Shown here piece after piece: positions 1 through 64,000 of a stretch of DNA of 64,000 nt (positions are counted from its first letter, which is position 1; each line of letters starts with the position of its first letter). A program made the translations under genes and the position numbers. The notes under the pieces are model-generated. The model searched no databases, was not told the origin of the DNA, and saw only the letters and a list, made by a program, of their open reading frames with translations. Origin of the DNA: Caenorhabditis remanei (taxonomy: Eukaryota; Nematoda; Chromadorea; Rhabditida; Rhabditidae); assembly GCF_010183535.1 (NCBI RefSeq), contig NC_071331.1, forward strand, positions 2,480,001 through 2,544,000, in the 5' to 3' direction.

Positions 1-140
1 TTCCAATTTCCTTGTTCAAAACGTGAGTAGAAGTCGTGATCTTGATCTTCAACACCTCTTATCCGTTACCAATTGAGAAGAGCAGATCAAAACTTTGAAA
101 ACCTAAAAAAAATTGAGAAAATTCCAACCACTATAAAAAG

Positions 141-330
141 CATACTTGTCAAAAATCGGGCCGGCCCGGCTGCCCCGTCGCGCGGATTCAAAAATGAAAA
201 AAAAAAATTTTTATCGATTTTTTTTTGAAATTTTTCGAAAAAATAGAGTAAAAGTGCTTAAATTATTGTACACATTCATATTTTTATTCAATTTTGAATT
301 TTTAAATGAAAAAAGAACTTACATCTACTG
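141..330 (+). mobile_element. hAT-type MITE, left-end fragment (GGGCCGGCCC family)
   Basis: Starts with CATACTTGTCAAAAATCGGG followed by GC-rich GGCCGGCCCGG, then an AT-rich stretch (GTAAAAGTGCTTAAATTATTG) that matches the interior of the complete copy at 12913-13164. No right terminus is found, so this is a truncated copy. Confidence 0.6.
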
Positions 331-1095
331 TTACGTTATTGCTTCATGTGAGATCTATTAATGTAATTTGAAGGTGTATTGCACAGAAACTTCTGGATAA
401 ATAGAAAAACATATCGACAATAACTTTATGCTATTCAATAGCCGCTGAGACATTAATCAATGAAAACTACAGGTCAAAATTCTAATGTGTGTATTCAGGA
501 ATAAGGCCATCCGACACTAAGAAAGGCTCATAATGGATCAAAAAATAAACAAGAAGTCACTGTTTCTTCATCAACAAATTGTGAAACGTTCGATTTTTGA
601 AAAATCTTGTTTTTGAAGCAGTCTCACTATTCTTTCCTGTCCACACAAAAATACGATGAGGAACAAATTTTACTGTTTTGGGTTCGTTTCATTCCGGAGA
701 CACAGAGAATATGCGATCACTAACATCCTCACAAAAATTGTTTATTGAGTTTTTACAATCTGAAATTTCGAACATCAAGATTTTAGCGAGATTGCGGAAT
801 GGGGACACTTTCTTCTGCAGTAACTGAACATTTTCTGAAATCCGAATTGGCAGAGACAAAAATGTCAACCAACAAAGAATGATAACAAAAGTAAACACAC
901 AGACAGAAACACCAAATCTGGAAACCTGATGTTTCAAAAATGTCTTATCTGCAAAGAATTAGTTTTAGCAAATGATCGAACGTCGTTGAAATCATCCGAA
1001 AATATTTAACATTATTGATTCTTTATTAAAAGTTGCAGTATATATGTATGTACTCCATGACATTTTCAATGACGCATCACTTTTTTGTTCTAATA
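331..1095. other. noncoding, decayed array sequence
   Basis: No gene seen. About 590-640 is a copy of 23375-23425 (TGAAGCAGTCTCACTATTC), and about 655-730 is an inverted copy of 22737-22805, including a stretch reading CTCCGGAATGAAACGAA on the minus strand. About 1000-1090 is repeated at 7140-7215. Confidence 0.5.
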
Positions 1096-1162
1096 TTCAA
1101 TCAAGCATAGATGAAATTAAACAATGCATTTCTCATTGCTGGATTACAAGTACTTGAAACCG
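1096..1162 (-). ncRNA. candidate 21U-RNA locus, core 1155-1162
   Basis: Variant core CGGTTTCA on the minus strand. The YRNT start base is at 1116, 39 nt past the core, giving a 21-mer at 1096-1116. The same unit recurs at 7226-7290 in a duplicated block. Confidence 0.6.
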
Positions 1163-1331
1163 AAATATTCTAACGGCTATACTGTATCTTGAGGCCGATT
1201 GATAAGCTTAGAAACAGATTGATAATCTTCTTAGAACCATGTATACTTAATTTTTTTGATTCAGTTACAACTAGAAAATATACGGTGGTTAAATGAAAAC
1301 AAAAATACACTTAAAATTGAACAGGGAATTG

Positions 1332-1983
1332 CATACTTGTCAAATCACGGGCCAGCCCGGGCCGGGCCGCTGAAAATTTCAGGGCCCGAGCCGGCCCGCA
1401 GAGCCCGCAGCAAAAAATTATTTAAAAAAAATAGAATTGAAAGTCTTGGAAATTAAATTTTTTCTTCGTTTTATACTGAATCGAGGACGGGGGATTCGAT
1501 AAGACTACTTTCAGAAGCCTCCAGCAAGTTCTTGATCCTGATTCTGATCATCGGCTGATCATCACAGAGACTTTGAGAGGCTCAAAGTTTATAGTGACAA
1601 AATAAGGCGAGGGATGAAGAAGACCCAAATGGGCCCTATGGGATCTAAAAATGGTACCATCTTGTTTGTAAGGGTCGAATTACTAAAATATCTGAAAATT
1701 TAAAAAAAAATCTTCGGCTGATCAGTCACTGTCAAGATGAGCCGAATTTTAATTTTCAGACATTTTAGTAATTCGACCCTCGCAAACAAGATGGTACTTA
1801 TTCTGACAATTTCCGTTTTCACTTGTTGTCTTTTTATAATTTCTAATCAATAATATGTTTGCCATAAAGTAGTAAACGAAAAAACAATGGGAAAACGACG
1901 AAATATTTTTTTCAATATTTTGACGGGCCGAACGGGCCGGGCCGGAGGATTTTTTTTTGCGGGCCCGGCCCGTGACAAGTATG
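1332..1983. mobile_element. complete hAT-type MITE, 652 bp, GGGCCGGGCC family
   Basis: Termini are CATACTTGTCA at the left and TGACAAGTATG at the right, with GC-rich GGGCCGGGCC blocks just inside both ends. A perfect 8-bp duplication GGGAATTG flanks it at 1324-1331 and 1984-1991, the hallmark of hAT insertion. It carries no transposase. A second palindrome (1654-1797) is nested within. It sits inside a piRNA unit, between the core at 1990 and its original start near 1292. Confidence 0.88.
1654..1797. repeat. nested palindrome inside the 1332-1983 element
   Basis: Arms of about 50 bp, GTACCATCTTGTTTGTAAGG at the left and its near complement ending GCAAACAAGATGGTAC at the right, around a 45-bp centre. 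The arms differ at a few bases. It could be a separate small element that inserted into the MITE. Confidence 0.65.
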
Positions 1984-1989
1984 GGGAAT

Positions 1990-1997
1990 TGAAACAG
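1990..1997 (-). promoter_or_regulatory. Ruby-type core separated from its start by a MITE
   Basis: Exact core CTGTTTCA on the minus strand that overlaps the right target-site duplication of the hAT MITE. No YRNT lies at the usual distance within the element. Bridging the element puts a YRNT start at 1292, 38 nt from the core. Confidence 0.6.
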
Positions 1998-2332
1998 AAC
2001 AAAAGAAGTTTTTAATATAAAACATGAAGACGAGTTGAAACATTGTATGTACGCAAGAGCCGAAAGATTTCTGATGTCTGAAGAATTGCACAATTTGCTC
2101 ATCTCGTAGCAAAAATCACATCCGCCAGAGCTACGAATGCCTTTTTGCAAAAATTGGGAAAAATGATGACTACTGTTCCAGAAAGTTAACATTTCTTACT
2201 ACAAATCACATTGTCCATTGATATTGTACAATAAATCCCCAAAACATTGCATTAGAACTACTGTGACCCAACAATAGAATATGTCGAAATTGTTTCGACT
2301 ACATTTCAAAAATATTTCAAAACTACTAAAAG

Positions 2333-2590
2333 CATACTTGCAACGGGCCGGGCTGGGCCGTGACGAGAATTTCCACGGCCCGGCCCGAAGGCCCGGCTGA
2401 AAAATTTGAACTGAAATTTTGAACGAAAATTTGGATTTTTTTATATTTTTTCCCAAAAATGTCGAATTTTTGACTATACTTCAGAATTCAATCAAAAGAT
2501 AGTTATGCATCAAAAAATTGAAATTTTTAATGCAAAATTTCAAAAAAATTCAAAAAATTTGGTAAAAAACAGGTAAATTATTCATATGCC
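2333..2590. mobile_element. hAT-type MITE fragment (GGGCCGGGCC family)
   Basis: Begins CATACTTGCAACGGGCC with further GGCCCGGCCCG blocks to about 2398, then an AT-rich interior. The interior is an inverted match of 14790-14950 (AAAAATGTCGAATTTTTGACTA against its complement). The far terminus is not recognisable. Confidence 0.6.
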
Positions 2591-3582
2591 TGAAGTTTTT
2601 TGAAATTTCAAAAACAGGAAGTTTCCATTCACTATCTTACTGATAACACTCAATACCAACATTCAATTTACAGTTCCAAACAATTATGTTATTGAAACTC
2701 AATTTCAATAAAATAATCAAAGTAAAAACACTTTTGGAGTAGTAAGATCACGATGCTTTGAATTATTGGAATTTTTATTTATTAGTTTTCAAAAACTTGT
2801 AGAAACTGGTAAGTGTTTCAAGAATATATTATCAAAAACAAGTCATTGATGCCTGGCATAAAAGAACATCAGACACGGTATTGAAAACCCTTTGTCATTA
2901 CATCAATCCTTTAAAGTCATCGAATATGTTGCATGTAAAACAGTGATTATTATTTTGTTATTTCTAGCTGAAAAATAGGCAAAAATAGGTTTATTATTTG
3001 TAAAATAACTGGTTATATTGCATATCTATACTAAAGTAACAGGCAACCTATGATGCAGTTCTCCTGTATCAAAAACATAAATTGAATGTTATCGATGAAG
3101 AAATACGGAAATCGAAAATGTATTATTCAATTTAAACATAAAATGACTTCAATTTTTATAAATTGTTCAAAGCAGAGCAGTAGTAGAGAAAAAAGTACTG
3201 AATCTTATTCTGAAACACTATGACGTTTCGAAAAAATATATTATGTGAAAAAAATGCCTTCGGCATCAAAATATTTTCTAGATTAAACATTTCGAAACCT
3301 AATTTGCCTGGAGTGTTGACAGAAAAAACGGCATACTGCGATTTACCATGATCTGTACACGAAAGACTGAGAAACTTAAAAGTATTCACTATATTTTTAT
3401 TGATAACCAAAAATCTTTTTTTTTCAAACAAGACATTTAGAAGTGTTTTCACACTTCTAGAAGACTTCCGTTTGTCTATTAGTCTGCCTGTCTATCCAGA
3501 TTCTCCTGAGCTTAGAATTACTACTGTTTCTCAATAATCATGTAGTTAGCCAAGTATTTCAAACAACACTCCAGTGGTTATA

Positions 3583-3652
3583 TGTACCTCAAATGAAACA
3601 AAAATATTCGCTTAAACCTGAACTCTCCAAAAATGAAATGACATTGAAACAG
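3583..3652 (-). ncRNA. candidate 21U-RNA locus, core 3645-3652 (weak start)
   Basis: Exact core CTGTTTCA on the minus strand. The base aligned with the start of its duplicate at 9691 has lost the YRNT signal (ATTC instead of ATTG on the plus strand at 3606). The nearest remaining YRNT starts at 3603, 42 nt away. This copy may be silent or shifted. Confidence 0.4.
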
Positions 3653-4479
3653 TGAACTTCGATTATTCTGTCGATCTGACTATCTTTATGTCTGGATCAG
3701 AGTTGCATGGAATTCCGACTTCCGATTTTTCAATGAGATTTTTTTGTTGTTTATGAAGAAAAAAATTATACGAAAATTTAAGTTACACACGTCTCAGGAT
3801 CGGATGATTGATATTTTCCATGATGGGCGGTTCCAACTGTTTAGGCGTGCGTAGGTTCAGTAGTTCCGTATAAAACTGTAAAAATAGATTTTTAAATGAA
3901 ATGTTAATGGTTGGAACACTAGATTTTTGCTATATCTTGAAAAATCTTACTTGTTTCCGAATACAACATTTTCGAAACATTGAGTTTTGTGCAAAGTATT
4001 GTTGGCGTGTCGACGTTCTTAAAATCCACTGATTTCTTTGTTGCTTAACGGTTTTTTAATGAATTCGACTTGAAAAAGTGAATTCTGTTTACCTTTTTCT
4101 TCCTTCTAGCTTATATGAATCCTCCATTTATTGAGATCAGGCCTTCAGAACGGTAACCATAAATATGTCTGAAACATGAAAATGTTTTGTGAGAAACAAT
4201 TGTCAGGTTTTGTGTCCGAATAACCAGACATCATTCTTAGATGCCGACGTGAAGATTATATGGCATTCGAACTTTCTATTTGGATGGGTTTTGTTACAGT
4301 GATTTTTTTTGGTTTTTCACGACAGAACGCTTTCTTTCTGTCTGTCTCTATGTCTGGATGTCTGACAGTCTATTTTACTACGTTACATATAGGATGAGCT
4401 ACGAACTACCGCACAACAAAAGTGTTCATACATAGATCCTGTTTGATATAGTGGTTTCTTTTTCACGTATCTTCTTTGC

Positions 4480-4695
4480 CATTGTCACAGGCCAATTTCT
4501 GCCCTGTCTCTTCTCTCTTTTCTTCGGGTTCTCTCTCGACTGAGATGACGTATTGCTCTCGGCTCAGCGGGGCGTAAACAACCACCCGGCCGGACGAGAG
4601 TCCCTTTTCGCCTCTTTACTTTTGATTTTTTACTACACTGGTGCGGGAGAAGGACGGCAAGTCCTTCTCCTTGCTATACCGGGAAATAAATGATT
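4480..4695. other. GC-richer island absent from the duplicate copies
   Basis: It stands out in base composition and has no counterpart at the matching place in the copies near 10640 or 61340, so it is probably an insertion. It contains a perfect hairpin at 4646-4670 (GGAGAAGGAC, loop GGCAA, GTCCTTCTCC). An AATAAA follows near 4686. A solo LTR is possible, but no target duplication was found. Confidence 0.4.
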
Positions 4696-5680
4696 GCAAT
4701 CATAAACTAAATGTGTACCTAAAACAGACAGAAATGTTAAAATACAGAGCAGGCGCAATCTGGTATTTTACACCATCATCGTATTGCATCTCGCAGGTTT
4801 TTAAATAAAGCCTTACTGAAACGGAACATTGAGTAAATCAGGGTCTGTGGATTTCCAAATGAGCTTTATTCAAATAATGAAGATTTCAAACAAAACAGTT
4901 TCAGAAGAAATGAGTGTGGGATTTCTAAACTCTGAAACAAGGAATCTACTATTTTCGAAAAAAACAGACCACTGTTTGGTTATCTGCTTGGTTGCCCAAT
5001 TATAGTTATCACTCCGCGTTTTTTCATACAGTTCTGCACGTTTATTGAAAACACCTGAACTGTGTCTGAATAAAGCATTGCCAAAACAATAACTAGTAAG
5101 TTTTGGTTTTTAAATATTTATTAAAGGCGTGCCCAACCGAATGTCCAATTGCTCCACATTCAGAACTATTCTCGAATATAGCACTTCTGGAAATAGAAGA
5201 CTACGATAAGGTGAGATATGGAGTACCGATTCTCCTGGTGCAGGCTAGTTTCTTCAATATTTATAGAGCGACGATTTTGCAGTTTTTACATCAATTCCTT
5301 GAAAAAACGGTTTCTACATAAGATCTTTAGAAAAGAGTATATTTTGAAGATGTTTTGTCCGTCTACTGATTTCCAAATGTCCATAATCCCTCATTAATAT
5401 TTTTTTGCAAACGTGTATGAAATCTGAATCTTCTATATAATAGCACAAAAATTTAGGAACTCGGATAGAAAATATTTCAAAGAAACCCAATACACAATTA
5501 AATACAGAAAAATAGCTTATTGATACATAAAGCATCTCGGAAACAAGGATTATCGGTTTAAGTCTCTGTGTGTCCGGTCCCGCCCCGGATTATGAATTTT
5601 CTTAAAGTTTTGAACATGGACGATCTGCCAGAATTTTGAATAGTTTGACGATGAAACACTTAAGCTCAAACATTTTCAAG

Positions 5681-7225
5681 ACAAGTGGAAACAGTACTGT
5701 CCATAAAAGGTCAGTCAAGTTTCTTTGAATGTGTTTCAATAAACAATATATAGCTCACTGTTTTGCTCACTGTTTTATAACTAGGGTACATTTTTGGTTT
5801 CGCTATTTAATCTTTTTTTTTCATCCTATCTTTCTTCCATAATTGTCACCTGATATTTCATTTCTAGATTGGAATCTGTACAAGTGCCAGGTAACACAAA
5901 CCACAGAAAATTCCTGCTAAAGTGTTGTTTCTGAAACATGCAAAAAAAGTTAGGTGACGAAAATGTGAATGGATTAATTTATGACACCCAGAAAAATCGT
6001 ATCCCCCGCTTCAAAAAACCGTCCAGACATTGTTGAAATAGTTTGAGTCACTAAATTGTCGTTCGTTTTTTCGTCATCGAATTTTCAAAACTTGTTGTTG
6101 TTAGTGCTAATCAGTACTATTTCAAGTCTTTATTAATAGCGGTAAATTAAAATTCTACTCAATTGTTCAGCATTAAAAATTTTTTAAAATTCTTCTTCCC
6201 ATCCACACAGATGCGCAAGTGAAAAAGGAACGACGGACCAGCTAGTAAGAATTTGAAAGAAGGGGGAAAATGGGGGCTTTTGAAATAAAATATGGAGATG
6301 GAAAAGCTTTTAAATGATGGCTGGAAAATGGCAACATTTGTCCATTCAAATTGTGGAATATATTTAGGGAACCAGAAACAGGAGTAATAACGGAAAAAAA
6401 TGTTTCAAATTGTATTGAAATGAGAAAAAAATTTGCCACAGTAGTAAACGCGGTGTTGATGGTTTTACTAAAAACTCTCTGGAAAAAAAAAACTGAATGT
6501 AGGCAATGCCAAATACTCGGCAAATGTCGCAAAATCTAGACCAAAATACAAATGTTTCAAAAAAATTTCTTATTATTTTCAATTTCTATTGGAAACTATT
6601 AAACCTGTTATAATTGGTATTGCTGAACCTGTTGTTATCCGTTTGCAAATTGGGTCTGGTGCAACCAGACTATTTGGGGTTAGGCATGTTGAAGGGGTAA
6701 TTTGATCGAATGGCAATCTTATAGTTAGTTGAAACGGGTAAAAAACCTTCTTGAATATTTTCAACCGCGAGACCCATCCGAACAAATTCCATGTGCCTCT
6801 AACACCGCCGGCAAGTGTTCGGGATCCAATGATGTGGTACTCACAATCAGAATGAAATTAGCAGTTTTCAGAGAAATTAATTTAATGCTCCGATGATGCA
6901 ATCAATCAAGCTATTTTTTCGTAACCATCAGAATCAGTGTGAAATAGAAAATCCTGTTTCCAGTTAGCCTGATGATTTGACGACATTTGGTGGTGACAGT
7001 AACTCTGTTCACATATGTTGTCTACAATCATTGAGGTTATCACTAAGAACACAGTTTCAATATTTTTGTTAACATTTCTCGAAATAAAATATTGTTTATA
7101 TAATTGCCCGCTCAACACAATAACAACACTGAATCCGAAAATGTTTAACATTATTGATTCTTGATTAAGAGTTTTGTTGCAGTATACATGTTCTCCAGGA
7201 AATTTTTAATACCACATCACTTTTT
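5681..7225. other. noncoding stretch with decayed array units
   Basis: No gene recognised. Near 6745-6815 the minus strand carries GCACATGGAATTTGTTCGGA, matched on the plus strand near 59975, and related to 36150-36195 and 43815-43860. A plus-strand core-like CTGTTTCC lies near 6948. Confidence 0.4.
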
Positions 7226-7290
7226 CGTTGTAATTTCCAACTAAAATTGCAATATATTTCTCATTGGTGGAATACAAGTTCTTGAAACCG
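7226..7290 (-). ncRNA. candidate 21U-RNA locus, core 7283-7290
   Basis: Variant core CGGTTTCA on the minus strand. YRNT start at 7246, spacing 37 nt. It is a duplicate of the 1096-1162 unit with a different 21-mer. Confidence 0.5.
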
Positions 7291-7353
7291 AAATGTTTTA
7301 GCTGCTATACTGCGTCTTGAGACCGATTGATAAGTTTTGAAATTTAAAATTAT

Positions 7354-7414
7354 CGGGCCGGGCCGGGCCGAGATTTTTCCTGATTTTGGCCCGGCCCGAC
7401 CCGTGACAAGTATG
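7354..7414. mobile_element. hAT-type MITE remnant (GGGCCGGGCC family)
   Basis: About 60 bp with CGGGCCGGGCCGGGCC at the left and GGCCCGGCCCGACCCGTGAC ending in AAGTATG at the right. Only the right terminus matches the family ends; the left end is cut. Confidence 0.6.
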
Positions 7415-7620
7415 CTAATTTTGTGTCTGAAATTGTTTCTCGCATTTACCACGTTCCTTTGTTCTATTACAAAATGAAATGTCCACTGTTCCATGATCTT
7501 CATATTAAACTTCTGGCAAACATAAATTCATTATCAAAATTGTTCTTGTTTCACTTGTTCTAGAAATTATCTAAGATAAACCGAAGCAACATCGCGATTT
7601 CTGGAATTTCACCGCTAAAC

Positions 7621-7688
7621 CATTTTGATCAAAATGTTCCAATAATCTATGATACTTTTTTTTTCTGAATATTGCATGTTTGAAACAG
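7621..7688 (-). ncRNA. candidate 21U-RNA locus, core 7681-7688
   Basis: Exact core CTGTTTCA on the minus strand. YRNT start at 7641, spacing 40 nt, 21-mer at 7621-7641. An A/T run fills the spacer. Confidence 0.65.
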
Positions 7689-8115
7689 TGGTTTTCAAAA
7701 TTTCTCCGTGTGTATAAATTTCCGAAAATCCAGCTACCCGAAATATGAATTACTTCATTTCGACAAATTCTTTCCAAATCTATTTTTTTCGAAATGCGTA
7801 ATTTGTGTTTCTGTTTATCGATATTTTTGTGTCCGGATGTTCATTTATTATCGTTTTTTTTTGTTTTTGACAGGACTAACGAAATTGAGTAGTATTCATT
7901 TCTGAATACAAGATATGGAAATTGAAAAAATTTTTTTAGTGTTAGTTATTTGAACATCTGATTTACCATATGTTCGCTGGAATATTGGTTGTTCAGAGAT
8001 TCACGGAAGTTTTTCGTCTTTTGTGTGGCTGTGCTCTTCTGCCCAGCCCTTATGTCTTCCACCTTCCGTGTTTTTGAAAATTGACTTCTGTGCAGCTCTG
8101 TTCATATTGGACAAT

Positions 8116-8182
8116 TGAAAATTTTGAAAACGGCTATCACTTAGTACTAGAACTGGTTCTGGATAAAACATTGCTGAAACCG
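8116..8182 (-). ncRNA. candidate 21U-RNA locus, core 8175-8182
   Basis: Variant core CGGTTTCA on the minus strand. YRNT start at 8136, spacing 39 nt. A degenerate TCTG tract lies just upstream in the piRNA sense. Confidence 0.6.
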
Positions 8183-8519
8183 TGACTGTCTTTGAGTCTT
8201 TGTGTGTCCATTCGACCGGATTCTTCCATGTTATCTTCTTTCGTAATCTACCAATCACAGCAACACTGTCTGAATACTGAATGGTCCCCCGATGTCACAG
8301 TTTTGAAACATAACTTTTCAGGTACAAATATATGTCTGTCTGTGTGCCCGATTGTCCGCAGTGTTTATGAAACAAGAAAGATGTCACGAAACAGATGTGC
8401 TAAACTTTGTTTCCGAATAGTTTTGATCCGTCAATGTCTTTCGATACTTGGATAAAGTTCTGTCTTGTGTAATAATGCCTATTATCTATTGATCAAATTC
8501 TAGGAACTTCTTATTTTGT

Positions 8520-8587
8520 AAACTTCCGTCTGGGTGCACATTGTTGAAATTAAAGAAGGTTGACAAATAAACCAGTTTCTGAAACAG
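8520..8587 (-). ncRNA. candidate 21U-RNA locus, core 8580-8587
   Basis: Exact core CTGTTTCA on the minus strand. YRNT start at 8540, spacing 40 nt, 21-mer at 8520-8540. Confidence 0.65.
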
Positions 8588-9600
8588 AGGAAGTTAGAGT
8601 TACAAATCAGAGTTCGATCAACCTTCAATATCAAAATATTTTCCAAATAAAACATTTTGAAATCGAATTTGTGTTTGGTGTCCAGGACTGTTGACAGAGA
8701 AAACGGCATTGTGTTGATTGTTTTTGTAATTATCAAACGGAATCGTAACTCTAGTATTTTGCAAATTGACTGTAAAAACTGTATTAAAGGGGCATGTGTT
8801 TTTATATTTCAAACTCCTTCTCAAAGTGCGCCTCTTATAACACATTTTTACGGTATACCGAACACTGAAAATTCAATCATTATTTGTCGACCGAAGCTTC
8901 TCATGACTGTTTGAAACTGGACTCCTTCTGTATAAGGCCTATTTAAAACAGTAAGTATTGATATTTTACAAATGGTTGAGCCATGACGCTCATTGTCAGC
9001 TCATGGAGAGGTACCTGAAGATTAAATGAATCCTAAAGCAGTGGAGTTTATTGTCTGCGCTTCTGGATGTTCGAGTGGTATGAGCATAAGCGTAGCACCG
9101 CAAAAATGAAGTAAGATTATGGAACATCTGAATTGTTCTCTGTTAAAGTAAACATGAAAAGTGTATTTCAATTTTTCCGGTAATGAGTTTTTCTGTCGTG
9201 TCACTCTGTTTTTCTGTATTAAAATTCGGTAATCACTCTAATAGACCGTCACCCCAACAGTGCAAATATCTCCATTCTTATTTATCTTATTATAGAATGG
9301 GATAATTACCTAGTAATGTTCTATGCCTCAATTGAAACGTTTTTTTAAACGGAAACTTGGATAGTTTGGAACTCTAACCATAATCGTAGTGAGTTTAGAT
9401 TCTTCGAGATGAGACCGATCTGTAACGGAAATTATTGATGTTTTAATGGCAATCTTTCAGCTTTTATGGCACCGACACTGATGTTGTAAAATGAAATTAT
9501 TTTTTCATACAAGACACCTGAGAATGTTTTCACTCTTCTAAAAAAACCCATTCGTCTATTAATCTGCGTGTCTCTCTACATTTTTCTGAGCTGAGAATTA

Positions 9601-9667
9601 CTGTTTCAGAATATGCATGAAATAAACCAGGTATTTCAAATAACAGTCCTGTGGTTATACCGAGTAG
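9601..9667 (+). ncRNA. candidate 21U-RNA locus, core 9601-9608
   Basis: Exact core CTGTTTCA on the plus strand. YRNT start at 9647, spacing 39 nt. The duplicate near 3527 reads CTGTTTCT, so one copy of this pair has a damaged core. Confidence 0.65.
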
Positions 9668-9670
9668 AAA

Positions 9671-9737
9671 TCCAAAATTGACTCAAAAACATTGACTTAA
9701 ACCGGAACTGTCCCACAATGAAATGACATTGAAACAG
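9671..9737 (-). ncRNA. candidate 21U-RNA locus, core 9730-9737
   Basis: Exact core CTGTTTCA on the minus strand. YRNT start at 9691, spacing 39 nt. Its 21-mer ends four bases from the plus-strand 21-mer at 9647-9667, so the two units converge tail to tail. Confidence 0.65.
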
Positions 9738-10642
9738 TGAACTTCGATTATTCTGTCTATCTGTCTATTTTTATGTCCGGGTGTCTATGGCTATGATCGA
9801 ATTAACAGAAAAAAACAACTCGTTTCACTTTAAGAAATTCAAAAAACATAAATTTTATGAAAATTCTTCAATGCGAATTTTTGTTGTTTAATAAGGAAAT
9901 TAGACGAAAATGTAAGTTACACACGTTTTAGGATCGGGTTACTGCTATTTCCTATAATGGTCAGTTCCATTTTTAGGCGTGCGTAGGTTCTTTAGTTCAG
10001 TACAAAACTGTAAAAACAAATTGCTTTGCCTTTGCTTCATTCGAGGTACTAGATTTTTGTTTTATCAATTCTTGGATGGAATAATTCTGGAGCAATAATT
10101 TTTCTATCCAGGTTTGGATACGTTGTCAGTTCATATTTTCAACAAAAAAATTGAATTTTTGTCTCTCTGTATGTTTGTGCGCCATGTATACAGTGAAATC
10201 AAATCGTAAAAAATCTTACTTGTATCCGAATATCACATTTTCGAAATAGTGAGTTTTTTCATAGAAATGCTGGTTTATCGTGATTTTAAGTCTTTACTTC
10301 TACTTTTTTTAATGGCAACCAATGATCAGTTTCTGAATGAACTCTACTTGAAAAAGTGAACTTTGGTTACTTTTTTATTTTTTGGACGACAATACTTTCA
10401 TTGACATAAGGATATCAGAACGATAACATGAAACATGAACATGTTTTGTGAGACAATTGTCAGTTCGTGTGTCCGAATAACCTAATATCATACTTAGATG
10501 CCCTTTTTGAGATTATATGCTCAAGATTATCGAATTGTTCCAGATTAATCTTTTCCAAAGGGGTTTGTTACAGTAAAATTCATTTGTCTTTTTCACGACA
10601 AAACGATTTTTCTGTCTGCCTGTTTCTGTTCGGATGTCCACT

Positions 10643-10708
10643 AGTCCAATTTGAAACTTGAAATCAACGATAAAACTCATATTTCAAAATGAAGCCTTTC
10701 TGAAACCG
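10643..10708 (-). ncRNA. candidate 21U-RNA locus, core 10701-10708
   Basis: Variant core CGGTTTCA on the minus strand. YRNT start at 10663, spacing 38 nt. The related copy at 4817 has core TGAAACGG on the plus strand. Confidence 0.55.
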
Positions 10709-10781
10709 AAAGTTGAGATATTCAGGTTAAGATAAATTATTTGAATTTCAAAGAAATGAGCGTTGTGGGATTTCTACACTC

Positions 10782-10789
10782 TGAAACAG
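10782..10789 (-). promoter_or_regulatory. Ruby-type core without a well-spaced start
   Basis: Exact core CTGTTTCA on the minus strand. No YRNT falls at 36-42 nt; the nearest is at 46 nt. It is either a decayed unit or one that starts elsewhere. Confidence 0.35.
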
Positions 10790-11003
10790 GAAAACTACTA
10801 AATTTTTTTAAAGTCCGTCTGTTCGTTTGCCTAGATATAGTTATTAGTTTTTCAAACAGTTTTGCACGATCATTGAAAACACCTGAAGCGTGTCTGAATA
10901 ATGCATTTTCTAAAACACAAAGTTTCAATTTTAAGCATTTTAAGACGGCGCGCCCAACCGAATGTAAAATTCAGAACTATTCTTAAATATTACCCATCCG
11001 TCG

Positions 11004-11180
11004 GTGGCTGACCGCTTGCTCAAAGTTCGGCACGGGGACGCGGAGTGGGTCTCGATGCGACTACTGTAGTATAAAACTTTTAAATGGCTAAAATACGGTC
11101 AAGAGCCGCCGTAAATCGAAATTCCGCAACGAGACCCACCCCGCGTCCCCGGGCCAAACTTTGAGCGAGCGGTCAGCCAC
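11004..11180. mobile_element. inverted-repeat element with 51-bp arms
   Basis: Arms 11004-11054 and 11130-11180: GTGGCTGACCGCTTGCTC at the left, GAGCGAGCGGTCAGCCAC at the right, near-complementary along their length (GGGGACGCGGAGTGGGTCTC inside). GC-rich, unlike its surroundings. The matching place in the duplicate (around 5180) has no such sequence, which shows an insertion. The target duplication is unclear. Confidence 0.8.
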
Positions 11181-11751
11181 CAGCGTCTCGGAAATAATGA
11201 ACTACGATAAGATGAGATATCAAATGCCGATTCTCCAGGTGCAGACTACATTTTTCGAGATTTATAGAACCCCCAATCTGTCTACGCTCACAACAATTCC
11301 TAGCAAAAACGGTTTCTACATAAGCTCTTCAGAAAACGGTATATTTTGTAGGCAATTTTGTTTTTTCATTAATGATTTCTTAATGCCCAAATGTCATTGA
11401 TCTCTTCCTTTGTGTAAAGCGAATCGTCTGAATGCGGAATCTTCTATAAAAAATGTTCTTTAAGCACCGAACAGAAAAAATGTTTTTGAGAAACCAGTAC
11501 ACACTATTGAGAATAGGAATTTAGCTTGTTGATAACAAATATTGGAAACAGAGAGTATGGGTTCAAGTCTCTGTGTGTCAGGACTCCCGAATTATAACTT
11601 TCGTCAGGTTTTTGAAATTGGATACTCAACGACCGACTGTCTGAAATTTGGATAATTTGTCAATGAAACACTTCGGAAACTGTAATTTTCAGATTGTTAT
11701 AAACATCAGCTTAACAGGGTATGACACTCGTGCGTCTCTCTTTTTAAAATT

Positions 11752-11819
11752 TGTCAAACTAACGGTCGTTTATCATCTGAAAAACTTTTGAATTTCAGAT
11801 TATGAAGTTTATGAAACAG
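11752..11819 (-). ncRNA. candidate 21U-RNA locus, core 11812-11819
   Basis: Exact core CTGTTTCA on the minus strand. YRNT start at 11772, spacing 40 nt. Confidence 0.65.
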
Positions 11820-12610
11820 AAGTAATAAGTTTGTATTTTACCTATGTTTATGCCCGTAAATCAAAATTACCGAAAGTAAATTTTTGAATGAATAATCATT
11901 TATGATTATCAAGTAGCAAAATTGAATTGTCTAGACTCAGTGAAATATCTTCCTCTAGTAATTTTTTCCGCTGTGAACATTGTTAATCCACTGAACCTGC
12001 TATTCAATTCTAATCGCTCTAATTGCATCAATACTCGAAAAAGAGAAATACAGTAACAGAAATTTTTTTGTCAGTCAGTGTGTCCGGAGATCCGATTTTT
12101 TCATTTACCGCCAATTCCGAAAACTAAACGGCTTCTAGATTAATCATTTCAGAAATTGTAGATTTCTTTTTTCAAGGGCATTCTAATATATGTGATACTG
12201 TTTATACGAAAGAACGACATTATTGCTTCTCTAACAAAACAATCAAGTAGCACTAATTTTTTTAGCAGTTTAGAAACTGTAAGTTTTTGGATTGTTGTAT
12301 TTAGAAGAATCATATTGTGGGGAATTTCATTAGTTCCTGAATAGAAGTTGTCCGAAACAGTGAAAAAATTTGAAAAGTGATATTGATAATAACTTCACTT
12401 GCCCTTATCTCCGTGATTCAAAGTATTTGTTTTCTTTTTCCCAAGGTTGAGTTGGTTCAGTTGCATGTCAATTTTTTATCATCAAGAATCAATATTGCAA
12501 TATCTGCTTTTGTCTAATAGAAGTTCTGGAACAGTAGTGTTTGGAATATCTAGAAGATGATGACTTTAAAAAAAAAGATAAAATGAATGCTGGGTCAGAT
12601 TATAATTTAG

Positions 12611-12679
12611 AGGACCAAAAAAACGTTCCAATTATCAAAATTGTTGAACGTTGCTGATTAAACCAATGCTGTGAAACAG
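12611..12679 (-). ncRNA. candidate 21U-RNA locus, core 12672-12679
   Basis: Exact core CTGTTTCA on the minus strand. YRNT start at 12631, spacing 41 nt. A second unit in the same orientation follows about 110 bp away. Confidence 0.62.
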
Positions 12680-12724
12680 TGAGAAAAAATATTGAATCTG
12701 ATACTGGGTTGTTTTTTCAAATTG

Positions 12725-12792
12725 TTTTAAGACAAACTACGTTTAATGAATGGGTCACAAAATCATATGTTTTCACATAATTTTTGAAACAG
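12725..12792 (-). ncRNA. candidate 21U-RNA locus, core 12785-12792
   Basis: Exact core CTGTTTCA on the minus strand. YRNT start at 12745, spacing 40 nt. It lies about 120 bp from the hAT element at 12913. Confidence 0.65.
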
Positions 12793-12912
12793 AAATCGTG
12801 GATTTCCAACTTTTTTTGAAAAAAAAGCCGTTTCATAAAGAAGATAACTGTGTCAGAAATTATGCCATTTGTTCGGAATGGTTTATAGTTGAATTCTGAC
12901 GGTGGTTTTATC

Positions 12913-13164
12913 CAGACTTGTCAAAAATCGGGCCGGCCCGGGCCAAAATTTTTCCTGATTTCAAAAAATGGGAACCCGTTTTTACCAAATTTTATTTGAA
13001 ATTAAAAAAAAATAGAGTAAAAATGCTTAAATTATCATACATATTCACATTTTTCCTAAAATTTCAAAAAAATTTCCAAAAAAAATCAAAAACTCAAAAT
13101 GTTTCAAAAGAGCCGGGCCGGGCCGAAATTTTTCCTGAGTTCGGCCCGGCCCGTGACAACTCTG
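12913..13164. mobile_element. complete hAT-type MITE, 252 bp, GGGCCGGGCC family
   Basis: Ends CAGACTTGTCA and TGACAACTCTG with GGGCCGGCCCGGGCC and GGGCCGGGCC blocks just inside. Flanked by GTTTTATC (12905-12912) and GTTTTATT (13165-13172), an 8-bp duplication with one change. No coding capacity. Confidence 0.82.
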
Positions 13165-13264
13165 GTTTTATTAAGTACGCTTATATATGCTCACGTGACA
13201 TTCAAATTGTTTCAAAAATCGTTAGATTACTGGCTTATAATTGTTCATTAATTTTTTCACATAC

Positions 13265-13604
13265 ATGTGAAACTGGACTGAAATTGTGATTGAGAACGGC
13301 TCATATTTATCATAGAAATATTTGTAAGCAGTTATGTTTTAGATGATCCAAATATGATGCATGACGACTGACCTATTTTTTCCTTTTTCTATTTTTCCAA
13401 TTCCAATTCAAAACCACCCCTCTGCTTCTCACCCATTCTATAATCGTTCCAGATGGTGCCACACGTGTGTATCTTTCGAATATTTTCGCGAATTGAGAAA
13501 TAAATTGGTTCAAGCTGCCAACACACACCTGCACCATTACAAAAAAAACATCTGGTCGCCAGATTTTGTCAGTATTCAAACCCGATTCAAAAACCAAAAA
13601 AGGG
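13265..13604. other. no gene seen; 3' flank of the tRNA
   Basis: AT-rich sequence with a pyrimidine run near 13375-13410. No piRNA core or repeat recognised. TTTTTTGG-type runs at about 13590-13600 (minus strand) can act as the tRNA's polymerase III terminator. Confidence 0.35.
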
Positions 13605-13677
13605 TGATCTCGGGCGGGATCGAACCGCCGACCTTCTGTGTGTTAGACAGATGTGATAACCACTACACCACGAGACC
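13605..13677 (-). tRNA. tRNA-Val (AAC)
   Basis: A 73-nt cloverleaf on the minus strand. Acceptor arms GGTCTCG and CGAGATC(A) pair with one wobble. The A box reads TGGTGTAGTGG and the B box GGTTCGATCCC. The anticodon stem TCTGT/ACAGA holds the loop CTAACAC, giving anticodon AAC. T stem GGCGG/CCGCC is perfect. CCA is not encoded, as expected in eukaryotes. No intron. Looks functional; the only intact conventional gene I can support here. Confidence 0.95.
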
Positions 13678-13817
13678 GCATGTAAAAAGTGGTCGACAGG
13701 GTGTTCAAGTGCAAGGTCGGTACGGGAAAAGAGGAGACAGCTCCCTCCGCCGACTCTACATTTATAAAGACTTCTCGTCGCTGCGTCTCTCGGCCTGCTT
13801 ACACAGGTAAAACGCCA

Positions 13818-14085
13818 GGGAGTCATGAATGGGTCATCGATGGCTAAAGTGCTATATGGGCGAAATATGGTCCATCGATGCCCCATATTTGACACATTCA
13901 CTCACCCATCGGCGCCAATGGGTGAAAAATGGGGGAAGTCACGATGGGTGAAAAATGTGCCATAAATGGTCCATTCGGATATCCATCGATGACCCATTAT
14001 TTAAACATTGGCGTAAACTTGATTTTTGGGGAAAAATTCTTTCACGATGAGTCACGAATGGGTCATCGATGCGTCATCGTAAACC
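13818..14085. repeat. cluster of ATGGGTCATCGATG repeats
   Basis: The motif occurs forward at about 13829 and 14058 and inverted at about 13983, with weaker forms near 13867, 13898 and 13943 (GATGGGTGAAAAATG). The first and last lie in longer direct repeats, GAGTCATGAATGGGTCATCG and GAGTCACGAATGGGTCATCG. Each contains the palindrome ATCGAT. Probably an unnamed small mobile or minisatellite element upstream of the tRNA. Confidence 0.6.
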
Positions 14086-14411
14086 AGAACGCGTGGTTTG
14101 CAGCGTTGGCATTCTGTTTTTCTTTTCACTTTGTCGCTATTTTACTCAATTTTATCATTATTTTGTTTTTCTTATTCATATTTTCAAGTTTCGTTATAGA
14201 ATGAATTTTCAGAAACAAATCGGGAGGGAAAAAGTGAACAATTCACAGATAAGTGTTGACAAAGATGAACCACTTCAAGACGGTTTTGAGTTAAGAAAAT
14301 ATCGTGAGTTCAGATTTTGAAATATTAGGTACTTGATGATTGCGTCTCAAGAATATGGATTTTATTAGTAAAATTTGAAAAAAAGTTAAAGAAATTTGGT
14401 CAAAAGATATG

Positions 14412-14764
14412 TACAGTACCGGTCAAAAGGTTATGGAGTTTGGGCGTTTTCAGTGGAAATTGTCCAACCTTGACAGTGTGTCATGGCAATACTGATTATC
14501 CCATCAAGTAGATTTTTAATGAATTATACATAACAAAGGTAGAGCTCCATTTTTGTAGTTGACAACTTTTTCGTACTGGCACTCCCTAGAGATTTATGGT
14601 CATTTTTAGAAAAATCTGATTAAAAAATCACTGAAATGGGACGATTTGAACGAGAAATTACTTTGTCGATATGTAACTCTCTAGGGAGTGCTTGTACAGA
14701 AAAGTCGTCAACTACAAAAATGAAGCTCTACTCTTGATCTATAAGATCCATTAAAAATCTACTT
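14412..14764. mobile_element. Tc1-like palindromic MITE, right terminus lost
   Basis: Begins TACAGTACCGGTCAAAAGG, which resembles the Tc1 end (TACAGTGCTGGCCAAAAAG). Inside it, arms at 14506-14596 and 14674-14764 form an imperfect hairpin (AAGTAGATTTTTAATG against CATTAAAAATCTACTT; GCACTCCCTAGAGA against its complement). A fragment of the GGGCCGGGCC hAT family abuts the right side, so the outer right terminus is missing. Confidence 0.65.
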
Positions 14765-14768
14765 AATT

Positions 14769-14960
14769 ATACTTGCAAATTTACGGCCGGGCTTCAAAAA
14801 TAGGTACCAAATTTTTTGAATTTTTTTGAAATTTTACATTAAAAATTTCAATTTTTGATGCATAACTATCGATTGAATTCTGAAGTATAGTAAAAAAAAT
14901 TCGACATTTTTGGGAAAAAATTCTAAAAAATTCAAACTTTCGTTTAAAATAAAAAATTTA
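14769..14960. mobile_element. hAT-type MITE fragment (GGGCCGGGCC family)
   Basis: Starts ATACTTGCAAATTTACGGCC. The AT-rich remainder is an inverted match of 2400-2575, as expected if this is the opposite end of the same long element. The GC-rich block is reduced to CGGCCGGGC. Confidence 0.5.
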
Positions 14961-16133
14961 TATGGTAAAAATGATAATTTAAAAAAAAAAACCATACATT
15001 CTAGCTGTAGGAGTGAAAAAGTGTTTTTTAAACGCTTTTTTTGCTTTAAATTGTATTTTTCAGCCAGAAATTATCTTTTTTTCTGAAATTCCAACGGAAA
15101 TTGATTGTTTTTAACTTAAAACTCGTGAAAGTAAAACACTTTTTTAATTTTCATTATTTCAAAATGATGCTAGCAGAGTTTATGCAACAGTTCTTATCGA
15201 AATACTCTTGAGAAACGTCTCAATATCTCTGCGTCGCTTAATACCGCATCTTATTTCCCTGAGTTTCAGTTGAGCGCAGATGTATGAACACTCTGGTGCT
15301 CTGGTGATAATGTTTGATTTCAAATTTCAATTTACCAGTAGCATGAAATTAATGTTTCAGATATTGGCGAACCGTTTAGCTGTTACTTTGGTATTTGATT
15401 TTGTGACGGAAATTTGTAGTAAAAAGAAAAACGGTTTCCTTTATATTTGGAAACAAACATTTTCCTTACTCATATAACCGTTTTACAAAAAACTTTCATT
15501 GTGAAGTCAACGGTTTTGCTTGATGTTCCTAGAAATAAAAAGTTGATGAAACTGACTTTTTTTTCAAAGTAAGTATTACCACCTTGTTGTAGTTCTATTT
15601 ATTTCTGTGTTTCGAAGAAAAATTATTAAAAAAATTAACTGTTATTGGAATGCAGTTTATCAATTGAGATCTGTTGGGAACAGCGAATTCACAAAAACAA
15701 ACAAATAATTTACCTGTCTGAAATTTTTATTAGAAAATTTAAAACTCATGAAAACAAAAGAAAATTATGTGAAAATTTTTATAACTAGATTCAGAGACTT
15801 TTACTAGCGCACTTATGTCATTTTCGTGCTTTTTGAAATTTTATTGAGCACATTTCAGGTCAATAGCTATCTGAATGAATTATGAAACATAATTCGTTAT
15901 TAAAATCATTGAAACATTGGTAGAATCGCTCATTAAGTGTAGGATATATTGAATTATCTCAGAACTTGTTCCTTGCGGAGTTTAAAAGGGCCGTGGCGCA
16001 GATTAAGTTGCCTCATTTATTAGAATTTTCACAACTATTATTCAACTTGAATAGGTTATCTCTCTATTTTAAAAATTTTATTAAAATTCTGGAGTTTTAT
16101 AAACGTCGTATACTAATGCGCTACCCTATATAT
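14961..16133. other. no gene seen
   Basis: AT-rich. Around 15205-15290 is a decayed copy of the element at 18260-18370 (CTCAATATCTCTGCG...GTTGAGCGCAG). No exact piRNA core. Confidence 0.35.
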
Positions 16134-16200
16134 CTGTTTCAATACTGTTAGTTTTCAGAAGCAGGTTTCAGGAACTTGATATAATTTCCAAATGTTTCAA
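16134..16200 (+). ncRNA. candidate 21U-RNA locus, core 16134-16141
   Basis: Exact core CTGTTTCA on the plus strand. YRNT start at 16180, spacing 39 nt. The hAT element at 16323 begins about 120 bp downstream. Confidence 0.65.
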
Positions 16201-16322
16201 AAGTATCTGAAAACATAAACCACAGATGTTCTTAATATTTTCATAGCGTTCTCTTGAACTGACATCTATTTTTTAAACTACTGCATGAAATGCAATGTTT
16301 TTTGCACCGCTGTGCTTGTGGA

Positions 16323-17160
16323 CAGTGTGTGCTTTCGAAGCAATTTCGAAAGAATTTTCGAAAAATCTTTCGAAAAATCTTTCGAAATTTTTTCGAAATT
16401 ATTTCGAAAGAATTATTTCGAAATTATTTCGAAAGATTTTCGAAAAATCTTTCGAAAGATCTTTCGAAAAAATTTCGAAATTTTTTCGAAAGAAATTTTT
16501 CGAAATTTTTTCGAAATTATATCGAAAGATCTTTCGAAAGATTCTTCGAAAGATTTTCGAAAGATCTTTCGAAAGATTTTTCGAAAGGTTTTCGAAAGAT
16601 CTTTCGAAAGATCTTTCGAAATTAATTACTGTAGCTTTAAAGGCGCATAGCAAAAAAGTTTTCATACAGTATACAAAAATTACTAAATCAGCCGTCTTCT
16701 ACCAAATTTAGTGAAGTTTTGGTGTTTTATAGCAATAAATTTTCAAAATTTCCCCTGAACATATATTTAATCTCCAAAAGACTGGTTAATTGAAAGTACC
16801 AACAAAAAAAAGAAAAAAAATTGAATTTGAAAACAACAACGATGCTCCGAAATCCCACTCCGCGCTCTCTTTAGCGAAAATTGTTTTTGAAACAACTTTC
16901 GGTTTCTTTCGGAAAATCTTTCGAAAGATCTTTCGAAAGATCTTTCGAAAGAATTTCGAAAGATTTCGAAACTTTCGAAATTTTTTCGAAAGATTTTCGA
17001 AAGTTTCGAAATCTTTCGAAATTTTTTCGAAAGGTTTTCGAAAGATTCGAAGTCTTTCGAAATTTTTTCGAAAGATTTTCGAAAGATCTTTCGAAAAATC
17101 TTTCGAAAGATCTTTCGAAATCTGAATTTCTCGAAATAAAAATTTCGAAAGCACACACTG
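16323..17160. mobile_element. hAT-type MITE with TTTCGAAAGATC arrays, 838 bp
   Basis: Termini CAGTGTGTGCTTTCGAA and TTCGAAAGCACACACTG are perfect inverted repeats, flanked by a perfect 8-bp duplication CTTGTGGA (16315-16322 and 17161-17168). Just inside each end is an array of short self-complementary units built on TCTTTCGAAAGA (about 16340-16621 and 16915-17145). A 290-bp AT-rich centre carries no coding sequence. The open frames of 90-140 codons here, rich in FRKIFRK, read straight through the array on both strands and are not genes. Confidence 0.88.
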
Positions 17161-17313
17161 CTTGTGGATCTTTGAGAAATTTAATTTTGACATTTATACT
17201 AAAATTACATTGTCTTCTAGAAATTGTCTTCTAGAATTATGAACCGCGTGAATCTGTTAAAAATAAACTGAGGCCAGGGACCATTATTTTAACAAACAAA
17301 GCATCAATTACAG

Positions 17314-17708
17314 CGGCGATAGCTGAAATGGAATCAATTCATCGATTTCCTTGAAGGTTTGTAATAGTATTCAGCATTCCTTATTCAAAATAAATTTTTT
17401 CAGTGAGGAAATTCGATAAAATTGGGCAGAACTACTTCTCAAGCACGCATCGTCCGGAGGGAGTAACCCATTTTCGAAAGTAAGTTAACTGAATAATTTT
17501 ATTTTATTCATCAATTAGTTGATTTTTTTCAGAAACACAAAGGGAAAAACTGAAATCAACGACTGATATATGCTTCTACCTCAGTGGATTTCGATGGATT
17601 TCAAGGACACGACTGCCCGACAAACTTGTGATTTCCATGTCTAATTTGCTATGTTTTCTTCCTATTTTCATTATTTTTAATGTTCCTGTTTTTCTTTCTT
17701 TAAATAAA
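17314..17708 (+). other. exon-intron-like stretch, possible decayed or noncoding transcript
   Basis: Signals in order: acceptor TTACAG at 17313; 43-nt exon; donor AAG|GTTTGT and a 47-nt intron 17357-17403 ending TTTTTTCAG; 76-nt exon; donor AAA|GTAAGT and a 53-nt intron 17480-17532 ending TTTTTTTCAG; last exon with AATAAA at 17703-17708. Intron sizes are typical of Caenorhabditis. The first exon has stops in all frames; one frame stays open through the second and third exons. No known protein recognised. Confidence 0.3.
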
Positions 17709-17732
17709 ATAGTAATTTTATCACTAATCTTC

Positions 17733-18010
17733 CTTGTTAAATGACGATCTCAACCGGGAAACAAAAGTAGGGAGGGGGCTGGCGGTGGGAGGAAGAGAAG
17801 CAACTTTTTCGGCGCACGGACTCGAAACGGACCGTATATGACGCACACATATCGTCCTTAGCTACTTCTTTTTGAGTCCGGCGCGGACGCGTATATGGTC
17901 CGTATTTCGTCGCTGGCCAACTACCTGTGTATACCCCCGCACGAGGTGGCGGCCGGTGGAGGGCGTTGATAAGCACGGTGTTTTTGGATGAGGGGATGGA
18001 AGTAGTGGGT
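17733..18010. other. GC-rich block with imperfect inverted repeat
   Basis: ACGGACCGTATATGACGC (about 17827-17844) is near-complementary to GCGTATATGGTCCGT (about 17888-17902). Rich in GGTGG and CCGCC. No open frame worth reporting. Could be a promoter island or part of an unrecognised element. Confidence 0.35.
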
Positions 18011-18259
18011 GATAAAGGGTAAGCAGCAAGTGCGCTCTGATGATAAAATTGTAGATTTCAACAGTTTTTAGGAGTTTTGAAGGATTTTGAAGGGGTTGGG
18101 GGCCTATTTTTGAATTAAAAGTTTTTGGGCGATGTAAAGGATTTCTGAAAAATGTTCAATTCGTTCTCTAGCAACAAGCATGTTATTGTAAAACAGCTCT
18201 TTGGATAATTTTGGTACATGCAAGAGGTTTTCAGTGAATTTTCATATTAGCTCGGCAGA

Positions 18260-18370
18260 GTTCTTACAACTGCGCTCGACCGAAATGCCCTAGAAACGTT
18301 GATCTTTTTCACAGAGTTTCTCAATTTCGCATACAATTTTATTCCATTTCGGTAGAGCGCGGTTGTAACA
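18260..18370. mobile_element. short inverted-repeat element (TTACAACCGCGCTC family)
   Basis: Left end GTTCTTACAACTGCGCTCGA, right end TTTCGGTAGAGCGCGGTTGT, which are near-complementary. The interior TCTCAATTTCGCATACAATTT recurs with the right end at 25700-25762 and, more decayed, at 30860-30905. Confidence 0.6.
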
Positions 18371-18559
18371 ATTTTCAGAAAAATGTACCTGTTTCTACAA
18401 GTTTTTAAAAGTTTCAGATGAACTCGACAATACAATGGTTGTGTCTATTCTCACAAAGCAAACTTAATCTTCACGATTTTCGACATCTTAAAGTAGTTTA
18501 AAAGTGTTTCCATTACTATTTTTATTTATAGAACTGCAAAAAATAAGCTGTTCAGATTT

Positions 18560-18750
18560 GCGAATTTTTTCCAGGAACTAGTTTTTTTCTCGTGGATTGT
18601 TGCCACCTGATCACTGACAAAATTCAAATCCATCATGAAAGCGGAAAATTTTTGAAAACTTTCCCACTCTAAACTTTTACGATTACCACCTGTTACCCCA
18701 TTAAGGACTATGAGACTCCCTGATTTGTACTTAAGATAAACGGAGGGTAT
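18560..18750. repeat. dispersed block: CACCTGTTACCCCATTAAGG
   Basis: Shared with 37050-37225, 44860-45025 and 47975-48155. All copies carry TTGCCACCTG, CAAATCCATCAT, ACTCCCTGATTTGTACTT (with small changes) and GATAAACGGAGGG in that order. In the other copies it lies between piRNA units. Function unknown. Confidence 0.65.
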
Positions 18751-18753
18751 ACA

Positions 18754-19618
18754 CTCGGCTACTTCCTGCAACAGTTACGCAGCATTTACAGCTTTTGCAA
18801 CAGTTACGCGACAAGATTGCAACAGTTCCACAGCAGTTAGGAAAAATCAGAACATATGCAACAGTTACACAGCTTTCACGTCGCTGCGACTGATGGTTCC
18901 CTTGTTTTTGGGGCATGCACCAGTTGTACAACAATCTCACAACAGTCGCGCAGCAACTGTATATTCGCTCCAATGCAAATTGGAGTTTGGCTGCATTTTT
19001 CCATTTTTTCCAATGATTATTTATTGTCTATTTGACAAGTTTTATCATTTTCCCGACTTATTTTTACTCTATTTTTTGAAAATATTATTTTTCAGAAGAA
19101 GAATGTCTCTGGATGGCAGAAACGATTCAGAGAGAGCAGCTGATCGACATAATTCGCCTATTCGATAAAAACTTGGACTTTTGATGCGTTTTCAGTAAGA
19201 GATGATATAAAAATGTGAGTTGTTTCCAACCGAATTTCATTGAAACATTCTTTTTCAGTTCTAGAGTCGATGAGCTTGGGGCACCGGACGTCTACAGATA
19301 GTAGGAACTTGGAAACTTCATCGACTGTCGGTCAACATGGAATTTCAATGACATTTCTAAGTTTTTTGTTTTTGCTTTTATTTCTTTAAATTTTATATTC
19401 TTAAAATAAATATTAATTATTATTTCTGTTATTCTGTTCACAAATTAAATATACTGATTAGAAACGAGAAGTAATGAGCGCATGCAGCACGCCGGCAGCA
19501 CTGATGCAACAACTGTGCAGCATTCATGCAACACTTGCGCGCCTCTGACGCAGCAGGAGTAAACTCTACGAATAACTGCTGCGTTAGTGCTGCACAACTG
19601 TAGCGGAAAGTAGCCGAG
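18754..19618. mobile_element. inverted-repeat element carrying exon-like sequence, 865 bp
   Basis: Ends CTCGGCTACTTCCTGCAACA and (complement) CTCGGCTACTTTCCGCTACA. Behind each end are loosely repeated 15-17-mers: GCAACAGTTACGCAGC-like at 18767-18895, and GCAGCACTGATGCAACA-like at 19478-19600. The same flank without the element occurs near 37217, 45021 and 48148, so it is an insertion. Target duplication unclear. The centre holds a spliced-gene-like 3' end (19096-19410). Confidence 0.7.
19096..19410 (+). other. exon-intron-like stretch inside an inverted-repeat element
   Basis: Acceptor TTTTTCAG at 19095; exon to 19214 with a frame open for 28 codons from its start; donor AAT|GTGAGT; 44-nt intron 19215-19258 ending CTTTTTCAG; last exon with AATAAA at 19405-19410. 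It could be a gene 3' end captured by the element, or the element's own remnant gene. No family recognised. Confidence 0.3.
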
Positions 19619-19694
19619 CAGCAAGACAATGGCAGTGAAAAAGAGAGAGGGGTGAAGTTTGGTCTGTTTGTGTGTCCAGATGTCCAAACATTTT

Positions 19695-19762
19695 CTGTTT
19701 CAATATGTCGTAAAACACAGCTTTCAAGGTGAGTAGTTTACTAAAATGTATTTATTCCTAAA
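19695..19762 (+). ncRNA. candidate 21U-RNA locus, core 19695-19702
   Basis: Exact core CTGTTTCA on the plus strand. YRNT start at 19742, spacing 40 nt. A GTGTGTCCAGATGTCC tract (about 19668-19685) lies just upstream of the core on the same strand. Confidence 0.65.
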
Positions 19763-20046
19763 ATCAAATTTTCAAGAAACAGTAACAATAATTCTTCCGT
19801 TTTTCCCTATTGTATGTCTGTCTGTGTGTTTGGATGTTCAAATGTCTGTTCATGTCATTGTAGTTTCAACAGTCATCTCTCCTGATATCATGGATTGCAC
19901 TTTTAACGCCAGACAGGGAAACATTGTTTTGTATAACAACCTCTCCAGGATAACAAAAGGTGGAAACAGTGAAACACATAAAGGGATAATCTGTGTGCCC
20001 GGGTGTCACGATGTCCAATCAATTCCTCTTGTTCAAATTAGTGAAT

Positions 20047-20117
20047 ATGGCAATAAGTAATGTAGAACCATATATATGTACTGTTGGATGAACAATTTTC
20101 TGAATATACTGAAACCG
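20047..20117 (-). ncRNA. candidate 21U-RNA locus, core 20110-20117 (weak)
   Basis: Variant core CGGTTTCA on the minus strand. The best YRNT start is at 20067, 43 nt away, which is long for this array. Confidence 0.35.
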
Positions 20118-20289
20118 TAGTCTTTTGTTAGTTAGCTATCTGTCTGTATATCTGTGTTTCCGGGTGTCCTGTTTTGCACTGTCCTGTTAGATACGTCAGT
20201 TGAAATGCCATTTATAGCATCTTGAATCTATTCCATTTATAAACATTCTGAAAATGAGATCTATGGAACAGTAATATTCGGTTCAAAAT

Positions 20290-20860
20290 TTGGGTTTTCC
20301 ATAAGATCGCTTGTGTGCCCGGATGTCAAAACATCTGTCTATACTGAGCAATTTGTCCTGAACAAGATTATCTGACAGAAACAGCTTTTACTGCTTATGC
20401 TGCGTGACCGGTCAGTTTGAAATCTTTTAGAAACACTAAATTTTGGTCTGTGTGGCCAGATATCCTTGATTGTTATTTTCCTCTTCTATTTCAACCCGTG
20501 GTTCCTCTATGTATAAGTTTTTAAATAATTCTAGTCAAATTTGAAACAATGTTTGATCATTCTTCTAATTCTTTGCAGATAAGACATTCATGAAGCATTA
20601 GGTTTCCAGGCTTGGTAGTGTCTGTCTGTGAGTCCGTTTTTGTCCGTTTTTGTTATCATTCTTTGTTTTTGATGGTTGCTCTTTAAATAAAAGAAGAAAA
20701 AAAACCACCAACACAACATATCATACCTAATAAGACATTTCTAAAACAGGAAAAAAAAATTTGTGACACTTTGTCTCTGCCAATAAGGATTTCAGAAAAA
20801 ATATGTTTCAGTTACTACAGTAAAAAGTGTCCCTGTTCAGCGGTCTCACTGAAGGCTTAA
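20290..20860. repeat. segmental duplication block 2, copy a
   Basis: Collinear with 22230-22750: shared AACAAGATTATCTGA, CCGGTCAGTTTGAAA, TTTAGAAACACTAAATTTTG and CAGATATCCTTGATT. Cores in it are one base off (AGAAACAG), so its piRNA units look decayed. Confidence 0.65.
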
Positions 20861-20962
20861 ACAAAGTTTCGAAGTCTCGAAATTTCAAAAAATGTGTGAG
20901 GACATTAACTGATTGCAAATTTTCGTTGTTCCGAAGTGAAAGGTACTGTTACTCATTTGTCC

Positions 20963-21449
20963 TGTCGTGACAATAATAGCCCCAGCTATATTGCCACAAC
21001 TGGTACAATCTAACTCGTAGATTATTTCCACGTAATTTATAAAATATACAACGGTGAACTTATTGTTACTCTCAAAGGTTAATTACCTAGCCTACTAATC
21101 ACGTGAAACGAACTTAAGACTCTTATCAAGATGACATTTGCCACGTTTCAATGCCAACATAAGCTATCGAAATGCTATCAATCAGTATCTGAAGTCAATC
21201 GTCTACGTTTCGCCTACTGGAGTCTCTTCTCAACTGCACACATCGACAAGTCATATGCGACCAACAACGCTAATGGACCATCCACCATAGTCAATGCATG
21301 AAGAGATTCCTCCAACTATGGTGTTTCTCCTATTGAGATTGCTCTAATAAACCGTTTGTATAATTCTGTGTTGGTTAACTTTCTAAGTTCACACTCTCTC
21401 ACTCATTGCGGTCGGTTCGGGGTTCACCTGCCCAATAACCGTCGCAACA
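20963..21449 (+). mobile_element. solo LTR, 487 bp
   Basis: Begins TGTCGTGACAATA and ends GTCGCAACA (TG...CA), with a perfect 5-bp duplication TGTCC at 20958-20962 and 21450-21454. A polyadenylation signal CTAATAAACC lies near 21345, about 100 bp before the end, which sets the plus orientation. No internal retroelement genes remain, so this is the product of recombination between two LTRs. The LTR retroelement family is not identified. Confidence 0.82.
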
Positions 21450-21454
21450 TGTCC

Positions 21455-23640
21455 AGTGGAGCGTTTAGAAAGAGTTGTAGTGTCGGGTGAATTTATGAAT
21501 TCAAATAAAGTGTTCATGGAACAGAAAAAATATGATTTTTCTGGAAAACTGCTTTTACTTGTAAATTCTTAAATGTACAGTTATCTTAAATGTACAGGAA
21601 ATCTCAAACCTCATTCACGCAGAGTACTATCCAAGACAGGATTATGAAATGAAAACGTTATGAAACTGTATATTTTTAATGTCCGCTCGGCGATTGCGGT
21701 TTCTGATCTATACCTGAATGACTGTCTGTCAGTCTTTCTTGTAGATCTGTAACAACACAGTGACTGTGTGAAATCAAAATTGTATCAGAAAGGAAAGTTT
21801 ACTGCCATAGTGCCATAGTCACATTGACTAAAACATGATGATCACCCCGAAGAACCTTTCTGGAAACAGAAAATGTTAAACAGAAGTCTTGTATATCTGT
21901 GAGTTCAGTAGTCTAAACCACTTTCGTGTTGAAAAACGTTTGGTAATTAAATTGGGTGACTGCAATAGTTCTCAGTGGTATTCGTTTGATTTGTAGAAAA
22001 AAAACATATGATATTGTGACCCACTTCATCTGCTACCAGATCAAACAATACCGAAACTGTAATTCTCATAAGTTTCTTTTTAAGAAGTTCGTTTATCGAT
22101 GTATCCGAACGTCCAACTAGAACCTATTTTTCCGGAAAAAGTTATCCTAATGGTTTGACAAAATTACTATTCTACAAAAGAAGCTCATTTATTTATTCAT
22201 TTACTTATTTATTTTTTGGCTATTCTGCAAAATCGTTTTGTGACCGGGACCGGATGTCTGTCAATACTCAACAATTCGTCTTGAACAAGATTGTCTGAGA
22301 AAACAGCACAGCTTCTGCTGCTTATGGCATGTTACCGGTCAGTTTGAAAACTTTTAGAAACACTGAATTTTGGTCTATGTGTCCAGATATCCTTGATTCA
22401 GATTTTCCTCTTCCATTGCTTCAGAATCTTTGTTAACTTTTAAACAATTCTTGTCAGATTCGAAATAATTTCGACGGAGTATTTGCTAAACCTAATTCAT
22501 TGCAGATAAGACATTTTTGAAACACTAGGTTTCCAGATTTGGTGTTTCTATCTGTGTGTCCGTTTTTGTTATCATTAGTTGTTGTAATGGCTGATCAGCG
22601 AAACAATGGAAGTGATCACCAACACAACATCTCATACATACCCAGTAAGTCATTTCTAACACAGGGAATTTTTGAAATGTTTTTTTGACACTTTTGTCTC
22701 TGTCAATTCGGATTTCAGAAAATGTGAGGATGTTATTAATCGCATATTCTCTGTGTCTCCGGAATGAAACGAATCCAAAACAGTAACATTTGTTCCTCAG
22801 CGTATTTGTGTGTGCTGGTCCTAATTTTAATAAATATCTGTTAGTTTGTTCATTGATCAGTCTATAGAATCTTTGCGTATACTGAAGAAGAATTATGAGA
22901 AGTTGTGCATGTTCCTAAACAAAACTATTTTGAAACATTATTTTTCCATTTTCCATAAACAAATGTTTAATTTTCGGTAATGTGTCCGGAAATTTTCAAG
23001 ATACTAATATTTTTTATTTTCTCTGCCCGAAAAAGGGTAAACAGGTGTCCGGACTGACCACCCCCGTTTTGTTGGATCAACTTTTTCCTTGTTTTCCATG
23101 ATATCCCAACACGAACTGAGTGACACTCACCAAGCCAGCCAATACATGAAAATTCATAGAAACAGTGAAAGTTAGAAAAAGTAAACCTTGATGTTCTGCG
23201 TTCTGCAGACTAAAATAACACAATAATAAACAGTTTCTGAATTGAAGCACTCTAAAAAAGTAAATAGTATTTGCAATCCATCAAGCATTTGGAGTTTCGT
23301 GTGTCTCTCATTTCTGTTGCATCGGTGTTTTCTTCAAATTGATGAAAATGTTCTTATCTCTTCATCAACAAATTGAGAAACGTTCGATTTTTGAAACATC
23401 TTGTTTTTGAAGCAGTCTCACTATTCTTCCCTGTCACTGCAAATTTTCAATTTGTTAATAGATAACAAATTCAAGAAACACAAAGATTTTGTAAATTTTC
23501 AGCTTTTAAATCAAAAAACAGTGAAGTTGATGCAGTCAGCGTGTCTCCCATAAACGAAGCTCATGAAACAATAGTTCCATTTTTCAGGTTCAAAACAATT
23601 TCTTGGTTCCTCCTGTTGTGTGTCCGGATGTCCAATTGTC
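21455..23640. other. decayed piRNA-array sequence
   Basis: No gene. Contains several one-mismatch cores (TGAAACTG near 21661, GGAAACAG near 21862, CGAAACTG near 22043, AGAAACAG near 23159) and TCTGTGTGTCC tracts. Holds copy b of duplication block 2. Confidence 0.5.
22230..22805. repeat. segmental duplication block 2, copy b
   Basis: Direct duplicate of 20290-20860. Its last 70 bp (22737-22805) also occur inverted at 655-730, linking it to the left edge of the window. Confidence 0.65.
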
Positions 23641-23707
23641 CATAAGCATGTTCATTTTCCATTATTCCATGAAATTCCTATTTACAAATGAGAATGTAAT
23701 GAAACAG
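23641..23707 (-). ncRNA. candidate 21U-RNA locus, core 23700-23707
   Basis: Exact core CTGTTTCA on the minus strand. YRNT start at 23661, spacing 39 nt. Confidence 0.65.
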
Positions 23708-25690
23708 ATAAATGTTTCTGCATATACAGATGTATCCCAATTATAGATTGATATAATTTTGACTTCTTATTTGAAATAATACCTCATACTTAACACTGCT
23801 TCCGAAAGAAACACCTTTGAAACAATATATTTTGTTCGGAAAGATCGATAAAATAAAACAAAAATATTTAACGTTAATTTTTGAATAAGTTGTGCATATA
23901 TTTTTCTCTTAAAAGAATTTTTTAACGAAACATTCCCGAAACTTTTACTTTTCCCAGGTAAAACATTCATGGAACAGTGATACACCATATCCATTCATTC
24001 TGTTCGTCGGTCTATGTGTTTTTGTGTCCTCAGTTTTGTTTATTTTGTTGCGAGAATGAGATTAGAGGTAATTTTTCGAGAGATCCGCGCTTATCGAAAT
24101 TACATTGGCCAACATTAGAGTAATTTCTGAATTGAAAAACAGTAAATTTGATGAGTTAGTGTCTTTGTACTTTTCCTCTTTCTAGTCCATAGCGAGCAAT
24201 GGAATCTCAAGGCTTCATTATGTATATAACTTATTATCTGTTACGTTCAAATTCTAAAGGAAATCGATCGTCAAGCGCTAATATTAATTTTGCTTTCCAG
24301 GATTTTTAAAGGAGGACTGAAGCCATATGTTTTATTGCAGGGACCGGTAGTTTAGAAATTTTGAAGAAACTTTTGTCGTTGACGCATATCACTATAAATT
24401 CAAATAAATTTCAGTTCTCCTGACTCAAAACGAGCCTAGGTGGAAGAATTTTCCCGCGATTTTTTCCAGCAAGTTTTTCGTGTGTTTCCAATAATATCGC
24501 AAAAAAGAAAACCTACGAAAACTTGTTGGAGAAATAGAGAAAACGAGGAATTGAACGAAAATCTTGTCCGAGAGGACTACAGCGACACGCGGTAAAAACA
24601 AAATCAAACTTCTTTGTCATAGTTTTGATAGGATATCCATGAAATAGTGTATTCTTTTCCTATTTTTATTTACTTCCGTTTTTTTTTTTACTTTTTTTTA
24701 TTTGTCGGAGTGTAAACAATGTATATATTTGTATTCTTCATTTTACCAAACTATAATTGTCTGATATTTATACTGCCCGGATAAAATATTTAAGTGAAAC
24801 GGAAACTCGATATTACCGGTTTGTTTTCATTTCAGCAAAGAATTCATTTATATCGTGTGAACAAAAATCAAACTGGAAGTGTTAGAAATTCAACAAATCT
24901 GAACAATCTGATGTTGGAAGTTTTACTCGAGATGTCGAAATTCACTACGTGCAGATTAAACCGATAATACATAACTGTGAGAAAACAAAAATGCTCATTT
25001 GTGTGACCTCTCGGAAACATATATTTTTTGAGAACAGCTTTTTTTCAAGTCTTTTAAAATCAGCTCTTAGTTCGGATTTGATGACTGTTTCTAAATAAAA
25101 ACTATTTGAAGCGGTGAGTTTTGTGTTCGTTATCCTTGTTTGGCTGTTCAGAACCCTTCTTTTCAATATGCTAAGTGTTTTATTTTTATTTTTGTAATTG
25201 AACCTTCTTTGTGTCTTCTAGGTTTTCAAGATTCTATCAGTCTCAACTACACTGGCGGATGAAATTTTTAGATTCTCTTCAATTTTCCGCCTCACCCCTT
25301 AATATTTTTAAATCTACTCTCAATGAACTAATAGTTTAATATCAAAGTCATTTTTCAAAATAATTATTCAGAAACAGTAATTTTATGTTTTAATAATTTT
25401 TTTCTATTTCCTTTTGTCTAGAGTATCGATGCACCTATGTTGGTGCTGTTAGATATGGTTAAGAGGAAACATCGTCAGAAAGAAGCTGTAATACATTTGT
25501 TTTCAACCGTGTCTGAATGAGCACTTCTTTTAACAGTCTGTATTTTTGTTAAGCCCAATACCTTCATGGCCGCGGAAAGACTTGTAACAGGAAGGTAGTC
25601 GAATAGGGTACCCAAAATGTTGAAGAATATTTGAAGTTCTTTGTGAATCTATTTTTTGTTAAAATTTAAATAAAATGAGAAATGTCTCTT
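23708..25690. other. noncoding; no exact core
   Basis: AT-rich with scattered near-cores (AGAAACAG at about 25370 with a YRNT at 40 nt; TGAAACGG near 24796). No gene or element recognised. Confidence 0.35.
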
Positions 25691-25699
25691 TTTCTCTAA

Positions 25700-25762
25700 G
25701 TCTCTCAATTTCGCACACAATTTCCTTCGGTTTCAGTAAAGCGCGGTTGTAAGAAGTGTGCC
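25700..25762. mobile_element. partial copy of the TTACAACCGCGCTC element
   Basis: Reads TCTCAATTTCGCACACAATT through AAAGCGCGGTTGTAAG, matching the right half of 18260-18370. Left half absent. Confidence 0.5.
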
Positions 25763-25852
25763 GCGCTCTAATAGAATGATAAAATATTTTCAAAGGAGAA
25801 ATTTTTTAAAAATTTTTCAAAAATTATTGGGTGTCTGCCTGTCATGTCTGTC

Positions 25853-25919
25853 AAACCAGATGAACCATCGTGATTAACGGACAACAAAACTGTACCTGGA
25901 AGGAACAGCTTTGAAACCG
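25853..25919 (-). ncRNA. candidate 21U-RNA locus, core 25912-25919
   Basis: Variant core CGGTTTCA on the minus strand. YRNT start at 25873, spacing 39 nt. Confidence 0.6.
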
Positions 25920-26778
25920 CATTTTCCTGTTTTTTCCTGTTCTGTTTCTGTATATTCGGATGTCCACTGAATCTATTTTTACGTAACATTTGTAAGGAAA
26001 AAATCGATCAAGTATTACGGGAGATCTGAATTGTTACTCGATAAAACATATCTGCAACAGTGATTCATGTGTTTGAAAAATATTAAGTTTTTGTTTAGAA
26101 ATGTCCATATGTCGGCTAGCTTTCGAACGTTTGTTATTATGTCTTCAATAAAATCTCATGTGTGAGAAGAGCTTAGTTTGACCCTCCCTGTTTGGCAACA
26201 GTGCAACACGGTCCAGTTGTTCAGGTAGTTTCAAGATCGAATTATAGAGAAACGAAAGTTTTTTAAATCAAAAAGCGAAAACTTTGCAAAAATGTAGATT
26301 TTTAAAAACCATTTATCTGTGACGGGAGGATTTGAGACACGGCTTTTTTCCTCACCGCAAAAATACTATTTCAATGAAGACCAGTCTGGTCTTATATATA
26401 AGTAAAAGATTTTTTTTTGAAAATAGTAAATTTTTGTTTGGGTACCTACTTCTACCGAGTATTTGCAACGTGGCACTTCTTTATTTAAGTATTGTTCAGA
26501 ACGGTAAATATATCTTGTTTTATTCCCAAAACGCTCGAATTACATGAATGAAATATTTTGTCTGGGTGTGTTTTATGTTGCTCTAGTAACTGTCATTTTC
26601 TTTCAGATGTATGCGTGCTGGTTTATGTTCTTATCAAAGTAAATCAGAAGCGATGATTTTGTATTTTTTCGCAAATAAAATTGGTCGTATTTCCCATTCG
26701 GATGTCAGGATATCTGCCGCCACTTGAACAATGCGTTAATACTCTTTTCACTAACAGTCAAGTCCTGATGTTTCGAAT

Positions 26779-26845
26779 TCAAATATAAAAGGAAACTACT
26801 ACTGTAATGATATTTCTGAAAATGTTTACAGATATGGTGAAACCG
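26779..26845 (-). ncRNA. candidate 21U-RNA locus, core 26838-26845
   Basis: Variant core CGGTTTCA on the minus strand. YRNT start at 26799 (39 nt), with a second YRNT three bases farther. Confidence 0.6.
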
Positions 26846-27411
26846 AGGAAAATTGTCGTCCGAGATTGTAGAATGTCTCAGAAACAATTTGAAACCTTCG
26901 GTCTTAAAACAGTTTTTTCTCGAGCAAGTGATATAGAGAAAATGTCTGAAAATAAATAAAACGATCAAACATCTACATTAAACTTGAAAACGTAGGTAGG
27001 AAACAGTCCCCAAAATTATTGTTTCTGCCATCCTCACTTTCCAAAATGCCTATTTGTCTCAGAAATCATATGAACATTATTTTAAGTAGAAAATTCACAG
27101 AACAGCAAGTTTGAATTTGACCGTTGTCTCCCGGATTTTGATAGATAGTCATGAGAGTATTATTACTTTCACAGAAAATGTAAGACAAGCAATTTTCGGA
27201 ATCAATCCTGGGCATATCAAATTCTAATCACAAATGTGCTTCTTATAAGACACTTGTGGAACATTATTTAACTTTCCGTAAAAATCGTTGTCTTTCGTGT
27301 TATTCATCTTGTCCAATTGTCCTTACTCTAAGTCGAAGAGTCTGCAAAAAATAAGGTAAAACATCCTAGACGTCTCTAAATAAACATTACGGTAAGCCAT
27401 TTTATTGTTAA

Positions 27412-27477
27412 TCAACAAAAAAACTTTGTAAATTGAATAAACAGATAATCAAATTGTAAATCAAGAATATGAAACAG
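27412..27477 (-). ncRNA. candidate 21U-RNA locus, core 27470-27477
   Basis: Exact core CTGTTTCA on the minus strand. YRNT start at 27432, spacing 38 nt. It is the left half of a divergent pair; the plus-strand core begins only 17 bp away at 27495. Confidence 0.65.
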
Positions 27478-27494
27478 AAATACGTCATTATTTA

Positions 27495-27564
27495 CTGTTT
27501 CAGTGTCTGTTCAACTTTTGATCGTTTAATTTTTCGAAACTGGTAGCTATCCATTCCTAGAAAA
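27495..27564 (+). ncRNA. candidate 21U-RNA locus, core 27495-27502
   Basis: Exact core CTGTTTCA on the plus strand. YRNT start at 27544, spacing 42 nt. It is the right half of the divergent pair with the core at 27470. Confidence 0.55.
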
Positions 27565-27580
27565 CAAAAAATTAATTGTT

Positions 27581-27647
27581 CCAAACGAAGCTTTTGAAAG
27601 AATAACTGTTTTATATTGAACACAAATATATGTTTTATTTGAAACCG
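27581..27647 (-). ncRNA. candidate 21U-RNA locus, core 27640-27647
   Basis: Variant core CGGTTTCA on the minus strand. YRNT start at 27601, spacing 39 nt. It converges on the plus-strand unit at 27495-27564. Confidence 0.6.
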
Positions 27648-28079
27648 GGATGCTCCGAGTGTAGCGTTCCAAACAAAACTGGGTCAGCTAATTTGAATGC
27701 AAAAAATATGCGTAATTTTTTTCGCAATTAAAAAACCACATTTTCCACTTGAGATTAAGATCTCACGAAGTTCAAAATACTATTTCCACGAACTGTTCGT
27801 TTTTTTTTCAGTTTCGAGAGCTGGATATTATTCAGGCATAAGTTTTCAAGATGATTTGCTGAGAGTCGTAGGGTCAATCATTAAATACGAATAGAGTACT
27901 TTCTAAAAGTGAAAATATTTTTGTGAATTGAAAACTTAATCGTAATCAAGCAAGTCAAATAAACTACAACATATTCGCTTGTTTTTACGGTTAATAGGAT
28001 CAGTGACACTTGATACCGTAGTATTTTGCGTATCCTTATTTGAAAGAACTGAGAACCCTAAAAGTAAGAATAAATAACA

Positions 28080-28146
28080 ATAATGGTAACTGATTAGTGA
28101 GCACAACAAAAAATCATATATAACTTTTTAGGCAAGAATGAAACCG
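28080..28146 (-). ncRNA. candidate 21U-RNA locus, core 28139-28146
   Basis: Variant core CGGTTTCA on the minus strand. YRNT start at 28100, spacing 39 nt. Confidence 0.6.
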
Positions 28147-28528
28147 TGCATTTTGATTAGGAGCTTCACCAAACCTGCACAAATTAATATTGAAATTTGT
28201 CTTTTCTGAATTTGATTGAAAAATCGATTGATTATGAATTTAGGATTCGCAGACACTCGAATTAAACCTATGAAAAAAACCGTTATTCTGATTGTGAATA
28301 CGAAGAACAAGTAGGTTGAGCATCTTTAAAGTTTATGATAATTATGAAACTGTAAGAAAACAACTAACTAACTAACGATGAAAATAATTAACTGAAAGAA
28401 GAAAATGTTTTGAAGCAGAGATAAGTCAAAAGTCGTTATTATTAAAAACCACTGCGCCAATTCAAAATAAGATCATAATTTTTGCATTTTGTCAAACTGC
28501 CAATGATGGATTAAGGATACCACAAATT

Positions 28529-28595
28529 TTAATCCTACCAGATATCGAATTAATAGATCTGAAAACATGTTTGCTTTGTTACAATCGTGAAACAG
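28529..28595 (-). ncRNA. candidate 21U-RNA locus, core 28588-28595
   Basis: Exact core CTGTTTCA on the minus strand. YRNT start at 28549, spacing 39 nt. It is divergent with the plus core at 28647; 51 bp separate the two cores. Confidence 0.68.
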
Positions 28596-28646
28596 TCATT
28601 TGGAATTGGTCATCATCAATCAGAAAGAGAAAATCTCTAATCTTTT

Positions 28647-28713
28647 CTGTTTCAATAATTAGTCAAAAAAAATGTGTATTTTTCATCATTACTTTGATGA
28701 TCGGAGCTATTTT
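28647..28713 (+). ncRNA. candidate 21U-RNA locus, core 28647-28654
   Basis: Exact core CTGTTTCA on the plus strand. YRNT start at 28693, spacing 39 nt. It is divergent with the core at 28588. Confidence 0.68.
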
Positions 28714-29978
28714 TGCTACTTGATGTTTTCGGGCATGATCACTTTGGGTTGGAAATGGGCGTGACCTGAAACCTAATATCCAAAAAGCATATGTTTCGAT
28801 AATAGTAAGTCACTGAATTCCCGGTTTCAAAGATGCCGATGCTGATATGTAACTCAATACCATGTTTAAGCAACCAAAACTGATTTTCCGGTGTATAAAC
28901 TTCTGATATCAAAAACTAGAAACAGACAGAAATATTTTCTTGATGAAATTCTTTGTCGGGAGCTGTACTAATAATTTTTTTACGTTCTTGATTTTTTAAT
29001 GAAAGTGAGAAACAGTAACAGTTTGGTTGTAAATAGTCAGTGTCCACAATTTTTTCAAACGGTTTTATTATCGCTTCAGAAAATTGATCAGAATCCATAA
29101 TCGATTCAAACAATAAACATTCCACCCACTTGGCATCATAATTTATTGTTTGCATGTAACAGTTTTACTTTTCTCCTTTTGGGCGCTTTCAGTATCCAAA
29201 AGAGTCCTGAATTGATGAAATTTGGATTTTTATAGATTCAAGCACAACACAAGACGGTGATTGGAACGATGTTTTCACTTCGTTGGAGTGTGTATTCGGA
29301 TATTAAATTTGTTCCACACTGTAATTTTTTCGTTATAAAAACTTTATGTTTCGTAGAAATGTTTTGATGAAAGCTTATTCAGTTGTTCGATAATCCGTAT
29401 AATTGTTTAACTTTAATTACTTTTATAGCATATAAATGTTTACAGCCATGTACATATAATCGCGTCGCGCAAAATCCTGAGTCTTTATTTTCAAACTCGT
29501 TCAGTACAAATTGCAAGTAGTGGGAACTGAAAAATGGTCCACATGATAACTAGTGAATTTGTCAACATGCCAATAAAATTACTGTTGTGTAACCGAAATA
29601 CATAATTTGTGTTTTGTGTTCATAACAGTACTGCGCCCATAGCACAAAAGTCTGAAGCTTTCGTTATATTTCATTTGCCAATAATCAGGACTACAATTCG
29701 AAAATCTTCCTTCTATAATTCTATAATTGCATTCTTATTTCGGATAAGCGTAATATTTTAACCAACAGCAATTAAAAATTGATCTTCACTTAAGTAAGTG
29801 CTGTTACAGTAAACATTATTAGTCACTAAAAACTCATAATTTAGTTTCTGATCTGTAAACTACTGTGATTGCTGTTTCCATAAGAGTAACAAATCTACTG
29901 AATTTTCGAATATCAGGAACTCATTTCATAACTATATAAATATTCTATCAAGGACCTTTGAGACTATTAAACATTGTC

Positions 29979-30044
29979 CTGTTTCACTAACTTCATTCAT
30001 AGAAACTGCATTATTCATTTCATTCGTTTTGAACGACATTCTGT
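29979..30044 (+). ncRNA. candidate 21U-RNA locus, core 29979-29986
   Basis: Exact core CTGTTTCA on the plus strand. YRNT start at 30024, spacing 38 nt. Confidence 0.62.
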
Positions 30045-30260
30045 AGTTTTTTTTTTTCAAACTTTCTATTGCTGCTTCAAATTAATATTAATATCCAACT
30101 GTATAGGAAGCTATGTTGCTACAGCCCATAACATTCTAGCACTGAATCTATGATAATATAACTTCTAACATCCCAGTCTAAAACAGTAGAAAAAATTACA
30201 GGAGTATTTTCTCTAGTCATACAAATTTAGTGGCTACTATGCTGTGCTGATTGTTTCAGT

Positions 30261-30327
30261 CCACGGACAAAATGCAATATAATGTTTAGTGCAAAAACGT
30301 GTGAGACTCATGGTCGAGATGAAACAG
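30261..30327 (-). ncRNA. candidate 21U-RNA locus, core 30320-30327
   Basis: Exact core CTGTTTCA on the minus strand. YRNT start at 30281, spacing 39 nt. Confidence 0.65.
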
Positions 30328-30426
30328 GAACTTTTATTTTTTTCCTTTTTATTATTCTAATTTTTAGCACACAGTTTGGTATCTACAGTACAGAAAGGAC
30401 TTTTTTATAGAAATTGAATAATTAAT

Positions 30427-30494
30427 CGAATGAATGCATGTAATTAATCGAATGAGGCGATTGAATAACTTTGTAAACCTAGGCTTTGAAACAG
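30427..30494 (-). ncRNA. candidate 21U-RNA locus, core 30487-30494
   Basis: Exact core CTGTTTCA on the minus strand. YRNT start at 30447, spacing 40 nt. The spacer holds two copies of TTAATCGAATGA-like sequence. Confidence 0.65.
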
Positions 30495-31449
30495 ATGACC
30501 AGTATTTTGATTGACGCTGATATTTATTTTTTAATAATAATCTTTTCTTTTCATTCCTCATTTTTGTAAACGGTTTGTGGGAAAAACAACTTTTAAAGTC
30601 AAAATACAAAAGTCGAGTAAAAATTTGTTTTTCTGAAACTGAAGTTTAGTGGATTCTGGACAAATTTATTTCTGTTTCCGGGCGTCTTCTTTTATATAGA
30701 TATGATCGAAACAATGATTGACTTGTGACATGTAATATTTATTTTAATGGTGTGAAGAGGAGTTGAATCTTGTTTGATTTCTGCGTTTTTGTAAAAACAC
30801 AACTGGCTCAGAAAATCTGCGCTTCATCGAAATACCCTTGAAAAATGACTATTTTCCTCTGTGTCTCTCAATTTTGCACACAATTTTTTTTCGGTTTCGA
30901 TATGCTATTTTAAAATGGGTTAAAATAGACACCCATTTCATTTCAAGTAAATAGATTTGTATACTACAAAGAGCCTACTTGACAGGAGATAATGAAAACA
31001 TATTCGAAGCCGAAAAGCAAAGATGATCGCGTAACAAATATAGTAATAAAGTATACAAACTTTCAGTCCAATTGGAAAATGGAAAAAAGTAACTCTTTTC
31101 AGAAACTTGCCTGATTTCTGAGAATTTTGAAATGGTAAATTTAAGAACGCTACAAGTATCAAAAATATTTTCTTCGATGAAACCATACATATAACTGTTA
31201 TCTTTAGCATCGATTCACATCAATGTAAATATAAAATAAATAGACGAAATTGGATGGAGAGTTGCTACGGAGAAAGAAGAGCAGAATTGTTTTTTTTTGA
31301 AGTTCAATAATATATTTGATACAATTTTGAATCTGGGGAATAATCCATCTTGCATAACTTAAATTTCAGGAATGATTAATTGGTCTTCTGACAGTGTCGA
31401 CTTTCTTATGAAAATGGATTTAAATTGGATAACTTTTCCCAAAAACTTG
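30495..31449. other. no gene seen
   Basis: AT-rich. A decayed copy of the 18260-18370 element's right half lies at about 30860-30905 (CTCTCAATTTTGCACACAATT). Confidence 0.35.
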
Positions 31450-31515
31450 CTGTTTCACTAAACATGTAAGTCATATTTGATCAGATACCTACGTTATCCC
31501 GAAATACTTGTTTTT
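31450..31515 (+). ncRNA. candidate 21U-RNA locus, core 31450-31457
   Basis: Exact core CTGTTTCA on the plus strand. YRNT start at 31495, spacing 38 nt. Confidence 0.62.
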
Positions 31516-31861
31516 TTTTTCAACAAAAGCAACAAAGTTTCCAAAAAAGAAAGTTAGAGTGTATGTTTTGTTCATAGCAGTGCTACGTCGATGCTATCCC
31601 AGGAGCAAAACGATATTTCTATATGTGTCGTGTTGACAGGCTTTGTTTTTATTTTTCTGTTTTTACAATTGGATATCCCCGATCCATTTTTGACTGCTAT
31701 GGTTGAGATGTTATTTTTCGAAGCAACGTTTTCCGACTATGTATTACAGCAACGCCGCTTTCAGCAAAAAATTGCTAGCGCCTTTGATCAGAAGGTTCAT
31801 ATGATCCCAATAGAGAAATGTTGGCAGTGACCTTTTGTTGTGAATTCGAAACAGCGGCTCC

Positions 31862-32041
31862 GGGACATTTCGCCACCAGACATTTCGCCACCAAAAAATG
31901 GATAATTTCCAAAGCTTTATAGGAAAAAAGCACATCACTTTAATTAGCCAAATCAAAGCGTACTAGTGGTATGTTTTTTCCCTTATAAAGCTTTGGAAAT
32001 TCTCCATTTTTGGTGGCGAAATGTCTGGTGGCGAAATATCC
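31862..32041. mobile_element. inverted-repeat element with GGTGGCGAAATGTC units, 180 bp
   Basis: Arms about 31862-31930 and 31972-32041. The left arm has ACATTTCGCCACCA twice in tandem, then TAATTTCCAAAGCTTTATA; the right arm is its near complement, ending GGTGGCGAAATATCC. The loop is 41 bp. Target duplication not determined. Confidence 0.75.
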
Positions 32042-33490
32042 TACATCAATATTCCTAAGCACATGTTTTCTTTCTTGACAGTGAGAAACAGTAACTATTG
32101 GATTAGATTGTATCAATAATAAAATTAAGAATGAACATTTTTTGACATCCTCAATGCATATCATCCTGAACGAACATGTCTTACACATTTTTGTAATTTT
32201 GTATTGAAAACTAGTCCTTTCTGGTTAGAAAAATCTCTGCGAAAGACTTTGGATAAATTCTCTGTTTTGCGACATTCTGAAAACTTGCAAGGAACTCTAG
32301 TTGACCATTCCTCTTTTCCTTGCCCTACCGAAAACTTGTTATTAAACAGAAAAGAATGAATTCGCTAATGGTTTTGGGCATGATCAACAGTTAGGAAATT
32401 AATATTTCAATCTTAATCAAATCTCAATTTGAAGGATTTTCCAAGGAACAGACTTCATTTGATTGATTTGTGTATATACATTTGAAAGTTCAATTCCCAC
32501 TCGCCGTACTTTTATTTAAGGATTTTCAAATTCTAGAATCTAAAAATAATTACTCAAAGTTTTTGTGTTTCGATAAATTGTTTTAGAGTAACCGTTTATT
32601 TATAAACACTTTTACTATGACCGTTGTTCGTATAGATTTCTGGAAAATCATTATGTTACGCTTGCAGTGTTTGTAGGTAACCGATTTACAGTTGGTTGAT
32701 CTAATCAAATTAATTTGTCTAACACCTTTCCAGTAACTTCCCAACATTGGATAAATCGGAAGAAGAATACAGATAATTGTCACGAAGAATTGTCTTCAAA
32801 TTTTCACTGTTGTTAGGAACTACAAAATGTTTCTAATTTTTCTCATTATCAGTAGTTAGTGAAACCAATATAATTGAGTGATATTCAAAAACTTTTAGAA
32901 ATAAGTAAATTGCTGAGAAGAAATTCAAGAAATTTCTCTGTTTCTAAAAACAGAAAAATTAATTCAATTCGTTTTTAAAAACAATATACCTCCTATGATC
33001 ACTTCCAAATAGTTCACCTCACCGGGATAACTTGAGAATCATTTTAAAAAATCCATCTGCCTCTATTTATATGAATAGTAACTGTCGCAACAGATATGAG
33101 ATAAGATGTTCTCGAAACAGCAGTTTTTCCAGCTATCATTTTTTGGTTCATCTGTCATTGTTTCCGGATGTCCACAGTACTGTGGTTGTGTTTTTAATTG
33201 CTAGAGTAGTTGTAAAATGACCGTCGAACTGTCGAACTCCAATCCAGCTTCCCGATTAAACAATTTTGGAACCGAAAATTAGAAAAGGGGTTTTTCATGT
33301 CTGCCTGTCCAGATGTCAGAATTTCTTAGATGTACCAAAACGTTACCGGATTTGTTACTGACCTCCGAAAAAATATTTTATTTCTCTCTAGACGTGAGGA
33401 TCCTCCATCGTTTATTATTAAAGTTATTTCCCAATAAAGCCATTTAGAAACAGTAACTCTCGGAATTTCTTAAAATAAAAAAATCCCATG
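32042..33490. other. no gene seen
   Basis: AT-rich, with AGAAACAG near 32085 and CGAAACAG near 33113 as damaged cores. No element recognised. Confidence 0.35.
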
Positions 33491-33556
33491 CTACCGTACT
33501 TTGAGAGCAGAATATGAAAATTACTTTCAATGCCGAATCAAGCGATTGTGAAACAG
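33491..33556 (-). ncRNA. candidate 21U-RNA locus, core 33549-33556
   Basis: Exact core CTGTTTCA on the minus strand. YRNT start at 33511, spacing 38 nt. The upstream side is duplicated at 52090-52200, where the core has become AGAAACAG on the plus strand. Confidence 0.62.
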
Positions 33557-33780
33557 TGTAGTACATTTCTTCTCTCCTGTGGAATTCGTCTTTCCGTGTG
33601 TCTGTCCGTCCAGGTCTCGGCGTACTTGCTTGTTTTCCTTTTCTCGTCGAAGCAGATGAGTCATGCTGCAGAAGAGCCAAGAGTGATACCAGTGATGTTG
33701 TTAAGTAGAATTAAAAAATGCGCTACAACATTACCTATGACAACTTCGTCATTGTTTTAGGTATGTTTAGGAAACAGAAT
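33540..33780. repeat. segmental duplication block 4, copy a
   Basis: Shares TTCTCCTGTGG, GTCCAGGTCTCGGCGTACTT and CGAAGCAGATGAGT with 52080-52335. Its right end also borders duplication block 3. Confidence 0.65.
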
Positions 33781-34583
33781 ATTTTTTAGTCCTTTTCGTT
33801 TTCGAAATTTCCAATCGCCCAAAACGAATCAGCAAAGAATGAAGCATGAGATTTTGATATGTCTCTGTATAAAAAATCCAAAAAAAAAAAAGGATCCTTC
33901 AATAGTTATAGACATTGATGAACTCATCAGAAGATGTCAATATTACTCCGTTGAACGGTGGCTGGCACTTATTTCGGCTCGGGAACGGAACACGTAGGTC
34001 ATCAATACCGTTTTCACTTTCACGTTGAAAAAAAAGCGACCTCAGTTTTTAGTTGTGACTCTTTGCTTGGCGACATTCGTAATTCTTGTTTACTATTCTC
34101 CAAACCTATCATCATAAAGGATCTTTCTAACTGAATGATGATCTTGTGAAACATCACTTTTTGTATTTCTCTATCGAAAACGTACCCTTGTTTGCTTTCA
34201 TTTCTGAATTTTCACTTCTACATAAAAAGACGAGAACTGCCCTGTATTCCGGTTCCACTGGTAAGACAATTCTGTAACCGAAAACTTTCAAAATAATCGT
34301 AGGATAGTCCAAATCGCTAGTTTTAATACTGACTTAATTGTTTTTCAAATTCAGTTGTAACCTTGAAAGTTTTTTGTGCTAGTTGGGATAGAATTGTTGC
34401 TGACTACAGTGTTCATTCTTAAAAACATTTCTGAAATAGTAAACTCTAGAATAGTCAGTGAAAAATCCTTGAGAGGCCTGAAATTGGGCCAGCATGTTTC
34501 GAACTGAAAGTTATCGACAAGTTCTATGTTGGCGATGAACTGGACTAAAGGCTATAATTATGTCAATTCGGCAGTGTCGGCTA

Positions 34584-34650
34584 CTGTTTCACACAGTTCC
34601 CAAATATTGTGTTCTCGGGTTCAAAACAATTTTTTACACAATATTTTAAC
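34584..34650 (+). ncRNA. candidate 21U-RNA locus, core 34584-34591
   Basis: Exact core CTGTTTCA on the plus strand. YRNT start at 34630, spacing 39 nt. A related copy near 60172 reads CTGTTTGA, so its core is damaged. Confidence 0.65.
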
Positions 34651-34780
34651 AACTACTAACCACCAACATCAAAATGTTTACCTGATTTAATGTTCCGGAA
34701 ACAGGATTTTGGATGATGTTTTTTTTTCATAATGTTCGATTGTGGAAAAGCATATCACTTTTTTTCTTCGTCTGACATGT

Positions 34781-34847
34781 AATGGTTATATCGTTTGCCA
34801 ACTACCTGAAACTCAATTCAATTCTTTATGGTACATGTTTGAAACAG
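34781..34847 (-). ncRNA. candidate 21U-RNA locus, core 34840-34847
   Basis: Exact core CTGTTTCA on the minus strand. YRNT start at 34801, spacing 39 nt. The duplicate near 39890 reads TAAAACAG. Confidence 0.65.
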
Positions 34848-34980
34848 TTAAATTTCTAAACTCAAACTGATATCCGAGTACACATTCAGGACCTAGAATC
34901 AATGTGTTGAAATGTCCAGGTGCTCAACAAAAATCCAAAAAAGATATTTCAGTTCCGTGTTTTATTGAAACTGTTAATTA

Positions 34981-35049
34981 CTGTTTCATTTATGTAGTCT
35001 TTACTGGCTCGTAAAAAACCCTTTCTGGTAATTTTTCGTAACAAGAATT
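34981..35049 (+). ncRNA. candidate 21U-RNA locus, core 34981-34988
   Basis: Exact core CTGTTTCA on the plus strand. YRNT start at 35029, spacing 41 nt. A minus-strand variant core (TGAAACTG on the plus strand) lies a few bases to the left, so the two cores nearly touch. Confidence 0.58.
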
Positions 35050-36643
35050 GAACAAAAGTAGTATGAGTCATAAAACTATTCAGATTCAAGACCGAATATT
35101 CTAATGAATATTTTTAATTGTGTTATTGTTTGAGACGGTAATCACTCACAATTAATACATTCACGAAACATTGAATTTCTATGCTTATAAATTATTTCTG
35201 TTTTTTTTTCTCGGTTTCTGTTCATTGGTAGTCTTAACAACTGTATAATATTATAAGATCATTTGGAAGAATTTTCCAGTCGCACTATTAACTTCTAGTT
35301 GAAATGTTCATATAACGTTAAATTTAAATGTGAAGTAAAGCGTGTTTTGATGTTTTCGTTTGTAATATGCTCTCTGTTTATTCACTCGATTTTAGACATT
35401 CCAGTAACCCAAGATAACAGGAACACTAATCAGATAATTGTGAAACTTAAGAATTTTATTGATGGATTCCGTTTGTCTATCTGTGTATCCGGATTTTTTC
35501 GTGCTCAGTATTCCTGTTTCTCTCGGTGCATAAAGCTAAGCAAATTTTACAAATAATAGTCATAAATTTGTATTTTTATTCTAGAGTCGTCTCAGCCTAT
35601 TTAGTTAGGTCAGTCAGTGAGTTTCAGAACATGATTATTTTAACACCCAATTAATAAAAAATCGGCTGACATATAATTTGTTCAAGGAAAATCGAAATAT
35701 GTGTGTACAGTTGTCCGGATATCCAAGTTTATTGTCTAGACATCAATCTCTAATAAATTTGTAGCACAATTATGGAGATCCTCGTAATTTGCAATAAGCA
35801 ATGTAAAACTCGAACCACTTCTAAACAAACCTTCACTGAAACTGTAACTTCCACAGTTTCAGTAAAATTAATTAACCTGTCGATGTATCCACATATCCAG
35901 ATGCCCTTCTTTATCACTCTCCCATACTCTTCGCATTGTAAACACACCAAATTTTTTAAATAATAAATAAAACGTTTCAGAAACAGTAATATTAAATTTT
36001 TATGCACTTTCCACTGATGTTCATACTAGAAGCATGCACCAAAAACCACTAATTTTTTCAGTCATTTCGAAACTGTAAAATTTTGGATTATGATGTGTTG
36101 GGGAAACAATCTCATCCGGATATATTATAAATTCACAAATTACGGAGGGTGCTTCATCTAATTTACTGGAGATTTCGCGAAATGGTCTCGTAGTTGAAAA
36201 AGATCTAATGCCGTATTTTCGAGCTTTGCAGGTCTGAAAATCACTTATAATACTGACGATTTGCAAAAAGAATATAGGAATTATTGCTGGAAATTATATT
36301 AATCTTTAAATAAAATTTGCATTAAACAGTAAAAATTAGGGAGTTGACATTAATCAGACACACCGATTATGAGTTCCGATGGTTTAATTTCGTCTGAATT
36401 ACACACACGGCGCGAACAATCTTCAGGATTTTGGGGGATCATGGAAAGACAAGAAGTGATATCGAAAGATTGTGAATGCCAACCGATTCGGAGTTGAAAA
36501 TAATCAAAAAGAACCCTATGACCACCATAAAGTTACTTTTTCAGCAACAAAATATCTTTAGCACCACCTAGAAATTGGAATTTTTGATTTTCCGTCTTTT
36601 TCAGCACTTGAACCCTCGAATTTTCACATATCTGAAATATTCA

Positions 36644-36710
36644 CTGTTTCAAAACTTCTAGAAACCGAAACTGCTTTTGTATGGAATGTTTTCAAATGCA
36701 CAACCGATTG
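36644..36710 (+). ncRNA. candidate 21U-RNA locus, core 36644-36651
   Basis: Exact core CTGTTTCA on the plus strand. YRNT start at 36690, spacing 39 nt. Its 21-mer overlaps the antisense 21-mer of the unit with core at 36746. Duplicated at 44406. Confidence 0.68.
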
Positions 36711-36753
36711 AGTGGCACCTGGTCTATATTCGAACAAAACAGTTCTGAAACAG
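36687..36753 (-). ncRNA. candidate 21U-RNA locus, core 36746-36753
   Basis: Exact core CTGTTTCA on the minus strand. YRNT start at 36707, spacing 39 nt, 21-mer at 36687-36707. It overlaps the plus-strand 21-mer at 36690-36710. This core is lost in the duplicate near 44470. Confidence 0.65.
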
Positions 36754-37700
36754 ATTATGAATTTCTGTCTGTCTGTGTTTCCGAATGTCCGTATTTCTAC
36801 TCTAGGTGTAATTTATAGAAATAGGAGTTAGGGTAGATAAATGATGACCAAATTAGAAGTATCATAGCCTCGTCCAAATGTAGCATTTTCGAAACATTAT
36901 TTTTGAAAATTTTACGTACTTCGTTTTGTCTGTTTGTCAAATTATCGAGCAACCCAAAATTTCAAATAACGCTCGACATATTTTTCTCTGTTTCTCCGAA
37001 TTACTAAACTTTCAGCCTTTCGAAAAATTCGATAGTCGTGGTTACTCGATTATTGCCACCTGTTCCCTTCTATCAAAATTCAAATCCATCATCATCTTTT
37101 TTTTCAAACTTTCCCCCCTTCTCTCAACTCCTAAAACTTTTACGATAACCACCTGTTACCCCCATCAAGGACTATGACACTCCCTGATTTGTACTTGAGA
37201 TAAACGGAGGGCATACATCACAAAGATAGTGAAGAGGGTCTGATTCATTAAGTTGGTTTTTATCTCCATGACATGGAAAAGGAGACAAGCCAAAGCTGGA
37301 AAAAGTGCAGTGGTGATGACACGGAGACTATTAATTTTATCGAGAGGTGGAAACCGTCTTTATTTTTTATTGTGTAGTAAATACATGGGAACCGAAATTC
37401 GAACTTTTCGGTTTTGGGTGATTCACTTCACGGAAGCGTAACTCTGATATGCTTTGTGTTCGCTGAAAATGTTAAAAAAATGTATTCTGCCTGCATTGAC
37501 TAGTTAGTAATTTTTCAAAATAATCCAAATCATAAAACAGTGAACTTTTTTTCATAAACTGATCCAGCGAACATTTTGAAATTGCGGTCTTGTTAAAAAT
37601 TTTGCAAAACAGTACCCGCTGTACCTTGACAAAATTTCAGTTTTCGCCGAAACAGTATACTTTATGAAAACCATTTTATTCTTCAATTCTGAATTTAAAT

Positions 37701-37767
37701 TCCTACCATAGTGTTTGCGCAATGTCATGCAAGATAGCTACTTCTAAACAAGGACCCTTTGAAACCG
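37701..37767 (-). ncRNA. candidate 21U-RNA locus, core 37760-37767 (multicopy family)
   Basis: Variant core CGGTTTCA on the minus strand. YRNT start at 37721, spacing 39 nt. The unit, with a spacer reading CTTCTAAATAAGGACTCTTT on the plus strand in most copies, recurs at 41537, 45512, 46363, 49193, 50276 and 53047, always with a start at 39 nt. It is divergent with the plus core at 37828. Confidence 0.68.
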
Positions 37768-37827
37768 GAATTTTTGTATCTTCATCTGTCTGTGTCCAAA
37801 TATCAAACTTATTTTCTACAACTTTTC

Positions 37828-37895
37828 CTGTTTCACCGAGCTCCTAACAGTCAACCTATTTTTTCAATGAATGGTTTAGTCGAATTTTCAATCTC
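37828..37895 (+). ncRNA. candidate 21U-RNA locus, core 37828-37835
   Basis: Exact core CTGTTTCA on the plus strand. YRNT start at 37875, spacing 40 nt. It is divergent with the core at 37760 across a TCTGTCTGTG tract. Confidence 0.66.
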
Positions 37896-37979
37896 ATATC
37901 TTTGGTAAATGCGTCCTATATGTCCGAATGTTCATATCTGATTGTCAGAAAACATTTATTGTGAATTTTCTGTAATGAC

Positions 37980-38868
37980 CAGGGTTGGGAAATTCCGGGC
38001 CGGGCCGGGCCGGGCCGACTGGAAATTTTTCCAGTCGGCCCGGCCCGGCCCGGTCGGCCCGGCTCCTGTAGAAAGTAGAAGTTTTTTGGAAAAAAGTCCT
38101 TAAATTGCGCGATTTCTGTAAAGTTTTAAAAAACTATTTATTTTATTTACTTTATTTTCAGATGAGAAATAACAATAAAAGTTGATAACAACAAAAAACT
38201 TGAATTAAAACCTAACAAATGAATAATTCGTAACCTAACAAATGAATAATTCGTAACAAATCAAAGTATGGAAAATGGGTGATCTTCAATCCCAATTATA
38301 CCTTTTTTGTGATAACTGTGATCCGAGAACCACTCTCTCTACGTTTTGATACAGTAGCCGATTTCTTGATTTATCCAACATAAAACGCATTTGTGAAAAA
38401 GTTGTCTCACAGATGCTTTCACTGGGGATAACTGAAAACACGTGAAGTGCAACACGATGAAGTGTTGGAAACTCCAACTTTTTCCTATTCCAGTAACTCT
38501 CGACTCTTTCGATGTTTCGATGATCGACAAACTCTGACAAGTACTTCTCCAGCTCTTCCATCGATTCGGTACGAACTAGGTCTTCGTCATCAGCCAACAT
38601 GAGCAACAGTTTTGACATATCGTCATCGTCTTGTTGAGTGACTTCGGTGGAAATTTCTGCATCTGGGTCTATTCCATCTATTTCTTTTATTGCATTTTCA
38701 ACATATAATCGACCACTTCCTTTCTCTTCAGCTGTACAATCAATCATAAATTTCGTTTGAGGACTGAGTAGCATCGCGGCAAAGTGAATTTCTTTAAATT
38801 CCTTTAAGTAATGACTCAGTGCAACAATTCCAGCTTTAGCTATAGATTTGATTGTAAGAAAAAAAAAT
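37980..38868 (-). mobile_element. hAT transposon, 3' part only
   Basis: The right terminus (in element sense) starts at 37980 on the plus strand with CAGGGTTGGGAAATTCC, followed by GGGCCGGGCC repeats and a hairpin (CGACTGGAAATTTTTCCAGTC region) to 38065. The transposase fragment lies upstream. Sequence from about 38869 on belongs to duplication block 3 copy B, so the 5' part was lost, probably by deletion. Confidence 0.8.
38286..38868 (-). pseudogene. hAT transposase, C-terminal part (5'-truncated)
   Basis: Read from the truncation at about 38868 to a TGA at 38286-38288, roughly 190 residues stay open. Near its start is FAAMLLSPQTK, matching the conserved hAT motif before the last catalytic region. 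Then an acidic stretch (DDDDMSKLLLMLADDED), and from SYWNRKKLEFPTLHRVAL through IPSESICETTFSQM to NRLLYQNVERVV the hAT dimerisation domain. The N-terminal zinc finger and most of the catalytic domain are missing, so it cannot be active. An ATG at 38934-38936 lies in unrelated flanking DNA and is not the true start. Confidence 0.85.
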
Positions 38869-39495
38869 GCTTTTGGTATACTCAGGAAACATAATATGTT
38901 TTGTCCATTTCGTTTTCGAAATTTCCAATCACCCAAAACGAATTAGCAAAGAATGAAGCATGTGCTTTTGATATGCCTCTGTATAAAAAATCCATAAAAC
39001 AGTATCCTTCAATTGTAATAAGACATTGATGAACTCATCAGAAGATGTCCATATTACTCCGTTGAACGGTGGCTGGCACCTATTTCGGCTCGGGAACGGA
39101 ATAAGAAGGTCATCAATACCGTTTTCACTTTCACGTTTAAAAAAAAGTGATTTCAGTTTTTAGTTGTGACTCTTTGCTTGGCGGCGTTCGTAATTTTTGT
39201 TCATTCACACTGGTGTTTTCAGAAAATGAGTATCTTTCTGACTGAATGATGATCTTGTGAAACATCACGTTTTGTATTTCTCTATCGAAAAACGTACCCT
39301 TGTTTCCCTCATTTTTGAATTTATATTTTTAAAAATTTTCACGAGACCAATCCCGAATTCCGGTTCCGCTGATAAGACAAGTCTGTAACCGAAAACTTTC
39401 AAAATAATCATCGGCTAGGTTGTTTCCTAAAACACCGTCTGTATTTAGTCTCAAATGAAGTTGTGTTGATTGTTATATACCGAATTTTATTAAAC

Positions 39496-39563
39496 ATGGA
39501 CTATTACGTTGACACATTGTTGCTGACCGTAATGTTCAATGTTAAAACAGTTTTCTGAAACAG
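39496..39563 (-). ncRNA. candidate 21U-RNA locus, core 39556-39563
   Basis: Exact core CTGTTTCA on the minus strand. YRNT start at 39516, spacing 40 nt. The duplicate at 34435 has TGAAATAG on the plus strand. Confidence 0.65.
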
Positions 39564-40021
39564 TGAACTCTGGAATAGTCAGTGAAAAATGTATGTGAGT
39601 TGCAGAAATGGGCCAGCATGGACGTTTTCGGTACAATCAGTTCCTAAATATTGGGTGCTCGGATCTTTTATTTCAACATTCCAAGTGTACTGTTTATTGT
39701 TTTCAAAAGATAGGACTTGACAGCGGAATACAAAGTATTTACCTGATTTAATGTTCCGGAAACAGGATTTTGGATGATTTTTTTTTACTTTGTTCGATTG
39801 CGAAAAAGCGTATCTCTTTTTGATTTGCTTTGAAATGACGTTCATCGGTTACTACCTGAAACTCAAATTATTTCTCTATGGTACATGTTTAAAACAGTGA
39901 AACTTTGAAACTAAAACTGATATCCGAGTATTCAGGACCTAGGAATCTATACGTATGTCCTTTTTCATAAAGGTTATGTCAGTTCGGTATTCTCTCTAAT
40001 ACTTTCAATTACCTGTTTATT

Positions 40022-40089
40022 TACTGTAAAAAGGGAAAATTATTACCAAACGTCTTCATTGACTCATAAATGAAATCCTTATGAAACAG
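40022..40089 (-). ncRNA. candidate 21U-RNA locus, core 40082-40089
   Basis: Exact core CTGTTTCA on the minus strand. YRNT start at 40042, spacing 40 nt. Related to the unit at 60592-60659. Confidence 0.65.
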
Positions 40090-41426
40090 GTTGAAAATAC
40101 TGGCCCAATCTGTGTGTCAGTTTGTCGTGATGTCTTTTTTAATCGTTATGTATGTTCATTCTTCGTAACAAGAATTGCACGACAGTAGTATAAGTCATAT
40201 ATAACCATGTCAGTTTATTCGACGATAATCAATCACAAATAACACATTCACGAAACATTGAATTTCTATGCTTACAAATGATTTTCTGTTCGTTAATTTT
40301 CTCTCGGTTTCTATTCATTGGTTTTAATGAGTCTTATAAACTGTTTACTAATAAGTCATTGTTTTGGAATAGGTCAATCGTCTAATCACTCTATTCGCCT
40401 CTAGTTGAAATTTATACGTAACGTTACATTTAAATGTATATTTAAGTGTGTTATGATGGTTTTGTAAACCTCTCTCTGCTTATTCACTCGATTTTAGGCA
40501 TTCCATTAATCCAAGATAACAGCAATACTAATCTAATCAGATAATTGTGAAACTTAAGAATTTAATTGATGGATTCCATTGTTCTGTCTGTGTATCCGGA
40601 TCATTTTTCCGTGCTCAGTATTCCTGTTTCTCCAGGTGCATAAAGCTAAGCAAATTTTACAAATAATATTCATAAATTTTTATCTGTCTCACAGAGCTGT
40701 CTGAAACTCTTCTGTTATTACACTTTGTTATTACAGTCAGCCAGTTTCAGAAAATGATTATTTTAACACCCAATAAATAAAAAATCGGCTGACATATAAT
40801 TTGTTCAGGGAAAATCGAAATATGTGTGTACTGTTGTCCAGATATCCAAGTTTATTGTCTAGACATCAATCGCTAGTAAATTTGTAACACAGTTATGGAG
40901 ATCCTCGTAACTTTCAATGAACAATGTGAAACTCGAACCAATTCTAAACAAAACTTTACTGAAACTGTAACTTCCACATTTTCAGTGAAATTAATTAACC
41001 TGCAAGTGTATCCTCATGTCCGGATGCCCTTCTTTTTCACTTTTCAAAGCTAATCTCGAACAGAACACACCGAACTTCTGTGATAATAAATAAAACGTTT
41101 TGGAAACACTGATATTAAATCTTTTATGCAGTTTCCACTAGTCATAACAGAGAAGAACTATTAATTTTTAATGTACCACACATTTTTTGAGCCATTTCAA
41201 AACTGTAAATTTTTGGATTATGATGTTTGGGGAAACAATTTCTTCCGGATAAACTGAGGAATTGAATATAGAAAATTCCAGAAATTGTTGGAAATTTCAA
41301 GGTGCAAACTGATTCATTTCAGATTCTCTAAAAACTCATGCCAAGCGATTTTTGAAATACATCGTAATTAGGTCATTGACAAAATTTTTGAGATGTAATG
41401 AAAATTGTGGAAATTGTGGTATTGTC

Positions 41427-41493
41427 AAAATGTGATGCAGATCATCAATAGCCCGGTGTACCTTGACAAAAACTTCACTTTTCGCCGAAACAG
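41427..41493 (-). ncRNA. candidate 21U-RNA locus, variant core 41486-41493
   Basis: The core reads CTGTTTCG on the minus strand. YRNT start at 41447, spacing exactly 39 nt, which supports function despite the last-base change. Confidence 0.48.
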
Positions 41494-41536
41494 TACTCTT
41501 TTTGACAACACTTTTATTCTTCAAATGTGAATTTAA

Positions 41537-41603
41537 ATACCCATTAGGGCTTTTGCAATGTCAAGCGACAGATTTACTTCTGAATAAGAACTCTCTAAAA
41601 CCG
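41537..41603 (-). ncRNA. candidate 21U-RNA locus, degenerate core 41596-41603
   Basis: Member of the multicopy family of 37701-37767. The core has drifted to CGGTTTTA on the minus strand, but the YRNT start at 41557 keeps the 39-nt spacing. It is divergent with the plus core at 41675. Confidence 0.45.
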
Positions 41604-41674
41604 GAAGTTCTGTATCTCCGTCTGTCTTTGCGTCCGGATTTCTAGATGTTAGATTGATTTTCGACAACTTTTCC

Positions 41675-41741
41675 CTGTTTCACAGAGTTCCAAACAGTAA
41701 ACTCTTTACCAAATTTTTGATGGTTTCGGAGTTGACGTTTT
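41675..41741 (+). ncRNA. candidate 21U-RNA locus, core 41675-41682
   Basis: Exact core CTGTTTCA on the plus strand. YRNT start at 41721, spacing 39 nt. Right half of a divergent pair. Confidence 0.66.
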
Positions 41742-41760
41742 TCAATCTCATCTCTTTTGT

Positions 41761-43120
41761 AAATTGTTACTATAGGTAGGGACCGCAATGAACGTGGGCG
41801 GAGTTTTTCATTTTCTTCTCTTGGGACGTCATGGGGAGATTATCGAAATGTTTGACGGTCTGCCCTGAGAGCCCAGTACGCTAAAACAGAATGAAAACTT
41901 TTGACCCCTATGTAATCGAGTACGTAGAATTCAATGAACAGACTTTCGTTTCACCCAAATTCTTAGTTTTTTCAGAAAACTCAAGAAACGTTTTGCTTTT
42001 TTGAGAAAAATGTCACGTTGAGATCGTTGTAGGTCAGACTCGCATCGTTTTTTTACTGTTTCTAGTAGTTCTTTACATACTCTAATAGGTTTTGAAAGAA
42101 AATTCAATTTTTGTGTTGTAGAATTTTTTTGGGAGCCAGCTGAACTTCGAAGCATCACTTCAAAAAATTTACAGTGATTACCTATATATTTTCTGACATA
42201 TTGTTTTCGGAAATCTCTTCAGGTACCTGGGGCCAAGATTTGGAAAGCCGTTGATTCGTAAAATGTGGTTTTTCAGGTGTCGGAAGGCAACAGGCTCAAA
42301 AAGAAAAGTAGTTTTATCGACAGTTCAGGTTAATGCAAGTCAGACTCGCATCGTTTCTTGACAGAATCAGAATCTACGCAAAATTTCGATCCAGACCCAC
42401 TTAGAAATTAAAAAATCCGTATTGTAGAACTTTAGATATTTAATGTTTTATCTCGAAATATGCTGAAAATCCTTTAAAAAATTCTCTTGAATTTTAAAAA
42501 ATCACGTCAAAATTATATTTTCCTATTATCAGCGTCATATTTGTGCTCATTTAGTTCAGTGGATAACACGGGGTGGTTTTATTCAAAGGGTTTCTGGTTT
42601 GAACTTTTCCAATTTTTGCCAAAATTTGACTGACTGAACGTGAAAACAGAAAATATTTTTTTGCGTGGTCAGGAAAACGAAAGAATTCTCCAAGAGAATT
42701 CAGTAGAAACCGTGGCTGACCAAAAGTCCTGTAACTTCGGAGAGTGTGAATATTTTCGGGTAAAATTTTGGGAATATACTTCGATATACCCGAAGAACAG
42801 GCCAGGATGGAAATTTTAATTGAAAATTGAGTTTGAAAAAAATGTTGCGGTCTCTAACTATAGGTCTGGATGTCCATGTTTGCCTCATTGTCACCAAAAA
42901 TTATTTAATTTCCAAAACAGCAACATTTTTCAGAATCGGATCTGGGATGGTTTGAGGTACCGTCTTTCCGCTTGTCAGTTTGTCGGGATGTCCACATTTT
43001 TTCAAAAAGATTTCAGCTAATCAGATTAAACACAATAGCTTGCAATACCCCCATCGCAGTTTTCCACATTCCAAACACAGTATGTTTTTGACCGTCTTCG
43101 TCAATATTCATCACTCAGAA
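41761..43120. other. spacer between duplication copies; no gene
   Basis: Contains a tRNA-like relic (42546-42620). GTCAGACTCGCATCGTTT occurs twice (about 42032 and 42342). No exact core. Confidence 0.4.
42546..42620 (+). pseudogene. tRNA-like relic
   Basis: A perfect A box TAGTTCAGTGG lies about 40 bases before a degraded B box GGTTTGAACTT, the normal spacing of a class I tRNA. The acceptor arms do not pair and no anticodon stem is convincing. Either a dead tRNA gene or a fragment of a tRNA-derived repeat. Confidence 0.4.
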
Positions 43121-43342
43121 CACGCAACGTCATTGTGAACACACCAAAATTTTTTGATAAATAATGAAACGTTCCGGAAACAGTAATATTAAATTTTTAT
43201 GCAGTTTCCACTGATGTTCATTCTAGAATCATGCACCAAGAACCACTAATTTTTTCAGCCATTTCGAAACTGTAACATTTTGTATTATGATGTGTTGGGG
43301 AAACAATCGTCCGGATATACTATAAATTCACAAATTAAGGAG

Positions 43343-43795
43343 TAGCGTTCCTAGTCAGTGTAAAGAAATGACGAAATCAGTTTAAACTGATAGTCATTTA
43401 TACTATTCACGTCAACTAGTCGAAAGGAAATGATTATCGATATAGTCATAATCATTTTAGAAATGACGAAAACGATAGTCGATTCAGCTGTTTCGTCAAA
43501 ACTTTTAAAAATTAGTAAATAGTACAAACGTAAATAGCCGAAACGTGAGTATTTAGAGCAGAAAAAAGGAAAAATGTTAGAAAATTTTTAAAATGAAAAC
43601 TCATTTTCTCAGTCATTTACGTCGTTTTAATAGTTGTTTTTGTATCGGAATTAATCATTTACGTCGTTTCGATAGTTGTTTTTTCATTTCCGATAGTCAA
43701 ATTACACTGTGTTTTTTAAATTATGATATTTTGATTATCATTTTACGTCATTAATCGCGTGACGAAAAATGACTAACTAATGACTAGGAACTCTA
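43343..43795. mobile_element. hAT-type MITE, 453 bp (TAGNGTTCCTAGTCA ends)
   Basis: Ends TAGCGTTCCTAGTCA and TGACTAGGAACTCTA. A perfect 8-bp duplication TTAAGGAG flanks it (43335-43342, 43796-43803). Copy A at about 36140 shows the uninterrupted site. The inside has repeated ATTTACGTCGTTT..AATAGTTGTTTTT units and no coding sequence. Confidence 0.88.
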
Positions 43796-44405
43796 TTAAG
43801 GAGCGTGTTAAGGGCGCATCTAATTTACTGGAGATTTCGCTAAATGGTCTCGAAGTTGAAAAGATCTAATGCCGTATTTTCGAGCGTTGCAGGTCTGAAA
43901 AGCACTTATAATACTGACGATTTACAAAGCTGAGTATAGGAATAATTGCTGGAAATTATATTAATCTTTAAATAAAATTTGCATTAAACAGTAAAAATTA
44001 GGAAATTGACATTAATGAGACACACCGATTTCGTTTTCGATATTTTGTTTTGTTGTTTTTTACACACTTAGTTGGTTCAGTTTTATCTGAAATACGCACA
44101 CTGCTATATTTAGGATTTTGGGGGATTATGGAAAGACAAGAAGTGATATCGAAAATTCGTGAATGCCAATCAATTCGGAATTGAAAATAATCAAAAAGAA
44201 ACCTGGAACCACCATAACGTTACTCTTTCAGCAACAAAATATCTTTAGCACCACCTAGAAATTGGAATTTTTGATTTGTATAAAATCTTTTTTTTCGGAA
44301 AACTATTTTATGCTGTCAATACAAACTCTTTCAGTTGTTTTTGCGTATTTTCTTTATCATTCCATATTTTTCAACACCTGAATTTTCACAGATCTGAAAT
44401 ATTCA

Positions 44406-44472
44406 CTGTTTCAGAACTTCAAGAAACCGAAGCTGCTTTTGTATGGAATGTTTTCACAATTGTTTCTGTCTG
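44406..44472 (+). ncRNA. candidate 21U-RNA locus, core 44406-44413
   Basis: Exact core CTGTTTCA on the plus strand. YRNT start at 44452, spacing 39 nt. Duplicate of 36644-36710; the two 21-mers are nearly the same sequence. Confidence 0.66.
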
Positions 44473-45511
44473 TCTGTGTTTCCGAATGTCCGGATTTCTA
44501 CTCAAAGTGTGATTTATAGAAATAGGAGTTAGGGGAGATGAATGGTGACTGAAAGAAATGTATTCAAAGCGATCAGTTTTATTTTTAATCAGTTCTGATG
44601 TCTCAATATCTGCCATGACAGTCTATATTTCTGCACGCAAAAAAACAACAACTATTAGAAGTATCATAGCCTTGTCCAAATGTAGCACTTTTGAAACATT
44701 ATTTTTCAAAATTTTGCGTACTTCGTTTTGTCTGTGTGTCCAATTATCGAGCAATCCAAAATTTCAAATATCTAACGTTTGACATATTTTTCTCTGTTTC
44801 TCCGAATTACTAAACTTTCAGCCCTTTCGAAAAATTCGATCGTCGTGGTTTCTTGATTATTGCCACCTGTTCACTTCTATCAAAGTTCAAATCCATCATC
44901 ATCTTTTTTTGAAACTTTCTCTCCTTCTCTCAACTCCTAAAACTTTTACGATTACCACCTGTTACCCCCATCAAGGACTATGGACACTCCCTGATTTAGA
45001 CTTAAGATAAACGGAGGGCATACAGCACTAAGACAGTGAAACTCTCTGATTCATTAGGTCGATTTTTGTCTCCATTGCATCGGAAAAAGAGAATAAACAG
45101 TTCGGGAAGAAATGGTGATGACACGGTGACTATTTATTTTATCGAGAGGTGGAAACCGTCTTTATTTTGTTATGGTGTAAAGTAACCCTGGGAACAAAAA
45201 TGTAAACTTTTGAATTGTTTTGGGGCGCTTCACTACACAGAAGCGTAACTATGATATTTCTTTCCGTTAGCTGTAATTTTATAATACTATCGATTTATTA
45301 TTGACCAATTTTGTAATATTGGTGAATAATCCAATTTCTAAAACAGTGAAGATTTTCCAGAAACTGACCGAGTGAAAATAGTGAAAATTGTGGTCTTGTT
45401 ACAGGTTTGTGCAAAGCAGCAATAGCCTGCTGTTCCTTGACAAAACTTCACTATTCGCTAAAACAGTACACTTTTTGACAACCCTTTTATTCTTCAATTC
45501 TGAATTTAAAT

Positions 45512-45578
45512 TCCGACCATAGTGTTTGCGCAATGTCATGCAGCATAGCTACTTCTAAATAAGGACTCTTCAAAACCG
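45512..45578 (-). ncRNA. candidate 21U-RNA locus, degenerate core 45571-45578
   Basis: Multicopy-family member whose core has drifted to CGGTTTTG on the minus strand. YRNT start at 45532, still at 39 nt. The predicted 21-mer is nearly identical to that at 37701-37721. Confidence 0.42.
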
Positions 45579-46074
45579 GAATTTTTGTATCTCCATCTGT
45601 CTGTGCGTTAGGATTTCCAGATGTTCATTGTGAGTTATCACCATTTTCGACCACTGTTTTCCTTTTTCACCGAGTACCTAACAATAAACTTGTTTTTTTT
45701 TACCAATTTCTTTTATCTTATTAATCCACTTTCAATCGCATCTCCTTGGTAAATGTGCCCTATATGTCCGGATGTCCATACCTCATTAACAGAAAAAAAA
45801 GTTTATATTGAGACTGAAATTAATGACCAGTTCATAATTTTTGAAAATAATTCAAAAAAAAAAGTGACTATTTATTCTATCGAGAGGTGGAAACCGTCTA
45901 TATTTTTTATTGTGTGTTATGTCCTTAGGTGGCGGGAGAAGGGACTTATAAAACCATTTATTTACATGGTGAGAATCAACAACTAAGAGTTCTCTTCATC
46001 TTATATAGGCAGATCTTCTTGTCTCGTGTGACCTCAGGGTTGGACGTTTACTAGGCTAGGCCATGCTAGTTCAC

Positions 46075-46489
46075 GTAACAACATTGTGTAATGTAACCCT
46101 GGGAACAAAAACGTAAACTTCTGAATTGTTTTGGGCAATACGCAGTCTAGAAGCTCTCTATTGACTAGTTCATAGTTTTTAAAAATAATCCAAATTCTAA
46201 AACACTGAACTTTTTTCAGAAATTGATTTAAAATTGTGGGTATGTAATTGCCATTGTGTGAAATTATCAGCAATAGCCTGCTGTACCTTGACAAAACTTC
46301 ACTATTCGCTAAAACAGTACACTTTATGAAAACCATTTTATTCTTCAATTCTGAATTTAAATTCCGGCCATAGTGTTTGCGCAATGTCATGCAAGATACC
46401 TCCTTCTAAATAAGGACTCTTTGAAACCGGAATTTTTGTATCTCCATCTGTCTGTGCGTCCGGATTTCCAGATGTTCATTATCACCAAA
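46075..46489. repeat. segmental duplication block 3, partial copy D
   Basis: Repeats 45180-45640: GTAACCCTGGGAACAAAAA, GCAATAGCCTGCTGTACCTTG and AGTGTTTGCGCAATGTCATG. It ends abruptly at TTATCACC, where the next insertion begins. Confidence 0.68.
46363..46429 (-). ncRNA. candidate 21U-RNA locus, core 46422-46429
   Basis: Variant core CGGTTTCA on the minus strand. YRNT start at 46383, spacing 39 nt. The 21-mer is nearly identical to those at 37701-37721 and 45512-45532. The divergent partner side is lost to the insertion starting near 46490. Confidence 0.64.
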
Positions 46490-46990
46490 GCTGTCGCACG
46501 GCCGGCCGCGAGAAGAAAAAATGGAAAAAGCCGAGGCCGAGGCCGCGGCTTTTTTTTTTCAAAGTTGCAAAACTTTGTCGTTTTTGAAAAAAATTTTGCT
46601 GGTTTTTTGTTTTCTGGTACCAATCTGACAACCGGAGTTCGATCCCCACTCGTGCCAAAACTTTTTTGTTTTTTGATTTCATTTTTGGCTTTTGGTAAAA
46701 ATCTGAAGACCAAAGTTGCTTTTTCGGAGAAGGACTGTTCTGAAAAGAGACACTTGTAATCTAAAAATGTTTTTTTTTAAATTGGTTTCAGAATGGTACC
46801 AAAAAGCAAGAAATGAAATGAAAAAAGGTTTGACACCGGAGGGGTCGAAAGCTGGTGATCAGATTTGTACCAAAAAGTCAAAAACAAAAAACAAAAAAGT
46901 TTTGGCACGAGGTGGGGTCGAACCCTGGTTGCCAGATTTGTACCAAAAAGTCAAAAGCATATCAAGTGTGGTTCGTGGTCATTAAACTAG
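46490..46990. mobile_element. insertion with three copies of a tRNA-B-box-like short repeat
   Basis: A 30-mer built around GGTTCGA occurs forward at about 46614-46660 (ACCGGAGTTCGATCCCCACT then CGTGCC) and twice inverted at about 46833-46885 and 46898-46945 (GGCACGAGGTGGGGTCGAAC). Each is flanked by GGTACCAA or TTGTACCAAAAAGTC and by a T-rich tail (CTTTTTTGTTTTTTG). The B-box-like core and T run suggest a tRNA-derived SINE-like sequence. Near 46505-46550 is a GC-rich CGAGGCCGAGGCCGCGG stretch. Confidence 0.5.
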
Positions 46991-47057
46991 CAAATTTGTA
47001 ACCGGTCATACAGTAATGCAGCTCGACGAACGATTTGGATTTAAAATAAGACTGGAA

Positions 47058-47123
47058 CTGTTTCAATGATATATTATTATGGAATAGTTCAGATACTGTC
47101 GATTTGAAAATCCCTAATTGTTT
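47058..47123 (+). ncRNA. candidate 21U-RNA locus, core 47058-47065
   Basis: Exact core CTGTTTCA on the plus strand. YRNT start at 47103, spacing 38 nt. Confidence 0.62.
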
Positions 47124-47339
47124 TCTTATTACAGATACGAAAGAACTTTATCCTGTTTACCACCTAGTATTCGGTTTCAAAAATATCTGGATATTCAGAC
47201 ACACAGATAGACAAGACTCAAATGTTTTACTGTCTCAAGAAGTATGTATCCATAAACAATTTACAATTTATTGATAACGCGCGGAAGATAACACCACATA
47301 AACATTAGAGAGTTTCACCAACACGGTAGCCAGAATGGT

Positions 47340-47715
47340 AGACAGATAGCTCGATAACTCCTCTAACTTACGGTTTCAAAGAGTCCCCATTTAGAAGTAG
47401 TTATATTGCTAGACGTTATGGGTTTATCGAAAATTCAGCATGAAGAATGGAGTGAACGGTCAAACATACTGTATTTAAAAAGTGGGAGAAAGCGATGGAG
47501 AATCGCAAGATATTGTTATACTGATGAGCTGAAATCTTTCGAAAATGTGGGCATCCCGACAAACTGGCCAACGGAAAGACGGTATTTTGAATCCTATCAG
47601 ATCTCATCCTGAAAAATGTTGCTCTTTTAGAAATTGAATTATTTTCAAAAATTATGAACTGGGCATTAATTTCAGTCTCTTTTTTTCTGTTAATGAGGTA
47701 TGGACATCCGGACAT
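47340..47715. repeat. segmental duplication block 3, inverted partial copy E
   Basis: Reverse-complement match to the 37760-37830 and 45765-45860 region: TACGGTTTCAAAGAGTCC, and ATGAGGTATGGACATCCGGA near 47693-47712. Holds the plus-strand unit at 47371. Confidence 0.62.
47371..47437 (+). ncRNA. candidate 21U-RNA locus, core 47371-47378 (inverted family copy)
   Basis: Variant core CGGTTTCA on the plus strand. YRNT start at 47417, spacing 39 nt. It belongs to the same family as 37701-37767 but in an inverted block, so the unit was flipped whole. Confidence 0.62.
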
Positions 47716-47929
47716 ATAGAGCTACCCGAGGTTGTGAATTAGGGCCGCCCGACCCGCCGGCACTTACGTCAGAATGAAGTCCTGAAAAATGATAATAGGA
47801 ACAACAAATAATAGATTTGAAATTTCTCAAAAATTTGCCATAGAGACCAACTTGTTTGTTTGAGGAATCCATTAATAAAGTTTTATAGTTAATGAAAATA
47901 ATACGGTTTCTGAAATAGCAAATTTTATG

Positions 47930-48340
47930 TACATATTTCAGTTTTCATTCGAATTTCTCAACTTTTCCTGTCTTCATTGTTGCCACCTGTTCCCTTCTAT
48001 CAAAATTCAAATCCACCACCCGGATCATCTTTTTTCGAAACTTTCCCTCCCTCTCTCAACTCCAAAAACTTTTACGATTACCACCTGTTACCCGCATCAA
48101 GGACTATGACACTCCCTGATTTGTACTTGAGATAAACGGAGGGCATACAGCACAAAGACAGTGAAGAGGGACTGTGTCTAATTTATTAGGTTAAGAATTT
48201 TGTCTCAATTGCATCATTGAAGAGAGACGGATCAGGTGACAACGACATGGAGAATGTTTATCTTATCCAGAGAGGGGAAGAACAGTTTATATTTGTTATT
48301 GTGTAATGTATACCTGGGAATAGAAATGTAAACTTTGTAG
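47930..48340. repeat. segmental duplication block 3, partial copy F
   Basis: Matches 37040-37380: TTGCCACCTGTTCCCTTCTA, CATCAAGGACTATGACACTC, and a decayed GAGAGGGGAAGAACAGTTTA version of the GAGAGGTGGAAACCGTCTTT stretch. Confidence 0.62.
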
Positions 48341-48401
48341 GGGTCGATTTGATTTTCTCCACAGAAACGACGATGTGGAAGATCAGAAGTGGAAAAAAGT
48401 A

Positions 48402-48469
48402 GATAGGATAAAGCGAAATTTATTAGGATGGTCATGTTTTTGATGACAGTTATTACATATCTGAAACAG
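48402..48469 (-). ncRNA. candidate 21U-RNA locus, core 48462-48469
   Basis: Exact core CTGTTTCA on the minus strand. YRNT start at 48422, spacing 40 nt. Confidence 0.65.
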
Positions 48470-49192
48470 CAAAATTTTATCAGAATCTTACCGTACAAGG
48501 TTTTACGATTTTCAATCAACCTGAACTTCTAAATAAGGGCTCTTTGAAACTGGAAGTTCTCGTATTTCCGTCTGTCTGTGTGCCCGGAAATCCAGATTCC
48601 CGAAATATTCAATACCACATTTTTGTCAAAATTTTTCCTGTTTTATCGGATGCATGAAATCTTTACATTTTTTGAATATTCGATCATTTTTTTCCAAAGT
48701 TTCAGACCAATTCGACTAATTTGGAAAAAGTTATGACCCAAAAACCAAAAGTTTAAAACCTTTTCAGCGGTACTGTATGTATAGTCTCCTTCTTAGATAT
48801 CGAAAACTCCATCTATCCAGCTGTCTGTCTGTTTGTCCGGAATAGAATCATGAATTGCTCTTCCTCTTTTTCCCAAAGTGTCCTGCTGCTCGAAATGTAG
48901 AATTTCCTATTTTCAAAAACTTTTTTCCTGCTTTTACAAATGCCTAAATGTTCAATCTCCGAAACTATATTATTGAAATGTGCTTTGGTGATACACTCTA
49001 TCGTAAATTTATCCATCTGCCTGTCCGTCTGTGTGTCCGATTGTACACACCTTGATGTCGAAACAGTTTCCGGTTTATGTGTAACCTTTGGTACTACCGC
49101 ATTATCATGCACTATCTCATCACAATTTTTTACTTTCACAAAACAGTTCATTTTCTGACGTCATGTCACTTGTTCAATATTGAATTTAAATT

Positions 49193-49259
49193 CAATTTGC
49201 AGCGACTAATGTAATGTCAAGCAACATTGCTACTTCTAAATAAGAACTTTTTGAAACCG
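49193..49259 (-). ncRNA. candidate 21U-RNA locus, core 49252-49259
   Basis: Variant core CGGTTTCA on the minus strand. YRNT start at 49213, spacing 39 nt. Multicopy family with a diverged 21-mer. Confidence 0.62.
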
Positions 49260-49927
49260 AAAGTTCTGTACATATTTACATCTGTCTGTGTGTCCGGATG
49301 CCCAGATGTCTGATATTTAGCGATGGATTTCAAGTTATTTTTGTGTCCAGCTGCCCAAAATATTGAACATCGCATTTTTGTCTAGTTTTTCTTGTTTTAC
49401 CAGATGCATGAGTTTTCAATCTAATAGTAACAGACAGTTGTCGGAAACACTTGTTCAGTAAATCAATCAGTTTGTCTGCGCGTCATAGATGTCCGGATGT
49501 CCACATTTCTTAATCTTCTGGGAGACTCAACAGCTTGCACTATTCCACTCCAATTTCTCACATTCTCAAAACAGTAATCTAATCTATAATACAATCTTCG
49601 GATCTCAATGTATTTACCTAATGCCCATGCAGGATATCGTAACATCCAGCAACACAACTAATTCTAAAAGAAGAGTCTTTGAAGCCGAACATTTTGTATT
49701 TTGGTATGTTTATACGAATTATAACTAATTGACTAATTCTTGAAGATGATTCATCTCATTTCTAAAACAGCAAACTTTTTTTTAGAAGTTGATACAGACG
49801 CAAAGAGATCTAACGAAGTGATATCTTTCCACTTGTCTTTTTGTCCGAATCACAACTTTTCCCACACTTGTTCGGACTGAAACATACTTCAAATTGAATT
49901 TTTTGAGACGAAAAATATACCAAACTA

Positions 49928-50099
49928 TAGATCTCGGTGAGTCCGATATCCATGACTCGCTGAGGTCCGGACGGCTAGTCGTTAGTGAGCCGCGGTGCCA
50001 AAAAAACGCGAAAAAGACATTCCAGCCCGGCTCTTGGCGCATTAACAAATAGCCATCTGCCCCTTAGTAGGTCACAGGAATAGAACTCGCCGAGATCTA
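49928..50099. repeat. GC-richer block bounded by TAGATCTCGG inverted repeats
   Basis: TAGATCTCGGTGAGT at the left and ACTCGCCGAGATCTA at the right are complementary with one change. The inside is GC-rich (GAGGTCCGGACGGCTAGTC). Probably a small non-autonomous element; target duplication not identified. Confidence 0.45.
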
Positions 50100-50275
50100 C
50101 ATTTTGGCTTATCATAATATTGCGTTTTGAGCGAGATACACGCCGGCACGGGTGACAAACACGAGTTGTTACAAATTATCAACATGAACACAATTCCATC
50201 AAATTTTGTCACTTTCCTAAAACAGTAAAACAATATTTTCTGAACTTCTGTTACTTGTTCAATACCAAATTTGAA

Positions 50276-50342
50276 TTTCTGTGTGTCGTAAATCCAATGT
50301 CAAGCAACATACTTACTTCTAAATAAGGACTCTTTGAAACCG
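50276..50342 (-). ncRNA. candidate 21U-RNA locus, core 50335-50342
   Basis: Variant core CGGTTTCA on the minus strand. YRNT start at 50296, spacing 39 nt. Multicopy family with a diverged 21-mer. Confidence 0.62.
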
Positions 50343-51560
50343 AAAGTTGAAAATTGCCGTCTGTCTGTGTGCCCGGAAATCCAGATGTCTGATTTGCAGC
50401 ATATCTGTAACATTTGATTTCAAGTTGTGGTCGGATTTTGATCTTTGACCAAAATGATAAGATCCTTGTTAATGACAATTTTTTCCTGTTTCTTCAATAG
50501 CCTAAATTTTTTTTAAAAAATTTTAAAGAAAATTAGATCAGTTGTGTCAAAATTGGGAGAAAAAATTCGATTTTTTTGCGAAAAAGTCGACTTTTCAACA
50601 CTGCCTTTGTATATCGACCAAAACTCAAACGTACATAGGCGTTTGGGCTATTTTTTATATAATTTTCAAAAAAATCTGAGAAAAAATGGTGCACATTTTT
50701 GGAATCCGGAAATTTTTCATCGATATTTTGCATGTCTCTTTAAGATACTGTCCTTTCACTGCATGTTTGATCCGTTGTAACCTACAGAAACAATAAGCAC
50801 AATAACTCCATCCACAATATCTCACTTTCCCAAAATAGTACATACATTTTGACAGTCTCCCTTCAATAGGGGGATATAAAATTCCCGACCAGGCCACCCC
50901 GTCCGTTGAATTCTCTCAATCGCAGGTGTGAATAAACGATTTGTTACAAGAAAGGCGAAAAGAAGGGGTGACATGAAATTTGCCGCCTAAAAGGGGGGAG
51001 AGGCCATCAAAAAATGGCAGGTGGCCAGTTATCTAAACACCCCGCCGATTCACCCCTTTTCTCTCAGCTCGATTACCGCATTTTCATTGTTTATTACCCC
51101 AAGGGGGAATGGCATGCAACATTTGCTTTGTTGGTGAGCCGAAATGCGGGGGGAAAGCCGAAAAAGAAGACGGAAAGGAACTGAATAATTAGTGTGTTAT
51201 GTAAATGAGTGAATGAGGAGGCAACAAGTTGATATTCTCTCTGGGGAGACCCAAGGGAGAAAGCTTGGGTATGAAAATGGAAGAAAGTTGAGAGAAGTCC
51301 CCACGAAAATATCTTTGGAACTATAACAAAACCAAATTCCCTATTCAGTACATGAAAAATTGTCAGAAGTTGTGATTTTTCTGCAGGAAACATATCTGAA
51401 ACTCTAGTTTTTCTAATGTTTCTCGGGGAAAAATGAATTCTAGTCTGTGAATCCACGAATCATCTAACAGCTGAATGATTTCAAAATAACACGTTTCTAA
51501 GACAGCAACTTTTTTGCTCTCAAGGCTAACACTTTACTGTTATGAATTAATTTCTGTGGG
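50343..51560. other. no gene; GC-richer block near 50870-51170
   Basis: TATA-like GATATAAAATTCCC at about 50872 followed by GCGAAAAGAAGGGGTGA (near 50956) and its partial complement TTCACCCCTTTTCTC (near 51049). AATAAACG at about 50930. It may be an LTR-like or promoter remnant. From 51350 to 51440 it is repeated at 62730-62800. Confidence 0.35.
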
Positions 51561-51625
51561 TTTTTGATTTTGGCAATTGTTATAATTTAATTTCATCTAA
51601 GAACGGTTTTTCAAAACCACGCCCC

Positions 51626-51633
51626 TGAAACAG
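51626..51633 (-). promoter_or_regulatory. Ruby-type core without a well-spaced start
   Basis: Exact core CTGTTTCA on the minus strand, divergent with the plus core at 51693. No YRNT at 36-42 nt, so this half of the pair may be dead. Confidence 0.35.
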
Positions 51634-51692
51634 GGATCCTCGATTCCTTTTCCAAAATGTTACTCTGTGTGTTTGGCTATGCCCATGTCTGT

Positions 51693-51761
51693 CTGTTTCA
51701 AGTTCTTTTTCTTTATTGTGTATATGTGATACCTTGATATTTGGGGATATTTGTAACCACA
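51693..51761 (+). ncRNA. candidate 21U-RNA locus, core 51693-51700
   Basis: Exact core CTGTTTCA on the plus strand. YRNT starts at 51738 (38 nt) and 51741 (41 nt). The core is fused to a TCTGTCTG tract. Confidence 0.6.
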
Positions 51762-51796
51762 TTTTGCGATATCGAATAATTTCCATTCACCCCTGT

Positions 51797-51862
51797 CTGT
51801 TTCATTAGTTTTTTGTTTACTTTAGCAGTAAGTATTAGTAGTTCACCTGCACAACGATCTTC
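51797..51862 (+). ncRNA. candidate 21U-RNA locus, core 51797-51804
   Basis: Exact core CTGTTTCA on the plus strand. YRNT start at 51842, spacing 38 nt. It lies in tandem with the unit at 51693. Confidence 0.62.
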
Positions 51863-51947
51863 TTTAATCAAAATGGTTTCTGTATAACACTGCCAGTTCA
51901 CTCAGAAATCTCTGAAAATTCCATGTACAGATGACGTGTCTCAATAA

Positions 51948-52014
51948 GATCCATGTTACTGGTGAAAATTGTCAATCACAATAATCGCGCCTCGATGAAA
52001 CACTTTTGAAACCG
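51948..52014 (-). ncRNA. candidate 21U-RNA locus, core 52007-52014
   Basis: Variant core CGGTTTCA on the minus strand. YRNT start at 51968, spacing 39 nt. Duplicated at 59734-59800. Confidence 0.62.
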
Positions 52015-52079
52015 AGCATTCAACAAATCATGCAAGGGTTTATCGATTGGCATCACCGTTGTTTCCCAAAAGCCATTAA

Positions 52080-52335
52080 GAAACAGTACATTTCTTTTCT
52101 CCTGTGGCATTTGTCTTTGCGTGTGTCTGTCTGTCCAGGTCTCGGCGTACTTGCCAGTTTTCCTTTTCTCGGCGAAGCAGATGAGTAAAGCTGGGTCAAA
52201 TTTTCCTTTTTTCATTTATTTTATTCTAGAAGGGCCATGAGAGATACGATAAAGGGGGTTTAGAAGAATTGAAAAATTAGGTTCTATATTATTTATGGCA
52301 ACTTTGTCATTGCTTTCGGTATACTCAGGAAACAT
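52080..52335. repeat. segmental duplication block 4, copy b
   Basis: Duplicate of 33540-33780. After GGTATACTCAGGAAACATAA it shares only the short junction with 38870-38900. Confidence 0.65.
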
Positions 52336-53040
52336 AATATGTTTTACATGGAATGTATTTTGACTGCACCCCCCCCCCTAAAGTACCGATTTTTTTGCTC
52401 ATTCGATGCGTTTTCCCAAAACAAAATCACCCATAAAGGGTTTTCCTGTGACGTGACCTCGTTTTTGAGAAATTGAGATTTTTTGAAAAATGAAATGTTT
52501 TTAAAAAGTAAAAATAATTTTTTTTTCGAGGACGTCAGAGGTGACATGCTTGTAGTAAAAAGCTACAACTCATCTGGATCATTTTCCTATATAGCAGTAT
52601 AGCTGCTCCCGATCGAAAAGTAAATAATAAATTGCTCTGAAATTTTTTATTTTTCAAAAATATGTGAAATGTCGGAAATTAGTTCGAATTTCTGACATTG
52701 AATAAGTTTCAAGTAAAATCTTTTTGGAATAATAGTTTTCGGAGTGTATTCCACTATTTTCAAGTAAAAAAGAACATCCCTGTTGACTTCTCTTGTCATA
52801 ACACTCGTTCAAAAATTGCAAGTTTTCTCTTGTGATAGAAGTTCAACTGTCCATAACTCTTCTAAAACGGTAGCAAACAGACTTAAAAACATAGGATACA
52901 TTAGAAGTAGTCACTTCTCTTCAAAAATCATTTTTAGCTGTTTTTAGAAAAAAAAATTTTCGACTTTAGATAACATGATTCCAGAAAGTGAAGCCAAAAC
53001 AGTACACTTTTTGACAACCCTTTTATTCTTCAATTCTTAA
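52336..53040. other. no gene seen
   Basis: AT-rich with a C10 run near 52370. No cores or elements recognised. Confidence 0.35.
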
Positions 53041-53046
53041 ATAAAT

Positions 53047-53113
53047 TTGGAGCATGGCTTTTGTCTAATGTCAAGCAACATAGCTACTTCTGAATAAGGA
53101 CTCTTGGAAACCG
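53047..53113 (-). ncRNA. candidate 21U-RNA locus, degenerate core 53106-53113
   Basis: Multicopy family. The core has drifted to CGGTTTCC on the minus strand; YRNT start at 53067 keeps the 39-nt spacing. Confidence 0.45.
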
Positions 53114-53119
53114 GGAGTT

Positions 53120-54005
53120 CTGTGTCTGTGCTTACGGTTGTCCAGATGATCAATGCGGTTTTTGACAAATTTTCCCTGTTTTACCGAGTTCCTAACAGTA
53201 ACCTTGTTTTTTCACCAATGTTTGAAAGTTTGAAAGACACTGCCATTTTTCAATCGCATCTATTTGGTAAATGTTTCGTATTCAGACAATCTTAGAAATT
53301 GATTTGTAACTGAAATATATTTGAAAACATTCAGACACGCTGACCAAAACACTGGCAAATTTAAAGGTGATTAGGAAGTCGCTTAACATGAAAAGATGTA
53401 AGAATTTAAAAGGGGCCTCTATGTCAAACAAAGGATGTATATTGTTCAGTAAGAGTTCAATTTCCTAATTGATGTCCAAGAAACAGGTCATTAATTTTCC
53501 AGTTTTCTGTTAATCTTCTATGTTTGTGTAGTTTTCTTTCCGGATATTCGGAAGTAAATCAGCATACGTTGCTATCCGATAATGAAAAATTTTTTCCTAT
53601 GTGTCACCTATACCGAACTAGCGTCCCCCGCCTTCCGGTGGGCTCCGCTCGTTCTGGTAGTGCAGAGGTCCCACGCATTTTTGCCTCAATCCACACAATG
53701 TACTCACCGATTTCAAACAATAAAATTAACCCAAAAAAGTTAGAAATAAAAGTCCATATCTTTGCAAAATGCAGTCTATGTATGTATATAAATCCGCTCA
53801 AAACCCACTGTTTCACGTTTTTGTGAATCTCATTGACTTTAACATTCAGAAATACATGTAGTTTTAAATGGAAAAACCACAAAACAGCTGTCTTAAAAGT
53901 TGTATTAATGTGCTACAATATGTTTCAACCAGCCTGTCTCCCCCGCCTTCGGCGGTTGAGCCGGCTGGCCTCTCTTCATTCACGTGGTCATTGACTTTCG
54001 AAAGT
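53120..54005. other. no gene; two GC-rich hairpins
   Basis: CCCCCGCCTTCCGGTGGG near 53625 and CCCCCGCCTTCGGCGGTTG near 53940 are similar and self-complementary. Each starts a 60-70 bp GC-rich patch in AT-rich DNA. Origin unclear; possibly two relics of one repeat. Confidence 0.4.
53808..53815 (+). promoter_or_regulatory. Ruby-type core without a well-spaced start
   Basis: Exact core CTGTTTCA on the plus strand, but no YRNT with its T at 38-44 nt. Possibly fortuitous or decayed. Confidence 0.3.
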
Positions 54006-54090
54006 GCCCGCATGGCCGAGTGGTCTAAAGCGGCGGTCGTTGTCCAAAGCACGCCTGTTCGGTTTTGCCCGCTGGCTCAGTTTCTCTTCT
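54006..54090 (+). pseudogene. tRNA-like relic (Leu/Ser type)
   Basis: GCCCGCATGGCCGAGTGGTC looks like the 5' part of a class II tRNA with a perfect A box TGGCCGAGTGG. The expected B box reads TGTTCGGTTTT, heavily changed, and the anticodon and acceptor stems do not close. Not expected to be functional. Confidence 0.45.
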
Positions 54091-54199
54091 CTTTCCAAAA
54101 CCGCTGCGGACATCGCCTCAGACAGACAGACAAACACCACTTGTCTTTTATATATAAGAATGATAATTGGATAAAGATGATTCTTTTGTAATATTGATC

Positions 54200-55110
54200 A
54201 ATAACAATTCAAAATTGTTAGCGAATAAAACAGTTCTGCATCAATGCAAGTTGGAGTTAAATACAATACTAAAATGTATCGTAGTTATATGAACACATCA
54301 TTCGGTATCGAAATGATTTCCAAATAAAACATTTTTTAAACCAAACTTGTTTGGTCTGATTCAGCGTATCTTGTGCTTCAGGGACAAAAACAATATTGTG
54401 TGATCCACTATGATCTGTACAAGAAAAACCTAAGGAACAGGAGATTCACTAATTAGTACTCCCTTTGTTTTTGTTAATAACCAGTACCGTCTGTAATTTG
54501 GGCTATCTAAATAAAACTCCGCAGATCGTCGTATAATTAATGTGATTTGTTGATAAAAAAGTTCCGAAACAGCATCATTCGGCTGCATAGTAAGAAATCA
54601 TAAAGTTTTTGATGTATCTCCTTTTTTTGTTAGCAGAGGTGTCTGAACTATTTACATCATAACAAGATTACTTTCAGATGAGTGTTGTGTAACAGATTTT
54701 TATCACTTTTCTATGTGTATGACTTCGGTCTGCCTGTTTGTCTGAATATCTGGATTGTCTTTACCGAAGTGGACATATACGTTTCTCGGTTAGCATAAAG
54801 CCAACCAGAACGATCAAACATTAGTCGCAGTATTCTGAATAGATGTTAATTTATTATGAACCCATTAAATGTTTTAATGTTTGGGGTTATATATATTGCA
54901 TTGTGTGTTCCTTAACAGTAATAAATTCTACTTGAAATAGCAACTTCTGTGATAATCGAATCAAAAACTAAGGTACCAGAAGGGAAATAATATTTCTAAA
55001 ACAGAAAACTGTTTTATGAGATACAATTACCAGCCAGGGTATTCCTCCTTAAGCAGTCTGGCAACAAAAGTGTTCCTACAGAAGTCTTCTTCAAAACAGT
55101 GAAATTTAAT
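54200..55110. other. decayed array sequence, no gene
   Basis: Contains CGAAACAG near 54564 and TCTGCCTGTTTGTCTG near 54730 as remnants of piRNA units. Confidence 0.35.
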
Positions 55111-55177
55111 TTTGTCGAAACTCCAAGCACATTGTGTTGCTACTCCCAAATTTTTAAATGAAGCTTTTCTGAAACCG
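55111..55177 (-). ncRNA. candidate 21U-RNA locus, core 55170-55177
   Basis: Variant core CGGTTTCA on the minus strand. YRNT start at 55131, spacing 39 nt. Related to the 10643-10708 unit. Confidence 0.62.
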
Positions 55178-55365
55178 AACATTGAGTTATTCAATAAATG
55201 TCCAAGTGAATCATTCAAATAAAGAATTGGCACCAAATAATTTCGTATAATCACCAACATAATCGTTTTTGGATGAATCCTTTTTGAAGCATTACATTGA
55301 ATTATTCAGTGCCTGAGAGATGCTGACATTCAATTCAACATATTTGTTTATAAAAAAAGTTTATC

Positions 55366-55373
55366 TGAAACAG
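55366..55373 (-). promoter_or_regulatory. Ruby-type core without a well-spaced start
   Basis: Exact core CTGTTTCA on the minus strand. No YRNT at 36-42 nt. Related to the equally startless core at 10782. Confidence 0.33.
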
Positions 55374-55739
55374 GGAAACTACACAAAAACTAACTTTATT
55401 AGGTTTTAATCCTTACCATTTTCGGAAATATTGAAAAACAAACAAACTGGGCCTGAATATAACATTTCCGAAACACTAAGTTTCAGTGTATAGCATTTTA
55501 TAGAGGCATGCTTGTCCGGATGTCCAACTGCTTTAATTTCAGAACTGTTGAAGAATAACTCATTTCCAGAAGTGAAGAGCTGTAGATTTTCCGGTTCGTT
55601 CAAGACTTCCCAGCGGTATTTCACATGAACAGTGAATGCGATGCCATAAATTGAAAAAAGTCTCACGATTTCTAATGTTCTACTTTATCAGTCGTTTCTG
55701 CTGGTTTTAATTTTTGCAACAAAACCGTAATGTGTTCAT

Positions 55740-56142
55740 CAGAGCTGTGCGGAAGTAAAATTTCTGAAAGGGGAAGAAGGAAAAAGGAAGAAGGAAATTA
55801 CTTTTATAAAGAGAAGAAGGAAGAAGGAAGAAAAAAGTGGAAAAAGCCCGGAAGGAAGGAAGAAGGAAGGAAGAAGGAAGGAAGAAGGAAGTTGAGTTCC
55901 GAACCGGGAAATCGGAAGTTAATTTTGAAAATGACAAATTTGAGGAAACTTTTTTCTAGTCATCTCTGAAAACGAATTTTGATGTTGTTTCATACAAAAT
56001 TCCGTCAAAAACCACCAAAATTCCGCCAAAATTCCGTCGGAAATTACAAAATTTTAGTAAACTTTTCAACAAAATTTTAGTAAAACTTTGAAGAGGGAAG
56101 AAGGAAGAAGGAAGTCAAAGGAAGGAATTCCGCACAGCTCTG
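55740..56142. mobile_element. hAT-type MITE with GAAGGAA purine tract, 403 bp
   Basis: Ends CAGAGCTGTGCGGAA and TTCCGCACAGCTCTG; flanks GTGTTCAT (55732-55739) and GTGATCAT (56143-56150), an 8-bp duplication with one change. The interior at about 55768-55900 is nearly pure purine on the plus strand. A second GGAAGAAGGAAG tract lies near the right end. Confidence 0.85.
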
Positions 56143-56286
56143 GTGATCATTAAAAATTGTTTGAGATAAGAACGCTTTTTTAAAATCAAATTCATGGAAC
56201 AGTGATCTCTTTAAATTTTGAACGAAATGTCTGTTTGGGAGCAACTGCAGGGTTCATAGTTTTCAATATATCAGATAGCTGTACTA

Positions 56287-57529
56287 TTAGGTTGGCAAGA
56301 AAGTTTTTGTGCATGTTTTGTTTTGAATGCTGTCAGATAAATTACAAGAATCAAAACCTACTCCGCATATCATTTGTTAGATGAACTCTCTGTGATTCTG
56401 ATAGCAGTCAGGAATTCCCCCGACGCTTCTCTTCTGCAATAGCCATGCCTATCTTTATTCTTGACCGACAACTCTTACAGCAATATTTTTATTTCCGCTT
56501 TCCATCTAATACCAAAATTTCTAAATTTGTGCAACCAACAGGAAAAGTTTACAAGGATGAATTCTTCTTTTGGCACACTATAAGTGATTAAGTTTACAAC
56601 TTTGAGAAATGCGATTTTTCTGTGGTCGAAGTACCACGTACTAAAAGTGCATATGAATAGGATTTGTACATGCTGTGAGCTGTAGAAGGAGAGTTTCCAT
56701 CTCAATCTTCCTGTGAATTATCAATGATAATCATTACTACTTATAACACAATCGGAAACTTTTTGAAATGTGTCGGCAAGAATAAAAAAAGAGAGTCATA
56801 TTAAAAAGAGTCATATTTTGGCCAAGATCCGCGTTCAGTGCAGGGTAGACCTGCGGCTTCGAATTCTCTCTCCTCTTTCAAACTTCAATCGACCTAACCA
56901 TTTGGGTATCACTGATAGAGAGTGGGTATTGCACACAAACTACCCCAGGGAAACCCACCGACTTGGCGTTGATCAAACGCTGGTTGACATCATCAAAAGG
57001 GAATCATACCCAAAGAAAATAATGACCCTAATGTGGAGGACCCAACACAACGTATATGATTGGAAAATGTAAAACAATAATCTTCTACTTCTGTTCTTTT
57101 TGTGTGCAAAAAAACAAAACTATACGTGAGTCTTCAGCTCCACACGGTCAAAAAGTCTGCCATCTACATAATGTTGCATATCCGCTAGTTGCATACCCGA
57201 CAAAATATTTTCTCGCCTATTATTGGAAAATAGTTTTTAATCATGCAAATTAGAGCTCGGATCTTCTTCTAACGAATTACTATAAGTTCGGGGTAATTCA
57301 GCGCTCTGCCGCTGAACAGGACTACGATACTTGAAGTCAAGTCGAAAAATGGGTGGAAGTCTATTTTGCCTCGAAACAACCGGAGCTCTGCCAGGACGGT
57401 ATCGGGAACATACCCAGTAAATTGGAGACAGTTGTGGACTAAGATGATTACTATGTTTGGTATTTGGTATGCTTCCTGTTTGAGTAAAAATAACTTGAGT
57501 CATGCACAAAAACTTTCTTGTCAACCTAA
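56287..57529 (+). mobile_element. mariner element, decayed, both ends present
   Basis: Terminal repeats TTAGGTTGGCAAGAAAGTTT and (complement) TTAGGTTGACAAGAAAGTTT match at 28 of 29 bases; TA dinucleotides flank both ends (56285-56286, 57530-57531). The 1243-bp length fits a full-size mariner. Confidence 0.93.
56770..57470 (+). pseudogene. mariner transposase, frameshifted remnant
   Basis: One frame carries ITDREWVLHTNYPRETHRL followed by SYPKKIMTLMWRTQHNVYDW, which match the mariner stretch around the second catalytic Asp (here at codon 56914-56916). The third catalytic motif region, near 57130-57150, retains only an APH-like trace and its Asp is not visible. A different frame at about 57340-57442 reads VEKWVEVYFASKQPELCQDG and on to KLETVVD, the mariner C terminus. 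Stops and frame changes separate these pieces, and the N-terminal DNA-binding part is not readable. Inactive. Confidence 0.8.
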
Positions 57530-57531
57530 TA

Positions 57532-58160
57532 GATGTGACTGTAAAGTATCAGAAATATTTGGTGTATGTATGATAGCATCAAACAAACTACAGTATTTCC
57601 AAAACGCTAAAATCATTATAAGACGAACAAGAAGCAGTTCATTTTTGGAAGCATACATATCAAACATCGCATAAAACGCAATTTCTGAAACATTTTTGAA
57701 ATAGAGTTTTTTTGAATTTCTAATTTTCCAATCTACGTTCTGCAATCTGTACAAATTATCAATCAAACAAATTGAATTGAATAGACAGTTGATAAAAATG
57801 TAAATAAACCGAAATGTTTTTTCTTTTCGATATTCAGACAACTTGAATATTTGTTCATTTTTCATTTTTCAGTGATTCGATGCCCTATAGCATACTGTCA
57901 AAGTTTAAACTCTTGTTTGATACACCACAAAGTTATACCGAAAAGAGTGTATTTTAAATTATCCATATAAGACGGTTGAAATTTCAAAAGTTCAGATAAT
58001 TGAAGAAAAATTTTAAAAATTCATGCATTTTTGGACCATTCCATTAATACTGTTTTCTTTTCTTTCTCGTGTTTATGCCGCTAGAAAACAGAATATAAAG
58101 CAGATTTATTCCAAATCCAACAACTTCCTTTTTATCTTAACAAACCACATATTTAAGTGA
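57532..58160. other. no gene seen
   Basis: AT-rich stretch between the mariner and the large palindrome, without cores or recognised repeats. Confidence 0.35.
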
Positions 58161-59182
58161 AAAAGATGGAGCAGATTTATTAAAATATAAAAATTGGACA
58201 GAAAACATAAATATGGACGGGGCAGATTTTCCAAGTTACAAATTCTGGACCAACATTGAAGATCTGAAAAAAAGAAAAATTTTCACGTGAAGTTTATTTT
58301 GGAGCAGATTTTTCAATTTGAAAAATTTGGACAGAACTAATAAAATGTTGTTATTTTTGCCGTGAGTTCCAACTCATTCGTTTTTCGTGGTTTTAGGGCA
58401 GAAATTGAAAAGTGAAAATTCTGGATCGGGCGGTATGTTAAGAAGGTGAAAAAATGAGAATTCTGAAATTTAAAATATCTCATTCAACACCAAGCTGCAA
58501 ATATTATTAATTTTTCGTAAAACGAGGAAAAATAAAATTCTGAATACGCTGAAACCAACCTAAACAATTGAAACCGAATAAATATAACAGAATTTTTCTA
58601 CATTTGTTACGTTTGAGTATTGTTCGGTTTCAAATCATCAACACTGCCGATGCGAAGTGAGCAAATTTGGAACCAAAAAGAAAAACTAACGAAATTTCGA
58701 AGTTCCACGGGTGCGAAAATTTTGTTTTTGACACGAAGCGCTCTAATTGGTAATTTTCGGAAAATTTTGTTGGTAGTGTTTAGGTTGGTTTCAGCGTATT
58801 CAGAATTTTATTTTTCCTCGTTTTACGAAAAATTAATAATATTTGCAGCTTGGTGGTGAATGAGATATTTTAAATTTCAGAATTCTCATTTTTTCACCTT
58901 CTTAACATACCGCCCGATCCAGAATTTTCACTTTTCAATTTCTGCCCTAAAACCACGAAAAACGAATGAGTTGGAACTCACGGCAAAAATAACAACATTT
59001 TATTAGTTCTGTCCAAATTTTTCAAATTGAAAAATCTGCTCCAAAATAAACTTCACGTGAAAATTTTTCTTTTTTTCAGATCTTCAATGTTGGTCCAGAA
59101 TTTGTAACTTGGAAAATCTGCCCCGTCCATATTTATGTTTTCTGTCCAATTTTTATATTTTAATAAATCTGCTCCATCTTTT
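58161..59182. repeat. near-perfect inverted repeat, two 406-bp arms
   Basis: Arms 58161-58566 and 58777-59182, complementary without indels (paired positions sum to 117343 at both ends) and without mismatch in the parts compared. The 210-bp spacer holds a smaller pair, TTGAAACCGAATAA and TTGTTCGGTTTCAA. Within each arm a loose unit recurs about every 75-100 bp: GGAGCAGATTT ... AAAATTTGGACAGAA. A further diverged unit lies just outside at 59215-59260. No coding content. Confidence 0.9.
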
Positions 59183-59733
59183 GTTAGTCTGACTCCATTT
59201 ATTATCATGATTCTTGAAAAGTTGGCATAAATCTGCTCTAATTTGGAAATTGTAGCAGTAATTAATGATTTTTTACGAATCAAGTAGATTTTCTGAATTT
59301 TCCAATTCCAGAACCATAATTTAAACCTATTTTGAAAATTTAAAAGTATCACTGCTTAAAAAAACAGATTTTTCTTAATTTCACACTTTCAAGTAGTAAA
59401 ATCGAAACTTTTGAAATATCAAGCGTCTTATATTCTATCTTGTTAACTAGTTGCCCTCACTTTTCTAAATAACTTCCGTCTGTCTGTCATTCTGTCCGTT
59501 TCTCCAGATTATCAATCCGTCGGAGTTTTCAGTCTCAACGTTTTTGAAAATGGCAACCCTTGATTGCTAGCTGTATAACAGTTTTTAAATAAGTTCTACT
59601 TGAAAAGAAAATTTTGAGTACTGTGAGCTACATGTCTGACACACAGTTTATTTGTTTTCTTATTTTTAGTATTCAAGTTCTGCTGCCAGTCCACCCAGAA
59701 ATCTCTGAAAATTGCGTGCACGTGTCTCAATAT
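59183..59733. other. no gene; decayed array sequence
   Basis: Contains a CTGTCTGTCATTCTGTCC tract near 59490, and from about 59670 the start of a copy of 51880-52014. Confidence 0.35.
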
Positions 59734-59800
59734 GATCCATGTTGATGGTGAGTATTGTCAATCACAAAACTGATGCCTTGATGAAAGACTTTTGAAACCG
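59734..59800 (-). ncRNA. candidate 21U-RNA locus, core 59793-59800
   Basis: Variant core CGGTTTCA on the minus strand. YRNT start at 59754 (39 nt). Duplicate of 51948-52014 with a slightly different 21-mer. Confidence 0.62.
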
Positions 59801-60591
59801 AACATTCTAAAAATGGTTCAAGTATACCGTGTTGTTTATTCAAAAGTCTAGATTACGACAATTTTCTAGCGAAGACAATTTTTAAAATTTATTGACGGTT
59901 TTTAAAACTTATTCTTATTTTGTAAATCTGATATTGTAAATTCACAGTCTGCCGCCGTAGGGTGTTAATGGCGCATGGAATTTGTTCGGATGGGGCTCGT
60001 AGTTGAAAAGCATTCTGAAAACAGTAAACTCTGGAATTGTCAGTGAAAAATGCTTGCGGGGTCTGAAACTGGGACAAGATTTTTCGAACTCAAAGTTTGT
60101 TATGTATCGGCAAGTATGTTGGTGATGAACTGCAATAAAGAATATAGTTGTGTCAATTTGGCAGTGTCGGTACTGTTTGAGACAGTTTCCCAAGTATTGT
60201 GTGCTCGGATGTTTGAGTTCACTTCTGAGGACACTTGATACTATCATTGATCAAAATTATAGGCAAATCGGAGATGGTCAACTTTTTTCGTGTGCCTATG
60301 GTCAGTTGATCGATGCTCGATCGACTCTGAGAGTGCGTCTTAAAACAGTGAAACTTCTAAACTAAAACCGGTATCCGAGTATTCAGCGATTCAGCGTCTT
60401 GAATTTATATGGGCGTGTCCAAATGTCAAAAGATTCAATTTAAAAAATTCCAGAGCATAGTATGTCAGATTCGTGTGTTATCTAAAACTCTTAATAGCAT
60501 GTTTATTTCTCAATAAAATGTTTTTGAAACTGTAAAAAAACACCTTGCCTCCTTCAGTCTCGATCATAGCCGGGTTAAAAATGTTATTCCG

Positions 60592-60659
60592 TACAACTAT
60601 GTCAAGATGTTATTGTAAAAAAATCTTTACTGTCTCTTATTGAAACCCTTATGAAACAG
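60592..60659 (-). ncRNA. candidate 21U-RNA locus, core 60652-60659
   Basis: Exact core CTGTTTCA on the minus strand. YRNT start at 60612, spacing 40 nt. Confidence 0.65.
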
Positions 60660-60860
60660 ATTTAAAATATTGGAATAGCCTGGGTCATAAAAACTGTTCA
60701 GATAACACATTGACGAAACATTGAGTTTCTATGTTAGATGCCCACGTTTGAGACTTTCGAACTGTTTCAGATAAAACTTTTCCAATTTGGAAGAGTTTTG
60801 TTACAGTGAAATTCATTTGTCTTTTTCACGACAAACCTTTTTCTTTCTGTCTGTCTCTAT

Positions 60861-61230
60861 CAGGGCTGTGCGTAAAATTTTTCGGTCGAAACTTTTCGAA
60901 AATATTTCTCAGACGAAAAGTTTTCGGATTATTTTCGAAAACCCGTTCGAAAAATTTTGGAAATTTTTTCTGAAATTTTCAAAAAATAAGTAACAAAAAT
61001 AGTGATTTTTCGATTTTCCCTGAATCCAGTTTTCTAACAATTTCAAAATTTTTGCCTCCGAAAAACACATTTTTCAGAAAGTTTTCTGGAAACTTTTTAT
61101 TTGAATTTTTTTTGTTTTTTTTCGGTCAAAATTTTTCGAAAAACTAAAGTTTTTCGGTATTTTCCGTACCAAGCTTTCGAAAAAAAAGTTTTTTGAAAAA
61201 TTTTCAGAGCCGTTTTTTCGCACAGCCCTG
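60861..61230. mobile_element. hAT-type MITE, 370 bp (CAGGGCTGTGCG ends)
   Basis: Ends CAGGGCTGTGCG and CGCACAGCCCTG, perfect inverted repeats. A perfect 8-bp duplication GTCTCTAT flanks it at 60853-60860 and 61231-61238. The paralogous site near 4345 reads GTCTGTCTCTATGTCTGG without the element, giving an empty site. The interior has TTTTTCGGTCGAAACTTTTC-type repeats. Confidence 0.92.
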
Positions 61231-61271
61231 GTCTCTATGTTCGGATGTCCGCTAGCCTATTTTACTACTTG

Positions 61272-61339
61272 GGATATCAAAATACCTGCGAACTACCTGG
61301 CAATAAAAGTGTTCCTACATAAACCCCGGTTTGAAACCG
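61272..61339 (-). ncRNA. candidate 21U-RNA locus, core 61332-61339
   Basis: Variant core CGGTTTCA on the minus strand. YRNT start at 61292, spacing 40 nt. Confidence 0.6.
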
Positions 61340-61888
61340 TGGTTTTTTAGTATTGGTTCTCGAAAAATGTAAGAAAAGAGTATTGCACCTCACAGGTTTT
61401 TAAATGAAGCCTTTCCGAAACCGAACATTTCAGTTAGTGCATGTCAGTGCCTGTGAATCTCCAAGTGAAGCAGTAACTTTTGTTTAAAAAATTGTACCAG
61501 TGTTCGGATGTCCGGATGTTCAGTGATCCAACCCCACCACTCAGGGGTTTGCACTTGAGGAAAACGAAACAAGAATACAGCACAAATACGGTTTAAAAAA
61601 AGGAGTTGTAATTTGGTGCAATTGTGGAAAATAATGCTTCGAACTTCAAAAATTCAAAAAGCAATCTATAATGTATGTATTTTTCTGTATGTTTCTGTAT
61701 TCCATGTTAAAAACTATCAGAATTGTGACATTTTACTTTTCTGTTTGTTTGCATTATTGTCTCTGACATTACTAGCTGATTTAAAGATTTCTGATTAAAA
61801 CATATTGGAAACAGTAACTATATCTGCGAATCCGTAGAGATCCCTGTAAAAAATATTTTGATCATTGACATTATCACTTTGTTCCACA

Positions 61889-62222
61889 GTTGCCGGTGGC
61901 AAGGTACCCTCATAACCTTGTAGTCTCCGAGTCCTCACAATAAATACGCAACGACACTCCGCCAAAGGCTCACGCGCCTACCGTAACCTCAGCGCGTCAG
62001 TTCACGTGGACACGTGTACTCCACGTGGCAACAAGTAGTTTCTGGAGTCGGTTGGCTTTCAGAGTTAGTTCTAGTTTTAGCGTTGGTTGTTTAACCTTTG
62101 TTTTGTAAGTTACGCTCTCTTATTTTATTTTCTTGCAATAAACCTTATTTATTGTAAGAAACTGTGTATTTGGCGTCTTATTTTATCAGGACCCTATCAC
62201 CCCGTATTCGTACGCGGGCAAC
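61889..62222 (+). mobile_element. LTR-like insertion, 334 bp
   Basis: Termini GTTGCCGGTGGC and GCGGGCAAC form short inverted ends, with a perfect 6-bp repeat TCCACA outside (61883-61888, 62223-62228). Inside are GC-rich CACGTGGACACGTG, then AATAAACC at about 62138 about 85 bp before the end, as in an LTR. The ends are GT...AC rather than the usual TG...CA, so the class is uncertain. Confidence 0.6.
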
Positions 62223-62432
62223 TCCACAATATAAAATCCTTGAAATATGCTACCACATCTTTAATAACCAGTAATGCACGTCTGTGTATTCAAATATCCA
62301 GATATCCCTCTGTCAGGTTTTGAAATACTTTCAAAAGAGTAAAAACTAGAATTGTTTGGTAACTTGGTTCCTGACATTTAAAAACAACGAAAAACAGAGA
62401 ATGGCGGATTGTGTCTTTTCACCTGTTTTTTG

Positions 62433-62499
62433 GTTATTTCTTTTGCATCGACACTGTATGCCAATTGAATGGTTGCAAAAAGTCACATTCTTGAAACAG
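62433..62499 (-). ncRNA. candidate 21U-RNA locus, core 62492-62499
   Basis: Exact core CTGTTTCA on the minus strand. YRNT start at 62453, spacing 39 nt. Confidence 0.65.
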
Positions 62500-62795
62500 A
62501 GGTTTTCAGATATCAAAAAAGTTCGTCTGTACTACGGAATAGTGCTTTTGCACAGCTAATTGTTATGTGTACCCATTTGATCATTTGAAATAATTATCTC
62601 CGAAAAAGATATTTACTGTAGTGTTTTCAAGTTAACAATATTTCAGGCACTGTAATTGATTACACTAATTATCCGAAAATTTCGGATTCCGTACTAGTAA
62701 CTCACTGTCATTGTCAGAAACTGTGATTCTTTTCGTGTGAAACATATCTAAAACTCTAATTATTCTAATGTTTCTCGATGCAAAATGAATCCCGG

Positions 62796-62855
62796 CAGAG
62801 TTGCGCGGAAATGATTTTTTCTAAAACGGAAGTCGGAAGTAGGAAGCAGCCGACC
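62796..62855 (+). mobile_element. left-end fragment of the CAGAGCTGTGCGGAA MITE
   Basis: CAGAGTTGCGCGGAAATGAT followed by purine-rich GGAAGTCGGAAGTAGGAAG resembles the start of 55740-56142. No right end. Confidence 0.5.
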
Positions 62856-62859
62856 GTAT

Positions 62860-64000
62860 GTGCGAATGTTTTATTCACCATTGATTGATTCTCCAAATAA
62901 AAAATAAATCTGTAACAGGAAGTTTTCAAGATAACTGTCACACATCTCGATTTTTGATATTTTCACAGATTATCAACTTTTTCAGCCCGTACATCTTCTA
63001 GTTTCAACTCTCTATTTCCACTCAATTGGCTTTGATTTCTGTAAAAGTACAAGGTGCGGCATAAATACTGATACAAATGTTTGGGTCAGCTCTGGTTCAG
63101 GCACAGAACTCCAGGTGCATCCAAATATATGTTTTATTATACGTTTTTATGTAGTTTTTAAGTTCTCGATGTAACAGATTGTAATTTTCATTTTTACGCT
63201 GGTGGCAACATTCTTTCTCCAGCCAGCTCTACCATCGATTGTATCAGTGTGCGTGAAATGATTTTTTGTGAGTTTCAAGTAGGTGAGAGCGCCGCAAATG
63301 CAGGTCTTTAGAGAATAAAAAGTAGGAAATGTATTGTCATATTCAAGACCTTCTTAAAAAATATATTTACAGTATTTGTTCCGGCTCCGTCCTGGACATA
63401 TTCCGGCAAACAGAGGATCAGGTCTAATTTGGACCGGAGCGTGAAAAAAGTGGGCTACGGCTTTGAAATTTGAACAATTATAGTTCAATGAGATATGAAA
63501 CTAAAGCTGAATATTTTCTCATTGTATTCTCAAAAAATCACTGTCCTAGTTCAAAAACCCAGGATTTTTATGAACGTTGATAGCTTACGAGACGAAGTTT
63601 CTCGATGAAACTTGAAATCCGCCTTCAGCCCCCGGTTTTGGTCGGAACCTACCCGTTCTTTTTACATTTTGCTCAATCCAGGAACCAAAATAAGTCCAAA
63701 ACCCTATTTCACGGTTGGAATTGATTGATAGGTCTGTTTTCAATTTGAAAATCATTTCTGGGCATTCTAGATAGTCGAAGCGCCTGTTCACCGCTCCAAG
63801 ACTACCTAACAGTCATTCAGAGACGATTTTCCGGAGTTCACCTGAATGTCGAAATGAGTGCCTATCTCGCCAAAACGCGATTTTATCAAATTTTCAAATT
63901 AGGAATATCGGACCCAGAGAGTTTTTTAACAAAAAAAGTTTGGTTCGAATTCTCTGAATTGTTTTCTGTATAAGTTATGGGACGCCGAAGTCGTCAACTA
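62860..64000. other. no gene; probable edge of an unidentified element
   Basis: A weak inverted pair ACTGATACAAATG (63069) and GATTGTATCAGTGTG (63237). From about 63370 the sequence is less AT-rich and has none of the array motifs. TACAGTATTTGTTCCGGCTC near 63370 could be a Tc1-like end; the last bases AGTCGTCAACTA also occur near 14704 in the Tc1-like MITE. The rest may run past the window. Confidence 0.3.

What the first reader, a model, noticed from the sequence alone, without database searches (positions are those of the whole stretch)
1096..62499. Window is a dense type I piRNA cluster rather than gene-poor filler
About 41 exact CTGTTTCA cores on both strands, plus about 18 CGGTTTCA, in a window that otherwise holds one tRNA and transposon relics. 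By composition only a few exact cores are expected. Known: in C. elegans such cores define 21U-RNA genes. Whether these particular loci are described depends on the species.
Basis: partly seen in the sequence, partly recalled or inferred. Interest (0 to 1): 0.9.

Follow-up and report, generated by a model that had tools for sequence, protein, structure and literature searches.

The report
Nematode piRNA gene cluster diversifying guides
This stretch of a roundworm chromosome is packed with what look like tiny genes for small defence RNAs (piRNAs), and where those genes have been copied, the part that encodes the RNA guide has changed about twice as fast as the DNA around it, as if copying and then altering guides is how the worm gets new ones.

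Summary
In detail: 42 CTGTTTCA and 23 CGGTTTCA against 4.25 and 2.35 in shuffles. Contig sizes identify Caenorhabditis remanei PX506, chromosome IV. The cores show type I piRNA anatomy: a YRNT start site peaks 45-47 nt downstream (58 of 65 window sites, control mean 32). The window is ordinary for its chromosome, and 21U-RNAs of C. remanei are already published.

The surprise is in local duplicates. Promoter and 5' U are kept, but the next ~20-22 nt, the piRNA body, diverge about twice as fast as neighbouring DNA (53 of 63 gene families have body below flank). The effect vanishes at shifted positions and grows with motif strength. I infer birth by local duplication followed by diversifying selection on the guide (0.6); transcription-linked mutation is not excluded. 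No paper listed by seven searches reports this, but listings were capped and key papers are not held. No small-RNA data were available, so expression is untested.

The parts
1..64000 (.). Piece of the chromosome IV type I piRNA domain; 170 predicted genes wholly inside (116 minus, 54 plus)
   Evidence: list; 174 with a slightly wider start-site range, against 7.6 in shuffles; exact cores
33560..53241 (.). Region with most of the local segmental duplicates carrying piRNA genes; similarity continues into the 10 kb beyond the right edge (L015)
37701..37767 (-). Predicted piRNA gene, core CGGTTTCA 37760-37767, U at 37721; member used as query for the 15-copy family test
46363..46429 (-). Predicted piRNA gene of the same family, core 46422-46429, U at 46383
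   Evidence: score 19.0
49193..49259 (-). Predicted piRNA gene of the same family, core 49252-49259, U at 49213
   Evidence: score 19.0
50276..50342 (-). Predicted piRNA gene of the same family, core 50335-50342, U at 50296
   Evidence: score 18.4
27412..27477 (-). Best-scoring predicted piRNA gene in the window, core 27470-27477, U at 27432
   Evidence: score 19.4
11752..11819 (-). Predicted piRNA gene, core 11812-11819, U at 11772
   Evidence: score 19.0
9601..9667 (+). Predicted piRNA gene, core 9601-9608, U at 9647
   Evidence: score 17.9; has an aligned local copy
44406..44472 (+). Predicted piRNA gene, core 44406-44413, U at 44452; its local copy has its core at 36644
   Evidence: score 18.0

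Best explanation
The window is part of the type I (motif-dependent) piRNA domain of Caenorhabditis remanei chromosome IV. Each predicted gene is a unit of about 70 bp: a Ruby-type core (CTGTTTCA or variants), a weaker T/A-rich block 14-19 nt after the core start, and a YRNT initiator whose T lies mostly 45-47 nt after the core start. By analogy with C. elegans (not tested here), each is transcribed alone by RNA polymerase II from 2 nt before the U and trimmed to a 21-nt 5'-U RNA loaded on PRG-1. Genes multiply by local segmental duplication. After duplication, promoter, initiator and U are held, while positions 2 to about 21-22 of the RNA diverge roughly twice as fast as nearby DNA. I infer that selection favours new guide sequences: constant promoter, variable guide. 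SHOWN: motif, spacing, chromosome blocks, local duplication, accelerated divergence of the body. INFERRED: that these loci make piRNAs (0.95), and that the acceleration reflects diversifying selection rather than locally raised mutation (0.6).
For: Core enrichment that no shuffle reaches. YRNT at T offset 44-51 in 58 of 65 window sites (control windows mean 32.0, max 42) and 170 of 200 chromosome IV sites (mean 99.2, max 130), mode at 46. Out-of-sample model: 174 against 7.6 in shuffles; 2 in 20 kb off the chromosome. Of 75 core-plus-CATTG places, 67 on C4, 2 on unplaced C137, 6 on the other chromosomes. Body divergence: identity .847 in deserts.870 in promoters.711 in bodies; with unambiguous U.90 at U.52-.73 over +1 to +20.81 at +23. 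Duplication families with body below flank: 12 of 12 in the 84-kb contig; 23 of 25 over all held chromosome IV loci (11 of 13 outside the contig), median Jukes-Cantor ratio 1.91. Gene families: 53 of 63, p 8e-10, best-fit low segment +1 to +22. A 15-copy family: 3.4 changes per body site against 1.76 upstream, 1.15 downstream, 0 at YRN and U. Ten shifted controls give -.030 to +.015 against -.138. Dose response: -.005 at score 0-2, -.12 to -.18 above 8. Ratio 1.4-4.1 in all six divergence classes.
Against: No small-RNA reads were available, so no locus is shown to be expressed. In gene families the low segment ends at +22 (bootstrap 5-95%: 21-28), bases +21 to +25 average .727 and -2,-1 average .747, all below the flank (.802); nascent precursors in C. 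elegans peak at 26 nt (PMC7917558, passages), so mutation over the transcribed stretch fits too. Seed plus supplementary positions do not diverge more than the rest of the body (difference -.017, p .56), as targeting-driven selection might predict. Pairs whose partner promoter looks dead (score <=2, 15 pairs) still show the drop (-.172), as do 35 pairs with a weak partner. Two of 25 duplication families and 10 of 63 gene families do not show body below flank. Motif sites without YRNT still show a smaller drop (-.060, 22 sites). The tree was built from non-body columns, which favours fewer steps there. 'Neutral' rests on neighbouring DNA, whose 20-nt windows are somewhat more variable than binomial (1.35 times), not on sites known to be free of constraint.
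Confidence: 0.6

Rival explanations
1. The cluster is real, but the body diverges faster because transcription by a paused polymerase makes that short stretch more mutable; no selection on the guide is needed.
For: The low-identity segment (+1 to +22, bootstrap end 21-28) overlaps the short transcript, whose nascent form in C. elegans starts 2 nt before the U and peaks at 26 nt. Gaps are also raised (.092 against .051). No seed preference. The effect grows with promoter strength, as transcription would also predict.
Against: Substitution types are nearly the same in body and flank (transitions .385 and .430 of changes), so no particular lesion stands out. With unambiguous U in the 84-kb contig identity is back to .81-.86 at +23 to +25. 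Pairs with a dead partner promoter show no weaker effect, which speaks against this rival as much as against selection.
Confidence: 0.27
2. The body evolves neutrally and the rest of the domain, deserts included, is held back by unknown constraint such as chromatin-related sequence composition.
For: The neutral rate was not measured independently; deserts are neighbouring DNA, and their 20-nt windows vary 1.35 times more than binomial.
Against: Deserts (.847) and other non-promoter flank (.843) are equal, and shifted positions show no drop; a uniform constraint that spares only the 20 nt after each start site is unlikely.
Confidence: 0.08
3. The cores are not piRNA genes but a repeat family or a compositional effect.
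For: 26 of 65 exact cores lie in local repeats, and one CGGTTTCA family is duplicated many times.
Against: 39 of 65 cores are not in detected repeats; start-site spacing holds in 170 of 200 sites; the chromosome distribution and the independent model fit type I piRNA genes.
Confidence: 0.03

Closest known systems
Type I (Ruby-motif) 21U-RNA / piRNA gene clusters of C. elegans chromosome IV
   Same: 8-nt core CTGTTTCA, YRNT start, clustering on chromosome IV (PMC9683057 and PMC6436959, passages seen)
   Different: The C. remanei blocks (about 0.8-13, 18.4-20.5 and 22-24 Mb, the latter listing 100 of 145 places) are wider than the 4.75-7.5 and 13.5-17.5 Mb given for C. elegans in PMC9683057; expression not tested here
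C. briggsae piRNA clusters (25,883 loci; clusters on chromosomes I and IV)
   Same: Ruby core, YR initiator, rapidly changing piRNA sequences (PMC9683057, passages)
   Different: That paper concludes that piRNA sequences are 'under little selective pressure' and asks how new piRNA genes arise; here bodies change faster than their flanks and copies arise by local duplication
21U-RNAs of C. remanei by small-RNA sequencing (reference 113 of PMC6468775; from memory Shi et al. 2013; the id I tried was not held)
   Same: Same species; the review passage says C. remanei and C. [quoted passage not shown] elegans and C. briggsae
   Different: I could not open the primary paper, so whether these loci are listed there is unknown
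Fast-evolving amniote pachytene piRNA loci (PMC9925758, start of abstract seen)
   Different: Those loci make long precursors (recalled); here each gene is a 21-nt unit with its own promoter

Membership tests
Caenorhabditis type I 21U-RNA genes | Ruby core CTGTTTCA or close variant, far above chance | tested here: met
   42 and 23 against 4.25 and 2.35 in shuffles
Caenorhabditis type I 21U-RNA genes | YRNT start with its T at a fixed distance from the core | tested here: met
   Peak at 45-47 nt from the core start; 58 of 65 window sites, control mean 32.0
Caenorhabditis type I 21U-RNA genes | Megabase clusters on chromosome IV, both strands | tested here: met
   Contig length equals C. remanei IV; places; strands 116 minus and 54 plus
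Caenorhabditis type I 21U-RNA genes | 21-nt 5'-U RNAs bound by PRG-1, 3' methylated | not testable with these tools
   No small-RNA data; only indirect support from the ~20-22-nt divergence footprint
Caenorhabditis type I 21U-RNA genes | Short capped precursors starting 2 nt upstream, PRDE-1 and SNPC-4 dependent | not testable with these tools
   Described for C. elegans (PMC7917558; PMC6436959); not measured here
Sequence under diversifying selection | Divergence above the neutral rate | tested here: inconclusive
   Body about twice the neighbouring DNA, but the local mutation rate is unknown

The most novel reading that the evidence does not exclude
Nematode piRNA genes evolve like a receptor repertoire: a constant promoter-plus-initiator cassette is copied locally, and the guide of about 20 nt is then driven to differ by diversifying selection, at about twice the rate of neighbouring DNA. 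That would answer how new nematode piRNA genes arise and overturn the view that their sequences are under little selection.
Probability: 0.55. Interest if true: 0.82.

Novelty: new member of a known kind. Interest (0 to 1): 0.62.

Why it matters
A published study of C. briggsae asks outright how new piRNA genes arise in worms and concludes that piRNA sequences are under little selective pressure (PMC9683057, passages). The local duplicates here give a birth route and show that the guide is the fastest-changing part of the unit. If selection is the cause, the repertoire is actively diversified, which existing population data could test. If mutation is the cause, transcription of these tiny genes is mutagenic, which would also be worth knowing. 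Either way, the footprint locates piRNA bodies from DNA alone.

Tried and rejected
Rejected or set aside: one repeat family explaining the cores (26 of 65 cores under repeats). Seed-region selection (no difference within the body). Whole core words kept in duplicates: 26 of 69 against 168 of 599 for shuffled words, base identity .879 against .802, a weak test; positional profiles were used instead. The baseline 'outside any footprint' (.969) was dropped because it covers all alignments, apparently mostly near-identical multi-copy repeats; one search keeps only alignments that contain a gene. Ratio against age binned by noisy flank identity (3.0 falling to 1.3) is prone to regression to the mean; rebinned by the rest of the alignment it is 4.1, 1.4, 2.8, 2.3, 2.0, 1.8 from youngest to oldest, so I claim no early burst. 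Rows dropped before counts: alignments under 100 columns, those starting in a stretch around the satellite at 16.2-17.3 kb, alignments above 96% identity, families with fewer than 20 body columns (one of 13; number not printed), and genes with more than one possible start. The 15 copies were picked by eye from 23 for an alignable downstream flank. The first run of the duplicate test stopped on a script error and was repeated. In some searches the listed places beyond about 0.5 Mb of C1 are all on one strand; the listings are capped and were not used for density. No other nematode genome was at hand, so C. elegans or C. latens could not serve as a replicate.
Full report
IDENTITY. The window is G000:C4:2480001-2544000 of a 130,466,896-base assembly in 186 contigs. 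Contig lengths C1-C5 (17,247,545; 19,935,723; 17,877,849; 25,790,997; 22,502,457) equal chromosomes I-V of C. remanei PX506 in Table 1 of PMC10461856 (section 6 read). The window therefore lies on the left arm of chromosome IV, which that table ends at 8.64 Mb.

OBSERVATION. CTGTTTCA 42 times, CGGTTTCA 23 times; shuffle means 4.25 and 2.35. Genome-wide: 19,000 CTGTTTCA against 6,781 reversed, 7,440 CGGTTTCA against 4,376 reversed. Twenty 10-kb samples of chromosome IV between 0 and 13 Mb give 110 CTGTTTCA (0-12 each) and 26 CGGTTTCA. The window is typical for CTGTTTCA and about 2.8 times richer in CGGTTTCA, partly through one local family.

MAP. Of 75 places of a core-plus-CATTG pattern, 67 lie on C4 (0.83-12.5, 18.4-20.3 and 23.2-24.0 Mb), 2 on unplaced C137 and 6 on C1, C2, C3, C5 and C6 together; reversed control 4. 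A plain 12-letter word gives 145 places, control 16; of the 100 listed, 34 are on C1-C3 (55 Mb) and 66 on C4 up to 22.3 Mb, 5 of these between 13 and 18.4 Mb. The other 45 places were not listed.

ANATOMY. YRNT peaks with its T 45-47 nt after the core start: at offset 46, 64 of 200 sites against about 15 at background offsets; within offsets 44-51, 170 of 200 (control mean 99.2, max 130), in the window 58 of 65 (mean 32.0, max 42). A position matrix trained on 18 chromosome IV loci, excluding the window and its two neighbours, gives 211 window sites above score 10, 174 with YRNT. Five first-order shuffles give means of 20.8 and 7.6; 20 kb of chromosomes I, II, III and V give 9 and 2; the 20 kb beside the window give 56 and 46. 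Of 170 genes wholly inside, common cores are CTGTTTCA 35, CTGTTTCT 17, CGGTTTCA 16, CTGTTTTA 13; 116 are on minus, 54 on plus; all 170 21-mers differ.

OTHER CONTENT. One tRNA-Val, one hAT relic, nothing else in Pfam among 20 of 37 ORFs of 100 aa or more.

DUPLICATES. Self-comparison finds many local copies, mostly 75-96% identical, densest from about 33.5 to 53.2 kb and into the 10 kb beyond the right edge. One 271-base query has 19 places in the genome, all between 2.336 and 2.585 Mb of C4. New genes thus arise near old ones.

ACCELERATED BODY. First seen with exact cores: 69 directed occurrences, identity .668 over +47 to +66 from the core start against .76-.82 around. In 84 kb (window plus 10 kb each side), 73 of 215 predicted genes have an aligned copy, and 63 of the 73 have lower identity in the body (+1 to +20 after U) than in the flank. 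In the same kind of alignments desert identity is .847, promoter .870, body .711; of 13 duplication families, the 12 with at least 20 body columns all have body below flank. Over all held chromosome IV loci: 23 of 25 families, sign test 1e-5, median Jukes-Cantor ratio 1.91. With an unambiguous U: 106 genes in 63 gene families, 53 with body below flank, body .647, flank .802, p 8e-10; best-fit low segment +1 to +22, bootstrap start -2 to 2 and end 21 to 28. In one family, 15 copies picked from 23 matches, parsimony steps per site are 3.4 (body), 1.76 (upstream), 1.07 (core and motif), 1.10 (spacer), 1.15 (downstream), 0 (YRN and U); body against flanks p 2e-6, on a tree built from non-body columns, which favours fewer steps outside the body.

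CONTROLS. Shifting all genes by 120-400 nt either way gives differences of -.030 to +.015 against -.138 for 130 genes. Motif sites without YRNT: -.060, 22 sites. By motif score from 0-2 to above 14 the differences are -.005, -.049, -.007, -.081, -.119, -.184, -.117, -.137. Substitution types are similar in body and flank; gap fractions .092 and .051. Against a selection reading: no seed preference; pairs with a dead partner promoter show the same drop (-.172, 15 pairs); the 3' end of the signal does not exclude the whole short transcript. Ratio by age of duplicate: 1.4 to 4.1 without a clean trend.

LITERATURE. PMC9683057 (passages) reports C. briggsae clusters, fast-changing sequences, 'little selective pressure', and the open question of how new genes arise. 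PMC6436959 (passages and section 12) tests selection on the motif with SNPs; I saw no test of the body in what I read. PMC6468775 (passages) says C. remanei and C. [quoted passage not shown] elegans and C. briggsae. Seven searches listed, by title and start of abstract, no paper on faster divergence of piRNA bodies in duplicates; five of the seven matched more papers than were listed or had loose terms, and two papers I looked for by id (from memory Bagijn 2012 and Shi 2013) are not held. This is absence in what I saw only.

VERDICT. The cluster: real by sequence, of a known kind, ordinary for its chromosome. The divergence footprint: real in these data, not found in print in those searches. 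Its cause: diversifying selection most likely (0.6), transcription-linked mutation next (0.27).

Noticed in passing
window 16333-16621 and 16905-17123: Palindromic TTTCGAAA satellite arrays with periods of 11-82 bp; TTTCGAAA has the highest z-score of all 8-mers (128 counted on both strands, i.e. 64 palindromic sites).
   Followed up: no
window 58161-58579 and 58764-59182: Inverted repeat with 419-nt arms, 98% complementary, 184 nt apart, made of smaller internal repeats; looks like a recent foldback element.
   Followed up: partly
window, e.g. about 1930-1970: GC-only words such as CCGGCCCG occur 15-21 times over both strands against about 0.1 expected.
   Followed up: no
window, 5' U pairs 37721/37608, 46383/46272, 45532/45421, 41557/41447, all minus: Two predicted piRNA genes 110-113 bp apart travel together in one duplicated unit.
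   Followed up: partly
window 1-64000: Predicted piRNA genes are about 2 to 1 on the minus strand (116 against 54).
   Followed up: no
G000:C2:17530764-17593831: Eight places of the 12-letter core word within 63 kb on chromosome II, unlike the sparse rest of C1-C3; a minor off-IV cluster or a repeat.
   Followed up: no
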